Below, piece by piece: positions 1 through 64,000 of a stretch of DNA of 64,000 bases. Within the stretch, counting starts at the first letter, position 1. Every line of letters starts with the position of its first letter. Source of the DNA: Dyadobacter sp. 50-39 (GTDB lineage: Bacteria > Bacteroidota > Bacteroidia > Cytophagales > Spirosomataceae); assembly GCA_001898145.1 (NCBI GenBank), contig MKSR01000036.1, positions 290,898 through 354,897 on the forward strand, in the 5' to 3' direction. A model generated the notes under the pieces. It was not told the origin of the DNA and did no database searches. It worked only from the letters and a program-made list of their open reading frames with translations. Position numbers and translations under genes: made by a program.

Positions 1-2451
1 CACATTAGACAGTGTCATGGTTTCCCAGGTAATGTTCGGATTTGCCAGACCGGTCGTCGTCAAGCCAGGAACTTCTTTGCCGCCTACCACATTGTAGCCC
101 GCAAACTGAAAACCGGTCAGGTACTGGTATGCACCCGCATCGTCGAAACCGGTGCGGCTCACACCCCCTCGCAGTTTAAGATTGTCCATCCATGTGACGC
201 TGTTCTTGAAAAACAACTCTTCCGAAATCCTCCATCCCGCGGAAATGCTTGGAAAAAGACCCCATCTTTTATTTTTAGGAAAATTAGGTGAGCCGTCGTA
301 GCGCATGGTCATTTCGGCCAGGTACTTGTCTTTGAAACCATAATTCAGCCTTCCAACAAAACTGGCCCTTCCGCTCACTGCCGCGCTGCCATTGGCTTGC
401 TGGTTCAGCGTGCCGCCCGCAAAAAGCTGGTCGATAGAGCTGGTGATGTAGTTTTCCCGGTAAGCATTGAAGTTTTTTGTATTGTAATCAATGGCTTCAA
501 AAAGCAGTAAGCCATTGAAACTATGCGAATTTTGGAAGGTACGTTCGTAATTCGCCGAAAGCTGGCCGGTAAAGATCTGATTGGTATAGTACGCCTGGTT
601 CAGCGAAGTGGGAGAGGATTTTCCGTATAATGAATAGGTGTCGGCTTTGTAGTCGTAGTCCCAGATGTCGTTTTGTTTTGTCCACCGTTTTTGCTCCTCC
701 TGGATCTGGAAGTAGTTCATTCTCAATCTGAAACTTAAACCCTGCACGGGTTTGACATCATAGTTGAGTTTTGCAGATCCGTTGATGGTCGTTTTGAAAA
801 CCTTATGGTAGCCGCCCAGGTTTTCGTGCGTGTTAATAATGGCATTAAATGGTCCAGGACTAATATGCGGCACTTTGCTAGGGTCTGGGAAAGAGGCGGC
901 GGATGTAGGGGTACTGTCGAAGAAATCCATCCAGAACCATTCCTCCGAGGCAGGCCGGTTAGACTGGCGGATGTTTTCTCGGATACCCGAAAGGTCCAGG
1001 GAAAGTGTCAGCTGCTTGTTTAGGTTTACATCCACATTTGATCGTACATTGAACCTCTTATAACCGGTATTATCCCCTTTGAACATCCCATCCTGGTTTA
1101 CGTAACCCAAAAACGTGTAGTATTTCACCTTATCATTTCCGCCGCTGACGGTGAAGTTGTATTGCTGTTGCGGCGCACGCTTGCGCATGATCTGCTCAAA
1201 CCAATCGGTGTTGGGATACTGCGGGTCATTTCCCACAAAATACTTGGCGATATCGGCCTCCGAGTATTTTGTAGCGTTTTCGGCAATGCCGGAGTTGAGC
1301 TGAACTTCCCGATACAAGGTTGCGTATTGTCCGGCGCTCACTGGTTCGGGAAAATTGGTGTACGACTGGTTTGTCAGCGTGGAATTCAATGAAATTTTTG
1401 GTTTACCGGCAACACCGCGTTTGGTAGTAACCAGTACCACGCCGTTTCCGGCACGGGCTCCGTAAATGGCGGCCGAAGCATCTTTCAGAATTGAAATGGA
1501 CTCTACTTCATTAGGATCAATATTATTAAAGGGCTGCTCGGTACCGTCAACAATGATTAGCGCCCGGCCAAAGTTCCGGATGTTGATATTCGCCTGATCG
1601 TAACCCGGCTGTCCACTGGTTTGTTTAGAAACTAGCCCCGGTAACCTGCCGGCGAGCGAATTGGCAAGACTAGCGGCTGGCGATTTGACCAGATCCTGAT
1701 TTCTGACCGTCGCAATGGATCCGGTAACGCTGGCTTTTTTCTGACTGCCGTAGCCAACCACCACCACTTCTTCCAACGCTTTGTTGTCTGCTAGCAGTGT
1801 AATGTTTAGCGCGGTCTGATTATTGAGACTTACCTCCTGGTGAAGATAGCCTACGTAGGAAAAAACGAGGATGCTGTTTTCCTCAGGCACGTCAAGGCTG
1901 TATTTACCTTCCGAATCGGTAATCGTGCCGGTCTGCGTGCCCTTGACTACGACGCTTACACCCGGGAGCGGTTCATTTTTCTCATCATTTACAACCCCTG
2001 AAATCATGCGAAGTACAGCTTCCGCCCGGGTTTTTTTTGCGGGTAAAAGGTTGTTTTCGGTGCCGTCGACAGGTAGGCCTGTGGTTTTTTTCGGCTGTTC
2101 TTTTGGCTTGTCTTCCGGTGCTTTTGCGGCAGCAACGATCACATAGGAGCCACTTTTTTGCTGAGAAAACTGTAAGCCGGCAGCGGGAAGGATCCGTTCC
2201 AAGTTGGCTTCAAGTTTGTCGCTCCATTCAATGGACGATACGGCCACGTTCCGGTTTCTCACAGCCTTGTCGGCATACATAATGTCGACCTTGTAATGGT
2301 CTTTAAACTTTCGAAGCACATCGGAAAGTTTCATGACGGTCGGCTGCTGCCGCTTTTCAGTTTTTGTGGCGGGTTGCAAAGCTAGGGTCTGGGCAGGGCA
2401 GCCCCCGACGGTTACGGCCGCCAGTAGAAGCGCGATTAAAAATAATTTCAT
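1..2451 (-). CDS. SusC/RagA-type TonB-dependent outer membrane receptor with STN domain, partial
   Basis: Outer-membrane receptor that imports a ligand using TonB energy; it runs off the left edge, so the C-terminal barrel is missing. The start ATG at 2451 opens a hydrophobic signal peptide (MKLFLIALLLAAVTVGG). An STN (secretin/TonB short) domain follows at about residues 35-105, then a carboxypeptidase-regulatory-like beta domain (ISGVVNDEKNEPLPGVSVV), the SusC hinge motif ALEEVVVVGYGSQKK and a plug domain with IIVDGTEQPFNNIDPNEVES and DASAAIYGARAGNGVVLVTT. The STN domain is the part that, in related systems, contacts a FecR anti-sigma protein, and a FecR gene lies 39 bp upstream. A SusD partner would be expected beyond the window. 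Family assignment is firm; the substrate is unknown. Confidence 0.93.
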   Translation of the reverse strand, partial: MKLFLIALLLAAVTVGGCPAQTLALQPATKTEKRQQPTVMKLSDVLRKFKDHYKVDIMYADKAVRNRNVAVSSIEWSDKLEANLERILPAAGLQFSQQKSGSYVIVAAAKAPEDKPKEQPKKTTGLPVDGTENNLLPAKKTRAEAVLRMISGVVNDEKNEPLPGVSVVVKGTQTGTITDSEGKYSLDVPEENSILVFSYVGYLHQEVSLNNQTALNITLLADNKALEEVVVVGYGSQKKASVTGSIATVRNQDLVKSPAASLANSLAGRLPGLVSKQTSGQPGYDQANINIRNFGRALIIVDGTEQPFNNIDPNEVESISILKDASAAIYGARAGNGVVLVTTKRGVAGKPKISLNSTLTNQSYTNFPEPVSAGQYATLYREVQLNSGIAENATKYSEADIAKYFVGNDPQYPNTDWFEQIMRKRAPQQQYNFTVSGGNDKVKYYTFLGYVNQDGMFKGDNTGYKRFNVRSNVDVNLNKQLTLSLDLSGIRENIRQSNRPASEEWFWMDFFDSTPTSAASFPDPSKVPHISPGPFNAIINTHENLGGYHKVFKTTINGSAKLNYDVKPVQGLSFRLRMNYFQIQEEQKRWTKQNDIWDYDYKADTYSLYGKSSPTSLNQAYYTNQIFTGQLSANYERTFQNSHSFNGLLLFEAIDYNTKNFNAYRENYITSSIDQLFAGGTLNQQANGSAAVSGRASFVGRLNYGFKDKYLAEMTMRYDGSPNFPKNKRWGLFPSISAGWRISEELFFKNSVTWMDNLKLRGGVSRTGFDDAGAYQYLTGFQFAGYNVVGGKEVPGLTTTGLANPNITWETMTLSNV

Positions 2452-2490
2452 TTGAGAAAAGGTTTAGGATATGGAATGCAGTTGAGAGGC

Positions 2491-3498
2491 TTATTGGGGT
2501 GATGAACGATCTTCGAAAAATGTGACATGTTTGCCTTCCATGTGATACTGAATGTCAAGGATCCGGCAGATCGAGGTGATTAGTTCATGTTCGTCCTGGG
2601 CCTTGAAAGAGCCTGAAATTGTTTGTGCAGCCAGTTCGGCAGAGGAAATTTTGACGGTCAGGCTATAGTTGTTTTCCAGCAGGCGGGCAATTTCCGTCAT
2701 AGTGGTTTGCTCAAAAACAAAGCGAGATTCCTTCCAGGCAGCATATTGTGCAGGTTCTGAGAAGCGGTTATGTGCTACTTTTCCTTGATTATCAAGCGTA
2801 ATGACATCGCCAGGCGCCATAATCAACGCTACGCGGTTCGAACGGGCCGAATGGTGTACCTGCACTTTACCTTTGTTCAATAGGATTTCGGTTTTGCCTG
2901 GGCGGCTATACACGGTAAACTGGGTTCCAAGCACGGTAACATTGACTCCCTCAGGTGTTTTAACAATAAACCGCGCGTTGTTACGGGTATGGGTTACTAC
3001 AAATTCGGCTTCCCCTTTCAGTATCACTTCCCGCTGAGTGCTTTCTGCAAAATTCCACCGGGGTAAGACCAGCTCGGAATTGGCATTCAGACTGACGCGG
3101 CTTCCATCTTCTAGAGTCCATGTTCTGATTTCGCCCGGGCCGGTGGATAGGGTCTCATATATAAGCTCCTTTTGAAAAAGCCATCCCGTGGCAAACAAGA
3201 GGGCAATCGTGCAGGCAGCCGCCAGCCAGATCCAGCGTATTTTGACGTCATGTTTTTTAAAAGATGTAATAACGTCCTTGATGTCGGTCTGGGCGTCTTT
3301 CTGACGAAATACTGCAATGCCTTTTTCGACATTTACTTCGTATTGCGGACGGGACAGTTCCCATTCGAGCAGGTATTTGTAAAAAAGTTCTTCATTTTCC
3401 AGCTTTTGAGCCCATTCATCGATGAGCCTCCGTTGTCGAGCAGATACAGTGCCGTTAAAGTGGTCGAACAACAATTCCTTTGTTATCGTAGAGTTCAT
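2491..3498 (-). CDS. FecR-family anti-sigma factor
   Basis: Membrane anti-sigma factor expected to hold the adjacent ECF sigma factor inactive until the STN-type receptor downstream signals. The N-terminal cytoplasmic part (MNSTITKELLFDHFNGTVS) has the usual helical FecR start. One membrane helix (WIWLAAACTIALLFATGW) lies near residues 87-106, followed by the periplasmic FecR domain (STGPGEIRTWTLEDGSRVSL, then GEAEFVVTH and FIVKTPEGVNVTVLGTQFTV) and a C-terminal DUF4974-like region (ISGSFKAQDEHELI). I chose the ATG at 3498 over an in-frame ATG 45 bp upstream because the extra Arg/Cys-rich residues do not fit the family. It sits between the sigma factor and the SusC gene, the standard order. 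Confidence 0.93.
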   Translation of the reverse strand: MNSTITKELLFDHFNGTVSARQRRLIDEWAQKLENEELFYKYLLEWELSRPQYEVNVEKGIAVFRQKDAQTDIKDVITSFKKHDVKIRWIWLAAACTIALLFATGWLFQKELIYETLSTGPGEIRTWTLEDGSRVSLNANSELVLPRWNFAESTQREVILKGEAEFVVTHTRNNARFIVKTPEGVNVTVLGTQFTVYSRPGKTEILLNKGKVQVHHSARSNRVALIMAPGDVITLDNQGKVAHNRFSEPAQYAAWKESRFVFEQTTMTEIARLLENNYSLTVKISSAELAAQTISGSFKAQDEHELITSICRILDIQYHMEGKHVTFFEDRSSPQ

Positions 3499-3552
3499 GT
3501 TTTTATTTTTGAGAGCGCAGCAGGATCTTAAATGCCGGCGCATTGGCTGGTT

Positions 3553-4227
3553 TTATAGCGTAGTGATAGCAATCAAAATGGAGATAAACCATTTGTTACG
3601 AATTAGCGCACGAACCGTATTGCGTGCCCTGTATACATGAACTTCGGCTGTCCGTGCGGAAATGGAAAACTCGTTGGCAATTTCCGTCAATGATTTTCCT
3701 TCAAAGTGAAAAAGCAGGTAAATGCTTTTTTGTCGACGAGGTAGCGTAGCAATTGCCTTTTCTACATCCTGATACAGTTCCTCGTATTGGGTGATGTTGT
3801 CAGGCTGCTGAGAATCGCTGCCTGTAACTTCTGTCAAATCGTTCAGCTCAATCTTGCGGGTAGTAGCTTCCCTTTTCAGGTAATTGTAGCCCTCGTTGCG
3901 GACGGTGCGGAAAAGGTAGGCCCGGTAGGAAGTTGTAATGCGTTCGAAAATTTTTCCTGAATAGAATTTGAAGAAAATATCGGAGACAAGATCTTCTGCG
4001 ATTTCTCGTGAGCCAACAAATTTGACCGCGTGCGTGCAAAGTGCGGCATAGTACCGGTTGTAAAGCAGTTCCATACCTGCTTTCGAGTCATGATGCACGG
4101 CAGACCGCAAAAAAACCTCGTCGTCCTGCTCATCGTGGCGGGTGTTGTCCTCACTATCCGGGCTAGGTAACATGGCTATGGGTAACAATCGCTTGACTTC
4201 TATGGAAGCACCCGTCGTTATTTTCAT
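3553..4227 (-). CDS. RNA polymerase ECF sigma-70 factor
   Basis: Alternative sigma factor that probably transcribes the FecR/SusC genes downstream. Region 2 lies near residues 45-115 (AGMELLYNRYYAALCTHAVK, EIAEDLVSDIFFKFY, SYRAYLFRTVRNEGYNYLKR). Region 4 lies near 155-215 (AIATLPRRQKSIYLLFHFEG, SLTEIANEFSISARTAEVHV). Length, 224 aa, is slightly long because of about 40 N-terminal residues; an internal ATG at 4173 could be the true start. The C-terminal hydrophobic tail (WFISILIAITTL) is common in Bacteroidota FecI-like factors. The gap to the FecR gene is 54 bp. Confidence 0.93.
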   Translation of the reverse strand: MKITTGASIEVKRLLPIAMLPSPDSEDNTRHDEQDDEVFLRSAVHHDSKAGMELLYNRYYAALCTHAVKFVGSREIAEDLVSDIFFKFYSGKIFERITTSYRAYLFRTVRNEGYNYLKREATTRKIELNDLTEVTGSDSQQPDNITQYEELYQDVEKAIATLPRRQKSIYLLFHFEGKSLTEIANEFSISARTAEVHVYRARNTVRALIRNKWFISILIAITTL

Positions 4228-4383
4228 ATATCAAATAATGACAAAAATTTATAGGTAATTTTTTATTTTTGACACGAATACCAACATGACAATTGGAAGT
4301 GGGTATAGTACTTACTTACAAGAGGAAGTTTTTTCAAGATTATTCTGAGAATATTGGCGCTTGAAATGCGGAGGGAGGTTAAT

Positions 4384-4512
4384 TTAATTAGCAGGAACTA
4401 ATGCTAAGGCCTGATTTCGAACAGCATAACGGTTCAATAGGAGCCAATTTTGACGTAGGTCACTTTCACGCCATTCCCTTGCTAATTTGCACATTGCTTC
4501 TGACTGATCCAT
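4384..4512 (-). CDS. Small ORF, 42 aa, unknown
   Basis: An ATG-started reading frame in the 342-bp gap between the AraC gene and the sigma factor gene. It encodes 42 residues rich in Trp, Arg and Leu (MDQSEAMCKLAREWRESDLR, then QNWLLLNRYAVRNQALALV). Composition looks protein-like and it ends just before an AT-rich stretch, but I recognise no family and see no ribosome-binding site. It could be chance or the remnant of a longer gene. The rest of this gap is AT-rich sequence upstream of the sigma factor with no other gene visible. Confidence 0.25.
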   Translation of the reverse strand: MDQSEAMCKLAREWRESDLRQNWLLLNRYAVRNQALALVPAN

Positions 4513-4569
4513 TTTGACTGGTTTTTCGATCAAAAGTAAAAGCCGCATTCTTGCCAAGAAAATTGTGGT

Positions 4570-5391
4570 TCATAGGCTGCTTACGCTCACGCGGCAGATC
4601 TGGAACTGAAACCTGACATAGCGGGCAGGGCTCAGGTTCAGATAATGCTTAAAGTCATGGATCAGCTGGCTTTGATCGTAATAGCCGCACGCCTCGACCA
4701 GATGCTGCCAGTCGACTTTTCCAAGATGGCCATCCAGCAGTTGGATAGCCTTTAAAAACCTTTCGTAGCGCGCCTTTTCCTTGGCGGAGTAACCCAGGTA
4801 TTTTTTGTGGTTAAGCTGGATGTTGCGCTCGCTCTGACCGGTTTTTTGAGCGATCGCCTTGATGGGATTTACCGCCAGCGGCACCGACTCAGCAGCCGAT
4901 ATGTGCTCAAAGGATGCATCGCGGCATCTGAGATAGGGCCGGCAAAAGTCCAGGATCATCATGGGCCTTTCCTGAGCCGCTTCGGTTTTGAGGCTGTGCC
5001 ACAACTGCGTAAAGCAATTTTGCTTTAAGAGCTCATCGGGGTGGGCCGCTACGGAGCCTGAGATCATCGCAGGCCCAAAGAAGCGGTAGAAGGCATCATC
5101 CTTAAAATTGACGACCAGAAGATCTGCGCCGTCACTGAGCGTATATTCAATGGGTTGTCTGACAGGGCCCAGCACAAGGCATTGATCAAGCTGCATAGAC
5201 TCGGCCCCGGAAGTAAAGCGGACTGGTGCTCCGAAACTAAAAGCCAGGATGGTTTGAAAGCTCGGTACCAGTAATCTTTTCACATCACTGCCGCCTTCAT
5301 TGACAGCACAATAAAAATAGCTCACCACCTGGCTGAATTCTTCTCCAACCTGTATTTTGAGCTCCTTGTAGTTTTGGTTTGATGGCTGCAT
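4570..5391 (-). CDS. AraC-family transcriptional regulator
   Basis: DNA-binding regulator. The C-terminal AraC helix-turn-helix pair lies near residues 180-262; the second recognition helix and following helix are visible as ACGYYDQSQLIHDFKHYLNL followed by SPARYV. The N-terminal domain (residues 1-150, with LVLGPVRQPIEYTLSDGADL) resembles the DUF6597-type sensor domain of Bacteroidota AraC proteins. It lies 15 bp downstream of the molybdopterin oxidoreductase gene on the same strand and is probably the last gene of an operon with it and the DUF819 gene, suggesting it controls them. The effector is unknown. Confidence 0.88.
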   Translation of the reverse strand: MQPSNQNYKELKIQVGEEFSQVVSYFYCAVNEGGSDVKRLLVPSFQTILAFSFGAPVRFTSGAESMQLDQCLVLGPVRQPIEYTLSDGADLLVVNFKDDAFYRFFGPAMISGSVAAHPDELLKQNCFTQLWHSLKTEAAQERPMMILDFCRPYLRCRDASFEHISAAESVPLAVNPIKAIAQKTGQSERNIQLNHKKYLGYSAKEKARYERFLKAIQLLDGHLGKVDWQHLVEACGYYDQSQLIHDFKHYLNLSPARYVRFQFQICRVSVSSL

Positions 5392-5406
5392 GGGTATGTG
5401 CGGCTG

Positions 5407-6099
5407 TCAGCTGTAGCGGTCGTTACGCCAGGGATAGGCCGTGTTGGAGTATCCTCTGAGCTCCCAGAAACCAAGCTGGTTTTGGGGTAAAAACTGAATG
5501 CGGCTGATCCATTTACTGCCTTTCCATGCGTAAAGCTGTGGGGTAATCATTCGCACCGGGCCGCCATGCTCGCGTTCCAGGGGCTTTCCGTCGGCGGTGT
5601 GTACCAGCAGCACATCTTCCTTTAAGGCTTCCTGCAAGGAAAGGTTGGTCGTGTACTTATCATAGCCATGGCAAAGTATGTGGGTTGCGGCGGGTTTGGG
5701 CATGGCCACAGCGGCAATGTCAGCCAGGCGCACGCCCACCCAGGGCACGTCCATGCGCGACCAAGTGGTCACGCAGTGAAAGTCGCTCACATCACTCGTT
5801 TGCGGCAGGGCCATAAACTGCTCCCAGTTGAGCGTGAGCGGCGATTCTACCTCGCCGTCGATGATCAGCTTCCATTTCGAAAGCGGTACGTCGGGTTTAA
5901 AGCCCAGATCCAGCACCGGCCATTTGACTGTCGCAGTCTGGCCGATGGGCAGCTGCGGCATCCCGTGGCGATTGGGCGCGCCACTGCCCATAGGACGGCT
6001 GTCGGAGACCGAAGGCGTTTGGGCCATTTGCTGCTCAAAGCGCGCCTTTAATTTCATGCGCGCTTCAATGATCTTATCAAGTTTGCTGTCCTGTTCCAT
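5407..6099 (-). CDS. Molybdopterin-dependent oxidoreductase, sulfite-oxidase/YedY-like fold
   Basis: A 230-aa protein with the oxidoreductase molybdopterin-binding domain. The family core is visible: WKLIIDGEVESPLTLNWEQF, then the molybdenum-liganding cysteine in DFHCVTTWSRMDVPWVGV (about Cys108), LVHTADGKPLEREHGGPVRM, and LYAWKGSKWISRIQF near the C-terminus. There is no signal peptide or twin-arginine motif, so it is probably cytoplasmic, unlike MsrP/YedY; no haem or dimerisation domain follows. Flanked closely by the DUF819 gene (12 bp) and AraC gene (15 bp) in one operon. The reaction is not predictable; relatives reduce oxidised methionine or oxidise sulfite. Confidence 0.88.
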   Translation of the reverse strand: MEQDSKLDKIIEARMKLKARFEQQMAQTPSVSDSRPMGSGAPNRHGMPQLPIGQTATVKWPVLDLGFKPDVPLSKWKLIIDGEVESPLTLNWEQFMALPQTSDVSDFHCVTTWSRMDVPWVGVRLADIAAVAMPKPAATHILCHGYDKYTTNLSLQEALKEDVLLVHTADGKPLEREHGGPVRMITPQLYAWKGSKWISRIQFLPQNQLGFWELRGYSNTAYPWRNDRYS

Positions 6100-6111
6100 G
6101 CTGTAAGATGT

Positions 6112-7338
6112 TTAGGTGCTGATCCACTGCATCATTAAAGCAGTTAAATACCCCCCATAAGTTCCAATCGCGTAACCTAAAATTGCCAGCAGCACGCCCA
6201 CCGATGCCAGCGAGGGGTGAAACGCGGCGGCCACCACCGATGCAGACGCTGAGCCGCCCACATTGGCCTGGCTGCCGACGGCCAGAAAAAAGAAGGGAAT
6301 TTTGAGCCATTTGCAGGCTATAATAAGGATCAGACCGTGAATCAGAATCCATATCAGCCCAATGGCAAAAAGCCCGGGGTTACCCGCTACTGCTCCCAGG
6401 TCCATTTGCATGCCGATACAGGCCACCAGTACATACAGAAATACCGAGCCAAGTTTTGAGGCGCCATAGTATTCCAACTTGCGAGCCGGGGTGAGCGAGA
6501 GCAGAATGCCGATCAATGTGGCAATGCTGATCACCCAAAAAAAGTTGGATGTCAGGCTGTACTTTTCCAGGGCGGGATAATTCCGGGAAAGGTAGGGCGT
6601 GATCACCTGGGCCAGGCCATGGGCAAGGCCGGCAGCACCAAAACCTGCCGCTGCCAGGAAAATATAATCTTTCAAAGCCGGATTCTGCTCGTTTGCCTTT
6701 TGATCTGCATCCAGATGAGCTTTTACCTGCTCGACCGCTCCGCTGTCGGCTCCCAGTAGCGCATCTACCCGCGAGGCGATACCTGCTCCGTAAATCAATG
6801 CGGCCATCCATAGCTCGGCGACCAGTACATCGACTGCTACCATCTGCGAAAACAGCGCGTCGCTGGGATGAAATACCTCACGCAGTGCGGTTTGGTTAGC
6901 GCCCCCGCCAATCCAGCTGCCGGCTATGGTGGCCAGCCCGCGCCAGACCGCGTCGGCTCCTTCTCCGGCTACGGTAGCCGGACTGAGCGTGCCGACAATC
7001 CACAAAGCGATCGGCCCGCCGATCATAATGCCCGCCGTGCCGATCAGCATCGCAGCAAGCGCTTTCGGGCCCAGGCGCGTCAGGGATTTCCAGTCCATGC
7101 CGACTGTGAAAAGCACCAGGCAGGCAGGCAGAAAGTATTTGGAAACGACCGGGTAAAGCGCAGAGCCGGCGCCATTGATAATCCCCAATGAATTCAGAAC
7201 GCCGGGTATGAAGTAACAAAGCAGCAGGGGAGGGATAATGGCGTAAAACCGTTTCCAGCCGGGCTGGGAAGCTGTATAAAATATACCGGCAAGGATAAGC
7301 ATCAGAAGGCCAAGAACGACCGCGTCGTTGGTAATCAT
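6112..7338 (-). CDS. DUF819-family integral membrane protein
   Basis: A 408-aa polytopic membrane protein of the DUF819 (YjcL-like) family, with about ten hydrophobic helices. Family features seen include GSWIGGGANQTALREVF near residue 140, the acidic loop near 200-225, and VGSQANVGGSASASVVAAAF near 355. These glycine/asparagine-rich segments resemble those of sodium-coupled carboxylate transporters, so a transport role is plausible but unproven for the family. It is the first gene of a tight three-gene operon with a molybdopterin oxidoreductase and an AraC regulator. The ATG at 7338 opens directly into the first helix. Confidence 0.87.
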   Translation of the reverse strand: MITNDAVVLGLLMLILAGIFYTASQPGWKRFYAIIPPLLLCYFIPGVLNSLGIINGAGSALYPVVSKYFLPACLVLFTVGMDWKSLTRLGPKALAAMLIGTAGIMIGGPIALWIVGTLSPATVAGEGADAVWRGLATIAGSWIGGGANQTALREVFHPSDALFSQMVAVDVLVAELWMAALIYGAGIASRVDALLGADSGAVEQVKAHLDADQKANEQNPALKDYIFLAAAGFGAAGLAHGLAQVITPYLSRNYPALEKYSLTSNFFWVISIATLIGILLSLTPARKLEYYGASKLGSVFLYVLVACIGMQMDLGAVAGNPGLFAIGLIWILIHGLILIIACKWLKIPFFFLAVGSQANVGGSASASVVAAAFHPSLASVGVLLAILGYAIGTYGGYLTALMMQWIST

Positions 7339-7650
7339 GCGTCAGAATCAGAATGGGAAAAGGTTACCGGGTAAAAATAAGCGAAATGTCTCAGAAAGGC
7401 ATCAGAAATTGGGTGCCGGCGGGGTCTGCGTTGAATAGCGATTTGGGGATTTGCCGCCAGGACCCGGGTTTGTGGTGAGCCGGATGTTGGATCTGCGCGT
7501 TAGGGAAGGGGATGGATAATTTTTCCTTTGGATGATCTGCCCGGTTCGCAACAGTCGTGTATCTTTTTGCTGAATACTAGCTCTGCCCGCGCCGGCGGCC
7601 GGATTGAAGGTGTTGAAATATGGGCTGAAAATCCATACTGGTAACACAGC
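7339..7650. other. Intergenic region, 312 bp
   Basis: Lies between the 3' end of the membrane-anchored AraC gene and the 5' end of the DUF819 operon, both minus-strand, so it should contain the operon promoter. Open frames here lack recognisable protein features and I see no strong hairpin or repeat. Confidence 0.5.
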
Positions 7651-8802
7651 CTACGAGACCAGGTTCTGCCGGCTCTTTTTAACGAAGTCCGAGGGGGTAG
7701 TGCCTTCCAGTTTCTTAAACACCTGGTTAAAGGTAGCTTTGGAATTAAATCCGCAGTCCAGCGCAATTCCCAGCAGCGATAAGTGACTGTTGGCCGGCTG
7801 CATCACCTGCTGTTTGAATTCGCGCAGGCGGTGCTGGTTGACATATTCGAAGAAATTGACCCCGAAATCCGCATTGATCACTTGCGAGAGCTGATGGCGT
7901 GGCACGCCCAAACGAACTGCCAGATCCACCAGCGTAAGATCATTTTCCAGGTAAGGTTTCTCGTTATCCATTAACGCCGACAGTCGGGCCGCAATGTCCT
8001 GGCTAATTCCCTCGCCAAGGGCGCTCTTGGCATATTTGGGAGCAGGTTCGATATTTTCCGTAACGAGCTCTGCCACCATCCCGGCAGCGGTTGGCATGAC
8101 TAGTGTTTTTTTATTGAGCAGCTTAAATGCAATCCAGTACACCAGTATCACCACCAGCACAAAATGTGCCGGATAAATGCCGCTGAAATAGGCTAGTTGA
8201 TGTTTTTTGACATAGAATGTACCGACCGAAAAAAGCATGATCGCCAGCACGATCCACAGAAATTCTTTTAGCCAATCAATGTCGATCAGCTCGCGGCTGG
8301 AGAAATGCTCGGTGCGTTTGGGCTGGTTCTGATAGAAAATGCCCAGAGCGAAGGCAGTAAAACTGACATGCAGGTAGTTTGTAAAGCTGTTCATCCAACC
8401 GAAATCCGCTTGTGCTACAAGCCCTTTGTTTGCAAGGTAAGCCACTTTGTCCGAGCCCGGGAGCATAAAGTAGGGCATCAGGAGTGCCAAATAAATGCCG
8501 AATGGGACGATTAATAGCAGTTGGCTGCGGCGAAACCTGAATTCGGGATCGCTGATGCTCTGCGTGAGCAGCACGATCAATGGACCGTAAAGCAGCGGCA
8601 ATAACCAGGATAACCTACTGAAATGGGGATAACCGATAAAAAGGTTTTTGACCTCCAGACAGATCAGAAATAAATGGAACATCAGCAGCAGGATCAACGC
8701 GGAAAGAATGCGGTTGGGAAGCTGGTTGGATTCCCTGCGGACCAGAAGGAATGCCAGGAAACCTCCCTGGATGATACCTGAAAGTAGCAGTGCTGTGATC
8801 AA
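7651..8802 (-). CDS. Membrane-anchored AraC-family regulator (N-terminal multi-helix domain)
   Basis: A 383-aa regulator of the Bacteroidota type in which about seven membrane helices (residues 1-240, from ITALLLSGIIQGGFLAFLLV to FVLVVILVYWIAFKLL) precede a C-terminal AraC DNA-binding domain (residues 275-380). The second helix-turn-helix is clear in LLGIALDCGFNSKATFNQVF. The start is TTG at 8802: no ATG exists upstream before an in-frame stop and the first internal ATG would delete the first helix. It stands alone, divergent from the S41 peptidase gene, with about 100 bp between the two starts. The signal sensed is unknown. Confidence 0.87.
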   Translation of the reverse strand: MITALLLSGIIQGGFLAFLLVRRESNQLPNRILSALILLLMFHLFLICLEVKNLFIGYPHFSRLSWLLPLLYGPLIVLLTQSISDPEFRFRRSQLLLIVPFGIYLALLMPYFMLPGSDKVAYLANKGLVAQADFGWMNSFTNYLHVSFTAFALGIFYQNQPKRTEHFSSRELIDIDWLKEFLWIVLAIMLFSVGTFYVKKHQLAYFSGIYPAHFVLVVILVYWIAFKLLNKKTLVMPTAAGMVAELVTENIEPAPKYAKSALGEGISQDIAARLSALMDNEKPYLENDLTLVDLAVRLGVPRHQLSQVINADFGVNFFEYVNQHRLREFKQQVMQPANSHLSLLGIALDCGFNSKATFNQVFKKLEGTTPSDFVKKSRQNLVS

Positions 8803-8900
8803 AGTGCAAGGGGTTGAAATTGGTTGTGCGAAAGGTCTGAACTTGTCGGGAAAGACGATTTACAGTTCATTCCGATTCAAAATTGCGGAAAAATTTAAAA

Positions 8901-10352
8901 ATGAACCTTCGTATCACACTCACTGTGCTCCTGAACCTGGGTATTTACTTAGCAACCGGTGCACAATCTTTGCCCGGCAGAAAGATAGCTTCCGCTCACG
9001 CGCTTGGCGACTTGCAGATGGTCCGCTTGTCTGTCGCCAGGCTTCATCCCGGCTTCGGGCGGTTTGGTCCTCGGTCCGAATTTTTACAACCACTTGATTC
9101 GCTTAAGGCGGCGCTGGAAAAATCCGACTCTGTCTCTGTCGAGTCTTTTTTCAGAATGCTTAACCCAATCCTGGTCAGGCTTCGTTGCGGGCACACCAAG
9201 TTCTTTCCGCCGATGAAGCTTTTTCCATTTTATTTCAACACTGACCATGTACTGCCTGTGATCGTTCGCTTCGAGGATACGGGCCGTCTTTTGGTGATCC
9301 GGTCAGCTCATCCGGAAACGGTTGGTCAATATCTGGAAAGCATTCAGGGCCGGCCAATTTCATCCATATTGCAGGAATTGCGCCGTCAGATGTTGGTAGA
9401 TGGCCATGTGCAATCCTCGGCCGATGCCCAGATCCAGCAATATTTCAGCGCCTGGTACGCAGACTTTATCCAGCAGGGCGACCGCGCATTGACGGTGGGC
9501 CTGACAGACCAAAACGGAAAGGCAACCTGCATGTTAATGAAAGGTATTACCGCGGCTGCCTGGCAGGCACTGGATAAGAACAGCTCCTATCTTACCCATC
9601 ACAACCACCTGCGCTTCGGCAACGACTCGGTAGCGTACCTGAGGATCGCGAACTTTTATTCCCGTGAAGGCGACAAGCACTTCCGGCGCTTTCTGGATTC
9701 AGCTTTCACGGCGATCAGTCAGCGGCCGGTTGGGCACCTGGTGATTGATGTGCGCGGCAACGAGGGAGGTAACGATGCCCTTGGGAAGGCGTTGTTTGCG
9801 CACATTGCCCGCCGGGATTTTCGTTATTGCGATCACATTGAGGTGAAAGTAAAGCGGAAGAAAGAGCTGCCCGACCGTGGCCGAGCCTACCTGCCAAAAT
9901 TCATTGGATTAGCCAGGCTTTTTATCAAAAAGGATGTACAGGGCCGTCTGGTGTTCAAAAAGCATCAGAACCTTGGCATGCACCGCCCACGCCAGGGCGC
10001 CTACCAAGGTAAGGTATCGTTTTTGCAGGACGGGCTTAGTTATTCGGTCACTTCCGAGTTTCTCGCCGTAGCCCGCAGTGAGGACCGCGGTACATTCATC
10101 GGCGAAGAGTCGGGAGGTACCTACGAAGGCGACAACAGCGGGACATTTGTCATCTACAAACTTGCGGGAACTGGTCTTGACCTTGGCATTCCCCTTGCCG
10201 GTTACTATTCTGCCGTCAAACCGGTGCCATCCCCCGGTCGTGGTATTCTTCCCGACATCACCGTCAGGCCGGGCCGGGAAGATCTGCTTTCGGGTCGCGA
10301 CCCCATCCGCGCCGCTCTTTCGTATGGAAGCTCAATACTTCTTAACTTCTAA
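8901..10352 (+). CDS. S41-family (C-terminal processing protease-like) secreted peptidase
   Basis: Probable exported serine peptidase of family S41. The ATG at 8901 gives a good signal peptide (MNLRITLTVLLNLGIYLATG, then AQS); an upstream TTG is less likely. The S41 core shows HLVIDVRGNEGGNDALGKAL near residue 280, then the nucleophile region LQDGLSYSVTSEFLAVA near 378 and a glycine-rich GTFIGEESGGTYEGDNSGT near 400. No clear PDZ domain is present, as in many Bacteroidota members. It is divergent from the AraC gene at 8802 and followed at once by a short truncated ORF. Substrate unknown. Confidence 0.86.
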   Translation: MNLRITLTVLLNLGIYLATGAQSLPGRKIASAHALGDLQMVRLSVARLHPGFGRFGPRSEFLQPLDSLKAALEKSDSVSVESFFRMLNPILVRLRCGHTKFFPPMKLFPFYFNTDHVLPVIVRFEDTGRLLVIRSAHPETVGQYLESIQGRPISSILQELRRQMLVDGHVQSSADAQIQQYFSAWYADFIQQGDRALTVGLTDQNGKATCMLMKGITAAAWQALDKNSSYLTHHNHLRFGNDSVAYLRIANFYSREGDKHFRRFLDSAFTAISQRPVGHLVIDVRGNEGGNDALGKALFAHIARRDFRYCDHIEVKVKRKKELPDRGRAYLPKFIGLARLFIKKDVQGRLVFKKHQNLGMHRPRQGAYQGKVSFLQDGLSYSVTSEFLAVARSEDRGTFIGEESGGTYEGDNSGTFVIYKLAGTGLDLGIPLAGYYSAVKPVPSPGRGILPDITVRPGREDLLSGRDPIRAALSYGSSILLNF

Positions 10353-10358
10353 ATAGCC

Positions 10359-10469
10359 GTGAAAATCAGCATCTTATTGCCAGCGTTTCTGACGCCGCTC
10401 ACCATCCGTTTGTCCTCTCAGGCCCAGGACTCTTTACAGTACCGACTGCGGATGAGATTACCCCAGTAA
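10359..10469 (+). pseudogene. Truncated secreted-protein start, 36 aa
   Basis: A GTG-started frame begins 6 bp after the S41 stop codon. It encodes what looks like a signal peptide and the first mature residues (MKISILLPAFLTPLTIRLSS, then QAQDSLQYRLRMRLPQ) before a TAA stop. Position and composition suggest the 5' stub of a second exported protein that has been lost by deletion, rather than a functional small protein. Low certainty. Confidence 0.3.
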
Positions 10470-10543
10470 CGAATGCAATGTATTGAGTCTTTCTACTATG
10501 CAAGACTAGGAATCGCTTTGGAGGCCATGGCTGTCCTTTGCCT

Positions 10544-11263
10544 TTATGAGTGCAAGCCGATGCATTTAGCAAGCGCATCCCGATAAAAATCGCCAACGGG
10601 TATTTCCGTCTTTTCGATCATGATCCGGTTGCGTTCGATGGTATCTATTTTTGCTATTGCAATAATAAAGGAGCGGTGAACTCTTAGGAATTGGGCTGCG
10701 GGCAATTTCTCCAACAACCCGCTAAGGGAAACTTGGGTGCTTACGCTGCGAGCTTTTGTCTGAATCAACACATGATCCTTTTTCCCTTCGATAAACAGGA
10801 TCTCTGTCAGATCGATCCGGACCGTTTTGGTAGCGGATTTAATGAAAATGTGCCCTTCTGACGGTTTGATTGCTTGTGCGAGAGCAGCTATCGAACTGGG
10901 CTGATCCAATTGTTTTGACTGGACTTTTTGAACGGCCGTCAGAAATCGCTGGAAGGGGATGGGTTTAAGCAGATAGTCAGCCGCGTTCAGCTCGAATGCA
11001 TCGACGGCAAACTGAGGATAGGCAGTTGTCAGAATAACCGCGGGCGGGTTTTTCAGCGTCTGTAAGAAGTGTAAACCGGATAGACCGGGCATCTCTATGT
11101 CGAGGAAAATGACATCGACGGTATTTCTGGACAAAAAGTCGAGTGCCTGCATCGGCGTTGAACACAGCTTTTCAAGACGCAAAAAGGGTATTCTTTCAAT
11201 GTAGCCTTCCATGACTTCCAGGGCTAGTCTCTCATCATCGACCACCAGGCAGCGGATTTTCAT
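10544..11263 (-). CDS. LytTR-family response regulator
   Basis: Two-component response regulator with a receiver domain (residues 1-118) and a LytTR DNA-binding domain (residues 135-238). The receiver shows the acidic pair VDDE near residue 8, phospho-acceptor Asp in VIFLDIEMPGLSGL (about 53), and the Lys of YLLKPIPFQRFL (about 103). The LytTR domain shows ILFIEGKKDHVLIQT and FLRVHRSFIIAIAKIDTIER. The ATG at 11263 is chosen over a TTG three codons upstream. It lies 5 bp downstream of its sensor kinase gene. It belongs to the same class as the regulator at 14335-15075. Confidence 0.93.
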   Translation of the reverse strand: MKIRCLVVDDERLALEVMEGYIERIPFLRLEKLCSTPMQALDFLSRNTVDVIFLDIEMPGLSGLHFLQTLKNPPAVILTTAYPQFAVDAFELNAADYLLKPIPFQRFLTAVQKVQSKQLDQPSSIAALAQAIKPSEGHIFIKSATKTVRIDLTEILFIEGKKDHVLIQTKARSVSTQVSLSGLLEKLPAAQFLRVHRSFIIAIAKIDTIERNRIMIEKTEIPVGDFYRDALAKCIGLHS

Positions 11264-11268
11264 CAGTG

Positions 11269-12300
11269 TCAATTTATAGTTAATACAAGGTGGGTATCAA
11301 AATGGTCCTGCGTTTTGCCGAAGTAAAGTTGATGTCTTCCAGGATACAAATGGGCCAATCGCCTTTGCAGGTTATCCAAGCCGATTCCGCCTGGGGCGCC
11401 TGCGACAGGCTGCTGGACACCGTTACTGGTGAGCAACGTTAGACTACCTTCATCTACGCTGACCGATATGGCTGCGAATTTTGCCCCGTGTTTAAACATG
11501 TTTTCAACAAGGGGCATTAGCAGAAACGGCTCAATCCAGACTTGCTCAACATTTCCCTTTACTTCAAAATCAACAGGAAAATCCAGGGGAAGCCGCAATT
11601 TCTGCAATTCGACGAAGTTTGCGATCATTTCCAATTCCTTCGATAGATTAACGCGCTCCTCATTGGTTTCATAAAGTGCATACCGCATCAGTTGTGATAG
11701 CTGCATGATGCCGCCGGGCGTGTCCGCGGATCTTTTGATGGCCAGCGCGTACAGGGAGTTGAGCGTGTTGAATAAAAAATGGGGGTTGAGCTGAGAGCGA
11801 AGAAAAGCGAGTTCGGTTTTCAGTTGTGAATTTTCCAGATCCCGCGTTTTTTGTTGAAACGAAAACCAGTCGACAGTAAACCGGACCACGCAGGCGATCA
11901 ATACAAACAGCCACAATTCGAATGACCTAAGCCAAAACTGCTCTGAATAGGGTAAAGGGAAAGGTGTTGCCGAAGGCCCAATGTACCAGTTCCGAAGCCA
12001 GTGATAAGCCGGGATGAATACGGCTGCCAGCAGGGTTATGCCCAACGCATTCAACAGCAGAAATCGGGGGAGTTTTTTGCCAGGCAGGAGTGCAGGGATC
12101 CAATAGCCGTAATTCAAGTAGAAGATACCGGCCTGGGCAAAAATATGGATGCTGGGGTGGCCGACCACAAAATCAATGCCTTGGTAATTACTAACATGTA
12201 TGACAAGGACTATATATAGTAACCAGCCCACCCCGTGCAGCAAAAATGGAAGATGGGTTGGCAGCAACCTGTAACAGCGATTTGAAATTGGGTTAGGCAT
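11269..12300 (-). CDS. LytS-type sensor histidine kinase
   Basis: Membrane sensor kinase paired with the downstream LytTR regulator. Four hydrophobic helices fill residues 15-150, followed by a short coiled segment and the His_kinase domain with the phospho-acceptor motif RSQLNPHFLFNTLNSLYALA near residue 190. ATP-binding elements include PLVENMFKHGA (N box) and GGIGLDNLQRRLAHLYPG (G box). The ATG at 12300 is preferred over an adjacent GTG. Together with the ABC exporter on the opposite strand it resembles sensor/exporter modules that respond to membrane-active compounds (inference from arrangement). Confidence 0.92.
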   Translation of the reverse strand: MPNPISNRCYRLLPTHLPFLLHGVGWLLYIVLVIHVSNYQGIDFVVGHPSIHIFAQAGIFYLNYGYWIPALLPGKKLPRFLLLNALGITLLAAVFIPAYHWLRNWYIGPSATPFPLPYSEQFWLRSFELWLFVLIACVVRFTVDWFSFQQKTRDLENSQLKTELAFLRSQLNPHFLFNTLNSLYALAIKRSADTPGGIMQLSQLMRYALYETNEERVNLSKELEMIANFVELQKLRLPLDFPVDFEVKGNVEQVWIEPFLLMPLVENMFKHGAKFAAISVSVDEGSLTLLTSNGVQQPVAGAPGGIGLDNLQRRLAHLYPGRHQLYFGKTQDHFDTHLVLTIN

Positions 12301-12504
12301 CACCAGGTGAAATTACAAAAATAGCTTGTGGGATTTTTTAGTTGACCCTTAGACACCTCCGATCAGCACGCAGACGGGTTAATCCAGGCTCTCAGTGGCC
12401 TGTCAGGACATTATCTGCTTTCCACGGCCTGCAAACCTGTTTTGGGCGAAAATGTGTTTGGCTGAATTGTCTCTTGTTTTGATTTGACCAAAAATCCAAA
12501 CAGT

Positions 12505-13269
12505 ATGACCTCGCAGATCATCCAAACCGACCGGCTCAGCTATTGCTACGGGGACCGGCCCGTGCTTCACCAGGTAAGCTTGCAAGTGCCCACGGGCAGC
12601 ATTTTCGGCTTTTTGGGGCCGAATGGTGCTGGAAAGACAACGACTATTCGTTTGCTGCTGGGCCTTATCTGCACTCAGCGAGGTCGGATTAGCTTGTTCG
12701 GAGATCAGATCGGAACGCACCGACTTCCTATACTGCGAAGGGTGGGCGCGCTTTTCGAAACGCCGGCCCTGTATGCGCACCTTTCTGGCCGGCAGAACCT
12801 GGAAATCGGAAGGTTGGGGCGCAATGCAAAACGAGGGCAGGTGGACAAAGTATTGGAAATGGTCGGTTTGATGCGCGAGGCTTCACGCAAAGTACATAGC
12901 TATTCGCTGGGTATGCGACAGCGACTGGGGATCGCGCTGGCGCTGCTTGACGATCCGGAGCTGCTGATCCTGGACGAGCCCACAAACGGGCTTGACCCGG
13001 CTGGTATCCGGGAAATCCGAACCTTGTTGGTTGCTTTGAGCCGCTACCACGGCAAGACCATATTCATTTCCAGTCATTTACTTTCCGAAATGGAGAAAAT
13101 GTTAACGCATCTGGCCATCATCAATGCAGGCCATCTATTGTTCCAAGGATCGATTGATGAGCTTCGCTCGGACCAACACTTGCAGGCAATCGGCATCTCC
13201 AATGAGCCTGCGTCTGCGATACCGACATTGGAAGATATCTTTTTACACTTAACAGACCCTTTGATATGA
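12505..13269 (+). CDS. ABC transporter ATP-binding protein (ABC-2 / antimicrobial-peptide type)
   Basis: Cytoplasmic ATPase of an exporter. Walker A is GPNGAGKTTT near residue 40, the ABC signature is SYSLGMRQRLGIALAL near 130, Walker B with catalytic Glu is LLILDEPTNGLDPAG near 155, and the H loop is FISSHLLSEMEK near 190. About 254 aa, typical of single-domain drug or lantibiotic exporters. The ATG at 12505 is chosen over an upstream TTG. Its stop codon overlaps the permease start (ATGA), so the two are co-translated. The two flanking LytTR/kinase pairs are obvious candidate regulators. Confidence 0.94.
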   Translation: MTSQIIQTDRLSYCYGDRPVLHQVSLQVPTGSIFGFLGPNGAGKTTTIRLLLGLICTQRGRISLFGDQIGTHRLPILRRVGALFETPALYAHLSGRQNLEIGRLGRNAKRGQVDKVLEMVGLMREASRKVHSYSLGMRQRLGIALALLDDPELLILDEPTNGLDPAGIREIRTLLVALSRYHGKTIFISSHLLSEMEKMLTHLAIINAGHLLFQGSIDELRSDQHLQAIGISNEPASAIPTLEDIFLHLTDPLI

Positions 13270-14036
13270 AATCATTGAACTATTTATGGCGGGGCCTTCT
13301 AATGGAGAAGATTAAGGTCAGCGGAACACTGGTGCTAGGGCTGGCATTTTTTGCGCCTGCGTTTGTGGTTTTCGTCGCATTTGTGGCGGCTTACGCAGAC
13401 GGAGGTGAATTTTACAAGCCGGGTATGAACCCCTGGATCAATTTTTCCGGTCATATCCTGGTTGGTTGGGCATTGTTTGTTTTTCCGATCTATGTTTCAC
13501 TTCAATCGGCGCTGTACGCCGCTATTGAACATCAAAACCGCACGTTCGCCTACCTTTACAGTCTGCCTGTCCCCAGGTGGAGTTTCTATGTGTCTAAATT
13601 GCTGGTCCTTACGGCGCTGACCGGATTGAGCCACATTGTGTTGTATGGATCGGCAGAGGCTGCCGGATGGCTGCTGGGCCTGCTCAAACCAACCTACGGG
13701 TTCCAAAACCATTCCATGCACCAGGTGCTGTCGAAGGCCACCTTGCTGATGTTCTTCGGTGGTGGGGGGATAATGGTCATTCAACTCTTTATCAGTTTGC
13801 AGTCTGCGAGCTTTATTGTCCCTGCTGGTTTCGGACTTTTCGCAACCATGGCAGGCGTGATCTCACGGGGATTTGCGATCAGTACGGCCTCTCCCTATTT
13901 GTGGCCCATTTGCTTTTTGCACAATTCACTCGAGATGGCAGAATGGCGCTATGCGTACCTGCTGATTAGTGTGGCCGTTTTGGTTTTGGGCGCGGGGGTA
14001 AGTATTCAGCTTCTGAACCGGAAAGCCATTGTCTGA
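13266..14036 (+). CDS. ABC-2 type transporter permease
   Basis: A 256-aa membrane protein with about six hydrophobic helices (for example LVLGLAFFAPAFVVFVAFV, ISVAVLVLGAGVSI), the usual size and helix pattern of ABC-2 permeases partnered with a single ATPase, such as those giving immunity to lantibiotic-type peptides. A soluble loop with YSLPVPRWSFYVSK is the family's coupling-helix region. Overlaps the ATPase gene by 4 bp. No biosynthetic gene for a peptide lies nearby, so resistance to an external compound or lipid-related export is more likely than self-immunity. Confidence 0.85.
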   Translation: MKSLNYLWRGLLMEKIKVSGTLVLGLAFFAPAFVVFVAFVAAYADGGEFYKPGMNPWINFSGHILVGWALFVFPIYVSLQSALYAAIEHQNRTFAYLYSLPVPRWSFYVSKLLVLTALTGLSHIVLYGSAEAAGWLLGLLKPTYGFQNHSMHQVLSKATLLMFFGGGGIMVIQLFISLQSASFIVPAGFGLFATMAGVISRGFAISTASPYLWPICFLHNSLEMAEWRYAYLLISVAVLVLGAGVSIQLLNRKAIV

Positions 14037-14334
14037 GGCGCTCACCGCTGACAGCCACCGGCGGTTTTTCAACCGGTCGGTCCGTTGGGTCATCGCGGGT
14101 AAGTAATAGGATGGTCCCTTGAACGGCCCGCACAGGATCAAATATTCAGGATACAGCAGCGTTCCTACGGCTACGCCTTCGGGTCATTGGGCCAGAAATC
14201 GCCCCACGCGAGACAAGCTCAGACCGAACCTGCAATGCAGCCCCCAATCCCGAACAGATCGCGGTATGGGCTAGCTCGACGGCCGGTTAGGTAACTAATC
14301 ATAAATTGCCAAGCACATAACCGCGCTGAGCAGC
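14037..14334. other. Intergenic region between convergent genes, 298 bp
   Basis: Separates the convergent permease and response regulator genes. It starts with a GC-rich inverted-repeat-like stretch (CCACCGGCGG then CAACCGGTCGG near 14056-14086) that could act as a terminator. The remainder carries short open frames in several registers without recognisable motifs; possibly decayed coding sequence. Confidence 0.4.
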
Positions 14335-15075
14335 TTAGCAGGACTGATCAAGCGCTACCGTATCCGGCAAAAACTGCCGGATACAGCTTTGTTTGTAGTT
14401 GCGGCCAACAGGCAGCTGATGGCCCTGGACTACCACATGGTTAGGGTGCATTCGTTCGACCTTGTCCAGGGGCACGATAAATGAGCGGTGAATGCGAAGG
14501 AACAGGCCTGAGGGAAGCAGTTTTTCGGCCAGGCTGATCTTTTGTTTGGAAATAAAAACTTCGCCCGGCGTAATCACTTTAAGATAGTCCTTCACGCTTT
14601 CAATCCAGAGAATGTCCCGCGTGTTGACTTTCACATACTGCCTTTCAACACGTAAATACAAGTAGTGCTGCTTTTGCCCTTCTCTTCGTGATTCAGCAGC
14701 GGGGGCGGGTTTGGTACCTTTAAAATTGAAGAGAATTTTATCCACCGCTCGCAGGAAACGTGGCAGGGGAATGGGTTTAAGCAGGTAATCCACGACATCG
14801 AGCTCGAATCCTTCCATGGCGTGCTCAGGATAAGCGGTTGTGAGCACGACCATCGGCGGGGTTTTCAGGCTGCGAAGCAGGTCGGTACCCGAGAGACCGG
14901 GCATTTTCACATCCAGGAAAATCAGGTCGATGGGTGTTGTCTGTAAAACCTGATAAGCTTTAATCGCATTCGCGCAGCTGCCAGTGATCTCGATTTCTGG
15001 CACGTTGGCCGCGTACAGTTCGATTATCTGGATGGCATGGGGTTCGTCGTCGACAATGAGCGTACGGATTTTCAT
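14335..15075 (-). CDS. LytTR-family response regulator
   Basis: Second LytTR regulator of the region. The receiver domain has VDDE near residue 9, phospho-acceptor Asp in LIFLDVKMPGLSGTDLL (about 54) and Lys in YLLKPIPLPRFLRAV (about 104). The DNA-binding LytTR domain has ILWIESVKDYLKVITPGE and FLRIHRSFIVPLDKVERM. The start ATG overlaps the kinase stop (ATGA at 15072-15075), so it is translationally coupled. Alternating identical and differing residues relative to the product of 10544-11263 suggest these are old paralogues rather than a recent duplication. Confidence 0.93.
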   Translation of the reverse strand: MKIRTLIVDDEPHAIQIIELYAANVPEIEITGSCANAIKAYQVLQTTPIDLIFLDVKMPGLSGTDLLRSLKTPPMVVLTTAYPEHAMEGFELDVVDYLLKPIPLPRFLRAVDKILFNFKGTKPAPAAESRREGQKQHYLYLRVERQYVKVNTRDILWIESVKDYLKVITPGEVFISKQKISLAEKLLPSGLFLRIHRSFIVPLDKVERMHPNHVVVQGHQLPVGRNYKQSCIRQFLPDTVALDQSC

Positions 15076-16184
15076 GATCGGTCAGGGGTTGGTGACGGCA
15101 AAAGCGAAAGTTCCAATTCGGCCAGGAAAACGTCCTGTTCGTCGAACCACTCGAAATGGTGCCGGCCGGGATAGAGCAGTTCAAGCCTCTTGCGGATGTT
15201 TTTCAGGCCAATCGCCCCACAGGCCGCTGGCGGGTTGGCAACAGTCCGGGCTACGTCCGACTTGCTGTTGCTGATCTTGAATACCAGGCGGCGATCGTTG
15301 GCATTGATTTCGATGTTAATCCATGGTGTGCCGATCGTTTCGCTCGCACCATGTTTGAATGCATTTTCAACGAGCGGAAACATGAGCAGTGGGGCAACTT
15401 TTTGGGTGCCAATGCCGCCGGTGATGTCCAGGTTCAGCTCAAGCCGGCTCTCATACCGCATTTGCTCCAAGTCAATATAATCCCTCAGAATATCGATCTC
15501 CCTTTTGAGAAGCACTTTCTCTGCGGAGCATTCATACAGCATGTAACGCAGTACATTGGCTATCCGCAAGATGATTTCAGGCGTTTTCGACGAGCTCGCC
15601 AGTGAGAATGCGTACAGATTGTTAAGCGAATTGAACAGAAAATGTGGATGCAGCTGCCCTTTTAAAACGTTCAGCTCGGCCTGAAACGCTGCTTCCCGCC
15701 GCTCGATCCACATGAGCACAAATTTGAGCGCAATGCCGATCCAGACGACTACGTTGCTCCTTTCGACCGCATTCACAAAGTCGGTCGGACTGAGCAGCTG
15801 AGTATGCCAGGTGCCTTCCAGTTTAGCCCACGTGAAACTTGCGTCCTGCTGTTTGTAGTATTGGTAAACAAATGGGTCGGAGATGAAGATTTCGACCAGT
15901 CGGTACAGGACCGCTGCCAGTAGCAGGCAAAGGGCGAGCGCCAGAAGTGTTTGCAAATACTTCTCTTTAAGAAAAAGACGGTTAAGCACAGGCCCTGAGA
16001 GCACATAGTAGTAGCAAAGATGCACAGGTAAAAGCATTAATACTGTGCAGATTCCGAGCCAGTGGCTTTTGTAGGCTGTGCCGTAAATGAAGGTCAGCAG
16101 CGCGGCGGCGCACATCCAGAACAGCGATTGTCTTAGGATGGGTTTGGTTGCTAACAAGGGGTGGCTGTTCATATTTGCAAACAT
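15072..16184 (-). CDS. LytS-type sensor histidine kinase
   Basis: Membrane sensor kinase, 370 aa. Hydrophobic helices occupy roughly residues 15-110 and 150-175. The phospho-acceptor motif is KGQLHPHFLFNSLNNLYAFS near residue 200; PLVENAFKHGAS (N box) and GAIGLKNIRKRLELLYPG (G box) follow. The extracytoplasmic segment between helices (residues 105-150) is longer than in the kinase at 11269-12300 and could bind a ligand. Overlaps its response regulator by 4 bp. Divergent from the lipoprotein gene at 16372, which may be a target. Confidence 0.92.
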   Translation of the reverse strand: MFANMNSHPLLATKPILRQSLFWMCAAALLTFIYGTAYKSHWLGICTVLMLLPVHLCYYYVLSGPVLNRLFLKEKYLQTLLALALCLLLAAVLYRLVEIFISDPFVYQYYKQQDASFTWAKLEGTWHTQLLSPTDFVNAVERSNVVVWIGIALKFVLMWIERREAAFQAELNVLKGQLHPHFLFNSLNNLYAFSLASSSKTPEIILRIANVLRYMLYECSAEKVLLKREIDILRDYIDLEQMRYESRLELNLDITGGIGTQKVAPLLMFPLVENAFKHGASETIGTPWINIEINANDRRLVFKISNSKSDVARTVANPPAACGAIGLKNIRKRLELLYPGRHHFEWFDEQDVFLAELELSLLPSPTPDRS

Positions 16185-16371
16185 AATTTTTACTGGTAGT
16201 TTTTAATGAAGATTGTCGACAAAAAGCAGTTTTCGGCGACGAAAAATGACAGTCGAGCATATTTGCCGGTCCATTGCTGCATTGGTCGCCGGAAGTTGGA
16301 GTCTGTCGATCAAATTTTATTGACCGCATCCAGGCGTTTTAACTTGCACACCGAACAAAAAGTAGTGAGCC

Positions 16372-17361
16372 ATGAAAATCAAAATGAAGTATTTATGCTG
16401 GGTAGCATTGCTCTGGACAGGCTGCACCAGTACCGACCCGGATGCCGCCTCAGGAGAACACCAAGGATGGCCTGAGCAACCCGAGCTGCCAATAGTTGCC
16501 GGACATCAGACATTCTCTGTTGCAGGCGATGAGTTTGCCGTAAATGTCATGGGCGAGATACAGCCGCGCTCGCCTAAATTCCCGTCCATTGATGTCCGCA
16601 AGGGCTTTCTGCGAGGTTACGTGGCCGACCTTGCGGGCAAGCCCGTGAAAAGTGCGTATATAGGGGCGCGTATAACAGTCGTTGGCGGAGCCTACTCGGG
16701 CGCTTCGGCGGAGTCAGATGAAAATGGGTATTATGAAATCGATCTGCCGATTGGCGCGGTGCATTATTATGCCACGGGCTACACGATCGATTACGGCGGC
16801 AGCAGGGCGGTGGTCGGCCTCACTCCGGCAGATGACAACACCTCCGGCTTCGCCTCTCAGATCGGGATGGTCAAGAATTTCGTGCTACAATCGTATGGGT
16901 TAGGCAACAAGGATAATGTTTTGCAGCAGCCCGGGAATTCATCCAACTATTACGGCGGCGCCATTAGTTTTGACTACCAGGTAGATTGGGATGATAATGT
17001 GCCGAATTACCTTCCCAAAGACGGCGAGATCGAGATCGACCTGATACCCGACGGCGGGGGGCTCTTCGGTGAAACAAAGTCATTTAAAGTCTACAAAAAG
17101 ATCGGCTACTCCGGGCTTGCGATCTTGAATATACCGGTCGGTAAATACACGATCAAAGCCAGGCTTCGTGGAGGCAGCGAGCTGCGAATCACCCAGAGCG
17201 GCACCTATGCCAACGCATATCCGCATTTCGGGCTCAAACCCCGTACGGCTGTGGGGACTGCGGGCATCCTGTTTACGCCTTCGTGGCAGGTAACGCCAGC
17301 AATGGTCCCGGCGCACCACGGCAACTGGCAGGCGGTGGTAGTAAGACTGGAAAGGATTTGA
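16372..17361 (+). CDS. Lipoprotein with carboxypeptidase-regulatory-like domain
   Basis: Predicted surface or periplasmic lipoprotein, 329 aa. The N-terminus has a short lipoprotein signal with lipobox LLWTGC (lipidated Cys18). Residues 80-150 form a carboxypeptidase-regulatory/transthyretin-like beta sandwich (GFLRGYVADLAGKPVKSAYI, then SDENGYYEIDLPIGAVHYYA). A second beta-rich domain near 195-280 (GEIEIDLIPDGGGLFGET, NIPVGKYTIKARLRGG) is not assigned. No catalytic motif is seen, so a binding or structural role is likely. Divergent from the kinase/regulator pair at 14335-16184 with a 187-bp shared upstream region. Confidence 0.75.
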   Translation: MKIKMKYLCWVALLWTGCTSTDPDAASGEHQGWPEQPELPIVAGHQTFSVAGDEFAVNVMGEIQPRSPKFPSIDVRKGFLRGYVADLAGKPVKSAYIGARITVVGGAYSGASAESDENGYYEIDLPIGAVHYYATGYTIDYGGSRAVVGLTPADDNTSGFASQIGMVKNFVLQSYGLGNKDNVLQQPGNSSNYYGGAISFDYQVDWDDNVPNYLPKDGEIEIDLIPDGGGLFGETKSFKVYKKIGYSGLAILNIPVGKYTIKARLRGGSELRITQSGTYANAYPHFGLKPRTAVGTAGILFTPSWQVTPAMVPAHHGNWQAVVVRLERI

Positions 17362-17709
17362 AAAAATGCTTGTAAGAGCTAGCCTCACTTTTTAGCATAT
17401 CGCTGCTGGGCCTGCCGCGCAGATAAAAGGTTTAGAACGATGACCGGTCGTTTGAGGTCGTAAAAAGATTCGGCTGCTGTGAGCAGCGGCCCGAGTGGCT
17501 GGCGTTCATCTGGCCGAAGGCCTACGGTTGCCTAAGAAGCCTGGCGCGGGTGAGGAATGCTTTGCTGCGCTTCAAAAACAAAAAGTGCGCTAGGGTCACA
17601 GCAGCAAGGCCGCGCTTTGTCTTAACTATTACAAGCAAGAAACCGGGCGATGCAGCTATCAGGATTATGATTCTTTCTTTGGCGCTTTTATTAAAACCGA
17701 TCCAAGCAA
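17362..17709. other. Intergenic region, 348 bp, possibly decayed coding sequence
   Basis: No intact gene. From 17594 one plus-strand frame without a start codon stays open into the AraC gene and reads protein-like (YYKQETGRCSYQDYDSFFGA then FIKTDPSKWRQ); an overlapping frame from about 17437 is also open. This may be the tail of a lost gene, or chance. It should also contain the AraC promoter. Confidence 0.3.
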
Positions 17710-18699
17710 ATGGCGACAGCTGTTATTAATTCTGCCGATATTTTCCGCATTGATTCATTTCCCAATCCCCAGTTGCTGCGGCCCGAGGCCGTTTTGGCCC
17801 ATAGAAATGAAATTGACACATGCCAGCATACAGAAGTGGGGACCTTACTAGTCAGGAGCCTGCTATTCCCGGATATACATGTGATGAACCTGCATTGGCA
17901 GGTCGGCAGCGATGTTAGTATCGTCGAGGATAGTCCGGCGGATACGGTGAATATCAACTTTCAAATGTCCGGCCGGATGAACACACGGTTCAAGGGCATT
18001 AGCAGCGAGCTTGTCATGAAACCCCGTCAGCACAACCTTGTTTTTTCGCCGGAAGGCGGCTTTCAGAACAATGTAAGGGCCGGCGAGCAGGTCGAAATGT
18101 TCCATATTAGCATCGGTAAAAAATACTTTTCGGATCTAATCGGATGTGATGACTGTTGGAGCGAGCGTGTGCAGAAAGCTATGGCCAAAGAGAGGCCATT
18201 TGCCGGGAAAGAAGTAAATCCGGATGTGACCCCTTACATGATGAAGCTAATCGGAGATATCAAGCAATATCCGCAAACCGGGGCTATGCGCAATTTGCTT
18301 GTACAGTCGAAAGTTTTAGAGTTGCTCGCGCTGCAACTTGAACAAATCCAGGATGCTGCGGGCCATGCTCCCAGCCTTAATGCCGTGGAAATCGGGCGTC
18401 TTCACGAACTGAAAACATTTCTGGATGCCCATTTTCTGGAGGAGTTCAGTTTGCAAAAGCTTGGCCGGATTTGTCTGCTTAATGAATTCAAGCTCAAAAA
18501 AGGGTTTAGGGAGCTGTTTGGTACAACAGTTTTCGGCTATCTGCGCAAGCTGAGAATGGATTTCGCAGCCAAGTTGCTTTTGGACTCTTCGAAAAGCATA
18601 GAGGACATTTCCCAAATGCTCGGTTACGGACATCCACAGCATTTTTCTACTGCATTCAAAAATTATCACGGATCAAGGCCTTCCGATTTCCGATGTTGA
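17710..18699 (+). CDS. AraC-family transcriptional regulator
   Basis: A 329-aa regulator of the PchR-like kind: an N-terminal sensor domain (residues 1-215) followed by an AraC DNA-binding domain (residues 225-329) with LGRICLLNEFKLKKGFRELF and IEDISQMLGYGHPQHFSTAF, ending SRPSDFRC. In other bacteria PchR-type regulators sense ferric siderophores; nothing nearby confirms that here. It starts at ATG 17710 and is convergent with the small ORF and broken sensor kinase that follow. Confidence 0.87.
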   Translation: MATAVINSADIFRIDSFPNPQLLRPEAVLAHRNEIDTCQHTEVGTLLVRSLLFPDIHVMNLHWQVGSDVSIVEDSPADTVNINFQMSGRMNTRFKGISSELVMKPRQHNLVFSPEGGFQNNVRAGEQVEMFHISIGKKYFSDLIGCDDCWSERVQKAMAKERPFAGKEVNPDVTPYMMKLIGDIKQYPQTGAMRNLLVQSKVLELLALQLEQIQDAAGHAPSLNAVEIGRLHELKTFLDAHFLEEFSLQKLGRICLLNEFKLKKGFRELFGTTVFGYLRKLRMDFAAKLLLDSSKSIEDISQMLGYGHPQHFSTAFKNYHGSRPSDFRC

Positions 18700-18762
18700 A
18701 AACAAGCCTTTGAACCATTAACGGCTCACCATTACCAATCGTCTCTCATTTGCTGGGCAGGA

Positions 18763-18924
18763 TCAGCTCGGCATACCACCTATTTTTACCTTAAATGTCC
18801 TTAAAAGTGCTTTACGGCAGGTCATAATAGATTCGTCTAAAAAAGTGAGCCTTCGCTTATTGATCAGCAATTCTGGTTTGGTGCTACAAGCCGGGCAAAC
18901 GGATTGGAACCAGAACTTGATCAT
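18763..18924 (-). CDS. Small ORF, 53 aa, Cys-containing
   Basis: An ATG-started frame downstream of the sensor kinase gene on the same strand. The product (MIKFWFQSVCPACSTKPELL, then INKRRLTFLDESIMTCRKAL) has a CPAC knuckle and one more cysteine, so it is at most an incomplete zinc-ribbon. Its composition is protein-like and it is the best frame in this 286-bp gap, but no family is recognised. It could be a truncated zinc-ribbon protein or chance. Confidence 0.35.
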   Translation of the reverse strand: MIKFWFQSVCPACSTKPELLINKRRLTFLDESIMTCRKALLRTFKVKIGGMPS

Positions 18925-18985
18925 ACAGACAGGGCAATTCCGTTTTCATCGGACGGATAGCGCTTGATATCAAGGTTATGGATGA

Positions 18986-21034
18986 CTAGCCGGCGTCTGT
19001 TGCCGTCTTTGGGAGTTCTATACAGAATGTTGTTCCGGCATTGGGCAGACTAATATATGAAATGGAGCCTCCGTGGGCTTCAACAATTTGTTTAGTGATT
19101 GAAAGACCGAGGCCAAAGGATTCTTCGCCCTCGGTTCCTTTGCGTCTGGAATCAGTAAAGGCATCGAATATCTTGTTGCCGATCCCCGAGGGTATCCCAA
19201 TGCCCTGGTCCTTGACAACTATCTTGATGCTATCATCTTGATGGAGGAATACCGAAATTTTACTTGCATGAGGGCTGAATTTGATCGCATTTGAAATCAG
19301 GTTGCTGATTACCCGCCAGAATTGTTCATAATTTAAGACTGCCTTGACGGGCATTAAGTCAAGGTGAATGCGCTGGCCTTTCTGGCGAGCCCTGGGTCCG
19401 AGCATGTCTGCGCATTGTTTAATTAATGCACTCAGGTCGACCTGGCTTTTCTTTGAAACTTGTTCAGTGGGCGAATTCAGGTGCATGAGATTATTGACAA
19501 GTTCCAGGGAGTTGCTGCCGGTCTGCTTGATGATGCTGAGCATTTCCAGATCATCAGTTGAGCGTCCAGTTTCCTGGATCATCATCTCGGCAATAGGAGA
19601 GATAGCGCCGATTGGTCCCCTGAGGTCGTGGGCGACAACCTTCAGCATCCGGGTGTTTTCCCGCTGACTGTTTTCCAATGCGGTCAGTGCCTGTTGAAGT
19701 TGGGCATTAAGATCTGTGAGTTTTGCAATATTTTGGCGTGAGCGGCGATAATTGCGCCAGCTAATTGTAGCTATGGATATGGCCATCAGTAAAAAGATGG
19801 TCAGTGCATATACGTATACTGTTTTGACCTCTGCCTCTTTTTCCAATATGCCGAGTTTGTGTTGTTGGACTTGTTCCCGGAGTAACTGGTCCATGTCGAT
19901 GTCTTTAAACCCTTTTGAAGCTGCGTCCAGAGAGTCCCTGTGGGCGTCGTATCGTTTGAAATAAAAATATGCATTTCTAAAATCGCCCTTTTTTTCTAGA
20001 TATAGCGATTTGAGCGAATACCACCTACTCCATATTTCAGAATTGTAGCTGCTTTTGCCCCTGCCAGATTCCAGGTCGCTTTGTAACTGGTTCAAAAGCA
20101 CGGCTGCGTCCGGCAGGCGGCCTTGTAAAAGGTAGAGATGAGCAAGTTTCACCTTCCCTGTTTGGGCATCCTCAATAGCAAATCCCGCCCTGTCATTGAG
20201 CATGATATTTGTTTTCAGGTGCTGCTCGGCCAAGCCGAATCTCCCAATGCGCAGATAAGTGCCGCCCAAATTGCCTTCCACAACACCCCGAGCGGTGGTG
20301 ATAAAATTTTGTCTTTCCGGATGGATGTCTTTTTGCGATTTAATAAATGCGAGTGCTTTATTGTAATAGGCTACTGCCGAATCGTTTTGGCCGGACTTTT
20401 CAAAACAAAGCGCGATGGAATTTAAGACACTCTGCCGCTGCACGAAGGCATATTCGAAAGAGGGGCTTGTGCAAGAAGATATTTCGCGGTATGCTTGGTG
20501 TAGGTACGGGATCGCCTCTTTGTAATGTTCTTGCTGATAGCGTATGATGCCCAGCGCATTGCTAAAGTCAGCCAAGCTGCAATTGTCAAGTTCCCCTTTT
20601 GCAAATTGCCTCCCATCATAGTATTACTTAAAAGCTTCGTTAAAGTGTCTTTCTTTTTGGAGGAGCTTCGCCATGGCATAGAGCGATCGGCTATACTCGT
20701 AGCTATGTAGCTCCTTGTCGTTTTTGCTTGACCAAAGCATACTGTCGACATATACCCTTCTGGCCGCCGTATCCTGGTAGTAATATTCATAATAGTTTAC
20801 CATGCAACGGTATTTCCTCCAAAGAGCCCTCTTGCCCAGGTCTTTTTTTGTCCCAAAAGCGGAATCAAGAAAGTGGACTAAGGCTTTGGGGGTGCTTCCT
20901 TCCATGATCGCTGTCGATTGATCGACAATACTATCAGCCCAGGCAACATCTTGCGGGGCGTGCGACGGGGTGGTTTTGCATGAAGTCAATAGCAGAGGAA
21001 CACAGGCTGTAAAAAGGAAGTAGAGTTTACTCGT
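18986..21034 (-). pseudogene. TPR-containing sensor histidine kinase, broken by an in-frame TAA and lacking a normal start
   Basis: One reading frame covers a full sensor kinase of about 680 residues, but codon 20624-20626 is TAA, between HFNEAFK and YYDGRQFAKGELDNC. The frame is the same on both sides, so this is a nonsense change, not a frameshift. The probable start is also damaged: at 21032-21034 an ACG stands where ATG would give the lipoprotein signal SKLYFLFTACVPLLLTSC. Upstream half: lipobox and first TPRs. Downstream half: more TPRs, a membrane helix (YVYALTIFLLMAISIATISW), the H box VAHDLRGPIG, N box LISNAIKFSPHA, and G boxes KDQGIGIPSG and GLGLSITKQIVEAHGG. The 529-residue C-terminal part could restart at TTG 20575, but it would lack the signal and early TPRs. 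Confidence 0.8.
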
Positions 21035-21091
21035 CGTAAATTTTTGTGGCGCAGAAAGTGACGTAATTATTCTAATATAACATAAAATGAA

Positions 21092-21277
21092 TCATCCGTG
21101 GGACTTAACGGACTGAAAATCGGCAATACCTATATCTTGAGGAGCCAGCTCATCGAGTTGTTCGCGTCTTACCACGCCCGTGTAGGGATCGTTTACATCG
21201 AACAACCCTTTAAGCAATGGAAACTCCAAAACGGGTTGAGAAGAAAAGGTGCCTGTTAAAGTTGCTATCAGTGTAAG
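21092..21277 (-). pseudogene. C-terminal gene fragment without a start codon
   Basis: In the gap upstream of the broken kinase, a minus-strand frame stays open for about 61 codons and reads protein-like (LEFPLLKGLFDVNDPYTGVV, then RREQLDELAPQDIGIADF) but has no ATG, GTG or suitable TTG at its beginning. It looks like the 3' remnant of an exported or lipoprotein gene. No family recognised. The remaining bases up to 21334 hold the promoter of the helicase gene and nothing else I can identify. Confidence 0.3.
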
Positions 21278-21334
21278 CTAGGGAATAGAGAATCCTGACA
21301 CTAGCTCATATACCGTCATTGTACATATCTTTGG

Positions 21335-23833
21335 ATGTTAGATTCTAGGAATATGCCCGCGATAGACTACTCAACGACAACTCAACTCGAAAAACTCTCA
21401 GGTATTGTGGTACGCATCACGTTCCATAGTTTGGAAACCGGCTATTCAATACTGAAAGTAGCTAGTGCGCAAAGACCGAACGAGGAGCTTACGGTTGTTG
21501 TGCATCAGTCAAAAGTTTTTGCCGGAGCCACAATGGATTTCTATGGTGAATGGGTTTCACATCCTAGCTACGGACTCCAGTTCAAAGCCAGCAAAGTTAC
21601 TGAGCGAAAGCCCGCGACTGCGAGCGCCCTTGAAAAGTATCTGGGCTCCGGACTGATCAAAGGAGTAGGTCCGGTGACGGCCAGAAGAATTGTAAAGCAT
21701 TTCGGAGAAAGGACACTGGACGTATTTGAAAACAACATCGAAAGTCTCACACAGGTAGAAGGCATTGCGCTCTTGAAACTGGAAATGATCAGAAATGCAT
21801 GGACTGAACATAAGGAGATCCGTAATGTGATGATGTTTTTACAGTCACATAATATCTCCACGCTGTTTGCGGTCAAAATTTATAAGGTCTATGGTAATGA
21901 TGCAATCGGGATTGTCCAGAACAATCCCTACCGGCTGGCTGCGGATATATACGGAATTGGGTTTTTATCTGCCGATCAGGTAGCGCTTAGCTTAGGCCTA
22001 GCGGCAGACTCGCCTGAACGGATTAAGGCAGGTATAGGGCATGTTCTACAGAACGCTCGTGAAGAGGGACACTGCTATCTGACCTTGGAGCAGATCCTGC
22101 CCGCCGTATCTGAATTGTTGTCTTTGACTGATTCTGGCCCCGTTGAAGTGATGCTTGATGAACTTCAAAAAAACGAAGAGCTTAAAACCAGACTACTGCC
22201 CGACCAACAGGGAAAAGTACAACTCTGTTACTATGCGTATTCATTATACTACGATGAGCAGTACATTGCCTCCCGGCTTCAACAAATGGTCAGCAGACCG
22301 CTTTCAGATCGCGAGAAAAACCTTCAAAAGGAGCTGGCTAGCTTTTGTGATCAGCACCGGATTACTTTAAGCGAAGAACAAAGTCAAAGTGTTAAGAAAA
22401 TAGCCCGTGAACGGGTTTCTGTCCTTACCGGTGGGCCAGGTTGTGGAAAGACCACCACCACCAGGGCTTTGGTAGGTGTACTTCAAATGATGAATAAGAA
22501 GGTGCTGCTGGCCGCGCCTACCGGCCGGGCGGCACAGCGTATGAGTGAGGTTATCGGCCTGGAAGCAAAGACCATACACAGATTGTTGGAAGTAGACGCG
22601 GTTAAAGGAGGTTTCAAAAGAAAAGGAGATAACCCGCTTGAAACCGATGTATTGATTGTCGACGAATGTTCGATGCTTGATGTGCATCTGACAGCCGCCT
22701 TACTTCGGGCGGTAGCCGATCATACGCAACTTGTGCTGATCGGTGACGCAGACCAGCTGCCGGCTGTTGGGGCGGGCAATGTACTGAAAGATATCATAGC
22801 TTCTCAGACCATTCCTTGCCTGAGGCTGACGAAGGTATTTCGCCAGGCGCAGGAATCCTTAATTATTTCTTATGCCCATCAGATCAACAGAGGCGAAGTA
22901 CCTCGGATCACCTCTCCGTTTCATATGCCTGCGGCCTGGAAGGAAAAAAAAGATTGCCTTTTCATAGATTCCGAAGAAGCTACCACAGAGCAGCTCCGGT
23001 TTATATCCAAGGTAAAGCGTCTGGCTGCTGAAACAGTTAGCAAACCTGGCGCTGAAAAGATTGAATTAGATCCCTACCAGCAGTATAATGGTTTGGCTAT
23101 TCCTGCAAAATTCAGCCACGTGGATCTGGAAGCTTTGATGCAGGCGCGTACCCAAACCGACGAATTGAAAGAAGTACTGGGCCGTGTTCATCCGTGGTCC
23201 TCTTTACGTTATGGATATGCTGCTGTGGATATGGTTGAAAAGCTATATCAGGGAATCATTCCCAAATACTATGGAAACCAAACAGAAATACAAATTCTGT
23301 CTCCGATGACCAAAGGATCCCTTGGGACGGCAAATTTAAACAAGGCAATTCAAGAAAAGATTAATCCGTCTGGGACAGGAAAAGCTCAGCTCAGTCTCGC
23401 GGGACGTATTTTCCGGGATGGAGATCGTGTAATTCAAAAGCGAAACAATTACGATCTGAACGTCTTTAATGGTGATATTGGTGTAATTACCCACGTTGAT
23501 AATGAGGTGATGGAACTGGGTGTACAGTTCAAGGCAGGCCAACAGGTCAAGGAGGTTATTTATTCGAGAGAAAACCTGCTGGAGCTAGATCTGGCCTATT
23601 CCATTACCATCCATAAATCACAGGGCAGCGAGTTTGAAACCGTTATCATTCCTTTGACCACCCAGCATTTTGGTATGCTGTTCCGGAATCTAGTTTACAC
23701 CGGAATTACCAGAGCGAAAAGATTGGTCGTTTTTGTTGGTACCAGAAAGGCGCTGGCTATGGCGGTCAATAAGCAGAATACAGCCGCCAGACAAACTGCA
23801 CTTGCATATCTGCTAGGCCAAACCGGCAAGTAA
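21335..23833 (+). CDS. recD2: ATP-dependent RecD2-like DNA helicase
   Basis: Superfamily 1B 5'-3' DNA helicase of the RecD2 type, the form found without RecBC; relatives act in DNA repair. An N-terminal OB-like domain (residues 10-80, VRITFHSLETGYSILKVA) is followed by helix-hairpin-helix repeats (YLGSGLIKGVGPVTARRIVK). Walker A is LTGGPGCGKTTTTRALVG near residue 367, motif II is LIVDECSMLD near 445, motif III LVLIGDADQLPAVGAGNVLK near 467. C-terminal motifs include YSITIHKSQGSEFETVIIPL and NLVYTGITRAKRLVVFVG. Length 832 aa, slightly over the usual 720-800. A second ATG at 21353 could be the start. It is a stand-alone gene; the next gene is the hip locus. Confidence 0.93.
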   Translation: MLDSRNMPAIDYSTTTQLEKLSGIVVRITFHSLETGYSILKVASAQRPNEELTVVVHQSKVFAGATMDFYGEWVSHPSYGLQFKASKVTERKPATASALEKYLGSGLIKGVGPVTARRIVKHFGERTLDVFENNIESLTQVEGIALLKLEMIRNAWTEHKEIRNVMMFLQSHNISTLFAVKIYKVYGNDAIGIVQNNPYRLAADIYGIGFLSADQVALSLGLAADSPERIKAGIGHVLQNAREEGHCYLTLEQILPAVSELLSLTDSGPVEVMLDELQKNEELKTRLLPDQQGKVQLCYYAYSLYYDEQYIASRLQQMVSRPLSDREKNLQKELASFCDQHRITLSEEQSQSVKKIARERVSVLTGGPGCGKTTTTRALVGVLQMMNKKVLLAAPTGRAAQRMSEVIGLEAKTIHRLLEVDAVKGGFKRKGDNPLETDVLIVDECSMLDVHLTAALLRAVADHTQLVLIGDADQLPAVGAGNVLKDIIASQTIPCLRLTKVFRQAQESLIISYAHQINRGEVPRITSPFHMPAAWKEKKDCLFIDSEEATTEQLRFISKVKRLAAETVSKPGAEKIELDPYQQYNGLAIPAKFSHVDLEALMQARTQTDELKEVLGRVHPWSSLRYGYAAVDMVEKLYQGIIPKYYGNQTEIQILSPMTKGSLGTANLNKAIQEKINPSGTGKAQLSLAGRIFRDGDRVIQKRNNYDLNVFNGDIGVITHVDNEVMELGVQFKAGQQVKEVIYSRENLLELDLAYSITIHKSQGSEFETVIIPLTTQHFGMLFRNLVYTGITRAKRLVVFVGTRKALAMAVNKQNTAARQTALAYLLGQTGK

Positions 23834-23933
23834 ACAGGGGTAGGCAAACTACTTTTAGTAAATCCTGTACCTGTTTGACCATTACAGAAATTGTCCTCTC
23901 GGCCGTATGTTGCCTGCCCCAGTGCAATGATAG

Positions 23934-23951
23934 AGTATACTATCATGTACT
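23934..23951. promoter_or_regulatory. Operator copy 1 for the hip locus
   Basis: Imperfect 18-bp palindrome AGTATACTATCATGTACT, the most upstream of three related copies. It begins exactly 61 bp before copy 2. Likely HipB binding site by position and repetition. Confidence 0.6.
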
Positions 23952-23994
23952 TTTCTAAGTAGATTTTAGATTCTAAGTTAGGATCATTATGGGA

Positions 23995-24012
23995 AGTATA
24001 TTTTAGTGTACT
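23995..24012. promoter_or_regulatory. Operator copy 2 for the hip locus
   Basis: Imperfect 18-bp palindrome AGTATATTTTAGTGTACT. It begins 61 bp after copy 1 and 61 bp before the core of copy 3. Confidence 0.62.
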
Positions 24013-24043
24013 TCTTTATCCAATGCTTCAACGCTCATCGGCT

Positions 24044-24085
24044 TATCACACAAAAAGTATATTATAGTATACTTTTTGTGTGATA
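24044..24085. promoter_or_regulatory. Operator copy 3: perfect 18-bp inverted repeat upstream of hipB
   Basis: The strongest copy: arms TATCACACAAAAAGTATA (24044-24061) and its exact complement (24068-24085) around a 6-bp spacer TTATAG. The shared 18-bp core AGTATATTATAGTATACT is 24056-24073. It ends 43 bp before the hipB ATG, where it could cover the promoter. HipB proteins bind palindromes and repress their own operon, so autoregulation is the natural reading. Confidence 0.72.
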
Positions 24086-24128
24086 TTTGTGATGGAATCC
24101 GTAGATTTACCTTAAAAAGATCATTATA

Positions 24129-24344
24129 ATGGACTTTGTATCAATTATTGAGGCGATCAAAGAAAGGCGAGAATCACTAAAGGTTACGCAAAACGCGCTA
24201 TCAGACTTATCTGGTGTAGCACTGGGCGCTTTGAAAAAACTTGAGTCTGGCAAGGGCAATCCTACTTTATCAACATTGAAGAAACTATGTGATGCCCTAG
24301 GCCTTGAGATCATCTTAAGCGTTAAAAAAAACATTAATCCATGA
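24129..24344 (+). CDS. hipB: HipB-like helix-turn-helix antitoxin/repressor
   Basis: A 71-aa Xre-family DNA-binding protein. The helix-turn-helix covers residues 17-58 (LKVTQNALSDLSGVALGALK then KLESGKGNPTLSTLKKLCDA), with the ending LGLEIILSV typical of HipB and Y4mF-type proteins. It is the first gene of a three-gene operon, overlapping hipS by 4 bp (ATGA). Three palindromes upstream are its likely operators. In HipBST systems HipB acts mainly as a repressor that contributes to complex formation, while HipS does the neutralising. Confidence 0.88.
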   Translation: MDFVSIIEAIKERRESLKVTQNALSDLSGVALGALKKLESGKGNPTLSTLKKLCDALGLEIILSVKKNINP

Positions 24345-24667
24345 GAAGTGCAAAGGTTCTTTTTAAAGGAGAGGAGGCCGGTGTCCTATTGCAGGATAAT
24401 AACGGTGCATTTGAATTTCACTACCACAAAGAATGGGTAGAAGACAGTTCGAGACCTCCTATCAGCTTGACTTTACCAAAAACGATTGAGGCCTATAAGT
24501 CTCCATACTTGTTCCCCTTTTTCTATAATATGTTGCCGGAAGGCTCCAATAAACAAGTGGTCTGTCACCTAAACCGCATAGATCGAAACGACTACTTTGG
24601 CTTGTTGCTCACGATTGCAAAAAGCGACACGATTGGAGCTGTGACAATTATTAAAATCGAGAAGTAA
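24341..24667 (+). CDS. hipS: HipS-like small protein (separate HipA N-terminal subdomain), probable antitoxin
   Basis: A 108-aa protein matching the N-terminal subdomain that is fused to the kinase in classical HipA. Visible signatures are AGVLLQDNNGAFEFHYHKEW, PISLTLPKTIEAYKSPYLFP, FFYNMLPEGSNKQVVCHLNR and DYFGLLLTIAKSDTIGAVTI, the LPEG and D-FGLL-A-x-D-IGAV pattern of HipA N-domains. In the E. coli HipBST system the free-standing N-subdomain neutralises the HipT kinase. It overlaps hipB by 4 bp and hipT by 1 bp (TAATG), implying tight coupling. The product has nothing kinase-like of its own. Confidence 0.85.
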   Translation: MRSAKVLFKGEEAGVLLQDNNGAFEFHYHKEWVEDSSRPPISLTLPKTIEAYKSPYLFPFFYNMLPEGSNKQVVCHLNRIDRNDYFGLLLTIAKSDTIGAVTIIKIEK

Positions 24668-25653
24668 TGAACTTACCAGATATTCAATTCTGCCCAGGCA
24701 CATTGGCGCCTGGCTACTACACTTATAGTAAGAATTGCCTCAGGCGGGTCTTCGATGGCAAGCGCGTAAGCCATATTCTGAGGTATGATTCACCGGCGAC
24801 CAATCAAGACACCGATGAACTTTTTGAAGAAAACCGCAAGCGGATGTCAATATCGGGTGTTCAGGAAAAATTTTCGGTAATCCTTGATAAGAATAAATTA
24901 CGATTGATCAAAGAAGGCGAGCAAGGTAATTATATTTTAAAGCCGATACCAGCCGCTGGCCGCAGGCCGGATCAAATGCCGGCCAATGAGCATCTGACTA
25001 TGCAGATCGCCAAGCAGGTTTACGGTATCGAAACAGCAGAGAACGCATTGATCTTTTTTGCGGACGGAGCGCACGCCTACATTACTAAGCGGTTCGATAG
25101 ACACGCCGATGGCAGGAAACGTGCTCAGGATGATTTTGCATCACTGGCGGGACGTACGCCCCAAACCCATGGAGAACACTATAAATACTTAGGAAGTTAC
25201 CTGGATATTTTTGAGCTGATGCAAAAGTATGTTCCTGCTTACACAGTCGAATCACCGAAATTGCTCCGAATATTAATGTTTAACTATTTATTTTCTAACG
25301 GTGACGCGCATTTCAAAAACTTTTCTTTGCTCGAAACCGATCAGGGAGATTATCGTTTGAGCCCAGCCTATGATTTGCTCAACAGCCGTATACATATTCG
25401 CGATAAAGATTTTGCATTGGATGACGGCCTTTTACCCAAAACAATAGCCCAAGGCACAGTGATGCAGCAATTTATTTTACTAGCTGAGATAGCACGAATC
25501 AACTCAAAAGTATTTGACGGAATAATCTCACGTATGCTCAGCGGGTCCGAACAAGTGGAGCAATTAATATTTGCGTCTTTCCTAGACGAAACAGCAAAGA
25601 AAAATTACTTGCAGGCTTATCAAGGTCGGCTCAAGCAGCTTCTGAAAATCTAG
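24667..25653 (+). CDS. hipT: HipT-like serine/threonine kinase toxin (split HipA core)
   Basis: A 328-aa HipA-type kinase lacking the fused N-subdomain. The ATP-loop region carries MSISGVQEKFSV with Ser61-Ile62-Ser63, matching the SIS autophosphorylation motif described for HipT. The catalytic loop is NGDAHFKNFSL with Asp213 and Asn218, and the metal-binding Asp is in LSPAYDLLNS (about Asp236). PANEHLTMQIAKQVYGIETA and AYITKRFDRH are conserved HipA elements. By family it should phosphorylate a translation factor such as a tRNA synthetase and arrest growth: GltX for HipA, TrpS for E. coli HipT; the target here is unknown. Third gene of hipB-hipS-hipT. Confidence 0.87.
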   Translation: MNLPDIQFCPGTLAPGYYTYSKNCLRRVFDGKRVSHILRYDSPATNQDTDELFEENRKRMSISGVQEKFSVILDKNKLRLIKEGEQGNYILKPIPAAGRRPDQMPANEHLTMQIAKQVYGIETAENALIFFADGAHAYITKRFDRHADGRKRAQDDFASLAGRTPQTHGEHYKYLGSYLDIFELMQKYVPAYTVESPKLLRILMFNYLFSNGDAHFKNFSLLETDQGDYRLSPAYDLLNSRIHIRDKDFALDDGLLPKTIAQGTVMQQFILLAEIARINSKVFDGIISRMLSGSEQVEQLIFASFLDETAKKNYLQAYQGRLKQLLKI

Positions 25654-25768
25654 TTATTTCTATGGTGTAGCTCGATTAAGATGCAGCGGTATGTATTACG
25701 ACCAGGATAACTCGCCAAAGCAAAAATCCGCAACGGATTATGAAGAGGATAGAACAATCGCGACACAA

Positions 25769-26560
25769 TCACCGCTGAGTTCCTTTTTCCTGATTTTTGC
25801 TCTGCCGAGCGAATGCTCCGGCGGTCAGGCCGCTGTAACGTTTAAATTCCCGGTTCAGGTGGGATTGATCGGCATAACCCAATTCCTCGGCTAAGCCGGC
25901 AAGAGCGAGATGAGGCTCTTCCCATAAACGGTCACGGGCCTGTTCAAAACCGATCAGGCTGGACACATCCTTCACTGTATGTCCCGTAGAAGCTTTGAAC
26001 TGCCGTTCCAAAGTGCGCACCGTGGCGTGCGCCGCGGCTGCCACCGAACTGACGGGCAAAGCGCCGTTCTCTTCCCGCATCACCTTGCCCGCTTTGGTAA
26101 TCAGTGCACGCTCGTCTTTAACAGCATTTTTGATCAACCAATCACGGACTAGTCCCAATGCCCCGGCTTTGTCTTGCAGGTCTAATAGTCGTTTTAAAGC
26201 AGATTGTAAAGCAGCAATCGGGTGCGTTAAGCTTTGTACCCCACCCTGGATAGCAGATAATGCCAGCAATGCATAAACTGCCCAGGGATAACATTTGACG
26301 CCAATGATCTGTAAACGCCCCTCGGCTTGAAAATAAACCGGCTGTTTTAGCAAGCCCACCATAAAGGGTGAGGGTAGGGACTGAGGCTGCCCGCCGATCA
26401 ACAAACTGCAACCACTGCCGAAATGAAAAACGAGCTCTGCATTTCCATCCGGCAACACTTCAAAAGCCATAGGCGAAGCGCCAAAGTCCATCTCACGGTA
26501 CCAGATACCGCTGACCTGGTGGCATAGTTCTTGCGGCGCGTCTAATTCCTGATGCTGCAT
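25769..26560 (-). CDS. AraC-family transcriptional regulator (DUF6597-type sensor domain)
   Basis: Regulator of about 263 aa. The N-terminal half (MQHQELDAPQELCHQVSGIW, EVLPDGNAELVFHFGSG, KQPVYFQAEGRLQIIGVKCY) is the DUF6597-like beta domain, and the C-terminal half has the AraC double helix-turn-helix (LAGLAEELGYADQSHLNREF, then KRYSGLTAGAFARQ). I prefer ATG 26560 because the sensor domain normally starts close to this motif; a GTG at 26608 directly after an in-frame stop is the alternative. It lies downstream of the HxlR gene on the same strand and may regulate the divergent oxidoreductase genes. Confidence 0.85.
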   Translation of the reverse strand: MQHQELDAPQELCHQVSGIWYREMDFGASPMAFEVLPDGNAELVFHFGSGCSLLIGGQPQSLPSPFMVGLLKQPVYFQAEGRLQIIGVKCYPWAVYALLALSAIQGGVQSLTHPIAALQSALKRLLDLQDKAGALGLVRDWLIKNAVKDERALITKAGKVMREENGALPVSSVAAAAHATVRTLERQFKASTGHTVKDVSSLIGFEQARDRLWEEPHLALAGLAEELGYADQSHLNREFKRYSGLTAGAFARQSKNQEKGTQR

Positions 26561-26668
26561 AGGCAAAGATAGCAATCTCACCGCAGCCTGGGTAGTTTCA
26601 GCCTTCACTTAAACCAATGCGTGAATTCCAGCGGCGACAAGGCGGTTACTACTTCTGCAAGGCAGGTT

Positions 26669-27076
26669 TCACTCGGTGTCACAGACTGACCTGCAAATGG
26701 CAGCAGTTCGCTCATCTTTCACCTTACCAGCGGACAGCGCATCCATTTCCATCTGTTTTTTAGCCCAGGCATGCAAATGAGCGATAAAAGGGATCAATTC
26801 CTGCCCGGTCTCACTCAACGAATATTCAACTTTCGGTGGAACTTCGTGATACATCTTTCGGAGGATCAATTTATCTTCTTCCAGTTCACGCAAGGTTTGT
26901 GTGAGCATTTTTGTTGTGATGTCCGGCAAAGTCCGGGTTAACTCGCCATATCTTAACACACCTTTCATGTCCAGGTACCACAGAATCCTGGCCTTGTATT
27001 TTCCGCCTATGCGTTTGAATGCATAGTCGACCGCGCAAAGCTGATTCGCTTGCGTTAATATTTCATCTTTTTTCAT
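26669..27076 (-). CDS. HxlR-family winged-helix regulator
   Basis: A 135-aa HxlR/DUF24 regulator: AFKRIGGKYKARILWYLDMK, then RYGELTRTLPDITTKMLTQT, LRELEEDKLILRKMYHEVPP and VEYSLSETGQELIPFIAHLH. Cys14 in NQLCAVDYAF is at the place of the conserved N-terminal cysteine that, in HypR/QorR-type members, senses quinones or electrophiles. It is divergent from a zinc-type/quinone oxidoreductase gene, the usual target arrangement for QorR-like regulators. Two palindromic elements lie in the 151-bp shared region. Confidence 0.92.
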   Translation of the reverse strand: MKKDEILTQANQLCAVDYAFKRIGGKYKARILWYLDMKGVLRYGELTRTLPDITTKMLTQTLRELEEDKLILRKMYHEVPPKVEYSLSETGQELIPFIAHLHAWAKKQMEMDALSAGKVKDERTAAICRSVCDTE

Positions 27077-27116
27077 ACCGTCTCTATTTTAAAACAATTG
27101 ATAATCAGCATTGCAT

Positions 27117-27163
27117 ACTTTTTGGTGTATAACATACAAAAAAGTACATACTTGCCAAAAGTA
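27117..27163. promoter_or_regulatory. Two inverted repeats in the hxlR/oxidoreductase divergent promoter
   Basis: ACTTTTTGGTGTA (27117-27129) faces TACAAAAAAGT (27135-27145), with two unmatched bases; then TACTTGCCAAAAGTA (27149-27163) has 5-bp arms. They sit between divergent starts and are the best candidates for HxlR binding. Not proven; AT-rich spacing makes chance possible. Confidence 0.4.
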
Positions 27164-27227
27164 AGTATTTGGTCTAAAATTGCATTACTGTTAACAGATC
27201 AAATGATGGTTATTAAATAAACAAATA

Positions 27228-28271
27228 ATGAAAGATCAAACACCTGCGACCGATTATAAAACCGGTGCCGTGATGAAAGCAGTTCGATTACACGCATTCG
27301 GCGGACCGGAAGTGCTGCATTATGAGGATGCGCCGATGCCGGAGCTAAAAGATGGCGAAGTATTAGTAAAAGTCCACGCATCCGCACTTAATCCCCCCGA
27401 CTGGTATTTACGGGATGGCTACCGTTCCCTTCCGCCTGAATGGCAACCGCAGGGAGATTTTCCAATGATCCTCGGGACAGATATTTCCGGGGTAGTTGAA
27501 GCGGTTTCAGAAGGGGTAATCAATTTTAAGGTTGGTGATGAAGTTTATTCCATGGTTCGCTTTTTCAGTATTGGAGAAAGCAAAGGCTATGCTGAATATG
27601 TGAGCGTACCTGCAGAACATCTTGCCATCAAACCGGGCAAAATAGACCATGTGCATGCTGCTGGTGCGCCGATGTCGCTGTTAACTGCATGGCAGTTTCT
27701 GGTGGACATTGGACACAACCACCCTAACCCGTTACAGGCTCACCCGCACATCTCGGTACCCTTGCAGGACAAAACGGTGCTCGTCAATGGAGCTGCTGGT
27801 GGGGTTGGCCACTTTGTTGTTCAGATAGCGAAGCTTCGGGGCGCGAAAGTGATCGGTGTGGCCTCTACCAAACAAGAAGCTATTGTACGAGAACTCGGAG
27901 CAGATGACTTCATTGATTACACGAAAACAGCGCCAGAGGATGTTGTCCGGGACCTTGACCTGGTCGTGGATACGGTCGGCGGTGCATCAACCGGGCGCTT
28001 TCTGAAGACTCTAAAGCGTGGTGGCGCTTTATTTCCGGTTTATCCTTTGGGTTTTGAGGGTGGGGCAGAAGCCGAAAAACTTGGGATCACCGTATCATCC
28101 GTGCAGGTGAGGTCAAGCGGGGTACAACTGACGCAACTGGCCAGATTACTCGATGACGGTAGTATCAAGGTCGTTATTGACAGTACATTCCCGTTATCGG
28201 CAACACGTGAAGCACATGAGCGCGCAGCCAAGGGTCATATTCGAGGTAAAATCGTCCTAACTGTTGCCTGA
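27228..28271 (+). CDS. NADP-dependent alcohol dehydrogenase/quinone oxidoreductase-like (MDR family)
   Basis: Medium-chain dehydrogenase/reductase, 347 aa, of the quinone-oxidoreductase kind. The N-terminal GroES-like domain shows MKAVRLHAFGGPEVLHYEDA and EVLVKVHASALNPPDWYLRD. The cofactor fold has KTVLVNGAAGGVGHFVVQIA near residue 185 and VIGVASTKQEAIVRELGADD. The structural and catalytic zinc ligands are absent, as in zinc-independent QOR enzymes. It is divergent from the HxlR regulator and followed after 1 bp by a SnoaL-like gene. Expected to reduce a quinone or enone. Confidence 0.9.
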   Translation: MKDQTPATDYKTGAVMKAVRLHAFGGPEVLHYEDAPMPELKDGEVLVKVHASALNPPDWYLRDGYRSLPPEWQPQGDFPMILGTDISGVVEAVSEGVINFKVGDEVYSMVRFFSIGESKGYAEYVSVPAEHLAIKPGKIDHVHAAGAPMSLLTAWQFLVDIGHNHPNPLQAHPHISVPLQDKTVLVNGAAGGVGHFVVQIAKLRGAKVIGVASTKQEAIVRELGADDFIDYTKTAPEDVVRDLDLVVDTVGGASTGRFLKTLKRGGALFPVYPLGFEGGAEAEKLGITVSSVQVRSSGVQLTQLARLLDDGSIKVVIDSTFPLSATREAHERAAKGHIRGKIVLTVA

Positions 28272-28272
28272 T

Positions 28273-28710
28273 ATGAACGCCCAAGACATCGCAGACCAGT
28301 TAAAGCTAAGAGCTTTGGTAGACAAGGTATCGATACTGGCAGATAAAAAGGAATTTGAGGCCCAGCTACAATTGTTCACCGAAGATGCTATCACAGAAAT
28401 CACCGTAGACGGAAGCCTGATCATGCAGTTGAACGGGCGTGAAGCTATGTCAGCGGCCTTCAAAGGTTTTAACAATAGCTTTGCGGCGGCCTTTCACCTC
28501 AATGGACAACATGTGGTCACTATCAAAGGTGAACATGCCAACGGTACATTATATAGCCATATCACCCTGCTCAGCGTTGCAGAGGGAAAAAAGTTCAAAT
28601 CAACCATAGGGGCTATATATCAGGATGAATATGAGAAAGTTAATGGCGACTGGCTTATCGCTTCAAGGCGGGGCATGTTTATCGGGCAGGATAAAAACCC
28701 TCTTGGCTGA
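28273..28710 (+). CDS. SnoaL/NTF2-like protein
   Basis: A 145-aa protein with the nuclear-transport-factor-2-like cone fold of the SnoaL_4 type: LKLRALVDKVSILADKKEFE, LFTEDAITEITVDG, then AAFHLNGQHVVTIKGEHANG and YEKVNGDWLIASRRGMFIG. Such proteins are small isomerases/hydratases or ligand-binding partners. The start is ATG 28273, one base after the oxidoreductase stop, so the two are one operon; a TTG three codons upstream is less likely. Function presumably linked to the product of the oxidoreductase. Confidence 0.85.
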   Translation: MNAQDIADQLKLRALVDKVSILADKKEFEAQLQLFTEDAITEITVDGSLIMQLNGREAMSAAFKGFNNSFAAAFHLNGQHVVTIKGEHANGTLYSHITLLSVAEGKKFKSTIGAIYQDEYEKVNGDWLIASRRGMFIGQDKNPLG

Positions 28711-28822
28711 AAGATACTACCTCAAAGATTTACGTTCTGTTTTCCTGAAAAGGCCAAAGGTACTTTCTGAAAAGTCCGTGAAGTGGCTGAAAGGACTATG
28801 GCGTTTGACATTGGCAGGTCAA

Positions 28823-29187
28823 TTAAGTCGGTTTGTCGCAATAGCATGCGGCATGCAGTAACAAAAAACCGGCCAATAGATTAGCCGCCTTTTTCCGGTA
28901 CGCATCTTTGGGCCAGGTGATGGTGGCCTGCCTGGCCATGTCGGCTCCGGTAAGTTTTACCGCCTTGGCTGCGGCTGATCGACTATCGTGGAGCTCATCA
29001 ACACGGTCACCCACCCGCCCCGGCCTACCAGTTTCAGCAGGGTGTGGATATCATTGATCTCCATTACCGGTACAGCAGCCAGCTGACGCTCCTCAAGCAC
29101 TTTGTTGAGATAATTGCGAATGCTGTAACCATTTGATGGTTGTACAGCAGCTCCGAACCTTTTTTCAACTAATCTTGCCGACGCCAT
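28823..29187 (-). pseudogene. LysR-family regulator remnant (substrate-binding half only, frameshifted)
   Basis: Two overlapping minus-strand frames together encode the C-terminal part of a LysR-type regulator. The first (29187 down to about 28970) reads EKRFGAAVQPSNGYSIRNYL and MEINDIHTLLKLVGRGGW. The second continues as AAAKAVKLTGADMARQATIT and WPKDAYRKKAANLLAGFL. The switch requires a one-base shift near 28960-29000. The N-terminal DNA-binding domain is absent; instead the divergent TetR gene begins 55 bp away. A dead gene. Bases 28711-28822 hold nothing recognisable. Confidence 0.75.
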
Positions 29188-29242
29188 TTTGCGAACCCGA
29201 CTATCTGCTCTATTTTTGTGTTGATCAATATAAAAATAATTT

Positions 29243-29824
29243 ATGCGAGGAAGACCGTCATCAATCGATCACGAGCAAGTCATACTGAAAGCGCAGCGCG
29301 TGTTTTGGGAGAAAGGTTTTGGAGCGACTTCCCTGGGCGATTTGCTCAAATCGACGGATATGGGCAGCGGAAGCTTTTATAATTGTTTCAAAGGCGGCAA
29401 AAAAGAACTTTTCGGCAAAGCTATCGCGCAGCGCAGAGAGGTATTCCAGCAATTCAAGGCCGTGCTCGACAATTCCGAATCACCCGTTCAGAAAATCAGG
29501 GATTTTTTCGGTAGCATCGCCGAGGCGGATCATGACACGCACATGCGCGGCTGCATCATTGCAAACGCAGTTACTGAAATGGCGTTTCTGGACCCGGAGC
29601 TGGAAAAGGAGGCGGCGGACATTTTATTGGAAGTTGAGCAAATGTTCGCAGGTGCCATCCGGAGAGAGCAGCTCGCAGGGACGATCGCCAATCCCGCGCC
29701 ACCCGAAGTATTGGCGCGCTACCTGATCACAGTCTGGAACGGTCTGAATGTAACCCGCCGCGTGCACACAGACAAAGTAGTGCTGCGCGAGTTGATCGAC
29801 TTACAGTTGTCAGTGATCAGCTGA
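29243..29824 (+). CDS. TetR/AcrR-family transcriptional regulator
   Basis: A 193-aa repressor-type regulator. The N-terminal helix-turn-helix is GRPSSIDHEQVILKAQRVFW, then EKGFGATSLGDLLKSTDMGS and GSFYNCFKGGKKELFGKAI. The C-terminal ligand domain matches the TetR_C class with MRGCIIANAVTEMAFLDPEL. Located just upstream of a short-chain dehydrogenase and an aldo-keto reductase on the same strand; probably controls that operon. The inducer is unknown. Confidence 0.92.
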   Translation: MRGRPSSIDHEQVILKAQRVFWEKGFGATSLGDLLKSTDMGSGSFYNCFKGGKKELFGKAIAQRREVFQQFKAVLDNSESPVQKIRDFFGSIAEADHDTHMRGCIIANAVTEMAFLDPELEKEAADILLEVEQMFAGAIRREQLAGTIANPAPPEVLARYLITVWNGLNVTRRVHTDKVVLRELIDLQLSVIS

Positions 29825-29831
29825 CGTTTTT

Positions 29832-30671
29832 TTGGGGCATTTTTGGAATGATCAATACAGAAATAATTTATTCATTGTTAATGAACTTAAACTAAAACAA
29901 AAGACTGCCTTCATCAGCGGCTCTACCCAAGGAATCGGATTTGCCATCGCGCAACAACTCATGGCCGAAGGTGCCCATGTGATCATCAATGGTAGAAATC
30001 CTGAAAAAACGAAGGCAGCGATGGAGCAACTAAGGGCTATATTTCCTTCGGGGAATGTGACTGGCATTGCCGCGGATTTCTCAAGTTCGGATGAAGTAGC
30101 CGCGCTCATAGCCGGGTTGCCGCAGATCGACATCCTAATAAATAACGTCGGGATCTTCGAATTGAAACCGTTTACCCAGATCGATGAATCCGACTGGCGG
30201 CGAATGTTCGAGGTGAACGTACTGAGCGGGGCGCGCCTGGCGAAGGCGCTTTTGCACGGAATGCTCGACAGGAAATGGGGGAGGATCGTGTTTATCAGCA
30301 GTGAGTCGGGGATCAATGTGCCGGCAGATATGATCCATTACGGCGTAACCAAAACGGCCATGCTATCGCTCGCAAACGGGTTATCCAAGCTCACCAGGGG
30401 AACCGAGGTAACTGTTAACAGCATCCTGGGTGGGCCGACGTATTCGGATGGTGTGGCCGGAACCGTCGAAGCTATTGCCGAAGCGCAGGGTATGACCGTG
30501 GAACAAATGAAGGCCGCCATTCTGGCCAGTACTAACGCGCATTCACTTTTGCAGCGGTTTATCGCCCCAGAGGAAATCGCGGCGCTGGCTGCTTACCTGT
30601 GCAGTCCTCTGGCCGCAGCAACCAACGGTTCATCGCTTCGTGCTGACGGCGGCGCACTTCAAATGCTTTAA
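29832..30671 (+). CDS. Short-chain dehydrogenase/reductase, start uncertain
   Basis: Classical SDR oxidoreductase. The cofactor motif is FISGSTQGIGFAIAQQLMAE, followed by ILINNVGIFELKPF, the catalytic Ser in IVFISSESGINVPADM, and the YGVTKTAM motif (Tyr and Lys separated by three residues). The frame is open from TTG 29832, which would add an unusual N-terminus. The natural start appears to be the ATG at 29881, but that ATG is one base out of frame: it reads MNLN then stop, whereas one added A would give MNLKLKQKTAF. So either a non-ATG start is used or the gene carries a one-base deletion at its 5' end. The last residues (SSLRADGGALQML) are normal. Confidence 0.82.
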   Translation: MGHFWNDQYRNNLFIVNELKLKQKTAFISGSTQGIGFAIAQQLMAEGAHVIINGRNPEKTKAAMEQLRAIFPSGNVTGIAADFSSSDEVAALIAGLPQIDILINNVGIFELKPFTQIDESDWRRMFEVNVLSGARLAKALLHGMLDRKWGRIVFISSESGINVPADMIHYGVTKTAMLSLANGLSKLTRGTEVTVNSILGGPTYSDGVAGTVEAIAEAQGMTVEQMKAAILASTNAHSLLQRFIAPEEIAALAAYLCSPLAAATNGSSLRADGGALQML

Positions 30672-30763
30672 CCGGATTTTGGATACAAACCTCCCGGATA
30701 CGGTTAATCCTGCCTCAGGGGGCATTGCTAGTTTTGCATTGATTAAAACAAACAAATACCAAT

Positions 30764-31765
30764 ATGAAACTTGTAAAATTAGGAAGCCAGGGGCTCGTGG
30801 TGCCATCGGTGGGACTGGGTTGTATGGGAATGACGGGCATGGCCCACATGGATATTTATGGTAAAGCGGATGAAGCCGAGGCGATTGCCACCATTCACCG
30901 TTCGCTGGAACTCGGCGGGAATTTTCTCGATACAGCAGATCTTTACGGGCCGCTCGTCAACGAACAGCTCGTCGCAAAGGCAACCAAGGGACGCCGCGCA
31001 GATTACCTGATCGCAACAAAGTTTGGCTGGGAAATCGACGACAATGCGCAGATTACCTGGAAGTTCCGGGCAGACAAAGCATATGTAAAAAAGGCAGCCG
31101 AGCGCTCGCTCGAAAACCTGGCAACGGACTATGTCGACCTTTACTACCTTCACCGGCTGGACGCCAATACGCCCATAGAGGAAACGGTAGAGGCCATGTC
31201 GGAACTGGTAAAGGAGGGCAAGGTACGTCATATAGGTCTGTCGGAAGTTTCGGCTGAAACCGTCCGTCGGGCCCATGCGATCCACCCTGTCACGGCTGTG
31301 CAAACCGAGTATTCGCTTTTTGAACGTAGTCCTGAACAGGCAGGTATTATGCGAGCGCTGGAGGAGCTAGGCGTTGGTTTTGTAGCATATTCGCCATTGG
31401 GCCGCGGGTTTATTTCGGGCGAACTGAAAAGTCCGGACGACCTGGCAGCAGATGATTTCAGGCGCGGTATCCCGCGTTTTCAGGGAGAACAGTTTTACAA
31501 AAACTTGGACTTGCTTGCGGAAATACAGCGTATGGCGGCGGAGAAGCAGGTAAGCTCGTCGCAGCTGGCACTGGCCTGGGTGATTGCCAAAGGTGCCGTG
31601 CCAATTCCGGGAACGAAACGCCGGAAGTACCTGGAAGAAAATATCGCTGCCACGGAAATTGTGCTCGGCGAGGCGGATCTGGCTCGACTGGAAGCGATTA
31701 TCCCGCTGGGAACCGAAACGGGCGATCGGTACGACAAGTTTGGTATGGACGCAATCGACCGTTAG
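30764..31765 (+). CDS. Aldo/keto reductase
   Basis: A 333-aa aldo-keto reductase of the AKR13/YajO-like type. Visible features are VPSVGLGCMGMTGMAHMDIY, the catalytic Asp and Tyr in GNFLDTADLYGPLVNEQLVA, Lys in YLIATKFGW, His in DLYYLHRLDANTPIEETVEA, and the NADPH-binding end AVPIPGTKRRKYLEENIAA. It probably reduces small aldehydes or ketones. Lies 92 bp after the SDR gene, with an AraC regulator 49 bp downstream. Confidence 0.93.
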   Translation: MKLVKLGSQGLVVPSVGLGCMGMTGMAHMDIYGKADEAEAIATIHRSLELGGNFLDTADLYGPLVNEQLVAKATKGRRADYLIATKFGWEIDDNAQITWKFRADKAYVKKAAERSLENLATDYVDLYYLHRLDANTPIEETVEAMSELVKEGKVRHIGLSEVSAETVRRAHAIHPVTAVQTEYSLFERSPEQAGIMRALEELGVGFVAYSPLGRGFISGELKSPDDLAADDFRRGIPRFQGEQFYKNLDLLAEIQRMAAEKQVSSSQLALAWVIAKGAVPIPGTKRRKYLEENIAATEIVLGEADLARLEAIIPLGTETGDRYDKFGMDAIDR

Positions 31766-31814
31766 CCATTTTGCGGGCAGGGCAATGTCCTGCCCGTTTA
31801 CTTATATTTAAACA

Positions 31815-32729
31815 ATGAAAAAACAGGTCCCCTACCTTATCCACTCGATTTCGGAGCAGCACCGCATACTAGGTTTGCCCGGGCCGGTACATCCGTTGGT
31901 GAGCGTATTCGATTTTGACGAAATCGATCGCACCCATACCGATACCAGCAAAGAAATGCTTGTGATGGACATGTATTGTATTTCCCTCAAAAGGAATGTA
32001 ATCGGTAAAGTGCGTTACGGGCAGGGATTCTGTGATTTTGACGAAGGGATCATGTTTTGCACCGCCCCCGGCCAGGTTACCAGCAACATCTCCGAGAATC
32101 ATAGGCCCAGCGGCTGCTGCGTAGTATTCCATCCCGATTTTATCAGGAGTCATCCGCTCGGGCAGCGCATTAAAGAATACGGTTTTTTCGATTACGCTGT
32201 CAATGAGGCGCTTCATTTGTCGGAACAGGAAGAAAGTTTGGTGCTGTCGGTGTTGAAAATGCTCCGCGAAGAAATCAGCGGGCGGATCGACGCATATTCC
32301 GAAAATGTCATCATTGCGCACATTGAATTATTGCTGAGCTACGGGCAACGTTTTTACGGCCGGCAATTCCTTACCCGCAAGCCCGTGACGAGCGACGTGC
32401 TCGCGCACCTAGAAAAACTCCTGTCCGACTATTTCGCCGGCGAACGTCCCATGTCCGATGGCTTGCCGACCGTAGCGTACCTAGCCAGCGAACTGAATTT
32501 TTCCGACAATTACCTGAGCGACCTGCTTAAAAATCTCACCGGCCAGAATACGCAGCAGCATATTCACCGGTTTGTGATTGAGAGGGCCAAAGCATTGCTA
32601 GCCCAAACACAGCTTACGGTAAGCGAGATCGGTTTCCAGCTGGGTTTTGAATTTCCTCAGTCGTTCAGCCGGTTATTCAAGAGCAAGACGAATATAACGC
32701 CGGCTAAATTCCGTGCATCGTTCAACTAG
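31815..32729 (+). CDS. AraC-family transcriptional regulator
   Basis: A 304-aa regulator. The N-terminal cupin-like sensor half contains VRYGQGFCDFDEGIMFCTAP near residue 75; the C-terminal AraC domain (residues 195-304) shows TVAYLASELNFSDNYLSDLL, KNLTGQNTQQHIHRFVIERA and VSEIGFQLGFEFPQSFSRLF. It is the common regulator type found next to SDR/aldo-keto reductase genes in Bacteroidota and may act on the preceding operon. Starts at ATG 31815. Confidence 0.9.
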   Translation: MKKQVPYLIHSISEQHRILGLPGPVHPLVSVFDFDEIDRTHTDTSKEMLVMDMYCISLKRNVIGKVRYGQGFCDFDEGIMFCTAPGQVTSNISENHRPSGCCVVFHPDFIRSHPLGQRIKEYGFFDYAVNEALHLSEQEESLVLSVLKMLREEISGRIDAYSENVIIAHIELLLSYGQRFYGRQFLTRKPVTSDVLAHLEKLLSDYFAGERPMSDGLPTVAYLASELNFSDNYLSDLLKNLTGQNTQQHIHRFVIERAKALLAQTQLTVSEIGFQLGFEFPQSFSRLFKSKTNITPAKFRASFN

Positions 32730-32876
32730 CTTGCCAAAGAAACACCAATCTACTACCCTTCACAATCCTCTCTGAAATTGGCTTACCAAGGCTCAATGGA
32801 CTTGAATATTCTAACATTGCGATAACTGGCGCCCACCAAACATCTGTCTCCCGGCAACCGTACTTTAATCAGGTTG
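32730..32876. other. Intergenic sequence between convergent genes
   Basis: Short AT-rich region between the plus-strand AraC gene and the minus-strand block. I see no gene and no convincing terminator hairpin; it may contain short degraded coding sequence. Confidence 0.4.
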
Positions 32877-33062
32877 CTAATAACTATCAGGTTTAGCAAC
32901 GAGTGAGATGTACTCTTCGGCTACGGCGAGGGACGATGGTATTGATAGCGTAAAACGCAATGCCCCGATAGCAACTATTGAAGATTTAACCTGATCCCCA
33001 TTATTAAAATTTATAAGAGCAACATATGTGCACTCATTAATTGAACTTGATACATAAATCAT
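32877..33062 (-). CDS. Small ORF, 61 aa, unknown
   Basis: ATG-started frame beginning 10 bp after the stop of the serine hydrolase gene on the same strand, so it could be the last cistron of that transcript. The product (MIYVSSSINECTYVALINFN, then SLAVAEEYISLVAKPDSY) has no recognised motif, signal or membrane helix. It may be a short genuine protein, a fragment or chance. Confidence 0.25.
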   Translation of the reverse strand: MIYVSSSINECTYVALINFNNGDQVKSSIVAIGALRFTLSIPSSLAVAEEYISLVAKPDSY

Positions 33063-33072
33063 GAAAGCTTGG

Positions 33073-34278
33073 TTAAGGCATACTAGTAAATTGCATAAGC
33101 AGATCCGTAATCGACTTCTTGTCCGCTACATATTTGTTACTCAAAAAAACACCACCTAAGCCTGTCTTGGGGTTAAAAAACAAAAACGAGCTTACTCCTG
33201 GATCATCCCCATCATGCCCAATAGTCCCATTTACGTACAGATTCCAAAAGATACCCTTGTTGCGCGTCGTTAAACGGATGCCTTTAGGCGGAGACTCTTT
33301 AGCGAATTGGGGCGTAAACATTGTGCTATACGATGATCTCTTTAACAGTTTCTCCCCGCCCTGATACCCCTTTATCAGTGCAATTAGATACTTGCTCAGA
33401 TCAGCCGTATTGGTTCGAAGGCCACCGTCTGGATACGTAATTAAATGATAGAAAGGTAAAGCCGAAAAGTTGTCATCGTAGGGGTGGGCATAGCGCTTTA
33501 GGCGCTTCGCGTTTAGAAACCAGCTTGTTTGACGCATGTGAAGCGGCCGGAAGATATATTGCCTAGTAAAGTCAGCATAGCTCATGCCCGATTTGATCTC
33601 AACCAAATAGGCTGCTAGTGCCGAGCCAATATTACTGTAGCTAGATGAGCGGCCAGCGGCATCAAGGCCAAAATTTTCTTTGGCATAATACTGCCCCCTG
33701 TCATTAAGATAATCGTACATAAAACGGCCCAATGAACAATCTCGCACCCGCTGGTTGAAACCCAATTTTTTCAATTTTGCATAGGCCACGGAACTATACG
33801 CCGCCAGTGTGGTATCAAATTGATAGGTGTCGTAGAAGATGGACGGATTATCAATAATGCCGGAGGTATGGTTGGCTAGATGCCGTACCGTCATGCGGCT
33901 AGTAGGCGCATTTGGATTAACGACCTTGAACGGCAGGATGGCATTAATATCGGTATCTAAATCAAAATAGCCTAATTCAACCGCTTTCAGCAAGGCGAGG
34001 GCCGCGAATGTTTTACTGACCGAACCAATGTTTTGAATACTCTTGGCACTGTACTTAATCTGCTGCTCGATGTTAGCGTAGCCAAAGCTATGCTGATAAA
34101 TAATTTTCTTCTCGTTAACTAATACGACGGATAGTCCTGGCAAGCTATCTCGTTGATACACCCGTTCCAATGCCCTGGTCAGCGTATCAAACCGGGATTG
34201 TCCAAAGGTCATTGATAGGGTAGAACTCAGGATGAGTATTGTTTGGATAATAGACATTCGGTTTCGCATATGACTCAT
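33073..34278 (-). CDS. Serine hydrolase, class C beta-lactamase/penicillin-binding-like
   Basis: Exported hydrolase of the beta-lactamase (class C/DD-peptidase) superfamily, 401 aa. A signal peptide (MSIIQTILILSSTLSMTFGQ) follows the ATG at residue 8, so that start is possible too. The catalytic SxxK motif is NIGSVSKTFAALALL near residue 86 and the Tyr motif is SYSNIGSALAAYLVE near 215. The third motif appears as NGTIGHDGDDPGVSSFLFF (HxG-like) near 354. Many such proteins are esterases or peptidases rather than antibiotic resistance enzymes. The AraC gene lies 33 bp upstream on the same strand. Confidence 0.86.
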   Translation of the reverse strand: MSHMRNRMSIIQTILILSSTLSMTFGQSRFDTLTRALERVYQRDSLPGLSVVLVNEKKIIYQHSFGYANIEQQIKYSAKSIQNIGSVSKTFAALALLKAVELGYFDLDTDINAILPFKVVNPNAPTSRMTVRHLANHTSGIIDNPSIFYDTYQFDTTLAAYSSVAYAKLKKLGFNQRVRDCSLGRFMYDYLNDRGQYYAKENFGLDAAGRSSSYSNIGSALAAYLVEIKSGMSYADFTRQYIFRPLHMRQTSWFLNAKRLKRYAHPYDDNFSALPFYHLITYPDGGLRTNTADLSKYLIALIKGYQGGEKLLKRSSYSTMFTPQFAKESPPKGIRLTTRNKGIFWNLYVNGTIGHDGDDPGVSSFLFFNPKTGLGGVFLSNKYVADKKSITDLLMQFTSMP

Positions 34279-34311
34279 TTAGCTGGGCCAAAAGTACTCA
34301 TCGCAAACCTG

Positions 34312-35142
34312 TTATAATTGTAAAAAATCGAAATGTGGGGTGACAGGTAGCAAGTAATTATCACGTCTAAAGGCGGATGGTAGCTCCCCTAACACCCGTT
34401 GGTAAGCCCGGATGAAATGAGCCTGGTCGTAGTAGCCATGCCGATAGGCTAGCTCTCCTAAAGTAGTGGTCTGCTCACGATGGTCCAGCTCACTAATGAC
34501 TTGCCTGAGTTGAAGTATACGCTGCGTTTCTTTCGCGGTGGGACCAATCAGACGTTTGAACTGCTGCTCTATTCTTCGCTGGGAATAGCCCGACCGACGA
34601 ACCATATCCGCAATCGTTTGCTGGTTAGTGAGCCCCTTCTGCAAGTAGTTGAAGGCCCATTGGATGAAATGAGTACCGGTATCGGGTTGTAAGCAGCTAG
34701 CAAATGCGTCATACACCTTACCGATTATAACGGTTTCATCGACTCCATCCAGATTAGCCATAGTTTCATATAAGGGTCTATTGATCGCTTCCAAGCTGAC
34801 CACATTATCGGTAAATGAGCTCATTGGAATATTGGTCATCATCGAGGGGACCCAAGGCTTAAGTTGTACCATAATCGCCTTAGAATAAGCTTTCATGACG
34901 ACGCTTACCTTTCTGGTAATTTGGCCGGCTAGGTAAATTCCAGGCGGCAGATGAATGGGATCCCCGGAAAACGTTAATGAGATGCCGTTACCGTTGATGA
35001 AGGCCAGCGTACAGCAGCCGTTGGGTAAGGCATATTGGGGGGATGAAGGAAGAGGATTAAGATCATGCTCGAGAATCCAGAACTTTTGAATAGAGTCCCT
35101 AGAAGATTCCTTAGTGGTTATTTCGCGATAGGTTGGCAACAT
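34312..35142 (-). CDS. AraC-family transcriptional regulator (DUF6597-type sensor domain)
   Basis: A 276-aa regulator: N-terminal DUF6597-like beta domain (residues 5-130, with YALPNGCCTLAFINGNGISL and HLPPGIYLAGQITRKVSVVM) and C-terminal AraC helix-turn-helix pair (LGELAYRHGYYDQAHFIRAY, then QRVLGELPSAFRRDNYLL). It is located immediately upstream of, and in the same direction as, the serine hydrolase gene and probably co-transcribed with it. Confidence 0.87.
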   Translation of the reverse strand: MLPTYREITTKESSRDSIQKFWILEHDLNPLPSSPQYALPNGCCTLAFINGNGISLTFSGDPIHLPPGIYLAGQITRKVSVVMKAYSKAIMVQLKPWVPSMMTNIPMSSFTDNVVSLEAINRPLYETMANLDGVDETVIIGKVYDAFASCLQPDTGTHFIQWAFNYLQKGLTNQQTIADMVRRSGYSQRRIEQQFKRLIGPTAKETQRILQLRQVISELDHREQTTTLGELAYRHGYYDQAHFIRAYQRVLGELPSAFRRDNYLLPVTPHFDFLQL

Positions 35143-35531
35143 AGGTCAATGACTTATGGATGGTTCCATGTGTAAATATTGAATACTTTTTAACACTCCA
35201 ACTTAAAAGATCTAAACTAAATTACAAGACTCCGATGAGAATGAAAAAGTCACACCTTTATGTACAAAACGAAGAACTTTCAGCGAACAATGTCCACATG
35301 CATACGTCGTTTTGTAGGTGCGCAAAATAGAAAGTTAATGCAATGATATACAAGGAATTAACTTTGTGTTTTAATGAAGTTTTTGGGTGCAGTGTGCTTC
35401 AACTAATGATACTGGGCATTTTGGGGAATTTTACGACGGCATTACTTCTCTTCTTACGCCCAGGTTGGCAATTCTGACGGGACAGAATACTTTTAGGATA
35501 AATTTCTCGTTTAAAAGCTTATCAGATTCAT
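35143..35531. other. AT-rich intergenic region with two very short open frames
   Basis: Contains the AraC promoter at its left. Two short plus-strand frames start with ATG: 35235-35330 (31 aa, ending TSFCRCAK) and 35343-35477 (44 aa, with a hydrophobic stretch LQLMILGILGNFTTALLLFL). Neither has a recognisable family or clear ribosome-binding site. Probably the left shore of an IS-disturbed region. Confidence 0.3.
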
Positions 35532-35714
35532 CTATTCAGCGCTTTCCTGTTTGGTAACTTTGCGCTTTCTCCCTCTTGGCTTGCCGGTGTACGGCTCTTT
35601 GGGCGCTTCGGCCTCTATTGCTAATTCGTAACCAATTATCCCCTCAGAGTGGTTGAATATAGTAACTGTAAAAATGTACTTCGCAGCTTGATAACCGATA
35701 CCGCCGCGTTTCAA
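35532..35714 (-). pseudogene. C-terminal gene fragment with basic tail
   Basis: A minus-strand frame of about 60 codons starting only at TTG, reading IGYQAAKYIFTVTIFNHSEG, then AEAPKEPYTGKPRGRKRKVT. The Lys/Arg-rich GKPRGRKRK tail looks like the end of a DNA-binding protein. It lies just outside the IS3 element, and removing the IS does not join it in frame to the debris on the other side without a further shift. Interpreted as a gene remnant; family unknown. Confidence 0.3.
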
Positions 35715-35840
35715 AATAACCGGGAGCGCTATTCCTGAGCCTCACCCGATCCTTGTAAACTCAAATGATCCTTCTGTAATACTCCCCGAAATTGAGGCCA
35801 TCGGTTAAGTTTAGTAACTTGACATTAAACCGATGAGACA

Positions 35841-36128
35841 ATGAAACAAAGCCGGAGAAAATTCACAGCAAAATTCAAGGCAATGGTGGCTGTTGAAGCC
35901 TTGAAAGAACGAGAGTCGTTGAGCGAACTAGCGACCAGATTCGAGATTCATCCAACGCAGGTATCGGCCTGGAAACGGGAATTTCTGGACCGCGCGGAAA
36001 AAGCTTTCGGAGATGAGCCGGCCAAGGAAGAGGAATCTGTCGATGTTGACAATCTTTTTAAGCAGATCGGCCAGCTTCAGGTGGAGAACGACTTCTTAAA
36101 AAAAAGCTTGAAAAAAGCAGGTCTATGA
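35841..36128 (+). CDS. IS3-family transposase OrfA
   Basis: A 95-aa DNA-binding subunit: helix-turn-helix in MKQSRRKFTAKFKAMVAVEA and LSELATRFEIHPTQVSAWKR, followed by a leucine-zipper-like coiled coil (NLFKQIGQLQVENDFLKKSL). Near the 3' end zero-frame A_AAA_AAA (36098-36104) could support the minus-one frameshift that makes the OrfAB fusion in IS3 elements. Stop overlaps the orfB ATG (ATGA). Confidence 0.92.
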   Translation: MKQSRRKFTAKFKAMVAVEALKERESLSELATRFEIHPTQVSAWKREFLDRAEKAFGDEPAKEEESVDVDNLFKQIGQLQVENDFLKKSLKKAGL

Positions 36129-36965
36129 AGGAGCGCATGGCATTGATCGACAATAGTCATCCATTGAGCATTCGCCGACAAGCACAAATTCTGAGCATCA
36201 ACCGAAGTCAGTTGTATTATCGACCTGCTGGTGAAAAAGAGGAGAACCTGGCTTTGATGGAGACAATGGACAAAATCTTCTTGTCCGACCCAACGCTGGG
36301 CGTGTTGGGTATGCAGGACGAGCTGGCGGAAAAAGGGATGCCCTACAATGTCAAACGTATTCGGCGACTGCTTCGGAAAATGGCCATTGAATCGATTTAT
36401 CGGCACGGGCCGCCCCGCGAAACGTAACCTTAGCCGTCTGGGAAAAGCGAAATACATTCATCCGTATCTGCTGAGAAATCTTGAAATTAACCGTCCCAAC
36501 CATGTTTGGGCTTTGGATATCAGCTATATACCAATGAAACATGGGTTTATGTACCTGACGGCCATTATGGATCTGTACAGTCGTTATATCGTTGGATGGC
36601 AACTTTCTAACAGCCTGGAAAAGGAAACGCAGACAGAGCTTCTGAATGCAACGATATCCAGGTATGGCAAATCAGAAATAATTAACAGCGATCAGGGCGC
36701 CCAGTATACCTGCGAGCATTGGGTAAGCACATTAAGTGATCTTAAAATCCGGATCAGCATGGATGGAAAAGGCAGGGCGACCGACAATGCGCATATTGAG
36801 CGGTGGTTCCGGACAATTAAACAGAAATATATCTATCTGAATCCCGAGAAAAACGGTCTCGACCTTTATCAGGGAGTCGCTCGATTTGTCCAACATTACA
36901 ATTGCAGAAAGCATCAAGGAATTGGTCGCAGAAAACCAATGAACCTTTACCTGAATGCTGCTTAA
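36125..36965 (+). pseudogene. IS3-family transposase OrfB, interrupted by a one-base frameshift
   Basis: DDE integrase-type transposase split into two frames. The first frame (36125-36427) has the HTH_21 region (SIRRQAQILSINRSQLYYRP, LGVLGMQDELAEKGMPYNVK) and stops after IYRHGPPRET. The second frame continues as NLSRLGKAKYIHPYLLRNLE and contains all three catalytic residues: Asp in WALDISYI, Asp in NSDQGAQY and Glu in DNAHIERWF. One extra base near 36405-36428 explains the break. Transposition would need frameshifting or help from another copy. Confidence 0.85.
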
Positions 36966-37015
36966 TTTTAATTAATAATAGCCGAACGCTGGCCTTAAAA
37001 ATGGGGAGTACTTCA

Positions 37016-37566
37016 TTCTTGCTCTTCGGTGAGATCAGGTACAATGATTTTATTTTTCGTTTCCCTTCTGCCGTTCCAATTTTGAAAGAAGCTGTTTGTG
37101 GCTCTACTCCGCTCTCTTCAAGTGTGGACTGTGGGAAAACAAGTTTTCCTGAATCCGAAATATAGCCTGAGGGCTTGGCTTTCTCAACCGCATTTGCCTT
37201 CGAAACCTGCGGCGCTTTAAGATATACTCTGTATTTGGCTGAATAAGAAGCGCAAGAGAATGCGATAATCGCCAATTGAAACCAGACGCACAGGCGCAAA
37301 ATACCCTAGAGAAAGACCAGCTACTTCTCGAAATTTTTGATGTCTTTGAGGTGAGAGGGGTACTAAGTGTTTAAAGCCATGCCACCCCAAGCTGCTCAAC
37401 CTTTCTAAGACACTAAAAGGCAAACACCTTCGGCGGATTGTTTGACCCTTGCCTTTGATAAGTCTGGGATCAAATCGCCGGTCTGCGCATTCACAGAAAG
37501 CCCAGCAAAAAGCAAGATCAGCAACGATAGTAGTGCCAGAGGGTTCAATTTAAGGCGGCCGACCAA
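37016..37566 (-). pseudogene. Gene debris on the right of the IS: secretory N-terminus and fragments in several frames
   Basis: Three minus-strand pieces. At 37405-37566 a TTG-started frame encodes a clear signal peptide and mature start (LNPLALLSLLILLFAGLSVN, then AQTGDLIPDLSKARVKQSAE) that stops after 53 codons. At 37217-37423 an overlapping frame continues with LERLSSLGWHGFKHLVPLSP. At 37016-37299 a third frame reads YLKAPQVSKANAVEKAKPSG, then KRKIKSLYLISPKSK, up to the IS end. Together they look like one or more genes degraded by frameshifts and then hit by the IS. I recognise no family. The region up to 37629 also carries the LacI gene promoter. Confidence 0.45.
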
Positions 37567-37629
37567 ACCGCAATCACGAATTAACTTACGATTGTTTATC
37601 TTTGGCCGGTATTCAATGTTTCATGTATT

Positions 37630-38703
37630 GTGGAAGGAAAAGAAGACAATTCGTTGGGCGGTGTCAAGGAAATTGCGCGTAGGGCCAACGTTTCTCTGGG
37701 GACCGTGGACCGGGTGATCAACAACCGGGCGGGGGTGGCAGTAAAAACCAGGAACCGGGTAAACGCAATTATTGAAGAGCTCAATTACCAGCCAAACGTG
37801 CTCGCCCGGCGACTTGCCCTGACATCCAGGGGAACCCTGCGGGTTGCAGTTTTACTGCCCGATATTTCAGAAGAAACCGAGTATTGGAAGGCGCCGCTGG
37901 AAGGGATTAATAAGGCGGACCTGGAAATCAGGCAATATGGTGTTCAGGTGGAGCACTACTTTTTTGATCAGAACGTTCAGTCCGTTTTTGCTGAACAAGT
38001 TAACAGGATCATGGCAAATGCCCCCGATGGCGTGCTGATCACGCCGACCTTTGAAAAAGAGTCGATCGCGCTGATGAAATTCTGCAAAAAGAAGAAAATC
38101 CCCTGCGTGCTGATGAACTCGGACATACCCGATCAGCATAGACTTTGCTATATCGGTCCTGAGCTTTTCGACAGCGGATACCTCTCGGGGCAGTTGGTCC
38201 ACTATTGTCTCAAAGAAGGCCAGAAGGCAATGATTGTCAATATCGCCCGGGAGATCGAAAACAACGTGGCGATCCTGCGTAAAGAGGATGGGTTTTTGGC
38301 CTATTTCAGGGAAAAACTTTCCCAGGACCAGCTCGTTCACCTGAATATGACCGATACCGGTTATGCCTCCGTTGCCGCCCGACTTACCGCGCTGCTGGAA
38401 GCACATCAGCAGATTGGCATTATATACGTGACCAATTCCCGGGTCGCATTGGTAGCACAATGGCTGGAATCGATTGGGAGAAAGGATATTGTTCTCATTG
38501 GTTACGATTATCTGGACAAAAACCTGGATTACCTCAAAAGGGGGGTCATCGACTTTTTGCTTTGCGAAAAACCTCAGGAGCAGGGTTACCGCGGCGTGAT
38601 GTCATTGTTTCAATATTTGATATTCTCCACCACCGTCCAGGAGGATTATCTGATACCCATCGATATTGTTACCAGTGCCAATTACCGGTATTATAGAAAT
38701 TAA
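37630..38703 (+). CDS. LacI-family transcriptional regulator
   Basis: A 357-aa regulator with an N-terminal LacI helix-turn-helix (GGVKEIARRANVSLGTVDRV, then INNRAGVAVKTRNRVNAIIE) and the hinge ELNYQPNVLARRLAL. The rest is a periplasmic-binding-protein-like sugar-sensing domain (LRVAVLLPDISEETEYWKAP, VLMNSDIPDQHRLCYIGPEL, IYVTNSRVALVAQWLESIGR). The start is GTG at 37630; no in-frame ATG precedes the helix-turn-helix. First gene of the catabolic island, 58 bp before the first enzyme gene. Three identical-type palindromes downstream are its likely operators; none lies upstream of its own gene. Confidence 0.9.
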   Translation: MEGKEDNSLGGVKEIARRANVSLGTVDRVINNRAGVAVKTRNRVNAIIEELNYQPNVLARRLALTSRGTLRVAVLLPDISEETEYWKAPLEGINKADLEIRQYGVQVEHYFFDQNVQSVFAEQVNRIMANAPDGVLITPTFEKESIALMKFCKKKKIPCVLMNSDIPDQHRLCYIGPELFDSGYLSGQLVHYCLKEGQKAMIVNIAREIENNVAILRKEDGFLAYFREKLSQDQLVHLNMTDTGYASVAARLTALLEAHQQIGIIYVTNSRVALVAQWLESIGRKDIVLIGYDYLDKNLDYLKRGVIDFLLCEKPQEQGYRGVMSLFQYLIFSTTVQEDYLIPIDIVTSANYRYYRN

Positions 38704-38730
38704 GTCTGGCTCTATTTATCAAATCTTTTT

Positions 38731-38746
38731 TCGTGCACGTGCACAG
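38731..38746. promoter_or_regulatory. Putative LacI operator 1
   Basis: TCGTGCACGTGCACAG, 14 of 16 bases matching the perfect palindrome at 40871-40886. Lies 16 bp before the ATG of the first toroid enzyme gene (38762), close enough to block transcription or initiation. Confidence 0.7.
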
Positions 38747-38761
38747 GTTTTTATTTTTCAG

Positions 38762-40636
38762 ATGAAATATCGATATATTATTTCGCTACTGGTTGTTATG
38801 TGCCCTGCCTGGACAGTTCTCTCGCAGTCATTGTCCATCAAGAAAGAGTATGCCTCGACTTTGGTACAACTTTCGGGCACGCTGCTGGAGCTGCAAATAG
38901 ACGGGAACAAAAAGGCCGATTGCGGCGCACTGGCATGTAGCACCTGCCACGTGCTGCATACGCGGGCGGCCGAGGCTGTTTACCCTTTTGCGGTTTCCTA
39001 CCGGATCACGGGTAACAAGCGGTATCTGAAAGGCGCCAAAAACGCAGCAACCTGGCTGATCGGCCAGCAGCAGCCGGACGGGAGTTGGAAAGAAACACCC
39101 GAAGAATGGACAGGTACCACTACCGACCAGCTGCTGATGCTTCTGCTTGCTTATGATGTCATTTCCGGCGAACTGGACAAGCAGGAAAATGCTTCATGGC
39201 TTGCGGCAATCACCAAAGCAGCCGACTATCTTCATCAGGTGATGAAACCCGAGTTTGCCAGCATCAATTATGTAGCCACCACCACAGCCACACTCGCCAC
39301 AGCGCACCAGCTGACAGGGACAGAACGTTACCTTGCCCGTGCACGCGAGCTTGCGCACCGAACGGTTTCTAAGATGGATGAAGGTGGTTTTATCAATGGG
39401 GAAGGCGGCAGGGGAGTAGGGGCCAAATTGGGGATCGATCTTGGGTATGAAATGGAAATGTCGCTTTGGGGGCTGGGCCTCTATGCCAGGATTACCGGCG
39501 ATACTTTGGTTGACAACCGCGTACGCAATGCTTTGAAAACCCATTTAAACTTTATTTATCCGGATGGCTCCATAGACAATTCCTGGGGTATCCGATCTAA
39601 CAAGTGGACGATGTATGGCGGTGCTACTTCGGATGGATGCCAGGCATTGTTCTCGCTTTATGCAGATGATGATCCGCGTTATGCCAGCGCTTCGTATAAA
39701 AACCTGCTTTTTTTAAGAGAGAATATCCTTCCTGGCGGCCTGATCGGCTATGGCCCGCATCACAACCGTGTTTTTGAAACGCAACCATGCATTTACCCGA
39801 CTTTTACCAAAGCAAAAAACCTGGCGATGGCTTATCAGTTTGAGACAACGCAAAGCAGGCCCAATCGGCCTTTGCCGACCGAAAAGATTGGGTGGGTCAA
39901 ATATTTCGATAACCTGGATGTGGTCCAGGTACGGACCAAGAATTTCATGGCGACCATGACAAGCTATCGCTATAAAGACCAAAAGGCGGGCTCTAAAAGC
40001 AAATATATGTTCCGGCCGGATGGGGGCACGATGTCGTACCTCTGGGTAGAAGGCCATGGTGCATTGCAGGTATCGAGTGTGACCGAATATTCCCGGCCCG
40101 AGCCCATGAGCTTTCCCGAAGCTCCTGGCGTAAAATGTCTGACGCCACAGATCTATTACCGGGATTCGATTGGGTATTTTACCAATTTGTTTGAATTCGA
40201 TGCCCGCATGAGTACCAATGCTTTGGATAATGGTCGGTTTCGTGTCAAAGCTAGTGGTGAATTGAAAAACCGGGATTGGATCAATGGCGGTGTCGCTTAT
40301 GCCATTACCTATACTTTTACCGACGATTTCATAGAAAAGAAGGTGGTCCTTACTTATCACGATGCTTTTCCAACGGTGATCATTACCGAACCTTTCGTGA
40401 TGCAGGCTGGGATGGAGATCAGCCAGGCAAATGACAAGACAGTTACTATAAATGCAGGGAAGAAAAATTTTGTTTTCACGACTGATAGAGATGGAAAACT
40501 GATTGTGGGAAAAGATGCTGAGCATTATTGGACGCCCTATCCGGCTATCAAAGCTTTTCCGATAGAAATAGAGATCGCCCCACCGAAGGGAGGCTTTACG
40601 CAGACGGTCATTTACAGGATCGCTTTGGAAAGATAA
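38762..40636 (+). CDS. Secreted alpha/alpha-toroid protein, probable polysaccharide lyase or glycosidase
   Basis: Exported 624-aa protein. The ATG at 38762 follows the operator directly and opens a signal peptide (MKYRYIISLLVVMCPAWTVL); a longer TTG-started frame would run through the operator. The N-terminal 370 residues consist of helical hairpins of alpha/alpha-toroid type (TGNKRYLKGAKNAATWLIGQ, DGSWKETPEEWTGTTTDQLL, NYVATTTATLATAHQLTGTE). The C-terminal 230 residues are beta-rich (YFTNLFEFDARMSTNALDNG, IEKKVVLTYHDAFPTVIITE), as in toroid-plus-sandwich lyases. Cys-rich DCGALACSTCH near residue 58 is unusual. No family can be named with certainty. First enzyme of the island. Confidence 0.72.
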   Translation: MKYRYIISLLVVMCPAWTVLSQSLSIKKEYASTLVQLSGTLLELQIDGNKKADCGALACSTCHVLHTRAAEAVYPFAVSYRITGNKRYLKGAKNAATWLIGQQQPDGSWKETPEEWTGTTTDQLLMLLLAYDVISGELDKQENASWLAAITKAADYLHQVMKPEFASINYVATTTATLATAHQLTGTERYLARARELAHRTVSKMDEGGFINGEGGRGVGAKLGIDLGYEMEMSLWGLGLYARITGDTLVDNRVRNALKTHLNFIYPDGSIDNSWGIRSNKWTMYGGATSDGCQALFSLYADDDPRYASASYKNLLFLRENILPGGLIGYGPHHNRVFETQPCIYPTFTKAKNLAMAYQFETTQSRPNRPLPTEKIGWVKYFDNLDVVQVRTKNFMATMTSYRYKDQKAGSKSKYMFRPDGGTMSYLWVEGHGALQVSSVTEYSRPEPMSFPEAPGVKCLTPQIYYRDSIGYFTNLFEFDARMSTNALDNGRFRVKASGELKNRDWINGGVAYAITYTFTDDFIEKKVVLTYHDAFPTVIITEPFVMQAGMEISQANDKTVTINAGKKNFVFTTDRDGKLIVGKDAEHYWTPYPAIKAFPIEIEIAPPKGGFTQTVIYRIALER

Positions 40637-40782
40637 GATTCTTCTTTTTTAATGCGTGGCATACCACCATTTGAACAAATCCTAAACAATTAATTGCCCA
40701 AAACACCTTCCAGTACACTTTTATACAATTAATCTTCATAAGGACGATAAAAAATTTGGTCGCTATTTTTTTTACTTTAATT

Positions 40783-40798
40783 TTGTGCACGTGCACGA
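40783..40798. promoter_or_regulatory. Putative LacI operator 2
   Basis: TTGTGCACGTGCACGA, 15 of 16 matching the perfect copy. Lies 126 bp before the sugar isomerase ATG and 88 bp upstream of operator 3, a spacing that would allow looping. Confidence 0.72.
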
Positions 40799-40870
40799 TC
40801 GTTAATCACTCCTTACAAAACAGTCCAGGAAACCAGTGATAAGTCAGGCACATTTTATTTTAATCATTTT

Positions 40871-40886
40871 TCGTGCACGTGCACGA
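40871..40886. promoter_or_regulatory. Putative LacI operator 3, perfect palindrome
   Basis: TCGTGCACGTGCACGA, a perfect 16-bp palindrome 22 bp upstream of the isomerase ATG at 40909. LacI-family sites commonly are 14-20 bp palindromes with a central CG or like step. The intergenic region 40637-40908 contains this site, operator 2 and the promoter. Confidence 0.78.
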
Positions 40887-40908
40887 AATTTTAGGTAGAA
40901 AGAGAAAG

Positions 40909-41838
40909 ATGAATAACCCTATCGACATATGTTGTGCATATCTCTATATCATTTCACGATATGGATATCCTCCGCCTGTTGAGGATACGGTCAGCCATAT
41001 CCGGGAAATGGCGGGGCTGGGGTTTTCGTCCATTGAACTAGAAGGAATAGGTAAAAAGAACATTGAATACCTTTTCAAGCATAAAAACACAATTAAAGAA
41101 GCATTGGAGCAGTACGGTTGCAAGGTGCCCATTTTATGCCTTGTACTTCCGCAATTGGGAGCGGATCTGGACGCAGCCGGCGAAGCCGAATGTTTGGAAC
41201 TATTTGAAATGGGTTGCGAAACGGCCCGGTTTTTCGGGGCGGAGGGTGTATTGGACAACGGCCCCCTTTTACCGCTGCAATATCCTGCAAATATGCCCGT
41301 CATGCGCCATTACAGCGGCAGTGAAATCGATAGCCTGCGACCTTTATCTGCTTCCCGCTGGGAGCGTTACTGGGAAGAACTAGCGGACAGATACCGTTCA
41401 GTTTGTGCTATTGCCGCCCGATACGGACTTGATTATCACCTTCATCCATGCGAAGGCAGCCTGACGCCGTCTACTGATTCTTTTTTGTTTTTTGCCGAAG
41501 CAGTTGGTGCGCCGAACCTGATGTTTAACCTCGACACAGCAAACCAATTTCTGATCCGGGAAAACCTGCCGCTCAGTGTGATCCGGTTGGCGCACAGGGT
41601 TAAATACATCCACATTTCAGATAACACAGGTCAACAGGCTGGCCACCTTCCGCCCGGAAGCGGAAACATCAATTGGAAAATTTTCTTTTCCGTGTTGCGC
41701 GAAGTGGGTTTCAACGGCAGGCTTGCCATTGATGTAGGCGGGGCCGAAACTCAGATCGAGGACCTGGATGCTGCCTATTTAGAAACGGCACAGTGGCTCA
41801 GGCAGCAATGGTCCAGCGATCTTAGTGTAAAGTTGTAA
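40909..41838 (+). CDS. Sugar phosphate isomerase/epimerase-type TIM-barrel protein
   Basis: A 309-aa protein of the xylose-isomerase-like TIM-barrel superfamily (AP_endonuc_2). Features are MAGLGFSSIELEGIGKKNIE near residue 35, GLDYHLHPCEGSLTPSTDS near 175, the metal-binding region NLMFNLDTANQFLIRENLPL near 205, and VKYIHISDNTGQQAGHLPPG near 232. There is no signal peptide, so it acts in the cytoplasm on an imported sugar or acid. The ATG at 40909 is chosen because the upstream GTG lies inside operator 3. Followed by the GH28 gene after 35 bp. Confidence 0.85.
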   Translation: MNNPIDICCAYLYIISRYGYPPPVEDTVSHIREMAGLGFSSIELEGIGKKNIEYLFKHKNTIKEALEQYGCKVPILCLVLPQLGADLDAAGEAECLELFEMGCETARFFGAEGVLDNGPLLPLQYPANMPVMRHYSGSEIDSLRPLSASRWERYWEELADRYRSVCAIAARYGLDYHLHPCEGSLTPSTDSFLFFAEAVGAPNLMFNLDTANQFLIRENLPLSVIRLAHRVKYIHISDNTGQQAGHLPPGSGNINWKIFFSVLREVGFNGRLAIDVGGAETQIEDLDAAYLETAQWLRQQWSSDLSVKL

Positions 41839-41873
41839 GTGTTTTATTATGAAGTAATTAGATTAAAAAACTA

Positions 41874-43403
41874 ATGAGTGTGCCTGATAAAAGAAATGTC
41901 GGATCAACTTGGATGCTGCTGTTGGCATTTCATTTTCTGTTTGCCGGAAACCTGACAGCCCAGCAATATGACATCCGGAATTCGGGTGCGATAGGGGATG
42001 GTATCACCGATAATACCCTTTTTATTCAAAAGGCAATCGATTCGTGCACCATCACGGGCGGCACCGTGTACATTCCCAAAGGGACTTACCTGACCGGTAC
42101 CTTGAATTTGAAAAGCAACGTAACCCTCCATCTTTCAGTGAATGCGACTTTGCTCGGGCAGCCTGCGGCAAAATTTTACCCTTACCAGGACTCAGGAATC
42201 CACTTTTATGGGGAAGATTGGGCCAAACAGGCTTTGATTTTTTGTAAAAACCAAAAAAACGTAGCCATTGAAGGCAAAGGGACCATTGACGGCCAGGGAG
42301 CCGCATTTGTGACCACTACCTTGAAAAAGCCGGACCGTTATAAAAACAGACCCTACCTGCTCTGGTTTGCAGGATGTGAAAATGTGTCGGTGACCGGAGT
42401 GCAATTGCGAAATTCAGCATTCTGGATGCAGCATTATCTGGGCTGCAAAAAAGTGCGCATCGACGGGATCAGCATCTGGAACCACTCCAATAAGAACAAC
42501 GATATGATCGATATCGACGGGTGCAGCTACGTGACCATTTCTAACGTCAACGGCGATTCAGATGATGACGGGATTACCATCAAAAGCACCTCACCGCTTA
42601 TATCCGAGCACATTGTAATTTCCAATTGCATCCTCAGTAGCCACTGCAGCGCCATTAAATTCGGCACGGAATCTGTGGGGGGCTTCCGGAATATTGCCAT
42701 TTCAAACTGTGTGATCAAGCCCTCGGCACAAACGACGACCATTTATGGCAAACCCGCCGGGATCGGAGGACTGGCCATGGAGATCGTCGACGGCGGGATC
42801 ATGGAGCATATTGCAATCAGTAATCTTGTGATCGACGGCCCGGAAGTACCGCTCTTTCTAAGACTTGGTAACCGCGCGCGCAAGTACATGGCCACAGCAG
42901 CGGTGCCCAGGCCCGGGATTATGCGCGATATCAGCATTTCTGACGTGGTCGCCACCGGCGCGGGAATTACAGGCTGCTCGGTTTCGGGTATCGCCAAAGC
43001 GAACGTTGAAAATGTTTCCTTCAACAACATCCGCATCGAGTTTGCGGGCGGAGGGGTATCCACTGACGTAACACGGAAAATAGAGGAACTGGAAGATTTG
43101 TACCCGGAAGGGACGATGTTTGGCAAACTTCCCGCGTTTGGATTTTTTATCCGGCATGTGAAAGGGCTCCGGATGTCCGGTATCAGTATGTCGTTCAAAT
43201 ATCCGGAGCAGCGGCCAGCGTTTTTTATAGATGATACCAAAGATTTTGCAATTCTTAATATCGATACAAAACAGGCAGGACCATCTGTGCTTGTGCGCAA
43301 TAGCCTGGATGGACTGGTGTCGGCAAAGAGTAATGGCAAGCCTTCGGAGGATTTCCTTAAAAAGGATGGATCCTCGAAAAACATCAAAGCCAGACTTGAC
43401 TAG
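41874..43403 (+). CDS. Glycoside hydrolase family 28 (polygalacturonase-like), secreted
   Basis: A 509-aa right-handed beta-helix enzyme with a signal sequence (MLLLAFHFLFAGNLTAQQ). The pectinase/pectate-lyase-3-like start YDIRNSGAIGDGITDNTLFI is typical. Catalytic-region features of GH28 are NNDMIDIDGC (Asp210, in place of NTD) and GDSDDDGITIKS (Asp231-Asp232), followed by SSHCSAIKFGTESVGG near 255. The usual GHG and RIK motifs are not canonical, so the substrate may be a rhamnogalacturonan- or uronate-type glycan rather than plain polygalacturonan. Linked to a hexuronate-type transporter gene downstream. Confidence 0.86.
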   Translation: MSVPDKRNVGSTWMLLLAFHFLFAGNLTAQQYDIRNSGAIGDGITDNTLFIQKAIDSCTITGGTVYIPKGTYLTGTLNLKSNVTLHLSVNATLLGQPAAKFYPYQDSGIHFYGEDWAKQALIFCKNQKNVAIEGKGTIDGQGAAFVTTTLKKPDRYKNRPYLLWFAGCENVSVTGVQLRNSAFWMQHYLGCKKVRIDGISIWNHSNKNNDMIDIDGCSYVTISNVNGDSDDDGITIKSTSPLISEHIVISNCILSSHCSAIKFGTESVGGFRNIAISNCVIKPSAQTTTIYGKPAGIGGLAMEIVDGGIMEHIAISNLVIDGPEVPLFLRLGNRARKYMATAAVPRPGIMRDISISDVVATGAGITGCSVSGIAKANVENVSFNNIRIEFAGGGVSTDVTRKIEELEDLYPEGTMFGKLPAFGFFIRHVKGLRMSGISMSFKYPEQRPAFFIDDTKDFAILNIDTKQAGPSVLVRNSLDGLVSAKSNGKPSEDFLKKDGSSKNIKARLD

Positions 43404-43436
43404 ATTTAAAGAAAGAAACCGGTTGACGTATATACA

Positions 43437-46400
43437 TTGTCGTTATTTAAAATCATCGGTCTGCTCGTGGGAGCACTTTTTACCTTCTGTCATGCAAATG
43501 GCAGGCAGGCAGATCATTTTTTGTTTGATATGGGAACGCCGGTTTCCAAAGTTGAAAAGGGTTTTATACGCATAACGACTTCCACAAAATATTCCAAAGA
43601 ACGCCGATATGGCTGGCTGTCGGCTCCCCGGCAGGCTTTTGATACGACCTACAACCGCATTGCCGATTCGCTTTTTCGGGATGGTGTTGCCGGCGTGGGA
43701 AGTTTGGTGTTTAAGGCGGATGTGCCGCCGGGCGAGTATTTTGTGTCGCTTACAGTAGGCTATCCCGGAGCGCGGGCAATGCCCATGGAAATTATGGTGA
43801 ATGACAGCGTTCTGGCAACGATCACAGTTCCCTGGTATCGACTTCCATACCGCTCTGTCCGCAGCAAAGTGATGATTGGAAAGATAGGAGCAATTGTAAA
43901 AGTAAAAGGCATCGGACCTGCCCAATTAGCGGGTATTTATAGTCTGGAAGTCAGGCCGGTAGCGGCTTGGCCCGTGAATACTTTAACTAAAGGGCCCGAC
44001 ACAGACCTAACCGAAATGACTTCCGCGGCAGTCTCATTGGAGAAAGAACTTGGCAATAATCCCGGGAATGCGGCTTTGAAAAACCGATTGTATATCTTAC
44101 AAAAGCACATCACTGCCGCTAGATTTTACGAGCAGGCAGGCTGGTCTGCGGAGGTGCGGAAAACGAGGATGAACCAGATCCAGCGCATGTATGCGGCGAT
44201 CGACCTGCTCGATCAGGTCGTGGCCGATCGGGCTTCGCCATTGTATGATAAGTCCCTGTATCTTTTGGCCAAAATACATTACTGGCTGTATAAGCAAGAC
44301 AGTGAGTTGCTCACAGAAAGTAAAGCGCCTTTGTTTTTTGGTGAACTGGCAAAAGTTTTTCCCGATCATGAGCTGATCAGCATGTACAATGGCGATCAGA
44401 TCGAGGATCCCTACGTTTCGGATGTAGATATGCAAAATGCGCCGGATTGGGCCAGGTTCCAGCACGAGGCGATGGGACGAATGCTTAAAGTGATTCATTG
44501 GTGGGTCAATGAGCGCCAGGCTCCCAATGGCGAACTGGGCGGAAAGTATGCCGATGACGTGGAAATGCTACGCTGGTGGCTGCCTGCGATCCTGGGTGCG
44601 GACGATGCAACTGCCCGCAAAGGTTACACCCGATTGGCCGATGGAATCTGGAACAGTGGGGAGCTTGTGAGGGGTTATGATAAAAAAATAGACGATGTCG
44701 AGCACGCTGCGGAGCTTTTCCGGGATTCGCACGCGGGCATGTTTCTGGTGCGCTATGGCGACCCGGCTTACGTAGAGCGTGCGATGATCAGTATGCAGAA
44801 CTTTGATAAAGTCTGGTCTGGTACGACGCATTTAGGACACAGGCATTTTAAATCGTACTATTTCTCCGCGACAGAAGCATTGGAAAATTCGCCTTACGGC
44901 GTGGACGTTCCGCTGAATGCCCGCGCACTGCTCACCGGATTATGGGCGGCGTGGTACAATCGCAATCCTACTTTGATCAGGCAATTTTCCGAGTGGGCCA
45001 GTGCATGGGTAGCCGACGCAGGAAGAACGGAGAACGGCAAACCTGCGGGCATCATTCCGCCAGCTGTCTCATTTAAAAATGAGACGATCGGAGGTGATTC
45101 TAAGAAATGGTACGATCCCGGACTCCGATACAATTATTACCAATGGGATCATCTGGGGCACATCGCAGAGCTTTACAGTTTCCTGAATGGAATGCATGAC
45201 CTGACCGGCGATAAGTCCTTTCTTAATCCGATAAACAAGGTGGCGGAATTGATGAGAAGCCGGGATGAAGAAATGGAAACAGCCCAGCCCGGCTCGTTGA
45301 AATGGGTAGAACAAACACTGACGGCCGGGGGCGACGATAGAACAGCCGGGGCAAATCCGTTTGGCAACCTATTTGCCATGACTGCCAAATTGGGCGGTGA
45401 TAAGCAGTATAACCAACTGATCAGCCAATATGCCTCGCCTTATAATAAGTACCAGCTAACCGGCCAGGTGAAGGAGTTGCTTGGTGGTTTTGACCAGATC
45501 CTGAATTCTCTCCGCTATAATTTCCCGCTGCTAACCAGCGAAGCAAAATTCACCGACCGGGTGTATGTGCGGGGAAGCGACCTGCTGACGGGGATGTACA
45601 CAGGCCATTTCGGAAGGGGATTTGAGTATCCGGCATTGGTGGCAACTTGGAAAAATACAGGCAGAAATGTATCCGTATTTGTCAGAAAAGGGGATCGTTC
45701 TTCCGCGCTTGTTTCGCTTTACAATGCGGGCAATGCGAAACAGGTGGAGATGAATACCTGGATGCTGGCGCCCGGCGAGTATAGGCTGCGCATTGGAACC
45801 GATGAAAATGATGATACTGTGTCCGAAAAGCTGATTCACGAAGAATTGGTGACGATCCGGGAGCGGGTCGAGGTGATCCGGATTGAGCTTCCTGCCAAAA
45901 GTCAGGTAGTGGTCAGGATAGATTTGGAAAGGGTATTTGAGCCGAATAAAACCGCGTTACCGGATATTGCAATCGGCGCCGCCGACATACAGGTTTCGAA
46001 AAATGCAAATAAGCTCGGTGTTGAAGCTCAGGTACATAACATTGGAAATGCCCAATCAGCGAAGTCAATGGTATATCTGGCTATAAATGAATTGGTTGTT
46101 GATAGCCTAGCATTGGCACCCATTGAAGCCCCCAATGATCTGGTGCCTCGTATGCAGAAAGTTCATTTCAATTTCAATCCAAAAGCCGGTCAGAATCAGA
46201 TCACGGTTAAGGTGAAAAGTGGAGGTCAGGAACTGAATTCCAATAATAATACAGCGACGGTCCCATATGCAGATACGATCGCCAAAGTGCTGCCGGTTCT
46301 TCCATTTCCGCAGGTGGTAACGCAGGGAGTAAATCCAATGTCTTTCTTAGCTTCGGCGGATTTTAAGGCAAAAGGTTTGGACGCGGGGCAAATGCAGCGG

Positions 46401-48779
46401 TTGAAAGCGCATTGGGAGACGTTTTTGCCTGAATTGAAAGGAGTTTCTGCAAGTCAAAAACAGGTTATCGAGCTCGTTTTTCTCAAAGATATCCCTGCCA
46501 CCGACACTGCATTTTTAGCCAAATCGAAACCGTACCGCGATAGCATTGGAACAGAGGGTTACCTGCTGCGGGCACATTCAGGAAAAATAACGATCGCCGC
46601 GCATACCGAAACCGGACTTTTTTACGGATTGCAGACTTTGCGCCAGCTCACGCGCGGCGGCTGGGGGCAGGAGCTTTTTATCGCCGATTGGCCTGCATTC
46701 GCCACCAGGGTGATTTTCGACGACATCAGCCGCGGCCCGATTTCGACCATAGGTTATATCAAAAAGCAGATAGAAAGAATGGCCGAGTTGAAGATCAACT
46801 ACCTTTCTTTTTATATCGAGCACGTAGTGCAGCCGCTATCCCACCCGGATTTTGCGCCCAAAGATGGCAAGTTGACAATTGCCCAGATTAAGGAATTATC
46901 CGCTTATGCGGAGCGATTTCATATGAAACTGATTGGCGGTTTTCAGTCTTTCGGACATTTCGAGAAAATTTTGGCTTTGCCTCAATACAAATCCATGGGG
47001 GAAACCGGCTCGCTGATTTCCCCGCTCGATCCCAAGGCCAGGCAGTTTCTGCAAGATGTGATCGGGGAGCTGGCAGATGCATTTAATGCGCCCTGGTTCA
47101 ATGTGAATTGCGACGAAACTTTTGACCTGAACAAAGGAAAATCAAAAGCATACATCGATAGCATTGGCGCAGACCGGTTCTACGCCGATCACCTGAATTT
47201 TCTGTATGGGGTTTTGAAAAAACACAACAAGAAAATGATGCTATGGGGAGACGTGGCCATCCAATACGATAAAATCCCTGAAAGGCTACCCAAAGATGTG
47301 GTTTACCTCACTTGGGAATATGGCGATGCCAAAAGCTTCGATCCATGGATCAAGCCCTTTGCAAGCCGCGGGCTGGAATTTATGGTATGTCCCGGCGTGC
47401 TCAATTCGTACCGGATGTTTCCGGATATGGTAATGGCAAAGGCCAATATCAAAGGTTTTCTGGAAGCCGGAAAGTCGCAGGGCGCCACAGGCGCATTCAC
47501 GACTTTATGGGATGACGGCGGTACTTATTTGTTCTCAGCCGATTGGTATGGCGTCTATGCCGCAGCTGAAAAAAGCTGGAACCTGGCGACCAAAAATGAG
47601 GTAGGATTTGATGGCCGGTACAGTTTGGCGGCATACGGCTCTGAGAATGACAATTATGTAAAAGCCGTTTTTAAATTATTGGAATTGAGAAGCTTGCCGC
47701 TCACCTACAATATGAACGACGTCCTGTGGCAGCAGGAATTATTGCCGGAAAAAGGGCAGCCCTTGTGGCTGAACAATACCTCGGTACCACAAGCGAAAAA
47801 GATACTTGCGGAAGCGTCAAAGCTGTTGGCAAACGCGAAACCGCAATTTAATGCAGACGATATCAACACCCTCAAACATTCAATAGCGCAATACACCTTG
47901 ATGATGGATTCTCGGCAGGTATTGGCCTCGGCAGCTGAAAGTTACCGCCAGGCTTTTGAATGGAAAATAGAAAAGCCTGTGGACGCGAAAAAGCTGACTA
48001 TTCAAGCGGCGGACGCGGTGGAAGCTCTCAAAGAAAGGTATGTTGTTGTAAAAAATAATTACCGGAAAAGCTGGCTGAATGAAAACCAACCTTATTGGCT
48101 GGACGTGGTGATGGCCACTTATGACGTTAAAATCGCTGCATTGGCCGGATTGGAAGCAGAACTTGCAAAGGCTGTAAAATCTTCGGGTAAGCTGGTTTTG
48201 CCAGCTCCGGTCGAGATTGGATTTGATATCCTGGAAACGCCGCATACGTTCTTTACCTACTGGCTGCTGAGCGGGCCTTTTCCTTCGGAAAAAGAAGGTT
48301 CTGTACCTCCGTTTCTTTATTCGGAAAACAGAGAATATGACAAACCGCCTATCCCGGGAGGTATTGCGACTTACAAAGGGAAAAACTACCGCTGGCACAA
48401 ATTCGCTTCAAAAAATGGCGGAATGATAAACCTGGACGCTTATTTTGGAAAAACGGGCCCGGCTGTTGGTTACGCTTATTGTACTTTAAATGTGACCGAA
48501 AAATCCATCAGCGAGGTTTTTGTGACATCGACTCCCGGGACGCAGGTTTTTTGCGACGGGAAAATAATAGCTACGATTGCTGCAAGCGGGAAGATAGCCA
48601 CCGAGCAGAAAATACCTGTTTCCCTCGGCAAGGGTACTCACTTATTTCTTTTAAAAATACCCCAAACAACAGGCGCGCCCTGGACATTCAACATGCGGCT
48701 CAGTGACGAGCTACAGATCGTGAACACCAAACATAAATACCAGACGAATTCTAAAAACAAAACCTATGAAGTGGAATAA
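43437..48779 (+). CDS. 1780-residue multidomain secreted enzyme with helical-toroid region and GH20-like domain
   Basis: A very large exported protein. TTG 43437 gives a signal peptide (LFKIIGLLVGALFTFCHANG); no ATG is available after the upstream stop. Rough plan: residues 25-170 beta-sandwich starting FLFDMGTPVSKVEKGFIRIT, similar to carbohydrate-binding modules; 185-700 helical toroid-like region; 845-945 CARDB/Ig-like domain (ADIQVSKNANKLGVEAQVHN); 955-1070 GH20b-like domain (ETGLFYGLQTLRQL); 1085-1390 GH20-like barrel with the acidic pair in NVNCDETFDLNKG (Asp1226-Glu1227); 1600-1780 beta-rich C-terminus (HTFFTYWLLSGPFPSEKEG). GH20 enzymes use an Asp-Glu pair for hexosaminidase catalysis, though the HxGGDE context is absent. 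The fusion is unusual. It overlaps the next gene by 14 bp. Confidence 0.8.
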   Translation: MSLFKIIGLLVGALFTFCHANGRQADHFLFDMGTPVSKVEKGFIRITTSTKYSKERRYGWLSAPRQAFDTTYNRIADSLFRDGVAGVGSLVFKADVPPGEYFVSLTVGYPGARAMPMEIMVNDSVLATITVPWYRLPYRSVRSKVMIGKIGAIVKVKGIGPAQLAGIYSLEVRPVAAWPVNTLTKGPDTDLTEMTSAAVSLEKELGNNPGNAALKNRLYILQKHITAARFYEQAGWSAEVRKTRMNQIQRMYAAIDLLDQVVADRASPLYDKSLYLLAKIHYWLYKQDSELLTESKAPLFFGELAKVFPDHELISMYNGDQIEDPYVSDVDMQNAPDWARFQHEAMGRMLKVIHWWVNERQAPNGELGGKYADDVEMLRWWLPAILGADDATARKGYTRLADGIWNSGELVRGYDKKIDDVEHAAELFRDSHAGMFLVRYGDPAYVERAMISMQNFDKVWSGTTHLGHRHFKSYYFSATEALENSPYGVDVPLNARALLTGLWAAWYNRNPTLIRQFSEWASAWVADAGRTENGKPAGIIPPAVSFKNETIGGDSKKWYDPGLRYNYYQWDHLGHIAELYSFLNGMHDLTGDKSFLNPINKVAELMRSRDEEMETAQPGSLKWVEQTLTAGGDDRTAGANPFGNLFAMTAKLGGDKQYNQLISQYASPYNKYQLTGQVKELLGGFDQILNSLRYNFPLLTSEAKFTDRVYVRGSDLLTGMYTGHFGRGFEYPALVATWKNTGRNVSVFVRKGDRSSALVSLYNAGNAKQVEMNTWMLAPGEYRLRIGTDENDDTVSEKLIHEELVTIRERVEVIRIELPAKSQVVVRIDLERVFEPNKTALPDIAIGAADIQVSKNANKLGVEAQVHNIGNAQSAKSMVYLAINELVVDSLALAPIEAPNDLVPRMQKVHFNFNPKAGQNQITVKVKSGGQELNSNNNTATVPYADTIAKVLPVLPFPQVVTQGVNPMSFLASADFKAKGLDAGQMQRLKAHWETFLPELKGVSASQKQVIELVFLKDIPATDTAFLAKSKPYRDSIGTEGYLLRAHSGKITIAAHTETGLFYGLQTLRQLTRGGWGQELFIADWPAFATRVIFDDISRGPISTIGYIKKQIERMAELKINYLSFYIEHVVQPLSHPDFAPKDGKLTIAQIKELSAYAERFHMKLIGGFQSFGHFEKILALPQYKSMGETGSLISPLDPKARQFLQDVIGELADAFNAPWFNVNCDETFDLNKGKSKAYIDSIGADRFYADHLNFLYGVLKKHNKKMMLWGDVAIQYDKIPERLPKDVVYLTWEYGDAKSFDPWIKPFASRGLEFMVCPGVLNSYRMFPDMVMAKANIKGFLEAGKSQGATGAFTTLWDDGGTYLFSADWYGVYAAAEKSWNLATKNEVGFDGRYSLAAYGSENDNYVKAVFKLLELRSLPLTYNMNDVLWQQELLPEKGQPLWLNNTSVPQAKKILAEASKLLANAKPQFNADDINTLKHSIAQYTLMMDSRQVLASAAESYRQAFEWKIEKPVDAKKLTIQAADAVEALKERYVVVKNNYRKSWLNENQPYWLDVVMATYDVKIAALAGLEAELAKAVKSSGKLVLPAPVEIGFDILETPHTFFTYWLLSGPFPSEKEGSVPPFLYSENREYDKPPIPGGIATYKGKNYRWHKFASKNGGMINLDAYFGKTGPAVGYAYCTLNVTEKSISEVFVTSTPGTQVFCDGKIIATIAASGKIATEQKIPVSLGKGTHLFLLKIPQTTGAPWTFNMRLSDELQIVNTKHKYQTNSKNKTYEVE

Positions 48780-50013
48780 CCCAAATCGTTATTTGTGTGT
48801 GTTGATGCTCTTTTCGCTTTGGGCAACTGTTGCCCGGGGCCAGGCGAAAAAAGAGGATTATCTGTTGGCCGTCAACCAGATAGCCCAATACATTTCGGGC
48901 CCGATGATGGACGAGCAAGGCAGGTCGAGGTGTGATTACAATATGACCGAGGGGAAGTGGTACGAGTACGAAGTTCCCTGGCATACCGGTCAGGCTGTCA
49001 ACGCGTTGCTGGCGGCTTACAAACAAACCGGCAACAAAAAATACCTCGCCGCGGCAATCAAAGGAGGTGAGTATTGGGCAGGGTTGGAAATCAAAGATCA
49101 TCCGGTGCTCAAAGGCATGGTGAACGCGCACCATGGCGATACGATCGGGGAGGATTTTATCGTCTTTGCAACCGTTTCCGATGGTACACCTGGTATTTAC
49201 GAACTCTCGCGGGTAACCAAAAATGACAAATATGCCAAAGTCGCCACATCGGCCGCCTATTGGATGATGAAAAATATGTACGATGCTGAAAAAGGCATTT
49301 GCTACGATAATATCGATGCGAAGACCGGCGAAGTGCTCAAAGAAAACAGCCCTTTCTGGAAGAATAAAGCAGAGCAAACCTTATTCGACGTTTCCCGCCC
49401 CAATACAGAAGGCTGGCTGTTCAAAGATGCCTTCGAATTTTCCGGTGATAACAAATTCAAAGATGCTTTTATCAATCTTTGCAATAGCCTGATTGAAAAA
49501 CAGGGCCCGGAAGGGGTTTGGATGAGCTTTATGCCCAATTCGGCAGAAGCCCGCTCGTTTCACCCGCGCTTTTCATTGTGGTATGCCGAGTCGCTGATCC
49601 AGGCATTTAAACTGACCGGCGATAAAAAGTACCTGGATGCAGCTTCCCGCACGGCCGAGGTTTTCGCCAAAGCGCAGCAAAAAGACGGCACGATCTATTA
49701 CGATAACTACCTTAATGGCAGGCAGCCGGATAAAGGTTCGATTACCGGTTCGGCCGCGGCATTGGCCGGGATTGTCTGGATGCAGCTTTCCCAAAACGGC
49801 TACAAGCAATTTGACGAAAATATTGAAAAATCGGCCAGCTGGATACTGAAAAATCGCTACGCTCAGGATCATCCCGATCCAAACTTGCGCGGTGCGGTGC
49901 TCGAAACCCGCATCCGGTTCAGAAAAGGCAAAGCGTGGCTTACCAACCGCGACACCGGAAGTACTTTTGCCCTTCGCTTTCTGGTAGATTACATCGGCTA
50001 CAAATTCAAATAA
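48766..50013 (+). CDS. Secreted alpha/alpha-toroid glycosidase-like protein
   Basis: A 415-aa exported protein with a signal peptide (YLCVLMLFSLWATVARGQ) and repeated helical hairpins of the six-hairpin type (WHTGQAVNALLAAYKQTGNK, FHPRFSLWYAESLIQAFKLT, SITGSAAALAGIVWMQLSQN). An acidic/aromatic motif RCDYNMTEGKWYEYEVPWHT near residue 55 may belong to the active site. The fold occurs in unsaturated glucuronyl hydrolases (GH88/GH105) and related enzymes, but their signature motifs are not clear, so the activity is open. It starts inside the end of the preceding gene (14-bp overlap), indicating translational coupling. Confidence 0.75.
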   Translation: MKWNNPNRYLCVLMLFSLWATVARGQAKKEDYLLAVNQIAQYISGPMMDEQGRSRCDYNMTEGKWYEYEVPWHTGQAVNALLAAYKQTGNKKYLAAAIKGGEYWAGLEIKDHPVLKGMVNAHHGDTIGEDFIVFATVSDGTPGIYELSRVTKNDKYAKVATSAAYWMMKNMYDAEKGICYDNIDAKTGEVLKENSPFWKNKAEQTLFDVSRPNTEGWLFKDAFEFSGDNKFKDAFINLCNSLIEKQGPEGVWMSFMPNSAEARSFHPRFSLWYAESLIQAFKLTGDKKYLDAASRTAEVFAKAQQKDGTIYYDNYLNGRQPDKGSITGSAAALAGIVWMQLSQNGYKQFDENIEKSASWILKNRYAQDHPDPNLRGAVLETRIRFRKGKAWLTNRDTGSTFALRFLVDYIGYKFK

Positions 50014-50042
50014 ATCCTACTTATAACCGCTCTCGATTCTTT

Positions 50043-52880
50043 ATGAAAAAACTACTCACTAACTATGGTACCCTCGCGGGTATGCTGGTCGCTTTTTTGC
50101 TCTTTTTTTCCGGTTCGCCTGTTTTTGGGCAGCAAAGCCATGGCAGTGTAAAAGGGCAGGTTACGGGTGTTAACGGTGAAATTCTTCCGGGCGCTTCAGT
50201 TTTTATCAAAGGGACCAATATTGGTAGCGTTACCGATCTGGCAGGAAACTATTCCTTGGTCAACGTCCCGGCCGGAGCGCAAACTATCACCGTCAATTAC
50301 ATGGGATTTGCGCCGGATGAACAATCGGTCGGGGTTATTGCAGGCAAGACTGTTTTTGCAGACGCTAAACTGAAATCGACGGACCTGACCTTGGGCGAGG
50401 TAACTGTTACCGCATTGCTCGAAGGCCAGCGCAAGGCACTGAACCAGCAGCGGAATTCGGACAACATCAAGCAGGTTATTTCTGCGGATGTAATGGGACG
50501 TTATCCCGATCTGAACGTAGCCGAGTCATTGCAGCGTTTGCCGGGGGTTACCATCGGTAGAAACAGCAGCGGGGAAGGTGCAACGGTGCAAATGCGTGGT
50601 ACGCCGGGCAATTTTACCAACATTAACGTGAACGGCGAGCAGATCATGGGAACCCAGGAAGACGGTTCGCGGAACGCGCAATTGGACGTGATCCCGATCA
50701 ATGTGCTTTCATCGATGGAGGTAGTGAAAACGCTTACGCCCGATCTGGACGGCGATGCGATCGCAGGTGTGGTGAATATGAAGACGCCGACGGCTGCTAC
50801 CTTGAAATCCAGATTCGCAGTTGACCTAGGGGCAGGCTACAATAACCTGCGCAGCAACCTGAACGGAATTGGAAATGCTTCCTGGGGCAAACGGTTCCTG
50901 GCAAGTGAAAGCAGCCCGAACGGGAAGTTGGGCGTGATTGCGACGGGAAGTTATTTCCGTACCAAAAACGGCTACGATGAGATCAGGGCGCAGGTTTGGG
51001 AGCAGAACGACTATGGAAAAGGAGAAATTTATTTCCCTACCGATATCCGTCTGTTGTATGTGGAAAACCAGCGGACGCGGATCGGTACTTCGGCCACAGT
51101 CGATTACAATTTCAGCCCGACGACCAATATCATTGCCAATTTCATGTACAGCACCCACAATAACGAACTGACCCGTTACCGCAAACGTACCCGGATGCAG
51201 ACTGCACGGAATGTGCTGGGAGAGGACGGGGTATTTACCAATCCGAGGGGACGGGGTTATAACGAGATCAAGGCTGCGACCGAGGACAACAGCAACCTGA
51301 ATTTCAATATCCAGGGCGAAACCGTGGTAGGTAGTGTGAAGCTTGATGCAGGGGTTTTCATGAATAAATCCAAGTTTGTAAACAGGTCGGGGATATATAA
51401 CTACATCACCGGCAACATCCCGCTGTCCATTTCTGATATCAGCACCGACTATTTGTCAGCTTCCGGAACGGACTGGAAAAACGATGCTTCCCTTTATACC
51501 TACAATACCGTGGAACGCGACTGGTGGAATACCAATGGTACCAATTTTACGGCCCGCTTAAATGCAAGTGTTCCTTATCAGATGGGCAATAATTCGGCTT
51601 TTTTCAAGGCTGGTGTAAAAGTGAAACGCATGCATAACGAACGCTCCCGCCCCAACGAAACCATTGTGACAACGTATGCAGGTGATGCCGCCGCAGGAAA
51701 GCTGACCAATTTCTCGGGTTCGCCGGAAGTTTCGGATGACTTATTGGATGGAAATACCAATTTCGGATTGGGTGTGGATAAAGACAAAACGATCAATTTC
51801 CTGAATGATAACCTTGGTACTGACCTCTTTCCAATCAACGTAGGCGCAACCAGAAACAGCATCGATTCTTACTACTACGATGCCCTTGAAACCGTTTCTT
51901 CCGCCTACCTGATGAACCGGATCCAGTTCAACAAGCTGATGTTCCTGATCGGGGTCAGAATGGAAAAAACCAATGTGGATTACAAAGGGAATATCATCCA
52001 GACCGACGCCGATGGAAACTGGGCCTCGACCACGCCCAATCAGCAGACCAATGATTACCTGAAAGTACTTCCGAATGTTCAGTTCAAGTACGACATCGAC
52101 AAATCATCGCTGGTACGTGCCGCACTCACTTACGGCTACTCGCGTCCCAACTTCGTGGACCTGGTACCGGGCCGACTGATCAGCATCCTGAGCGAAACCA
52201 TCACAGACGGTAACCCACAGCTGCAACCAGCATTTTCGACCAATGTGGACCTGATGTATGAAAAATACCTGGATAACCTGGGGATTATTTCAGGAGGTTT
52301 TTTCTACAAAAAGATCAACAAGTTCCAGTATAATAGCGTGTTTGCGCTGGCCGGAAACGAATTCGAGGGAGCCGAGCGCTACACAGGTTGGAGATGGTTT
52401 AGAACCTTAAACGGGGAAAGTGCCAATGTGCTGGGTATGGAGCTGAATGTACAGGCTAACCTGACTTTCCTGCCGGGGATACTGAAAGGGATTTCGTTGA
52501 TGGCCAATTATACCTATACCCATTCGAATGCCGACGCGCAGTTCCGCAAGGATCTCCGGCTGCCCGGCCAGGCAGATCATACTGCCAACGGTTCGCTGGC
52601 TTTCACTCACAAAAAGTTCACGATCCAGGGTAACCTCAACTACAATGGAGCTTACACGGTATTGCTCGGCGACCAGGATGCGACCGACGTGATCCGTAAC
52701 CAAAGGATCCAGATCGACGCCAATGCCAGTTACCGGATCACCGACAAGATCTCCTTTTATGTGGAAGCACAAAACCTGACGAAAGCGCCGCAAACGGACT
52801 ATTTCGGGGAGCGCGAAAGAATGTACCAGAAACAGTTCTATTCTTTCTGGGGCCGTGCCGGGGTGAAGTTTAGGTTCTAA
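50043..52880 (+). CDS. TonB-dependent receptor with carboxypeptidase-like N-terminal domain
   Basis: Outer-membrane transporter, 945 aa. The ATG at 50043 starts a signal peptide (LAGMLVAFLLFFSGSPVFG); the longer frame upstream is an overlap with the previous gene. An N-terminal carboxypeptidase-regulatory-like domain (GSVKGQVTGVNGEILPGASV) and plug domain (ISADVMGRYPDLNVAESLQR, LPGVTIGRNSSGEG, LTPDLDGDAIAGVVNMKTPT) precede a large beta-barrel ending FWGRAGVKFRF. The plug motifs match the class common in Xanthomonas and Caulobacter (TIGR01782) rather than SusC, and no SusD gene follows. Likely imports an oligosaccharide released by the neighbouring enzymes. Confidence 0.92.
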   Translation: MKKLLTNYGTLAGMLVAFLLFFSGSPVFGQQSHGSVKGQVTGVNGEILPGASVFIKGTNIGSVTDLAGNYSLVNVPAGAQTITVNYMGFAPDEQSVGVIAGKTVFADAKLKSTDLTLGEVTVTALLEGQRKALNQQRNSDNIKQVISADVMGRYPDLNVAESLQRLPGVTIGRNSSGEGATVQMRGTPGNFTNINVNGEQIMGTQEDGSRNAQLDVIPINVLSSMEVVKTLTPDLDGDAIAGVVNMKTPTAATLKSRFAVDLGAGYNNLRSNLNGIGNASWGKRFLASESSPNGKLGVIATGSYFRTKNGYDEIRAQVWEQNDYGKGEIYFPTDIRLLYVENQRTRIGTSATVDYNFSPTTNIIANFMYSTHNNELTRYRKRTRMQTARNVLGEDGVFTNPRGRGYNEIKAATEDNSNLNFNIQGETVVGSVKLDAGVFMNKSKFVNRSGIYNYITGNIPLSISDISTDYLSASGTDWKNDASLYTYNTVERDWWNTNGTNFTARLNASVPYQMGNNSAFFKAGVKVKRMHNERSRPNETIVTTYAGDAAAGKLTNFSGSPEVSDDLLDGNTNFGLGVDKDKTINFLNDNLGTDLFPINVGATRNSIDSYYYDALETVSSAYLMNRIQFNKLMFLIGVRMEKTNVDYKGNIIQTDADGNWASTTPNQQTNDYLKVLPNVQFKYDIDKSSLVRAALTYGYSRPNFVDLVPGRLISILSETITDGNPQLQPAFSTNVDLMYEKYLDNLGIISGGFFYKKINKFQYNSVFALAGNEFEGAERYTGWRWFRTLNGESANVLGMELNVQANLTFLPGILKGISLMANYTYTHSNADAQFRKDLRLPGQADHTANGSLAFTHKKFTIQGNLNYNGAYTVLLGDQDATDVIRNQRIQIDANASYRITDKISFYVEAQNLTKAPQTDYFGERERMYQKQFYSFWGRAGVKFRF

Positions 52881-52925
52881 AAACAACGCTATATCAATAT
52901 CAATTAATTTAACATACTTTTTACA

Positions 52926-53723
52926 ATGCCTATTATTAAAAAAGGAACTGCTGATCAGCTGGAAATCAGGATTTTTGAAAACAGGGAACAGTTGGGTGAT
53001 GATGCCGCAAAAACGGTGGCAGACAAGATCAACGAGCTGCATCAAACGCAGGAAGTGGTGAATATCATCTTCGCTGCCGCTGCTTCCCAGAACGAATTTC
53101 TGGCCAGGCTGATCACGCTGGATATAGACTGGACACGCGTCAACGCTTTTCATATGGACGAGTATATTGGCCTTCCGGTGGGTGCACCGCAGCATTTTAG
53201 TTATTTTTTGGGTGGACAAATTTTCAACCGGGTGCCTTTTGCGAATGTGTTTATTTTGAATGGAGCTCCTGACGATACGGAAGCGGAGTGCCAGCGTTAC
53301 TCGGGATTATTAATGCAATATCCGACCGACATTACCTGCATGGGAATTGGTGAAAACACGCATTTAGCTTTCAACGATCCTTTCATTGCCGACTTTAATG
53401 ACAGCAAGCTGGTCAAAGTCGTGGAACTGCATGATGCCAGCCGGCAGCAGCAGGTTAATGAAGGCTGTTTTGATGCCTTGGCAGAAGTTCCCAAAATTGC
53501 TTTCACGCTTACCGTGCCTGCTTTACTCAAAGCAAAAGCGATTTACAGCATGGTACCGGGCCCGTCTAAGTCCCAGGCGGTATATCATACTTTGGTCGAT
53601 GAGATATCCGAGAAATATCCTTCTACCATTTTGCGTACTTTGCCCAATGCGGTTTTGTTCCTGGACCAGGCCAGCGCGGAGATGGTTCAGGAATCGGAAT
53701 TACAACCCGTTGTTTTTGAATAG
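52926..53723 (+). CDS. Glucosamine-6-phosphate deaminase-like protein (NagB family)
   Basis: A 265-aa cytoplasmic protein of the NagB/6-phosphogluconolactonase superfamily. It keeps the substrate-phosphate loop (IIFAAAASQNEFLARL), the proton-transfer Asp region (VNAFHMDEYIGLPVGAPQHF) and the C-terminal MVPGPSKSQAVYHTLVDEIS. In the active-site stretch it reads MGIGENTHLAFNDP where E. coli NagB reads GVGNDGHIAFNEP: His is kept, but the catalytic Asp141 position is Asn and Glu148 is Asp. So it may act on a different amino-sugar phosphate or be altered in activity. Lies 45 bp after the receptor gene and 51 bp before a transporter gene. Confidence 0.86.
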   Translation: MPIIKKGTADQLEIRIFENREQLGDDAAKTVADKINELHQTQEVVNIIFAAAASQNEFLARLITLDIDWTRVNAFHMDEYIGLPVGAPQHFSYFLGGQIFNRVPFANVFILNGAPDDTEAECQRYSGLLMQYPTDITCMGIGENTHLAFNDPFIADFNDSKLVKVVELHDASRQQQVNEGCFDALAEVPKIAFTLTVPALLKAKAIYSMVPGPSKSQAVYHTLVDEISEKYPSTILRTLPNAVLFLDQASAEMVQESELQPVVFE

Positions 53724-53774
53724 CCGTTTGCAATTTGGTTTTAATTAAAAAATATGCAGCCCTTTTCTTATTGA

Positions 53775-55067
53775 ATGATGATCAACAACACGACCGGAAA
53801 TTACAGGTGGGCGATCTGCACGTTGCTATTCTTTGCCACCACGATCAATTATCTCGACCGGCAGGTATTGGGATTGCTCAAACCCGTACTTGAATTGCAA
53901 TACGGCTGGACAGAGCAGGATTACGGTTACATCGTCATGGCTTTTTCAGCTACCTACGCCATTGGTCTGGTGGTTTTTGGTCGGGTTGTGGATCGGATCG
54001 GGGCTAAAACGGGGTATACCATTTCGGTAACCATATGGAGCATTGCGGCCATGTGCCATGCTTTGGTGACCAGCTCTCTGGGTTTTGGCATAGCGAGAGC
54101 GGCATTGGGAATTGGCGAATCGGGTAATTTTCCGGCAGCCGTAAAAACGGTCACCGAATGGTTCCCAAAACGCGAACGCGCATTGGCAACCGGTATTTTC
54201 GACTCAGGTTCCAATATTGGTGCCTGCGTTGCACCGATTTTGGTTCCCTGGCTTTTGGGCGTTTACGGCTGGCAGGCGGCGTTTATCATCACCGGAGCGA
54301 TCGGCTTTGTCTGGCTGATTGCCTGGCGGCTGATCTACCAGCATCCTGATCAGAATTCAAAACTATCTGCGGAAGAGCTTGCTTACATCCGTATCGACGA
54401 CGAAACCAATCAGGATCTTACTCCGGCGGAAAAGATCCCGTGGACCAAGTTATTTACCTTAAAACCGACCTGGTCTTTTATCATGGGAAAATTCCTGACC
54501 GATCCGATCTGGTACTTTTTCCTGTTCTGGCTTCCTTCCTATTTTAGTACGACCTTTAGCCTGGATCTCAAAAAACCAGGCTTGCCGCTGGTGATTGTGT
54601 ATTCGGCGGCCACAATCGGAGCTATCGGGGGCGGTTTGTTATCGTCCTGGTTTATCAAGAAAGGCTGGTCGGTTCCCAAAGCGCGAAAGGCCGCACTGCT
54701 GATTTCTGCGCTTTGCGTGCTACCGATTATCGGGGCGCGATTCGTGTCGGATATGTGGGTGGCTGTGGGGCTGATTGGCCTGGCAGTGGCGGGTAACGCG
54801 GGGTGGAGCTCCAATATCTATACCATTGTTTCCGATATGCTTCCCAAAAGTGCGGTCAGTTCCGTGATTGGCATTGGCGGGATGGCGGGTGCGATTGGCG
54901 GCGTTTTGTTTCCTTTGTTCATTGGCTATACCCTCGACTTTTACAAAGAAGCCGGTAACCTGGTGGCGGGTTACAACATCATATTTATTGTGTGCGGCGT
55001 ATCCTTTCTGATCGCCTGGCTGACAATCCATTTCATCACTCCCAGGATGAAACCTGTGGAGCTTTAA
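53775..55067 (+). CDS. MFS transporter, hexuronate/anion:cation symporter type (ExuT-like)
   Basis: A 430-aa inner-membrane transporter with 12 predicted helices. Family motifs: WAICTLLFFATTINYLDRQV at the N-terminus, FGRVVDRIGAKTGY (MFS loop 2-3 motif), ARAALGIGESGNFPAAVKTV and TEWFPKRERALATGIFDSGS, the ExuT/sialate/phthalate-family signature. Such proteins bring hexuronates or related sugar acids into the cell by proton symport. Together with the GH28 enzyme and isomerase it points to an acidic sugar as one product of the locus. Confidence 0.92.
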   Translation: MMINNTTGNYRWAICTLLFFATTINYLDRQVLGLLKPVLELQYGWTEQDYGYIVMAFSATYAIGLVVFGRVVDRIGAKTGYTISVTIWSIAAMCHALVTSSLGFGIARAALGIGESGNFPAAVKTVTEWFPKRERALATGIFDSGSNIGACVAPILVPWLLGVYGWQAAFIITGAIGFVWLIAWRLIYQHPDQNSKLSAEELAYIRIDDETNQDLTPAEKIPWTKLFTLKPTWSFIMGKFLTDPIWYFFLFWLPSYFSTTFSLDLKKPGLPLVIVYSAATIGAIGGGLLSSWFIKKGWSVPKARKAALLISALCVLPIIGARFVSDMWVAVGLIGLAVAGNAGWSSNIYTIVSDMLPKSAVSSVIGIGGMAGAIGGVLFPLFIGYTLDFYKEAGNLVAGYNIIFIVCGVSFLIAWLTIHFITPRMKPVEL

Positions 55068-55098
55068 GTCTTATTCACTCCCGTTATGAAAACCCGTT

Positions 55099-57042
55099 AT
55101 GAAGACCATCACTCCTGTACTACATCCACTGCAATCACTCACTGCTGAGGAAATCAGCCAGTTCGTTGCATTCATCCGTCGTGAAAAAGGGTTTCCCTAC
55201 GACACCACCCGTTTTGTTTCTATTGTACTCAAAGAACCTTCCAAAGAGGAAGTTGCTCAATTCAACAATGGGGGACAAGCGCCTTTAAGAGCTGCATTCG
55301 CGGTTATTTACGACAGCCTGACTGGCATTACCCACGAAGTTACCGCGCTGATCAATGAGGAGCAGATCATCAGATGGAACTCCATTAACGGCGTACAGCC
55401 GACGATGACCGCCGACGAGCAAATTGAATGTGAGCAAGTCATCAAAAATGATCCTGCTTTTGCGGAAGCATTGAAAAAACACGGCGTGACCAATCCCGAA
55501 CTGGTCATGATCGATATCTGGACGGCCGGTAACTACGGTGCGGAAGAAGAAAGTAAGCTGCGGCTTGCCCGTCCGCTCTGTTTTGTCAGAAGCGACGAGA
55601 CCGACAATGGATATGCCCGACCGATAGAAGGCTTGCGCCCTGTCGTCGACCTTCGACTGATGAAACTGATCCGAATAGAAGATTACGGTTACACGCCCCT
55701 TCCGCAACAATCGGCCAATTACCGCGCCGACCGCGTGAAAACCTTCCGGACGGACATTAAACCGCTGGAAATTTCACAACCAGAGGGACCGAGCTTCACC
55801 GTAAACGGATACGAGGTCGCCTGGCAGAAATGGGATTTTGTAGTAGGTTTCAATTCGAGGGAAGGTTTGGTTTTACATAATATCACTTACAATGACGAAG
55901 GCAATGTGCGATCGATCCTGTACCGCGCATCCCTTTCAGAAATGGTGGTCCCTTACGGGGATCCGACGTCAACCCAGAAACGTAAAAATGCTTTCGATAC
56001 CGGCGAATATGGCATGGGGCAATGTGCCAATAGCCTTACATTGGGCTGCGATTGTCTGGGTTATATCCATTACCTGGACGCGGTGATGAACAACAGCCGT
56101 GGCGAGATCGTGACGATCCCAAACGCAATTTGTATGCATGAAGAAGATTATGGCATTCTCTGGAAACATACCGATCGCCGCGATGGAAAAGCCGAGGTAA
56201 GACGTTCGAGAAGATTGGTGATTTCTTCCATTTCCACCGTCGAAAATTATGAATACGGCTTTTTCTGGTATTTCTATCAGGACGGTAATATCCAGTTTGA
56301 GATCAAGCTGACAGGCATTTTGTCGCTGGGTACGCTGCCGGAAGGTGTAAAATCCAAATACGGTACGCTCGTAGCGCCGCAGGTTTATGCGCCTAACCAT
56401 CAGCATTTCTTCAATATGCGCCTTGATTTTGATTTGGACGGAGTATCCAATTCCGTGTACGAACTGGATGTTGTCGCCGAAGAGGAAGGGGAGGATAATC
56501 CTTTTGATAATGCATTTTATGCAAAATCAACCCTGCTGGACACTGAGAAGAATGCAAGAAGAAAAATGGACCTGGCCTCAGCCCGTACCTGGAAAATCGT
56601 CAATCCCAAATCCAAAAATGCGTTGGGCGAACCGGTTGGCTATAAACTGATGCCGGGCGATAACTGTTTTCCATTTGCCAATGCGCGCACCAACTGGTAC
56701 CGCAGGGCGGGATTTGTGCAAAATCATTTGTGGGTAACCCCGTTTGAGGAGTCCGAAATGTTCGCAGCCGGGGATTATCCCAATCAACATCAGGGTGGAG
56801 ACGGGCTGATCAAATGGACGGAGCAGGACCGGAATGTCGCCGATCAGGATATTGTGGTTTGGTATACCATGGGTCATACCCATATTCCGAGAATGGAGGA
56901 TTATCCGGTAATGCCCACGGCATATATTGGGTTTTTATTAAAGCCAAATGGATTTTTTACACAAAATCCTGCTAACGATGTACCGCCTTCTGTTCCCCAG
57001 AAAGCCGGAAACGCGTCATCGGGATCTTCCTGCTGCCATTGA
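55099..57042 (+). CDS. Copper-containing primary-amine oxidase (TPQ enzyme)
   Basis: A 647-aa amine oxidase that would convert a primary amine to aldehyde, ammonia and peroxide. The topaquinone site is TVENYEYGFF with Tyr384; the catalytic base is in NAFDTGEYGMGQ (Asp300); copper ligands are His434 and His436 in PNHQHFFNM and His595 in MGHTHIPRMEDYPVMP. N2- and N3-type domains precede (residues 10-200). No signal peptide is present, so it appears cytoplasmic, unlike E. coli TynA. The C-terminus ends in SSGSSCCH, an odd Cys/His tail that could bind metal. Position as the penultimate gene of a glycan locus is unusual. Confidence 0.92.
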   Translation: MKTITPVLHPLQSLTAEEISQFVAFIRREKGFPYDTTRFVSIVLKEPSKEEVAQFNNGGQAPLRAAFAVIYDSLTGITHEVTALINEEQIIRWNSINGVQPTMTADEQIECEQVIKNDPAFAEALKKHGVTNPELVMIDIWTAGNYGAEEESKLRLARPLCFVRSDETDNGYARPIEGLRPVVDLRLMKLIRIEDYGYTPLPQQSANYRADRVKTFRTDIKPLEISQPEGPSFTVNGYEVAWQKWDFVVGFNSREGLVLHNITYNDEGNVRSILYRASLSEMVVPYGDPTSTQKRKNAFDTGEYGMGQCANSLTLGCDCLGYIHYLDAVMNNSRGEIVTIPNAICMHEEDYGILWKHTDRRDGKAEVRRSRRLVISSISTVENYEYGFFWYFYQDGNIQFEIKLTGILSLGTLPEGVKSKYGTLVAPQVYAPNHQHFFNMRLDFDLDGVSNSVYELDVVAEEEGEDNPFDNAFYAKSTLLDTEKNARRKMDLASARTWKIVNPKSKNALGEPVGYKLMPGDNCFPFANARTNWYRRAGFVQNHLWVTPFEESEMFAAGDYPNQHQGGDGLIKWTEQDRNVADQDIVVWYTMGHTHIPRMEDYPVMPTAYIGFLLKPNGFFTQNPANDVPPSVPQKAGNASSGSSCCH

Positions 57043-57065
57043 AAAACGCATAAAAGCATCGCGCA

Positions 57066-57476
57066 ATGGAAAGAAACGGAGATATCATTAAACAACCTTT
57101 GGGCTTTGTGGGCGAGGCGACCAAAATGGCTGTCGCCGTCGGGATTCTGCTATTGCCTAAATGCGGGTTGTGCCTGGCTGCCTATCTGAATTTGCTCAGC
57201 ATATTTGGGATATCCTTTCGAAGTTATGCTTCTTGGGTCTTGCCGGGATTGCTGTCGCTGCTGATCATTAACTTGATTGTAGCGTATTTAAAGGCCCGCA
57301 AAATGGGTAGCTATTATGCGTTTGCGCTTTTGGCGGTGGGGGTTGGGTTACTTTTTATCGGGAAGGTCTGGCTTTTGCAGGAGGCTTTAAGCTATGCTGG
57401 GTTATTTTTTATGGCCGCCGGATCTATTATTCAGATAGCGCAGTCGCGCAGGGTGTGTAGCCGTTCGTATGTATAA
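57066..57476 (+). CDS. Small four-helix membrane protein, unknown family
   Basis: A 136-aa hydrophobic protein with about four membrane helices. A Cys pair occurs at the first helix (LLLPKCGLCLAAYLNLLSIF), and the C-terminus is basic (QIAQSRRVCSRSYV). The CGLC motif inside a helix recalls MerC-like metal transport proteins, but no family can be named. It starts 23 bp after the copper amine oxidase gene, so a role in copper supply to that enzyme is a tempting but untested inference. Confidence 0.7.
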   Translation: MERNGDIIKQPLGFVGEATKMAVAVGILLLPKCGLCLAAYLNLLSIFGISFRSYASWVLPGLLSLLIINLIVAYLKARKMGSYYAFALLAVGVGLLFIGKVWLLQEALSYAGLFFMAAGSIIQIAQSRRVCSRSYV

Positions 57477-57639
57477 ACAGGATGCCCCGCCGGGGCTTGT
57501 AAAATACTGACAACATCTCGTCTCTAAAAACAGGAAGCCAATCTGGGACTAATAATCTGAAATCGTTACGTTTCTTTAAACAATAAAAAAAGCCCCATTT
57601 GTGCACTGCCCCCAAAAAGTTAGACACTTCTTGGGGGTA

Positions 57640-57988
57640 TTTTTATGGGGCATGTACATGTTTGCCATCATTGACGTATACAGTCGTCGAATTGTGGGTT
57701 GGAGTATTTCTAACACTATGAGTATGGAATGGTGTCGGGAAACACTTTTGGATGCCATAGGTACACAGGGGCCGCCCGAAATATTTAATACGGATCAGGG
57801 CAGCCAGTTCACGAGTCCCGGATTTATTAATCCACTGTTAGAAAAGGCATACAGATCTCAATGGATGGGAAAGGAAGGGCTCTTGACAATGTTTTCATCG
57901 AAAGATTTTGGAGGTCGCTCAAACAAGAGTACGTGTATTTAAACCCTCCGAATGGTGGGATGGATCTGTATCGAGGCGTAAAAGCATA
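57640..57988 (+). pseudogene. IS3-family transposase OrfB fragment, exon side 1
   Basis: Reads MYMFAIIDVYSRRIVGWSIS and IFNTDQGSQFTSPGFINPLL in one frame, then after a one-base loss near 57845-57855 continues MDGKGRALDNVFIERFWRSL and YLNPPNGGMDLYRGVKA. Two catalytic Asp sites and the Glu are present, but the N-terminus is lost. The coding sequence is interrupted at 57988/57989 by the group II intron. The C-terminal piece resumes at about 59887 and ends at 59961. Confidence 0.8.
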
Positions 57989-58520
57989 GTGTGCCGTGAA
58001 CTGTGTTGTTGCCTGAATAACAGCGATACAGGTGCTTTGGAAAAGATGAGGGTAGGCCCCTCGGAATCGGCTTACAGGAGCAGGTTTCAAACCAGCGTAT
58101 GCGGCTTCGGTTAAGAGCCTTGGTCGTGAGCGATACGTGAAAAGTCGGACTAGATCTGGCAGGTGACTATGCAAAAGGTGACCGCAAGGGAACCATTGAT
58201 GAGGTACCGAAATACTTAGACGATGTCAAAACCGAACTCCTATGCTTAGTTCGGGATAAGCGAGCGGGGGACCTGCTTACTGCGCTGGCGGCATCCGGTA
58301 TAAAGATGGCACGAGTTGCATGGAGGCTTTTACAAGGAACACGGGAACCTGTCGCCGGGATGCTAAGGGAGAAATTCAAGCAGAGAACCTGCGAGAATGA
58401 GAGTACCGATGCCTGGCACAGGGGCAGACTAACCCGTAGTAGTGCTGAAACTTCTGTAATGGGAGTGGAGCGAAGGGGTTAGCTTATTCAGCGAATGGAA
58501 TTGAACAACTAATTAACATT

Positions 58521-58526
58521 AGGAGG
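58521..58526 (+). promoter_or_regulatory. Strong Shine-Dalgarno AGGAGG before the intron-encoded protein
   Basis: AGGAGG lies 5 bases before the ATG at 58532. Such a perfect site is not seen before the host genes in this window and supports both the start choice and a foreign origin of the intron. Confidence 0.7.
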
Positions 58527-58531
58527 ATTTA

Positions 58532-59806
58532 ATGAAAAACGCAAAGTCATTTGAAATTTCCAAACAACTTGTGCTGGAAGCATTCAAGAGGGTCAAGGCT
58601 AACAAGGGCAGTAGTGGAATAGATGATGTAAGTATTGCCGAGTTCGAGAAGGACCTCAGAGACAATCTGTACAAAATCTGGAACCGTATGAGCTCCGGTT
58701 GTTACCTGCCATCTCCTGTTAAGTTGGTAGAAATACCTAAATCAGTCGGCGGAAAACGTCCTCTTGGAATCCCAACGGTTGAAGATCGTGTGGCGCAAAT
58801 GGTGGTCGTCATGAGTATTGAGCCATTTATTGAACCACACTTTCATGCGGATTCTTATGCTTACCGCAAGAACAAATCAGCTCACGATGCACTGGATACG
58901 GCAAGAGAACGCTCGTACACCTTTCATTGGGTTGTTGACCTTGATATCAAGGGGTTTTTCGATAACATTGACCACGATCTGCTGCTCAAAGCCCTTGGCA
59001 GGCATGTAACCTGTAAATGGGCGATGTTGTATATCAAACGTTGTTTAACCGTTCCCTACCAGTTGAGAGATGGATCGCAGGTGCAAAGGGGCAAAGGGGT
59101 GCCACAAGGTTCGGTCATCGGACCAATACTGGCTAACCTGTTCCTGCACTACGCATTCGACGAGTGGATGAAAAGAAACCATTCCAACATCCGCTTCGAA
59201 AGATATGCTGATGATACCATCTGTCACTGTGTTAGCCTGAAACAGGCCGAGTTTATTAAAAAGGCCATTAAACAACGGTTAGCAGACTGCAAGTTGGAAC
59301 TCAATGAGACAAAAACAAAGATTGTTTATTGCAAGAAAAGCCATCGCGAAATCAAGTACGAGGTGACCCAATTTGATTTTCTGGGTTACACTTTCCGGCC
59401 ACGGCGCTCTATTAATGCACGTGGCGAAGTCTTTCTTAATTTTTCCCCTGCCATCAGTCAGAAGGCGAGGACGGAAATATGGAAAACGATCAGGGGGTGG
59501 AACGTGGGTTACTGGGAACAGATCACACCGAAAGAAATTGCCAAACAGATCAATCCCGTCATACAAGGGTGGATCAATTACTATGGCAGGTACCGTATCA
59601 AAGTACTTAAAGATGTCTTGCAACGGATTAATCTGAAATTGTCCAGGTGGATTCGGAACAAATTCAAAGGGTTCAGGAAACACAAGACCAGGGCGATTCA
59701 CAGGCTTGGGGATATTGCACAGGCGAACCCGGATCTGTTTGCGCACTGGAAATGGGGAGCACGGCCAACAGCCAGTCCGAAAAATCGGAAGAAACTGGCG
59801 GCATGA
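58532..59806 (+). CDS. ltrA: Group II intron reverse transcriptase/maturase
   Basis: A 424-aa intron-encoded protein that helps splicing and copies the intron into DNA. RT motifs are VEIPKSVGGKRPLGIPTVED, FHADSYAYRKNKSAHDALDT, the first Asp motif VVDLDIKGFFDNIDHDLLLK, GVPQGSVIGPILANLFLHYA, and the catalytic RYADDTICHC (about residue 228). The maturase X domain with group II_M motifs follows (INPVIQGWINYYGRY, ending with DLFAHWKWGARPTAS). No HNH endonuclease domain is present, so retargeting would rely on nicked or replicating DNA. Length is typical of endonuclease-less intron proteins. Appears intact. Confidence 0.93.
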   Translation: MKNAKSFEISKQLVLEAFKRVKANKGSSGIDDVSIAEFEKDLRDNLYKIWNRMSSGCYLPSPVKLVEIPKSVGGKRPLGIPTVEDRVAQMVVVMSIEPFIEPHFHADSYAYRKNKSAHDALDTARERSYTFHWVVDLDIKGFFDNIDHDLLLKALGRHVTCKWAMLYIKRCLTVPYQLRDGSQVQRGKGVPQGSVIGPILANLFLHYAFDEWMKRNHSNIRFERYADDTICHCVSLKQAEFIKKAIKQRLADCKLELNETKTKIVYCKKSHREIKYEVTQFDFLGYTFRPRRSINARGEVFLNFSPAISQKARTEIWKTIRGWNVGYWEQITPKEIAKQINPVIQGWINYYGRYRIKVLKDVLQRINLKLSRWIRNKFKGFRKHKTRAIHRLGDIAQANPDLFAHWKWGARPTASPKNRKKLAA

Positions 59807-59817
59807 CTGAATAAGAA

Positions 59818-59851
59818 GAGCCGTGTGAGCGGAGACGCTCACGCACGGTTC
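59818..59851 (+). ncRNA. Group II intron domain V
   Basis: Exactly 34 nt: starts GAGCCGTGTGAGC, has a GAGA-like loop region and closes CTCACGCACGGTTC. The two strands pair along the whole hairpin with the AGC-type catalytic triad region at the base (GAGCCG). This is the most conserved intron domain and looks intact. Confidence 0.88.
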
Positions 59852-59886
59852 TGTGAGAGGCTTAGGGTGTGATTCCCTTTGCCTAC

Positions 59887-59961
59887 TCGATTGTGGAATT
59901 TTACAACCGCCGACGCAAACACACTGGCAATGGTTGTATTCCTGATGATCTGTTTTTCTAG
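59887..59961 (+). pseudogene. IS3-family transposase OrfB C-terminus, exon side 2
   Basis: Downstream of the intron the sequence reads IVEFYNRRRKHTGNGCIPDD then LFF and a TAG stop, the usual IS3 OrfB C-terminus (FYN-RR-H pattern). It continues the fragment that ends at 57988, showing that the intron split this gene. Confidence 0.75.
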
Positions 59962-60077
59962 ACCAATGCAAAAGCATCATAATTAAACTTAATTTCATCC
60001 GTTCGCTGTCCAGTGAAACGGGAGTACTTCAGATGAGCAAAAAGTATTTCCATCAATATTGATACCAAATAACAACC

Positions 60078-60797
60078 CTAATGCTCGCGCCAATGCCGGA
60101 TCTTTTCAAAAAGGACCTTCATGTCCGTTTCATCCGCATTGTAATAGACGTCACCTTTGATAGTGTTCAGCAGAATAAACGGACGGACCTTTTTATTGAC
60201 ATAAAGCTTAACAATTCTCCCGCCTTTTAACCTGAAATTCCCTTTGGCATAATCCCCAGCAGCAAAACCACCCACCTTACTAAATATACCGTCCTTCTCC
60301 GGCAGTTCATCTACTAGTTTCTGGCCAAGAATTTCCTGCTTTGTCAATGTGACGCCAAAAGAGCCTTTGATCTCCAGTATATTATCCTTTAATATCATTT
60401 CGGAGGTTTCGAAGCCTGAACTCAATGAAATAACTATCAATAGAACAGAGAGAACACCTCCGACAACGTAAGATATCAGCTTTTGACTCCGGTCAGCTGA
60501 GAACCTATTTCCTTCAATGATAAAATATATGTACGCAGCCAATGGGTAACCTATCATGAACCTACTTGCCCAGTTGTTGTCGATCAAACTAATAAGCATT
60601 GTTCCGACGAAAAGTGAAATCCCTAAAATGGTATGAAATCTCTTGAAAAACTTGGCATACCCTTCAATATCAAAGGTGGCACGTTTTGCCGCAGACAACG
60701 TATTGTAGCCCGACAAGATATACTTCGCGTTATTTTGGGTTACAATAAAACCAATTGAAAAAAAAATGAGAGATATTATAAAAGCGATATAGATCAT
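60078..60797 (-). CDS. DUF3784-domain membrane protein
   Basis: A 239-aa membrane protein. The N-terminal part (residues 1-110) matches DUF3784 (FIVTQNNAKYILSGYNTLSA, then FDIEGYAKFFKRFHTILGIS) with three membrane helices. After another helix (VVGGVLSVLLIVISLSSGF) residues 130-239 form a soluble beta-rich domain resembling a bacterial PH-like fold (ILEIKGSFGVTLTKQEILGQ, FRLKGGRIVKLYVNKKVRPF). Function unknown. Last gene of a minus-strand cluster, 19 bp after the hydrolase gene. Confidence 0.78.
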   Translation of the reverse strand: MIYIAFIISLIFFSIGFIVTQNNAKYILSGYNTLSAAKRATFDIEGYAKFFKRFHTILGISLFVGTMLISLIDNNWASRFMIGYPLAAYIYFIIEGNRFSADRSQKLISYVVGGVLSVLLIVISLSSGFETSEMILKDNILEIKGSFGVTLTKQEILGQKLVDELPEKDGIFSKVGGFAAGDYAKGNFRLKGGRIVKLYVNKKVRPFILLNTIKGDVYYNADETDMKVLFEKIRHWREH

Positions 60798-60816
60798 TAT
60801 TTGAAAATTAAGATTC

Positions 60817-62208
60817 TTATCTGAGTAAAATCCAGTCTGCTATCTTTTTCAAAGCTATTGGAGAAAAAGTTTCTTCAATCTTGCCATATTCCGCAATATT
60901 TCCGGTGGGAGCAGTCTGGAAGAGATGATTTAGGCCCTGCAATTCCTCAATAGTTAGCTGGACCTTAGGGTTCTTGGTCAAAATCTCACGGAGAGCCGGA
61001 AGATTTTGTTTCGCTGAAACCTGCAAATCCCTGGAACCATACAATGCCAGTACCGGCCCGGAAAGCTTTTCAAGATTCTCCTTTGGCCTCCATTTTATAA
61101 ATTCAACAAACCATGGGGTAAACGTTTGACGGGTAACCTGCTGAGCCTGTTTCCGGATTGCATCTTCACTCATTGTTCCCTTTGCCAATACGGTAAGTTG
61201 GCTGACAAAAACATCTTCAACCTCTCTCATTACAGTATCAGTGATCGGACCACTTTTTATAAGCGCAAATGCTTTGGCGTTTGTTTCGACCTGTAACTTT
61301 ATCATTTCTTGTGAAGCTCCCCGAATTTCACTGGTCAGTCGCGCCTGTTCGAGCATGAGTTCATCAATATTCACCGCAGGAGCAGCCAGAAGTACCAGGA
61401 AGCTGGGACGTTTGTCTGAAGTTGCAACGATTGGCCCAACCAAACCACCTTCACTATGACCAATGAGCCCAATCTTGTTAATGTCCGCTTTGGGCTCTTT
61501 TTTAAGAAATTCTATCGCTGCCGCGGCATCCTCGGCAAAGTCATAGGTAGTTGCTTTGGAGAAATCTCCGCCAGATTTTCCTACGCCTCTTTCATCATAT
61601 CTTAACACTGCAATTCCGTTCCGGCCCAGATAGTCAGCCAAAACTGCAAAGGGCTTGTGACCAAAAATTTCTGAATCTCTGTTTTGCGGCCCGGAGCCGC
61701 TGACCAAAATCACAGCCGGAAACTTCCCGTTCCCATTTGGCACTGTTAGTGTCCCTGACAATGAAATACCGGCCTTTTTATTTTCAAACGTCACTTCTCG
61801 TTCTTCATATGGAAAAGGAGCTTTTGGTGTTTGAGTCCGATTAGAGGCCGTTTTTACAGCTAGTCCTTTTGTCAGGACCAGCGGGAGCTTCATCCCGTTT
61901 TGCTTCCATTCTCCGTTAAGGGTGCTATCATTGGTAACTTCACCGACATAAACCGATCCGATCAAATCCAGGCTAATGGTAACTTTCTTTTCATTCAAGA
62001 GGACAGAGCTGGCTGCAAGCCCCTTCACATTCTGCGCCGGAATATCCATCGATGCACGGTATACGTTGTCTTTCTGAGTGATCGTAAAGATGACATCAAT
62101 TTGCCCACCTGGTATCTTTAATGTCCCATTCCATAAGCCCTCAATTTGTTGTGCATTCGCAAATGAAAATGAAAAAGCTAATAAAAAGGTGGTGAGATAT
62201 TTTTTCAT
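60817..62208 (-). CDS. Secreted alpha/beta hydrolase (serine aminopeptidase-like) with N-terminal beta domain
   Basis: Exported hydrolase, about 463 aa. ATG 62208 begins a signal peptide (MKKYLTTFLLAFSFSFANAQ) and overlaps the stop of the upstream gene (ATGA); the longer open frame upstream overlaps that gene and is not used. Residues 20-130 form a lipocalin-like beta domain (IEGLWNGTLKIPGGQIDVIF). The catalytic domain has VSGSGPQNRDSEIFGHKPFA, AVLRYDERGVGKSGGDF and the nucleophile elbow GLIGHSEGGLVGPIVA, with the Asp in LYGSRDLQVSAKQN and His in LQGLNHLFQ. An esterase or peptidase; substrate unknown. Confidence 0.9.
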   Translation of the reverse strand: MKKYLTTFLLAFSFSFANAQQIEGLWNGTLKIPGGQIDVIFTITQKDNVYRASMDIPAQNVKGLAASSVLLNEKKVTISLDLIGSVYVGEVTNDSTLNGEWKQNGMKLPLVLTKGLAVKTASNRTQTPKAPFPYEEREVTFENKKAGISLSGTLTVPNGNGKFPAVILVSGSGPQNRDSEIFGHKPFAVLADYLGRNGIAVLRYDERGVGKSGGDFSKATTYDFAEDAAAAIEFLKKEPKADINKIGLIGHSEGGLVGPIVATSDKRPSFLVLLAAPAVNIDELMLEQARLTSEIRGASQEMIKLQVETNAKAFALIKSGPITDTVMREVEDVFVSQLTVLAKGTMSEDAIRKQAQQVTRQTFTPWFVEFIKWRPKENLEKLSGPVLALYGSRDLQVSAKQNLPALREILTKNPKVQLTIEELQGLNHLFQTAPTGNIAEYGKIEETFSPIALKKIADWILLR

Positions 62209-62774
62209 ACAAGCGGGATAAGATATTGAAGAAGAACTTTTGAGAGTAACTCCGCTGTAAGTAGGCCGGCGATAAACCAGGCAATAGCTTTGGCACCACG
62301 AATATTTGTCGAAACTACAAAAGAATTGTACATCAGCGCAATCATCCAAATGCCCGGTATCAGCGTTATAATGATTGTTAGCGCTAGCATCGGATCATCG
62401 AGCTTTACCGGGTAAACTGGCAGAAATCCGATCAGCGCAGCAGGCAAAGTAGTTAATCTCGCCATCGCCAAGGTGCCCGCAACGTCTATAAGCCGAATTT
62501 TCGATTTTGAGAAGGCAATTCCAATTATATAGAAAACAGCTGTCACCGATGTCCAGGCAATAAATTGCTCCATTAGAAAAATTCCATATTTTCCTCCCGC
62601 GCCAAAATGAATGTCAATGGCTCCATCAAAATGTGCCTTGCTGAAATAAGAAACAATCGATGCCAAAAGCATGGCTGTCCAGCCTACCAGCAGCGCTGTT
62701 CCTCCCGCAATGTGGAGAAAGGGGTTGAACAGCGATCTGTATAAAGATGGTTTTGGTGTTGCAGTACTACTCAT
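62205..62774 (-). CDS. Polytopic membrane protein, YIP1-like
   Basis: A 189-aa membrane protein with about five helices (LLVGWTAMLLASIVSYF, EQFIAWTSVTAVFYIIGIAF, ALTIIITLIPGIWMIALMYN, AIAWFIAGLLTAELLSKVLL). The N-terminal LYRSLFNPFLHIAG and helix spacing resemble YIP1-family proteins of Bacteroidota. It overlaps the DUF2089 gene by 8 bp and the hydrolase start by 4 bp. Probably functions with both; role unknown. Confidence 0.75.
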   Translation of the reverse strand: MSSTATPKPSLYRSLFNPFLHIAGGTALLVGWTAMLLASIVSYFSKAHFDGAIDIHFGAGGKYGIFLMEQFIAWTSVTAVFYIIGIAFSKSKIRLIDVAGTLAMARLTTLPAALIGFLPVYPVKLDDPMLALTIIITLIPGIWMIALMYNSFVVSTNIRGAKAIAWFIAGLLTAELLSKVLLQYLIPLV

Positions 62775-63036
62775 TTTTGTTGATTTTTTGAATTAGGTCA
62801 TCCAGCATATTTCGAACAGTTGGATAACTGAGGCCAAGCTTTTGTGCCATTTCCTTAAGACTTCCGCTACTTCTTATGAAATCAATGGCAAACTGCTGAT
62901 CCTCGGATGACAGCTTAGCCAACGGCGGAAGGTCAAATTTGCCGGAGACCGCAGTTTCACATCGTTCACATCCAAGGCTGTTCACCTGCAATAATCCAGA
63001 ACAAGATGGACATGTAAAGGGCAGTTTCTTAATCAT
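62767..63036 (-). CDS. DUF2089-family zinc-ribbon/helix-turn-helix regulator
   Basis: An 89-aa protein: an N-terminal zinc ribbon with Cys9, Cys12, Cys23 and Cys26 (FTCPSCSGLLQV, GCERCETAV), then a helix-turn-helix (FIRSSGSLKEMAQKLGLSYP, TVRNMLDDLIQKI). DUF2089 proteins are small putative regulators found next to membrane-protein genes. It is the first gene of the minus-strand operon, and a tandem palindromic repeat starts 8 bp upstream of its ATG, suggesting autoregulation. Confidence 0.88.
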   Translation of the reverse strand: MIKKLPFTCPSCSGLLQVNSLGCERCETAVSGKFDLPPLAKLSSEDQQFAIDFIRSSGSLKEMAQKLGLSYPTVRNMLDDLIQKINKNE

Positions 63037-63043
63037 TGCTCTA

Positions 63044-63084
63044 CAAACTTAAATAATATTTAACACAAACTTAATAATATTTAA
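63044..63084. repeat. Tandem palindromic repeat upstream of the DUF2089 gene
   Basis: CAAACTTAAATAATATTTAA (63044-63063) and CAAACTTAATAATATTTAA (63066-63084) are near-identical direct repeats 22 bp apart, about two helical turns. The first contains TTAAATA-A-TATTTAA, a palindrome. Position and spacing fit two dimers binding side by side over the promoter. Confidence 0.6.
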
Positions 63085-63455
63085 TTATTATGAAACATAT
63101 CTCGGTCTAATCGTAGATCTGATGGAGTATTTCCATGCGACTGTGCGAAATATCTTCGGAGTAGACATGATGTGGGGATGTACTTGATATTTGTATTCCG
63201 CGACGATGAGTAGTTGCGATGAATGGTCATACCGGGGCTAATCGCCTGGCGGCTTTAGCAATGATAACAAGTCCGCCTTGATCAGAGGAAGGGCAGCAGG
63301 GTCCGTCGGAGAACCTTATGGGCTAATGGTCACATACCAGTCTTGCGATGGTACAGCCTTCGTTTACCACATTTGTATAATCGGTTTTACCCACCTTCTT
63401 ATAATGGAATCCAACAAGAAACACGTTCATGAGAAAGCAGTCGGCAGTACTGTAA
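63085..63455. other. Non-coding or degraded region, 371 bp
   Basis: No frame with protein-like composition. A plus-strand frame at 63278-63541 starts only with TTG and overlaps the pseudogene on the other strand, so I do not count it. Probably old coding sequence in decay. Confidence 0.4.
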
Positions 63456-63922
63456 TCATCGAACTGCTGATTGTAGTATTTGACCAGCTTTTAATATTCG
63501 TGGTAAAGCATCGGGAAAGCTTACAAAATCGGGAAAGCTAACAGTGCAAATCCAGAATATTACATAAATTACTAAGAGCCTGGCAGGCACATTCCACGGA
63601 AACCGCAGAAATAGTCTACCAACCCTGCCCAAACTGACGCAGCGTCGTATGACCGATAATGTGTGCCCAATAAAGCTCATAGTAGTCGGTCTTGAACGCG
63701 AATCGATGCTCATTTGCGGTCAATCGCCTTAGTTCGTGGTTTTCCGAAAGACTGTCTGGTTTGCTGTAATATGAAGGCTTCGCACTGTTCTGAATAGAAG
63801 GAGCGATTTCGTTCTACGAAATCCCTAAGCGTGCTCATCGGCCTTTGTTCACCCATTCCATGAATAATAATCACGGCCTGACGCTTAATGTATAGTCCTG
63901 GAATAGCTTTACACAGAAGCAA
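63456..63922 (-). pseudogene. Broken alpha/beta-hydrolase-like gene with HGMGEQRP motif
   Basis: Pieces of one protein occur in three minus-strand frames. The first has IKRQAVIIIHGMGEQRPMST and LRDFVERN; HGMGEQRPM is the start signature of a family of large hydrolase-like proteins. A second frame (near 63590-63720) reads FAFKTDYYELYWAHIIGHTT, which fits the same family. A third gives a membrane-like PARLLVIYVIFWICTVSF. At least two frameshifts and a stop separate them. The start appears to be TTG 63922. Dead gene. Confidence 0.6.
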
Positions 63923-63928
63923 AAACGG

Positions 63929-64000
63929 ATGAAAGCAAAAAGGAAGGAAGTCACGATCAAAAATCGAAAACCTTGGGAACGACTTACTGAGGTGGAAAAG
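63929..64000 (+). CDS. Start of an unidentified ORF, partial
   Basis: ATG at 63929 opens a basic reading frame (MKAKRKEVTIKNRKPWERLT, then EVEK) that is still open at the window edge. Only 24 codons are visible. The Lys/Arg-rich start would fit a transposase or DNA-binding protein, but no call is possible. Confidence 0.3.
   Translation, partial: MKAKRKEVTIKNRKPWERLTEVEK

Follow-up and report, generated by a model that had tools for sequence, protein, structure and literature searches.

A LacI-linked gene cluster of Dyadobacter without SusD, putatively for the use of a polysaccharide of uronates and amino sugars

Amino sugars are handled by nagAB operons, which are one natural comparison for the genes discussed here. 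Another is provided by the pectin or RG-I loci with a GH28 rhamnogalacturonidase of the BT4146 type, a name that stems from NCBIfam. Close in layout are the CUT loci of Xanthomonas campestris, which combine a regulator, a TonB receptor, an inner-membrane transporter and enzymes, but no SusD (PMC1790865). In that paper, none of the characterised Bacteroidetes TonB-dependent receptors is said to have very significant similarity to those of Xanthomonas (PMC1790865). The chondroitin locus PUL25 of Bacteroides caccae contains PL35, GH88, GH109 and a glucuronyl dehydratase (PMC12269599). Our literature search, which had most subscription journals outside its reach, revealed no description that we recognised as that of the gene set presented below.

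Gene order, regulator and conservation

The window, i.e., the entire stretch of 64,000 nt that was analysed, contains ten genes between 37630 and 57042, all running in the same direction (+ strand) according to the list of open reading frames. Their spacing is −14 to 61 bp, except for a longer gap of 236 bp that separates tor1 from the isomerase reading frame. The initial annotation had described a co-directional locus of about 20 kb reaching to 57476. The tight run of ten genes is there; the part past 57042 has to be given up, as no reading frame of at least 150 aa is found between 57042 and 57476. The LacI, GH28, GH20-like, TonB receptor and NagB-like genes that had been named were all verified by family matches. 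The gene set is conserved and probably sugar-switched, and it looks built for import and digestion of an acidic-sugar/amino-sugar polysaccharide. Some of its proteins are poorly described by any curated family.

The LacI-family regulator (37630..38703, + strand; Pfam LacI and Peripla_BP_4 above cut-off) has orthologues in related clusters. An operator-like palindrome is present in three copies, placed ahead of tor1 and of the genes from the isomerase to the transporter: O1 (38730..38747) upstream of tor1, O2 (40782..40799) and, 88 bp from the latter, O3 (40870..40887), which reads TTCGTGCACGTGCACGAA. O1 deviates from O3 by three mismatches and O2 by two. For O1, the number of matches to the O3 palindrome expected from 100 shuffles is 0, and O1 has counterparts in relatives. 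The O2-O3 type of spacing (78–89 bp) is kept in related clusters, and the palindrome was not found in three clusters that lack this LacI. Control of the cluster by LacI via the putative sites O1–O3 is supported on these sequence grounds. The operator matrix was trained on the same sites that it scans and, at threshold 11, yields three matches also from shuffled sequence; its weaker matches (11.3–14.7) lie in loci L048, L052, L055, L056 and L145. The pattern scans for the palindrome are independent of this matrix, and in genome G636 they detected one match with 1 mismatch outside the cluster. Relatives of the LacI (47–49%) are seen alongside NagB-like and NagA-like genes in L149 and L152.

Related clusters were located with tor2 as marker gene. 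The GH20-like gene had been considered for this purpose and was discarded, its 31–35% relatives in L038 and L039 being devoid of the other cluster genes. Twenty clusters holding tor2, from six Bacteroidota families, were compared; they are not independent, because 12 stem from one family and 7 of those 12 from one genus. The counts are drawn from 25 rows, of which four contig-end fragments and G312 (no tor2) were omitted, while G372, which starts at a contig end, and G391, on an 18-kb contig, are included; the fragments of G586 stand outside the comparison. The NagB-like gene is present in 19/20 clusters (not found in G023, whose genome is 78% complete), the GH28 gene likewise in 19/20 (that of G307 counted at only 29% identity), and the GH20-like gene in 18/20, G523 and G391 having tor2, NagB-like and GH28 genes without it. 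The stretches compared are of limited length, and a scored absence may lie beyond them. The LacI of G632 is indeed beyond the stretch taken for counting; that of D. bucti was missed by the ORF picker and is present in a separate comparison. The initial annotation had named missing conservation as a ground for rejecting its proposal, and the opposite was found, the set recurring in 20 clusters of six families. Plasmid searches gave zero matches with tor2 and 82 records with the GH20 part, none of which reached 80% query coverage.

Receptor, enzymes and transporter

The TonB-dependent receptor (50043..52880, + strand) is of the TIGR01782 type and has an N-terminal carboxypeptidase-regulatory domain according to Pfam. 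Its reading frame opens with GTG at 49935; the start at 50043 is likelier. It reaches 460 bits against TIGR01782 (cut-off 310) and 75 bits against the SusC model TIGR04056 (cut-off 368). At E up to 0.01, none of the ten proteins of the cluster matches SusD, which bears out the earlier view of a TonB receptor without SusD; the SusC/SusD pair, the hallmark of a SusCD-type PUL, is thus absent from the window cluster. The idea that this receptor “replaces” SusC/SusD did not hold: all seven receptors tested are of the TIGR01782 and not of the SusC type, so no swap is seen. Proteins of about 500 aa beside marine receptors were considered as SusD and dismissed; the three scanned carry T9SS tails and none is a SusD. 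Two of these three match beta-helix, one of them above cut-off.

The GH28 family protein (41874..43403, + strand), exported as judged by eye, matches PF00295 with 76.7 bits (cut-off 22.9). Its best NCBIfam model is the rhamnogalacturonidase BT4146 (NF049898) with 272.4 bits, below the cut-off of 500. It is followed by a fusion protein of 1780 aa (43437..48779, + strand), delineated by family search, alignments and its junction, with an N-part (residues 1 to about 840), CARDB (842–941), GH20b (953–1077) and a GH20 catalytic domain (PF00728, 31.1 bits, cut-off 22.3). The D-E pair of the latter (1226–1227) aligns with solved hexosaminidases and is kept in 10/10 aligned GH20-like sequences. An assembly error was considered and rejected, since another genome, G636, has the same 1780-aa frame with the same junction. 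The giant fusion highlighted at the outset is therefore real, but it does not define the locus: fused frames are found only in these two genomes, and other clusters have two separate genes.

The term “toroids” used in the initial annotation is fair for tor2 (48766..50013, + strand), an exported alpha/alpha-toroid-type protein that matches, above cut-off, six Pfam families, all of which we take to be alpha/alpha toroids. Profile comparison with GH88 gave tor2 a probability of just 10.9%, and this assignment was dropped. The term is weak for tor1 (38762..40636, + strand; likely start ATG 38762), which is exported as judged by eye and may comprise a toroid and a beta domain; both of its toroid-type Pfam matches are below cut-off, and the gene occurs in 9/20 clusters. 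For the N-part of the fusion, no family match supports a toroid.

The isomerase or epimerase (40909..41838, + strand) belongs to the xylose-isomerase-like TIM barrels (Pfam AP_endonuc_2, 93.8 bits), shows no signal peptide by eye and is found in 12/20 clusters. Its start was corrected to ATG 40909, which is likelier because GTG 40873 falls within an operator-like palindrome. The NagB-like protein (52926..53723, + strand; Pfam Glucosamine_iso) scores 124 bits against TIGR00502, below the cut-off of 236.9. Its phosphate loop is rebuilt to AAAASQ, and no Arg is found at the position aligned with R172 of E. coli, where the alignment is loose. In the glucosamine-6-phosphate deaminase NagB, this loop presumably binds the phosphate with the Arg as a ligand. 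Kin of the NagB-like protein lie near NagA-like genes in 11/16 loci, and plasmid-borne relatives reach up to 49% identity, other phyla included.

The MFS transporter (53775..55067, + strand; Pfam MFS_1) is of the galactonate/hexuronate type. Its best NCBIfam model, the D-galactonate transporter TIGR00893, gives 239 bits, below the cut-off of 395; the gene is found in 14/20 clusters. The last gene (55099..57042, + strand) encodes a copper amine oxidase (PF01179, 558.6 bits; NF008559, 933.7 bits, cut-off 651) and is probably co-transcribed with the cluster. Its presence had been annotated correctly, but it is no conserved core member, as it occurs in 2/20 clusters only and, in any copy, in 3/8 genomes.

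Proposed function and its rivals

We lean, with modest confidence, towards a LacI-controlled, SusD-less locus for uptake and breakdown of a polysaccharide of hexuronate and beta-N-acetylhexosamine. Oligosaccharides would enter through the TIGR01782 receptor and be cleaved in the periplasm by GH28, the GH20-like protein, tor1, the N-part and tor2, all presumed to be exported on the basis of signal peptides read by eye. The MFS protein would import the hexuronate, to be degraded by the separate hexuronate genes of the genome; these were read by eye as a group that includes UxaC, and UxaE is absent from the genome. What else is released, an amino sugar or a derivative of one, may be handled in the cytosol by the NagB-like protein and the isomerase. 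A product would be sensed by LacI, which then would release O1–O3.

As had been claimed, the cluster encodes enzymes of uronate as well as of amino-sugar chemistry, and the idea of a mixed polymer is strengthened by the relatives. These carry a GH88 gene, GH84-like proteins with the D-D pair kept in 4/4, and GH2 proteins, of which 2/3 tested pass the beta-glucuronidase cut-off of NF007538; in G248 the MFS orthologue, KDPG aldolase, KdgK, UxaC, NagB-like, NagA and GH20 genes lie side by side. Against the mixed polymer count the lack of a NagA-like gene, a beta-glucuronidase and GH88 in the window cluster, the sub-cut-off scores of the NagB-like and MFS proteins, the GH28, which points to alpha-galacturonate, and the clusters of G523 and G391 without a GH20-like gene.

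The main rival is a pectin-like target. Such a pectin/rhamnogalacturonan-type locus would be centred on GH28, with the GH20-like and the NagB-like protein recruited to non-amino sugars, the latter, e.g., as hexuronate or deoxy-uronate isomerase. The near-constant GH28 with its rhamnogalacturonidase-type, albeit sub-cut-off, best model, the two clusters lacking a GH20-like gene, the altered phosphate loop, and the PL22-type oligogalacturonate-lyase-like protein, UxaC and UxaE of relatives fit this possibility. We nevertheless consider it unlikely in view of the D-E and D-D pairs, the NagA-like neighbours of NagB-like kin and the beta-glucuronidase of relatives. Also, a NagB-like stand-in for a missing uronate isomerase was rejected: UxaC is present in 15/15 genomes searched, so no such isomerase is missing.

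It appears improbable that the locus serves only an animal-type glycosaminoglycan (hyaluronan or unsulfated chondroitin), with tor1 and the N-part as distant versions of known toroid lyases. The beta-glucuronidase, GH88 and GH20/GH84-like set of relatives would suit this view, as would G211, where a heparinase II/III-type protein is encoded next to GH20 and NagB-like genes. To our knowledge, however, GH28 has no role in polymers of the hyaluronan or chondroitin type; neither a sulfatase nor a known lyase was matched among the ten window proteins, and PDB sequence searches with tor1, tor2 and the N-part gave no useful match at E up to 1. In favour of this view, solved glycosaminoglycan lyases mostly consist of a toroid and a beta-sheet domain, and one PL35 glycosaminoglycan lyase stems from Spirosoma (PMC12088678).

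Ordinary neighbourhood of genes with no common task is very improbable, despite the IS3 transposase piece and the group II intron gene that flank the cluster and the lineage-limited addition of the amine oxidase, because other genera and families have this gene set too, with its order conserved across genera and operator-like sites shared.

Implications and comparison with known systems

The preferred reading, if true, would give the Bacteroidota a defined SusD-less glycan-use system for an acidic amino-sugar polymer and leave three protein families (tor1, tor2, N-part) to be characterised; the substrate of the NagB subfamily may then break the phosphorylated-sugar rule of its family. The operator-like sites offer a ready reporter for inducer discovery. 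A bolder version is doubtful: a widespread, undescribed Bacteroidota system for glycosaminoglycan-like polymers, with SusD-less receptors, three new enzyme families (tor1, tor2, N-part) and a NagB subfamily, often near NagA, whose substrate would be a non-phosphorylated amino sugar or amino-uronate.

With pectin/RG-I loci the window cluster shares GH28, a hexuronate-type MFS protein and hexuronate catabolism in the genome; it differs by a GH28 score of 272 where 500 is the cut-off, by its GH20-like and NagB-like genes and by the absence of SusCD. Similarity to nagAB operons lies in the NagA-like neighbours of NagB-like kin (11/16 loci); in contrast, the window cluster has no NagA, and its NagB-like protein stays below the TIGR00502 cut-off, with the loop and the R172-aligned position changed. 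Like PUL25, it points to breakdown of uronate and N-acetylhexosamine with GH88-type and toroid-type proteins, GH88 being confined to its relatives; PL35, GH109 and GH154 were not matched among the ten window proteins, and PULs are defined there by the SusC/SusD pair (PMC12269599).

The initial annotation had found no matching PUL type. The SusCD pair is missing, but the layout is known from the CUT loci (PMC1790865): among the ten proteins are a regulator, a TonB receptor, an inner-membrane transporter and a degradative enzyme, and no SusD. A CUT locus is further marked by induction of its receptor gene by the carbohydrate, a point on which the window cluster shows the operator-like sites. It differs from the CUT loci described there in belonging to Bacteroidota, in having more enzymes and in its other gene families; it shares with them the gene layout without SusD, and the model that its receptor matches, TIGR01782, is that of the “TonB-Xanth-Caul” subfamily.

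A conserved cluster without SusD

The locus is real, conserved and devoid of SusD. Ten genes run in one direction from 37630 to 57042 of the window (G000:C36:290898-354897 of the 7.7-Mb genome), mostly separated by -14 to 61 bp; the 236 bp between the ORFs of the putatively exported protein tor1 and the isomerase are the exception. An IS3-type transposase piece (36348-36965) lies on one side of them, a group II intron reverse transcriptase (58532-59806) on the other. Family matches of the window proteins bear out LacI, isomerase, GH28, GH20, receptor, NagB-like, MFS and copper amine oxidase. The proposed toroids fared unequally: tor2 is well supported, tor1 weakly, and the N-terminal ~840 residues of the giant protein (N-part) have no family match. 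PDB sequence searches with all three yielded no useful match.

A scan of genome contigs with the giant protein led to D. bucti, D. koreensis, D. psychrotolerans and Spirosoma terrae. The three Dyadobacter species keep the window order of LacI, tor1, GH28, N-part, GH20-like, tor2, receptor, NagB-like and MFS; the isomerase occurs in two of their clusters and the amine oxidase in none of the fetched stretches. Profile searches with tor2, counting the genomes already known, detected it in 8 of the 395 genomes searched across the phylum, 12 of the 222 in the own family and 9 of the 79 in family f17. Clusters with tor2 that exceed a contig-end fragment number 20 and come from six families; since 12 belong to a single family, the counts are not independent. 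The gene set is kept together, contrary to the outcome first named as refuting, with these counts: NagB-like 19/20, GH28 19/20 (one copy just 29% identical), GH20-like 18/20, MFS 14/20, isomerase 12/20, N-part 10/20, tor1 9/20.

The amine oxidase, originally counted with the set, occurs in 2 of the 20 clusters; no copy turned up in the remaining 18. In the window its gene starts 31 bp 3' of the MFS gene, and it adjoins MFS also in G636, a second Dyadobacter genome, and for these reasons it is probably co-transcribed with the cluster. In Dyadobacter G632 (L206:7325-10481) and G636 (L207:8452-11497) another copper amine oxidase, distinct from that of the window (31-32%), adjoins a further NagB-family gene and, as read by eye, mannose-type PTS genes; the adjacency of amine oxidase and NagB-family genes thus recurs.

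The giant protein is a fusion. The N-part/CARDB and GH20-like genes are separate in eight other clusters having both, and the separate GH20-like protein of Dyadobacter clusters starts with its own signal peptide (read by eye). In the window and G636 one reading frame continues from the end of CARDB to the start of GH20b, the junction being free of the stop codon and signal peptide of unfused clusters.

Further genes accompany some relatives. An Nramp-type metal transporter gene occurs in six marine-type clusters (L050, L052, L054, L057, L105, L153), in five directly 5' of the isomerase gene. MFS2 and PhyH-type dioxygenase genes lie within or adjoin the cluster in three genomes (L048:6380-10431; L030:22741-24923; L100:212-2282), in L048 together with SIS and TIM-barrel genes.

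Operator-like palindromes

In the window the palindrome TTCGTGCACGTGCACGAA (≤3 mismatches) has three copies, one preceding tor1 and two, spaced by 88 bp, preceding the isomerase; 100 shuffles contained none. Across the entire genome its 16-base core (≤1 mismatch) is found solely at the two isomerase sites; the reversed-pattern control had no genomic match. L101, L100, L028, L030, L031 and L037 each have three sites, L032 and L029 two. In these loci a pair, spaced 78-89 bp, lies 5' of the isomerase or, where this is missing, 5' of GH28. In G400 (L049) two related sites fall within the LacI-isomerase gap. L034, L103 and L104, loci without this LacI, have no such sites. We infer that the cluster LacI binds the palindromes and probably regulates the locus. 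On own-genome contig C8 a weaker operator-like palindrome (L145:410-427, matrix score 14.7) precedes a GFO_IDH_MocA-type ORF by 64 bp and a NagA-like/NagB-like pair by ~8 kb.

Amino sugars, uronates and the predicted substrate

The NagB-like protein reaches 124 bits with TIGR00502, against a cut-off of 236.9, which another NagB of the genome (contig C18) exceeds. Compared with solved NagB proteins it has AAAASQ in place of the phosphate loop, where the alignment is loose, and a residue other than Arg at the position aligned with R172 (E. coli numbering); D72, H143 and K208 have conserved equivalents, and E148 is Asp. The loss of phosphate ligands suggests that the substrate may be unphosphorylated. 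An AAAASQ-kind loop is shared by 31 of 34 NagB-like sequences, paralogues from outside such clusters included (exceptions: L146, L160, L055). The subfamily occurs in 32 of 395 phylum genomes (E ≤1e-50). A ~395-residue family accompanies it in 11 of 16 fetched loci, only L153 and L158 being clusters of the present kind; all three members tested pass TIGR00221, NagA, which makes a role of the subfamily in amino-sugar metabolism likely. In L147, L148, L149, L151, L152 and L160 a GFO_IDH_MocA-type gene joins the NagA-like and NagB-like genes; five of these six loci also have an MFS2 gene, and two (L149, L152) a LacI relative. For the MocA-type protein of L147 the top match, under cut-off, is a glycoside 3-dehydrogenase model.

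The GH20-like protein can be aligned to hexosaminidases of solved structure, and 10 of 10 aligned sequences keep its D-E pair. All four GH84-like proteins of marine relatives have a D-D pair, the catalytic pair of GH84. Together these pairs point to 2-acetamido sugars as targets. Uronate linkages are to be expected too, because relatives have GH88 genes and two of three GH2 proteins tested exceed the cut-off of beta-glucuronidase NF007538 (one belongs to G312, which shows no tor2). In the own genome, UxaC adjoins genes read by eye as UxaB, UxuA, KdgK and KDPG aldolase; in G248 an MFS orthologue (65%), KDPG aldolase, KdgK, UxaC, NagB-like, NagA and GH20 are grouped together. Pectin-like material is the main rival substrate, chiefly because the cluster contains GH28 and those of G523 and G391 are without a GH20-like gene. 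The predicted substrate remains of a mixed uronate/HexNAc type.

The receptor and known loci

A TonB receptor without SusD had been proposed, and rightly so: the receptors of the window and six relatives all pass the cut-off of TIGR01782 (7/7) and none that of TIGR04056. SusD was found in none of three proteins scanned beside marine receptors, a scan of part of the ORFs of these loci; all three have T9SS tails and two a beta-helix match. The layout of the window cluster fits that of CUT loci (PMC1790865).
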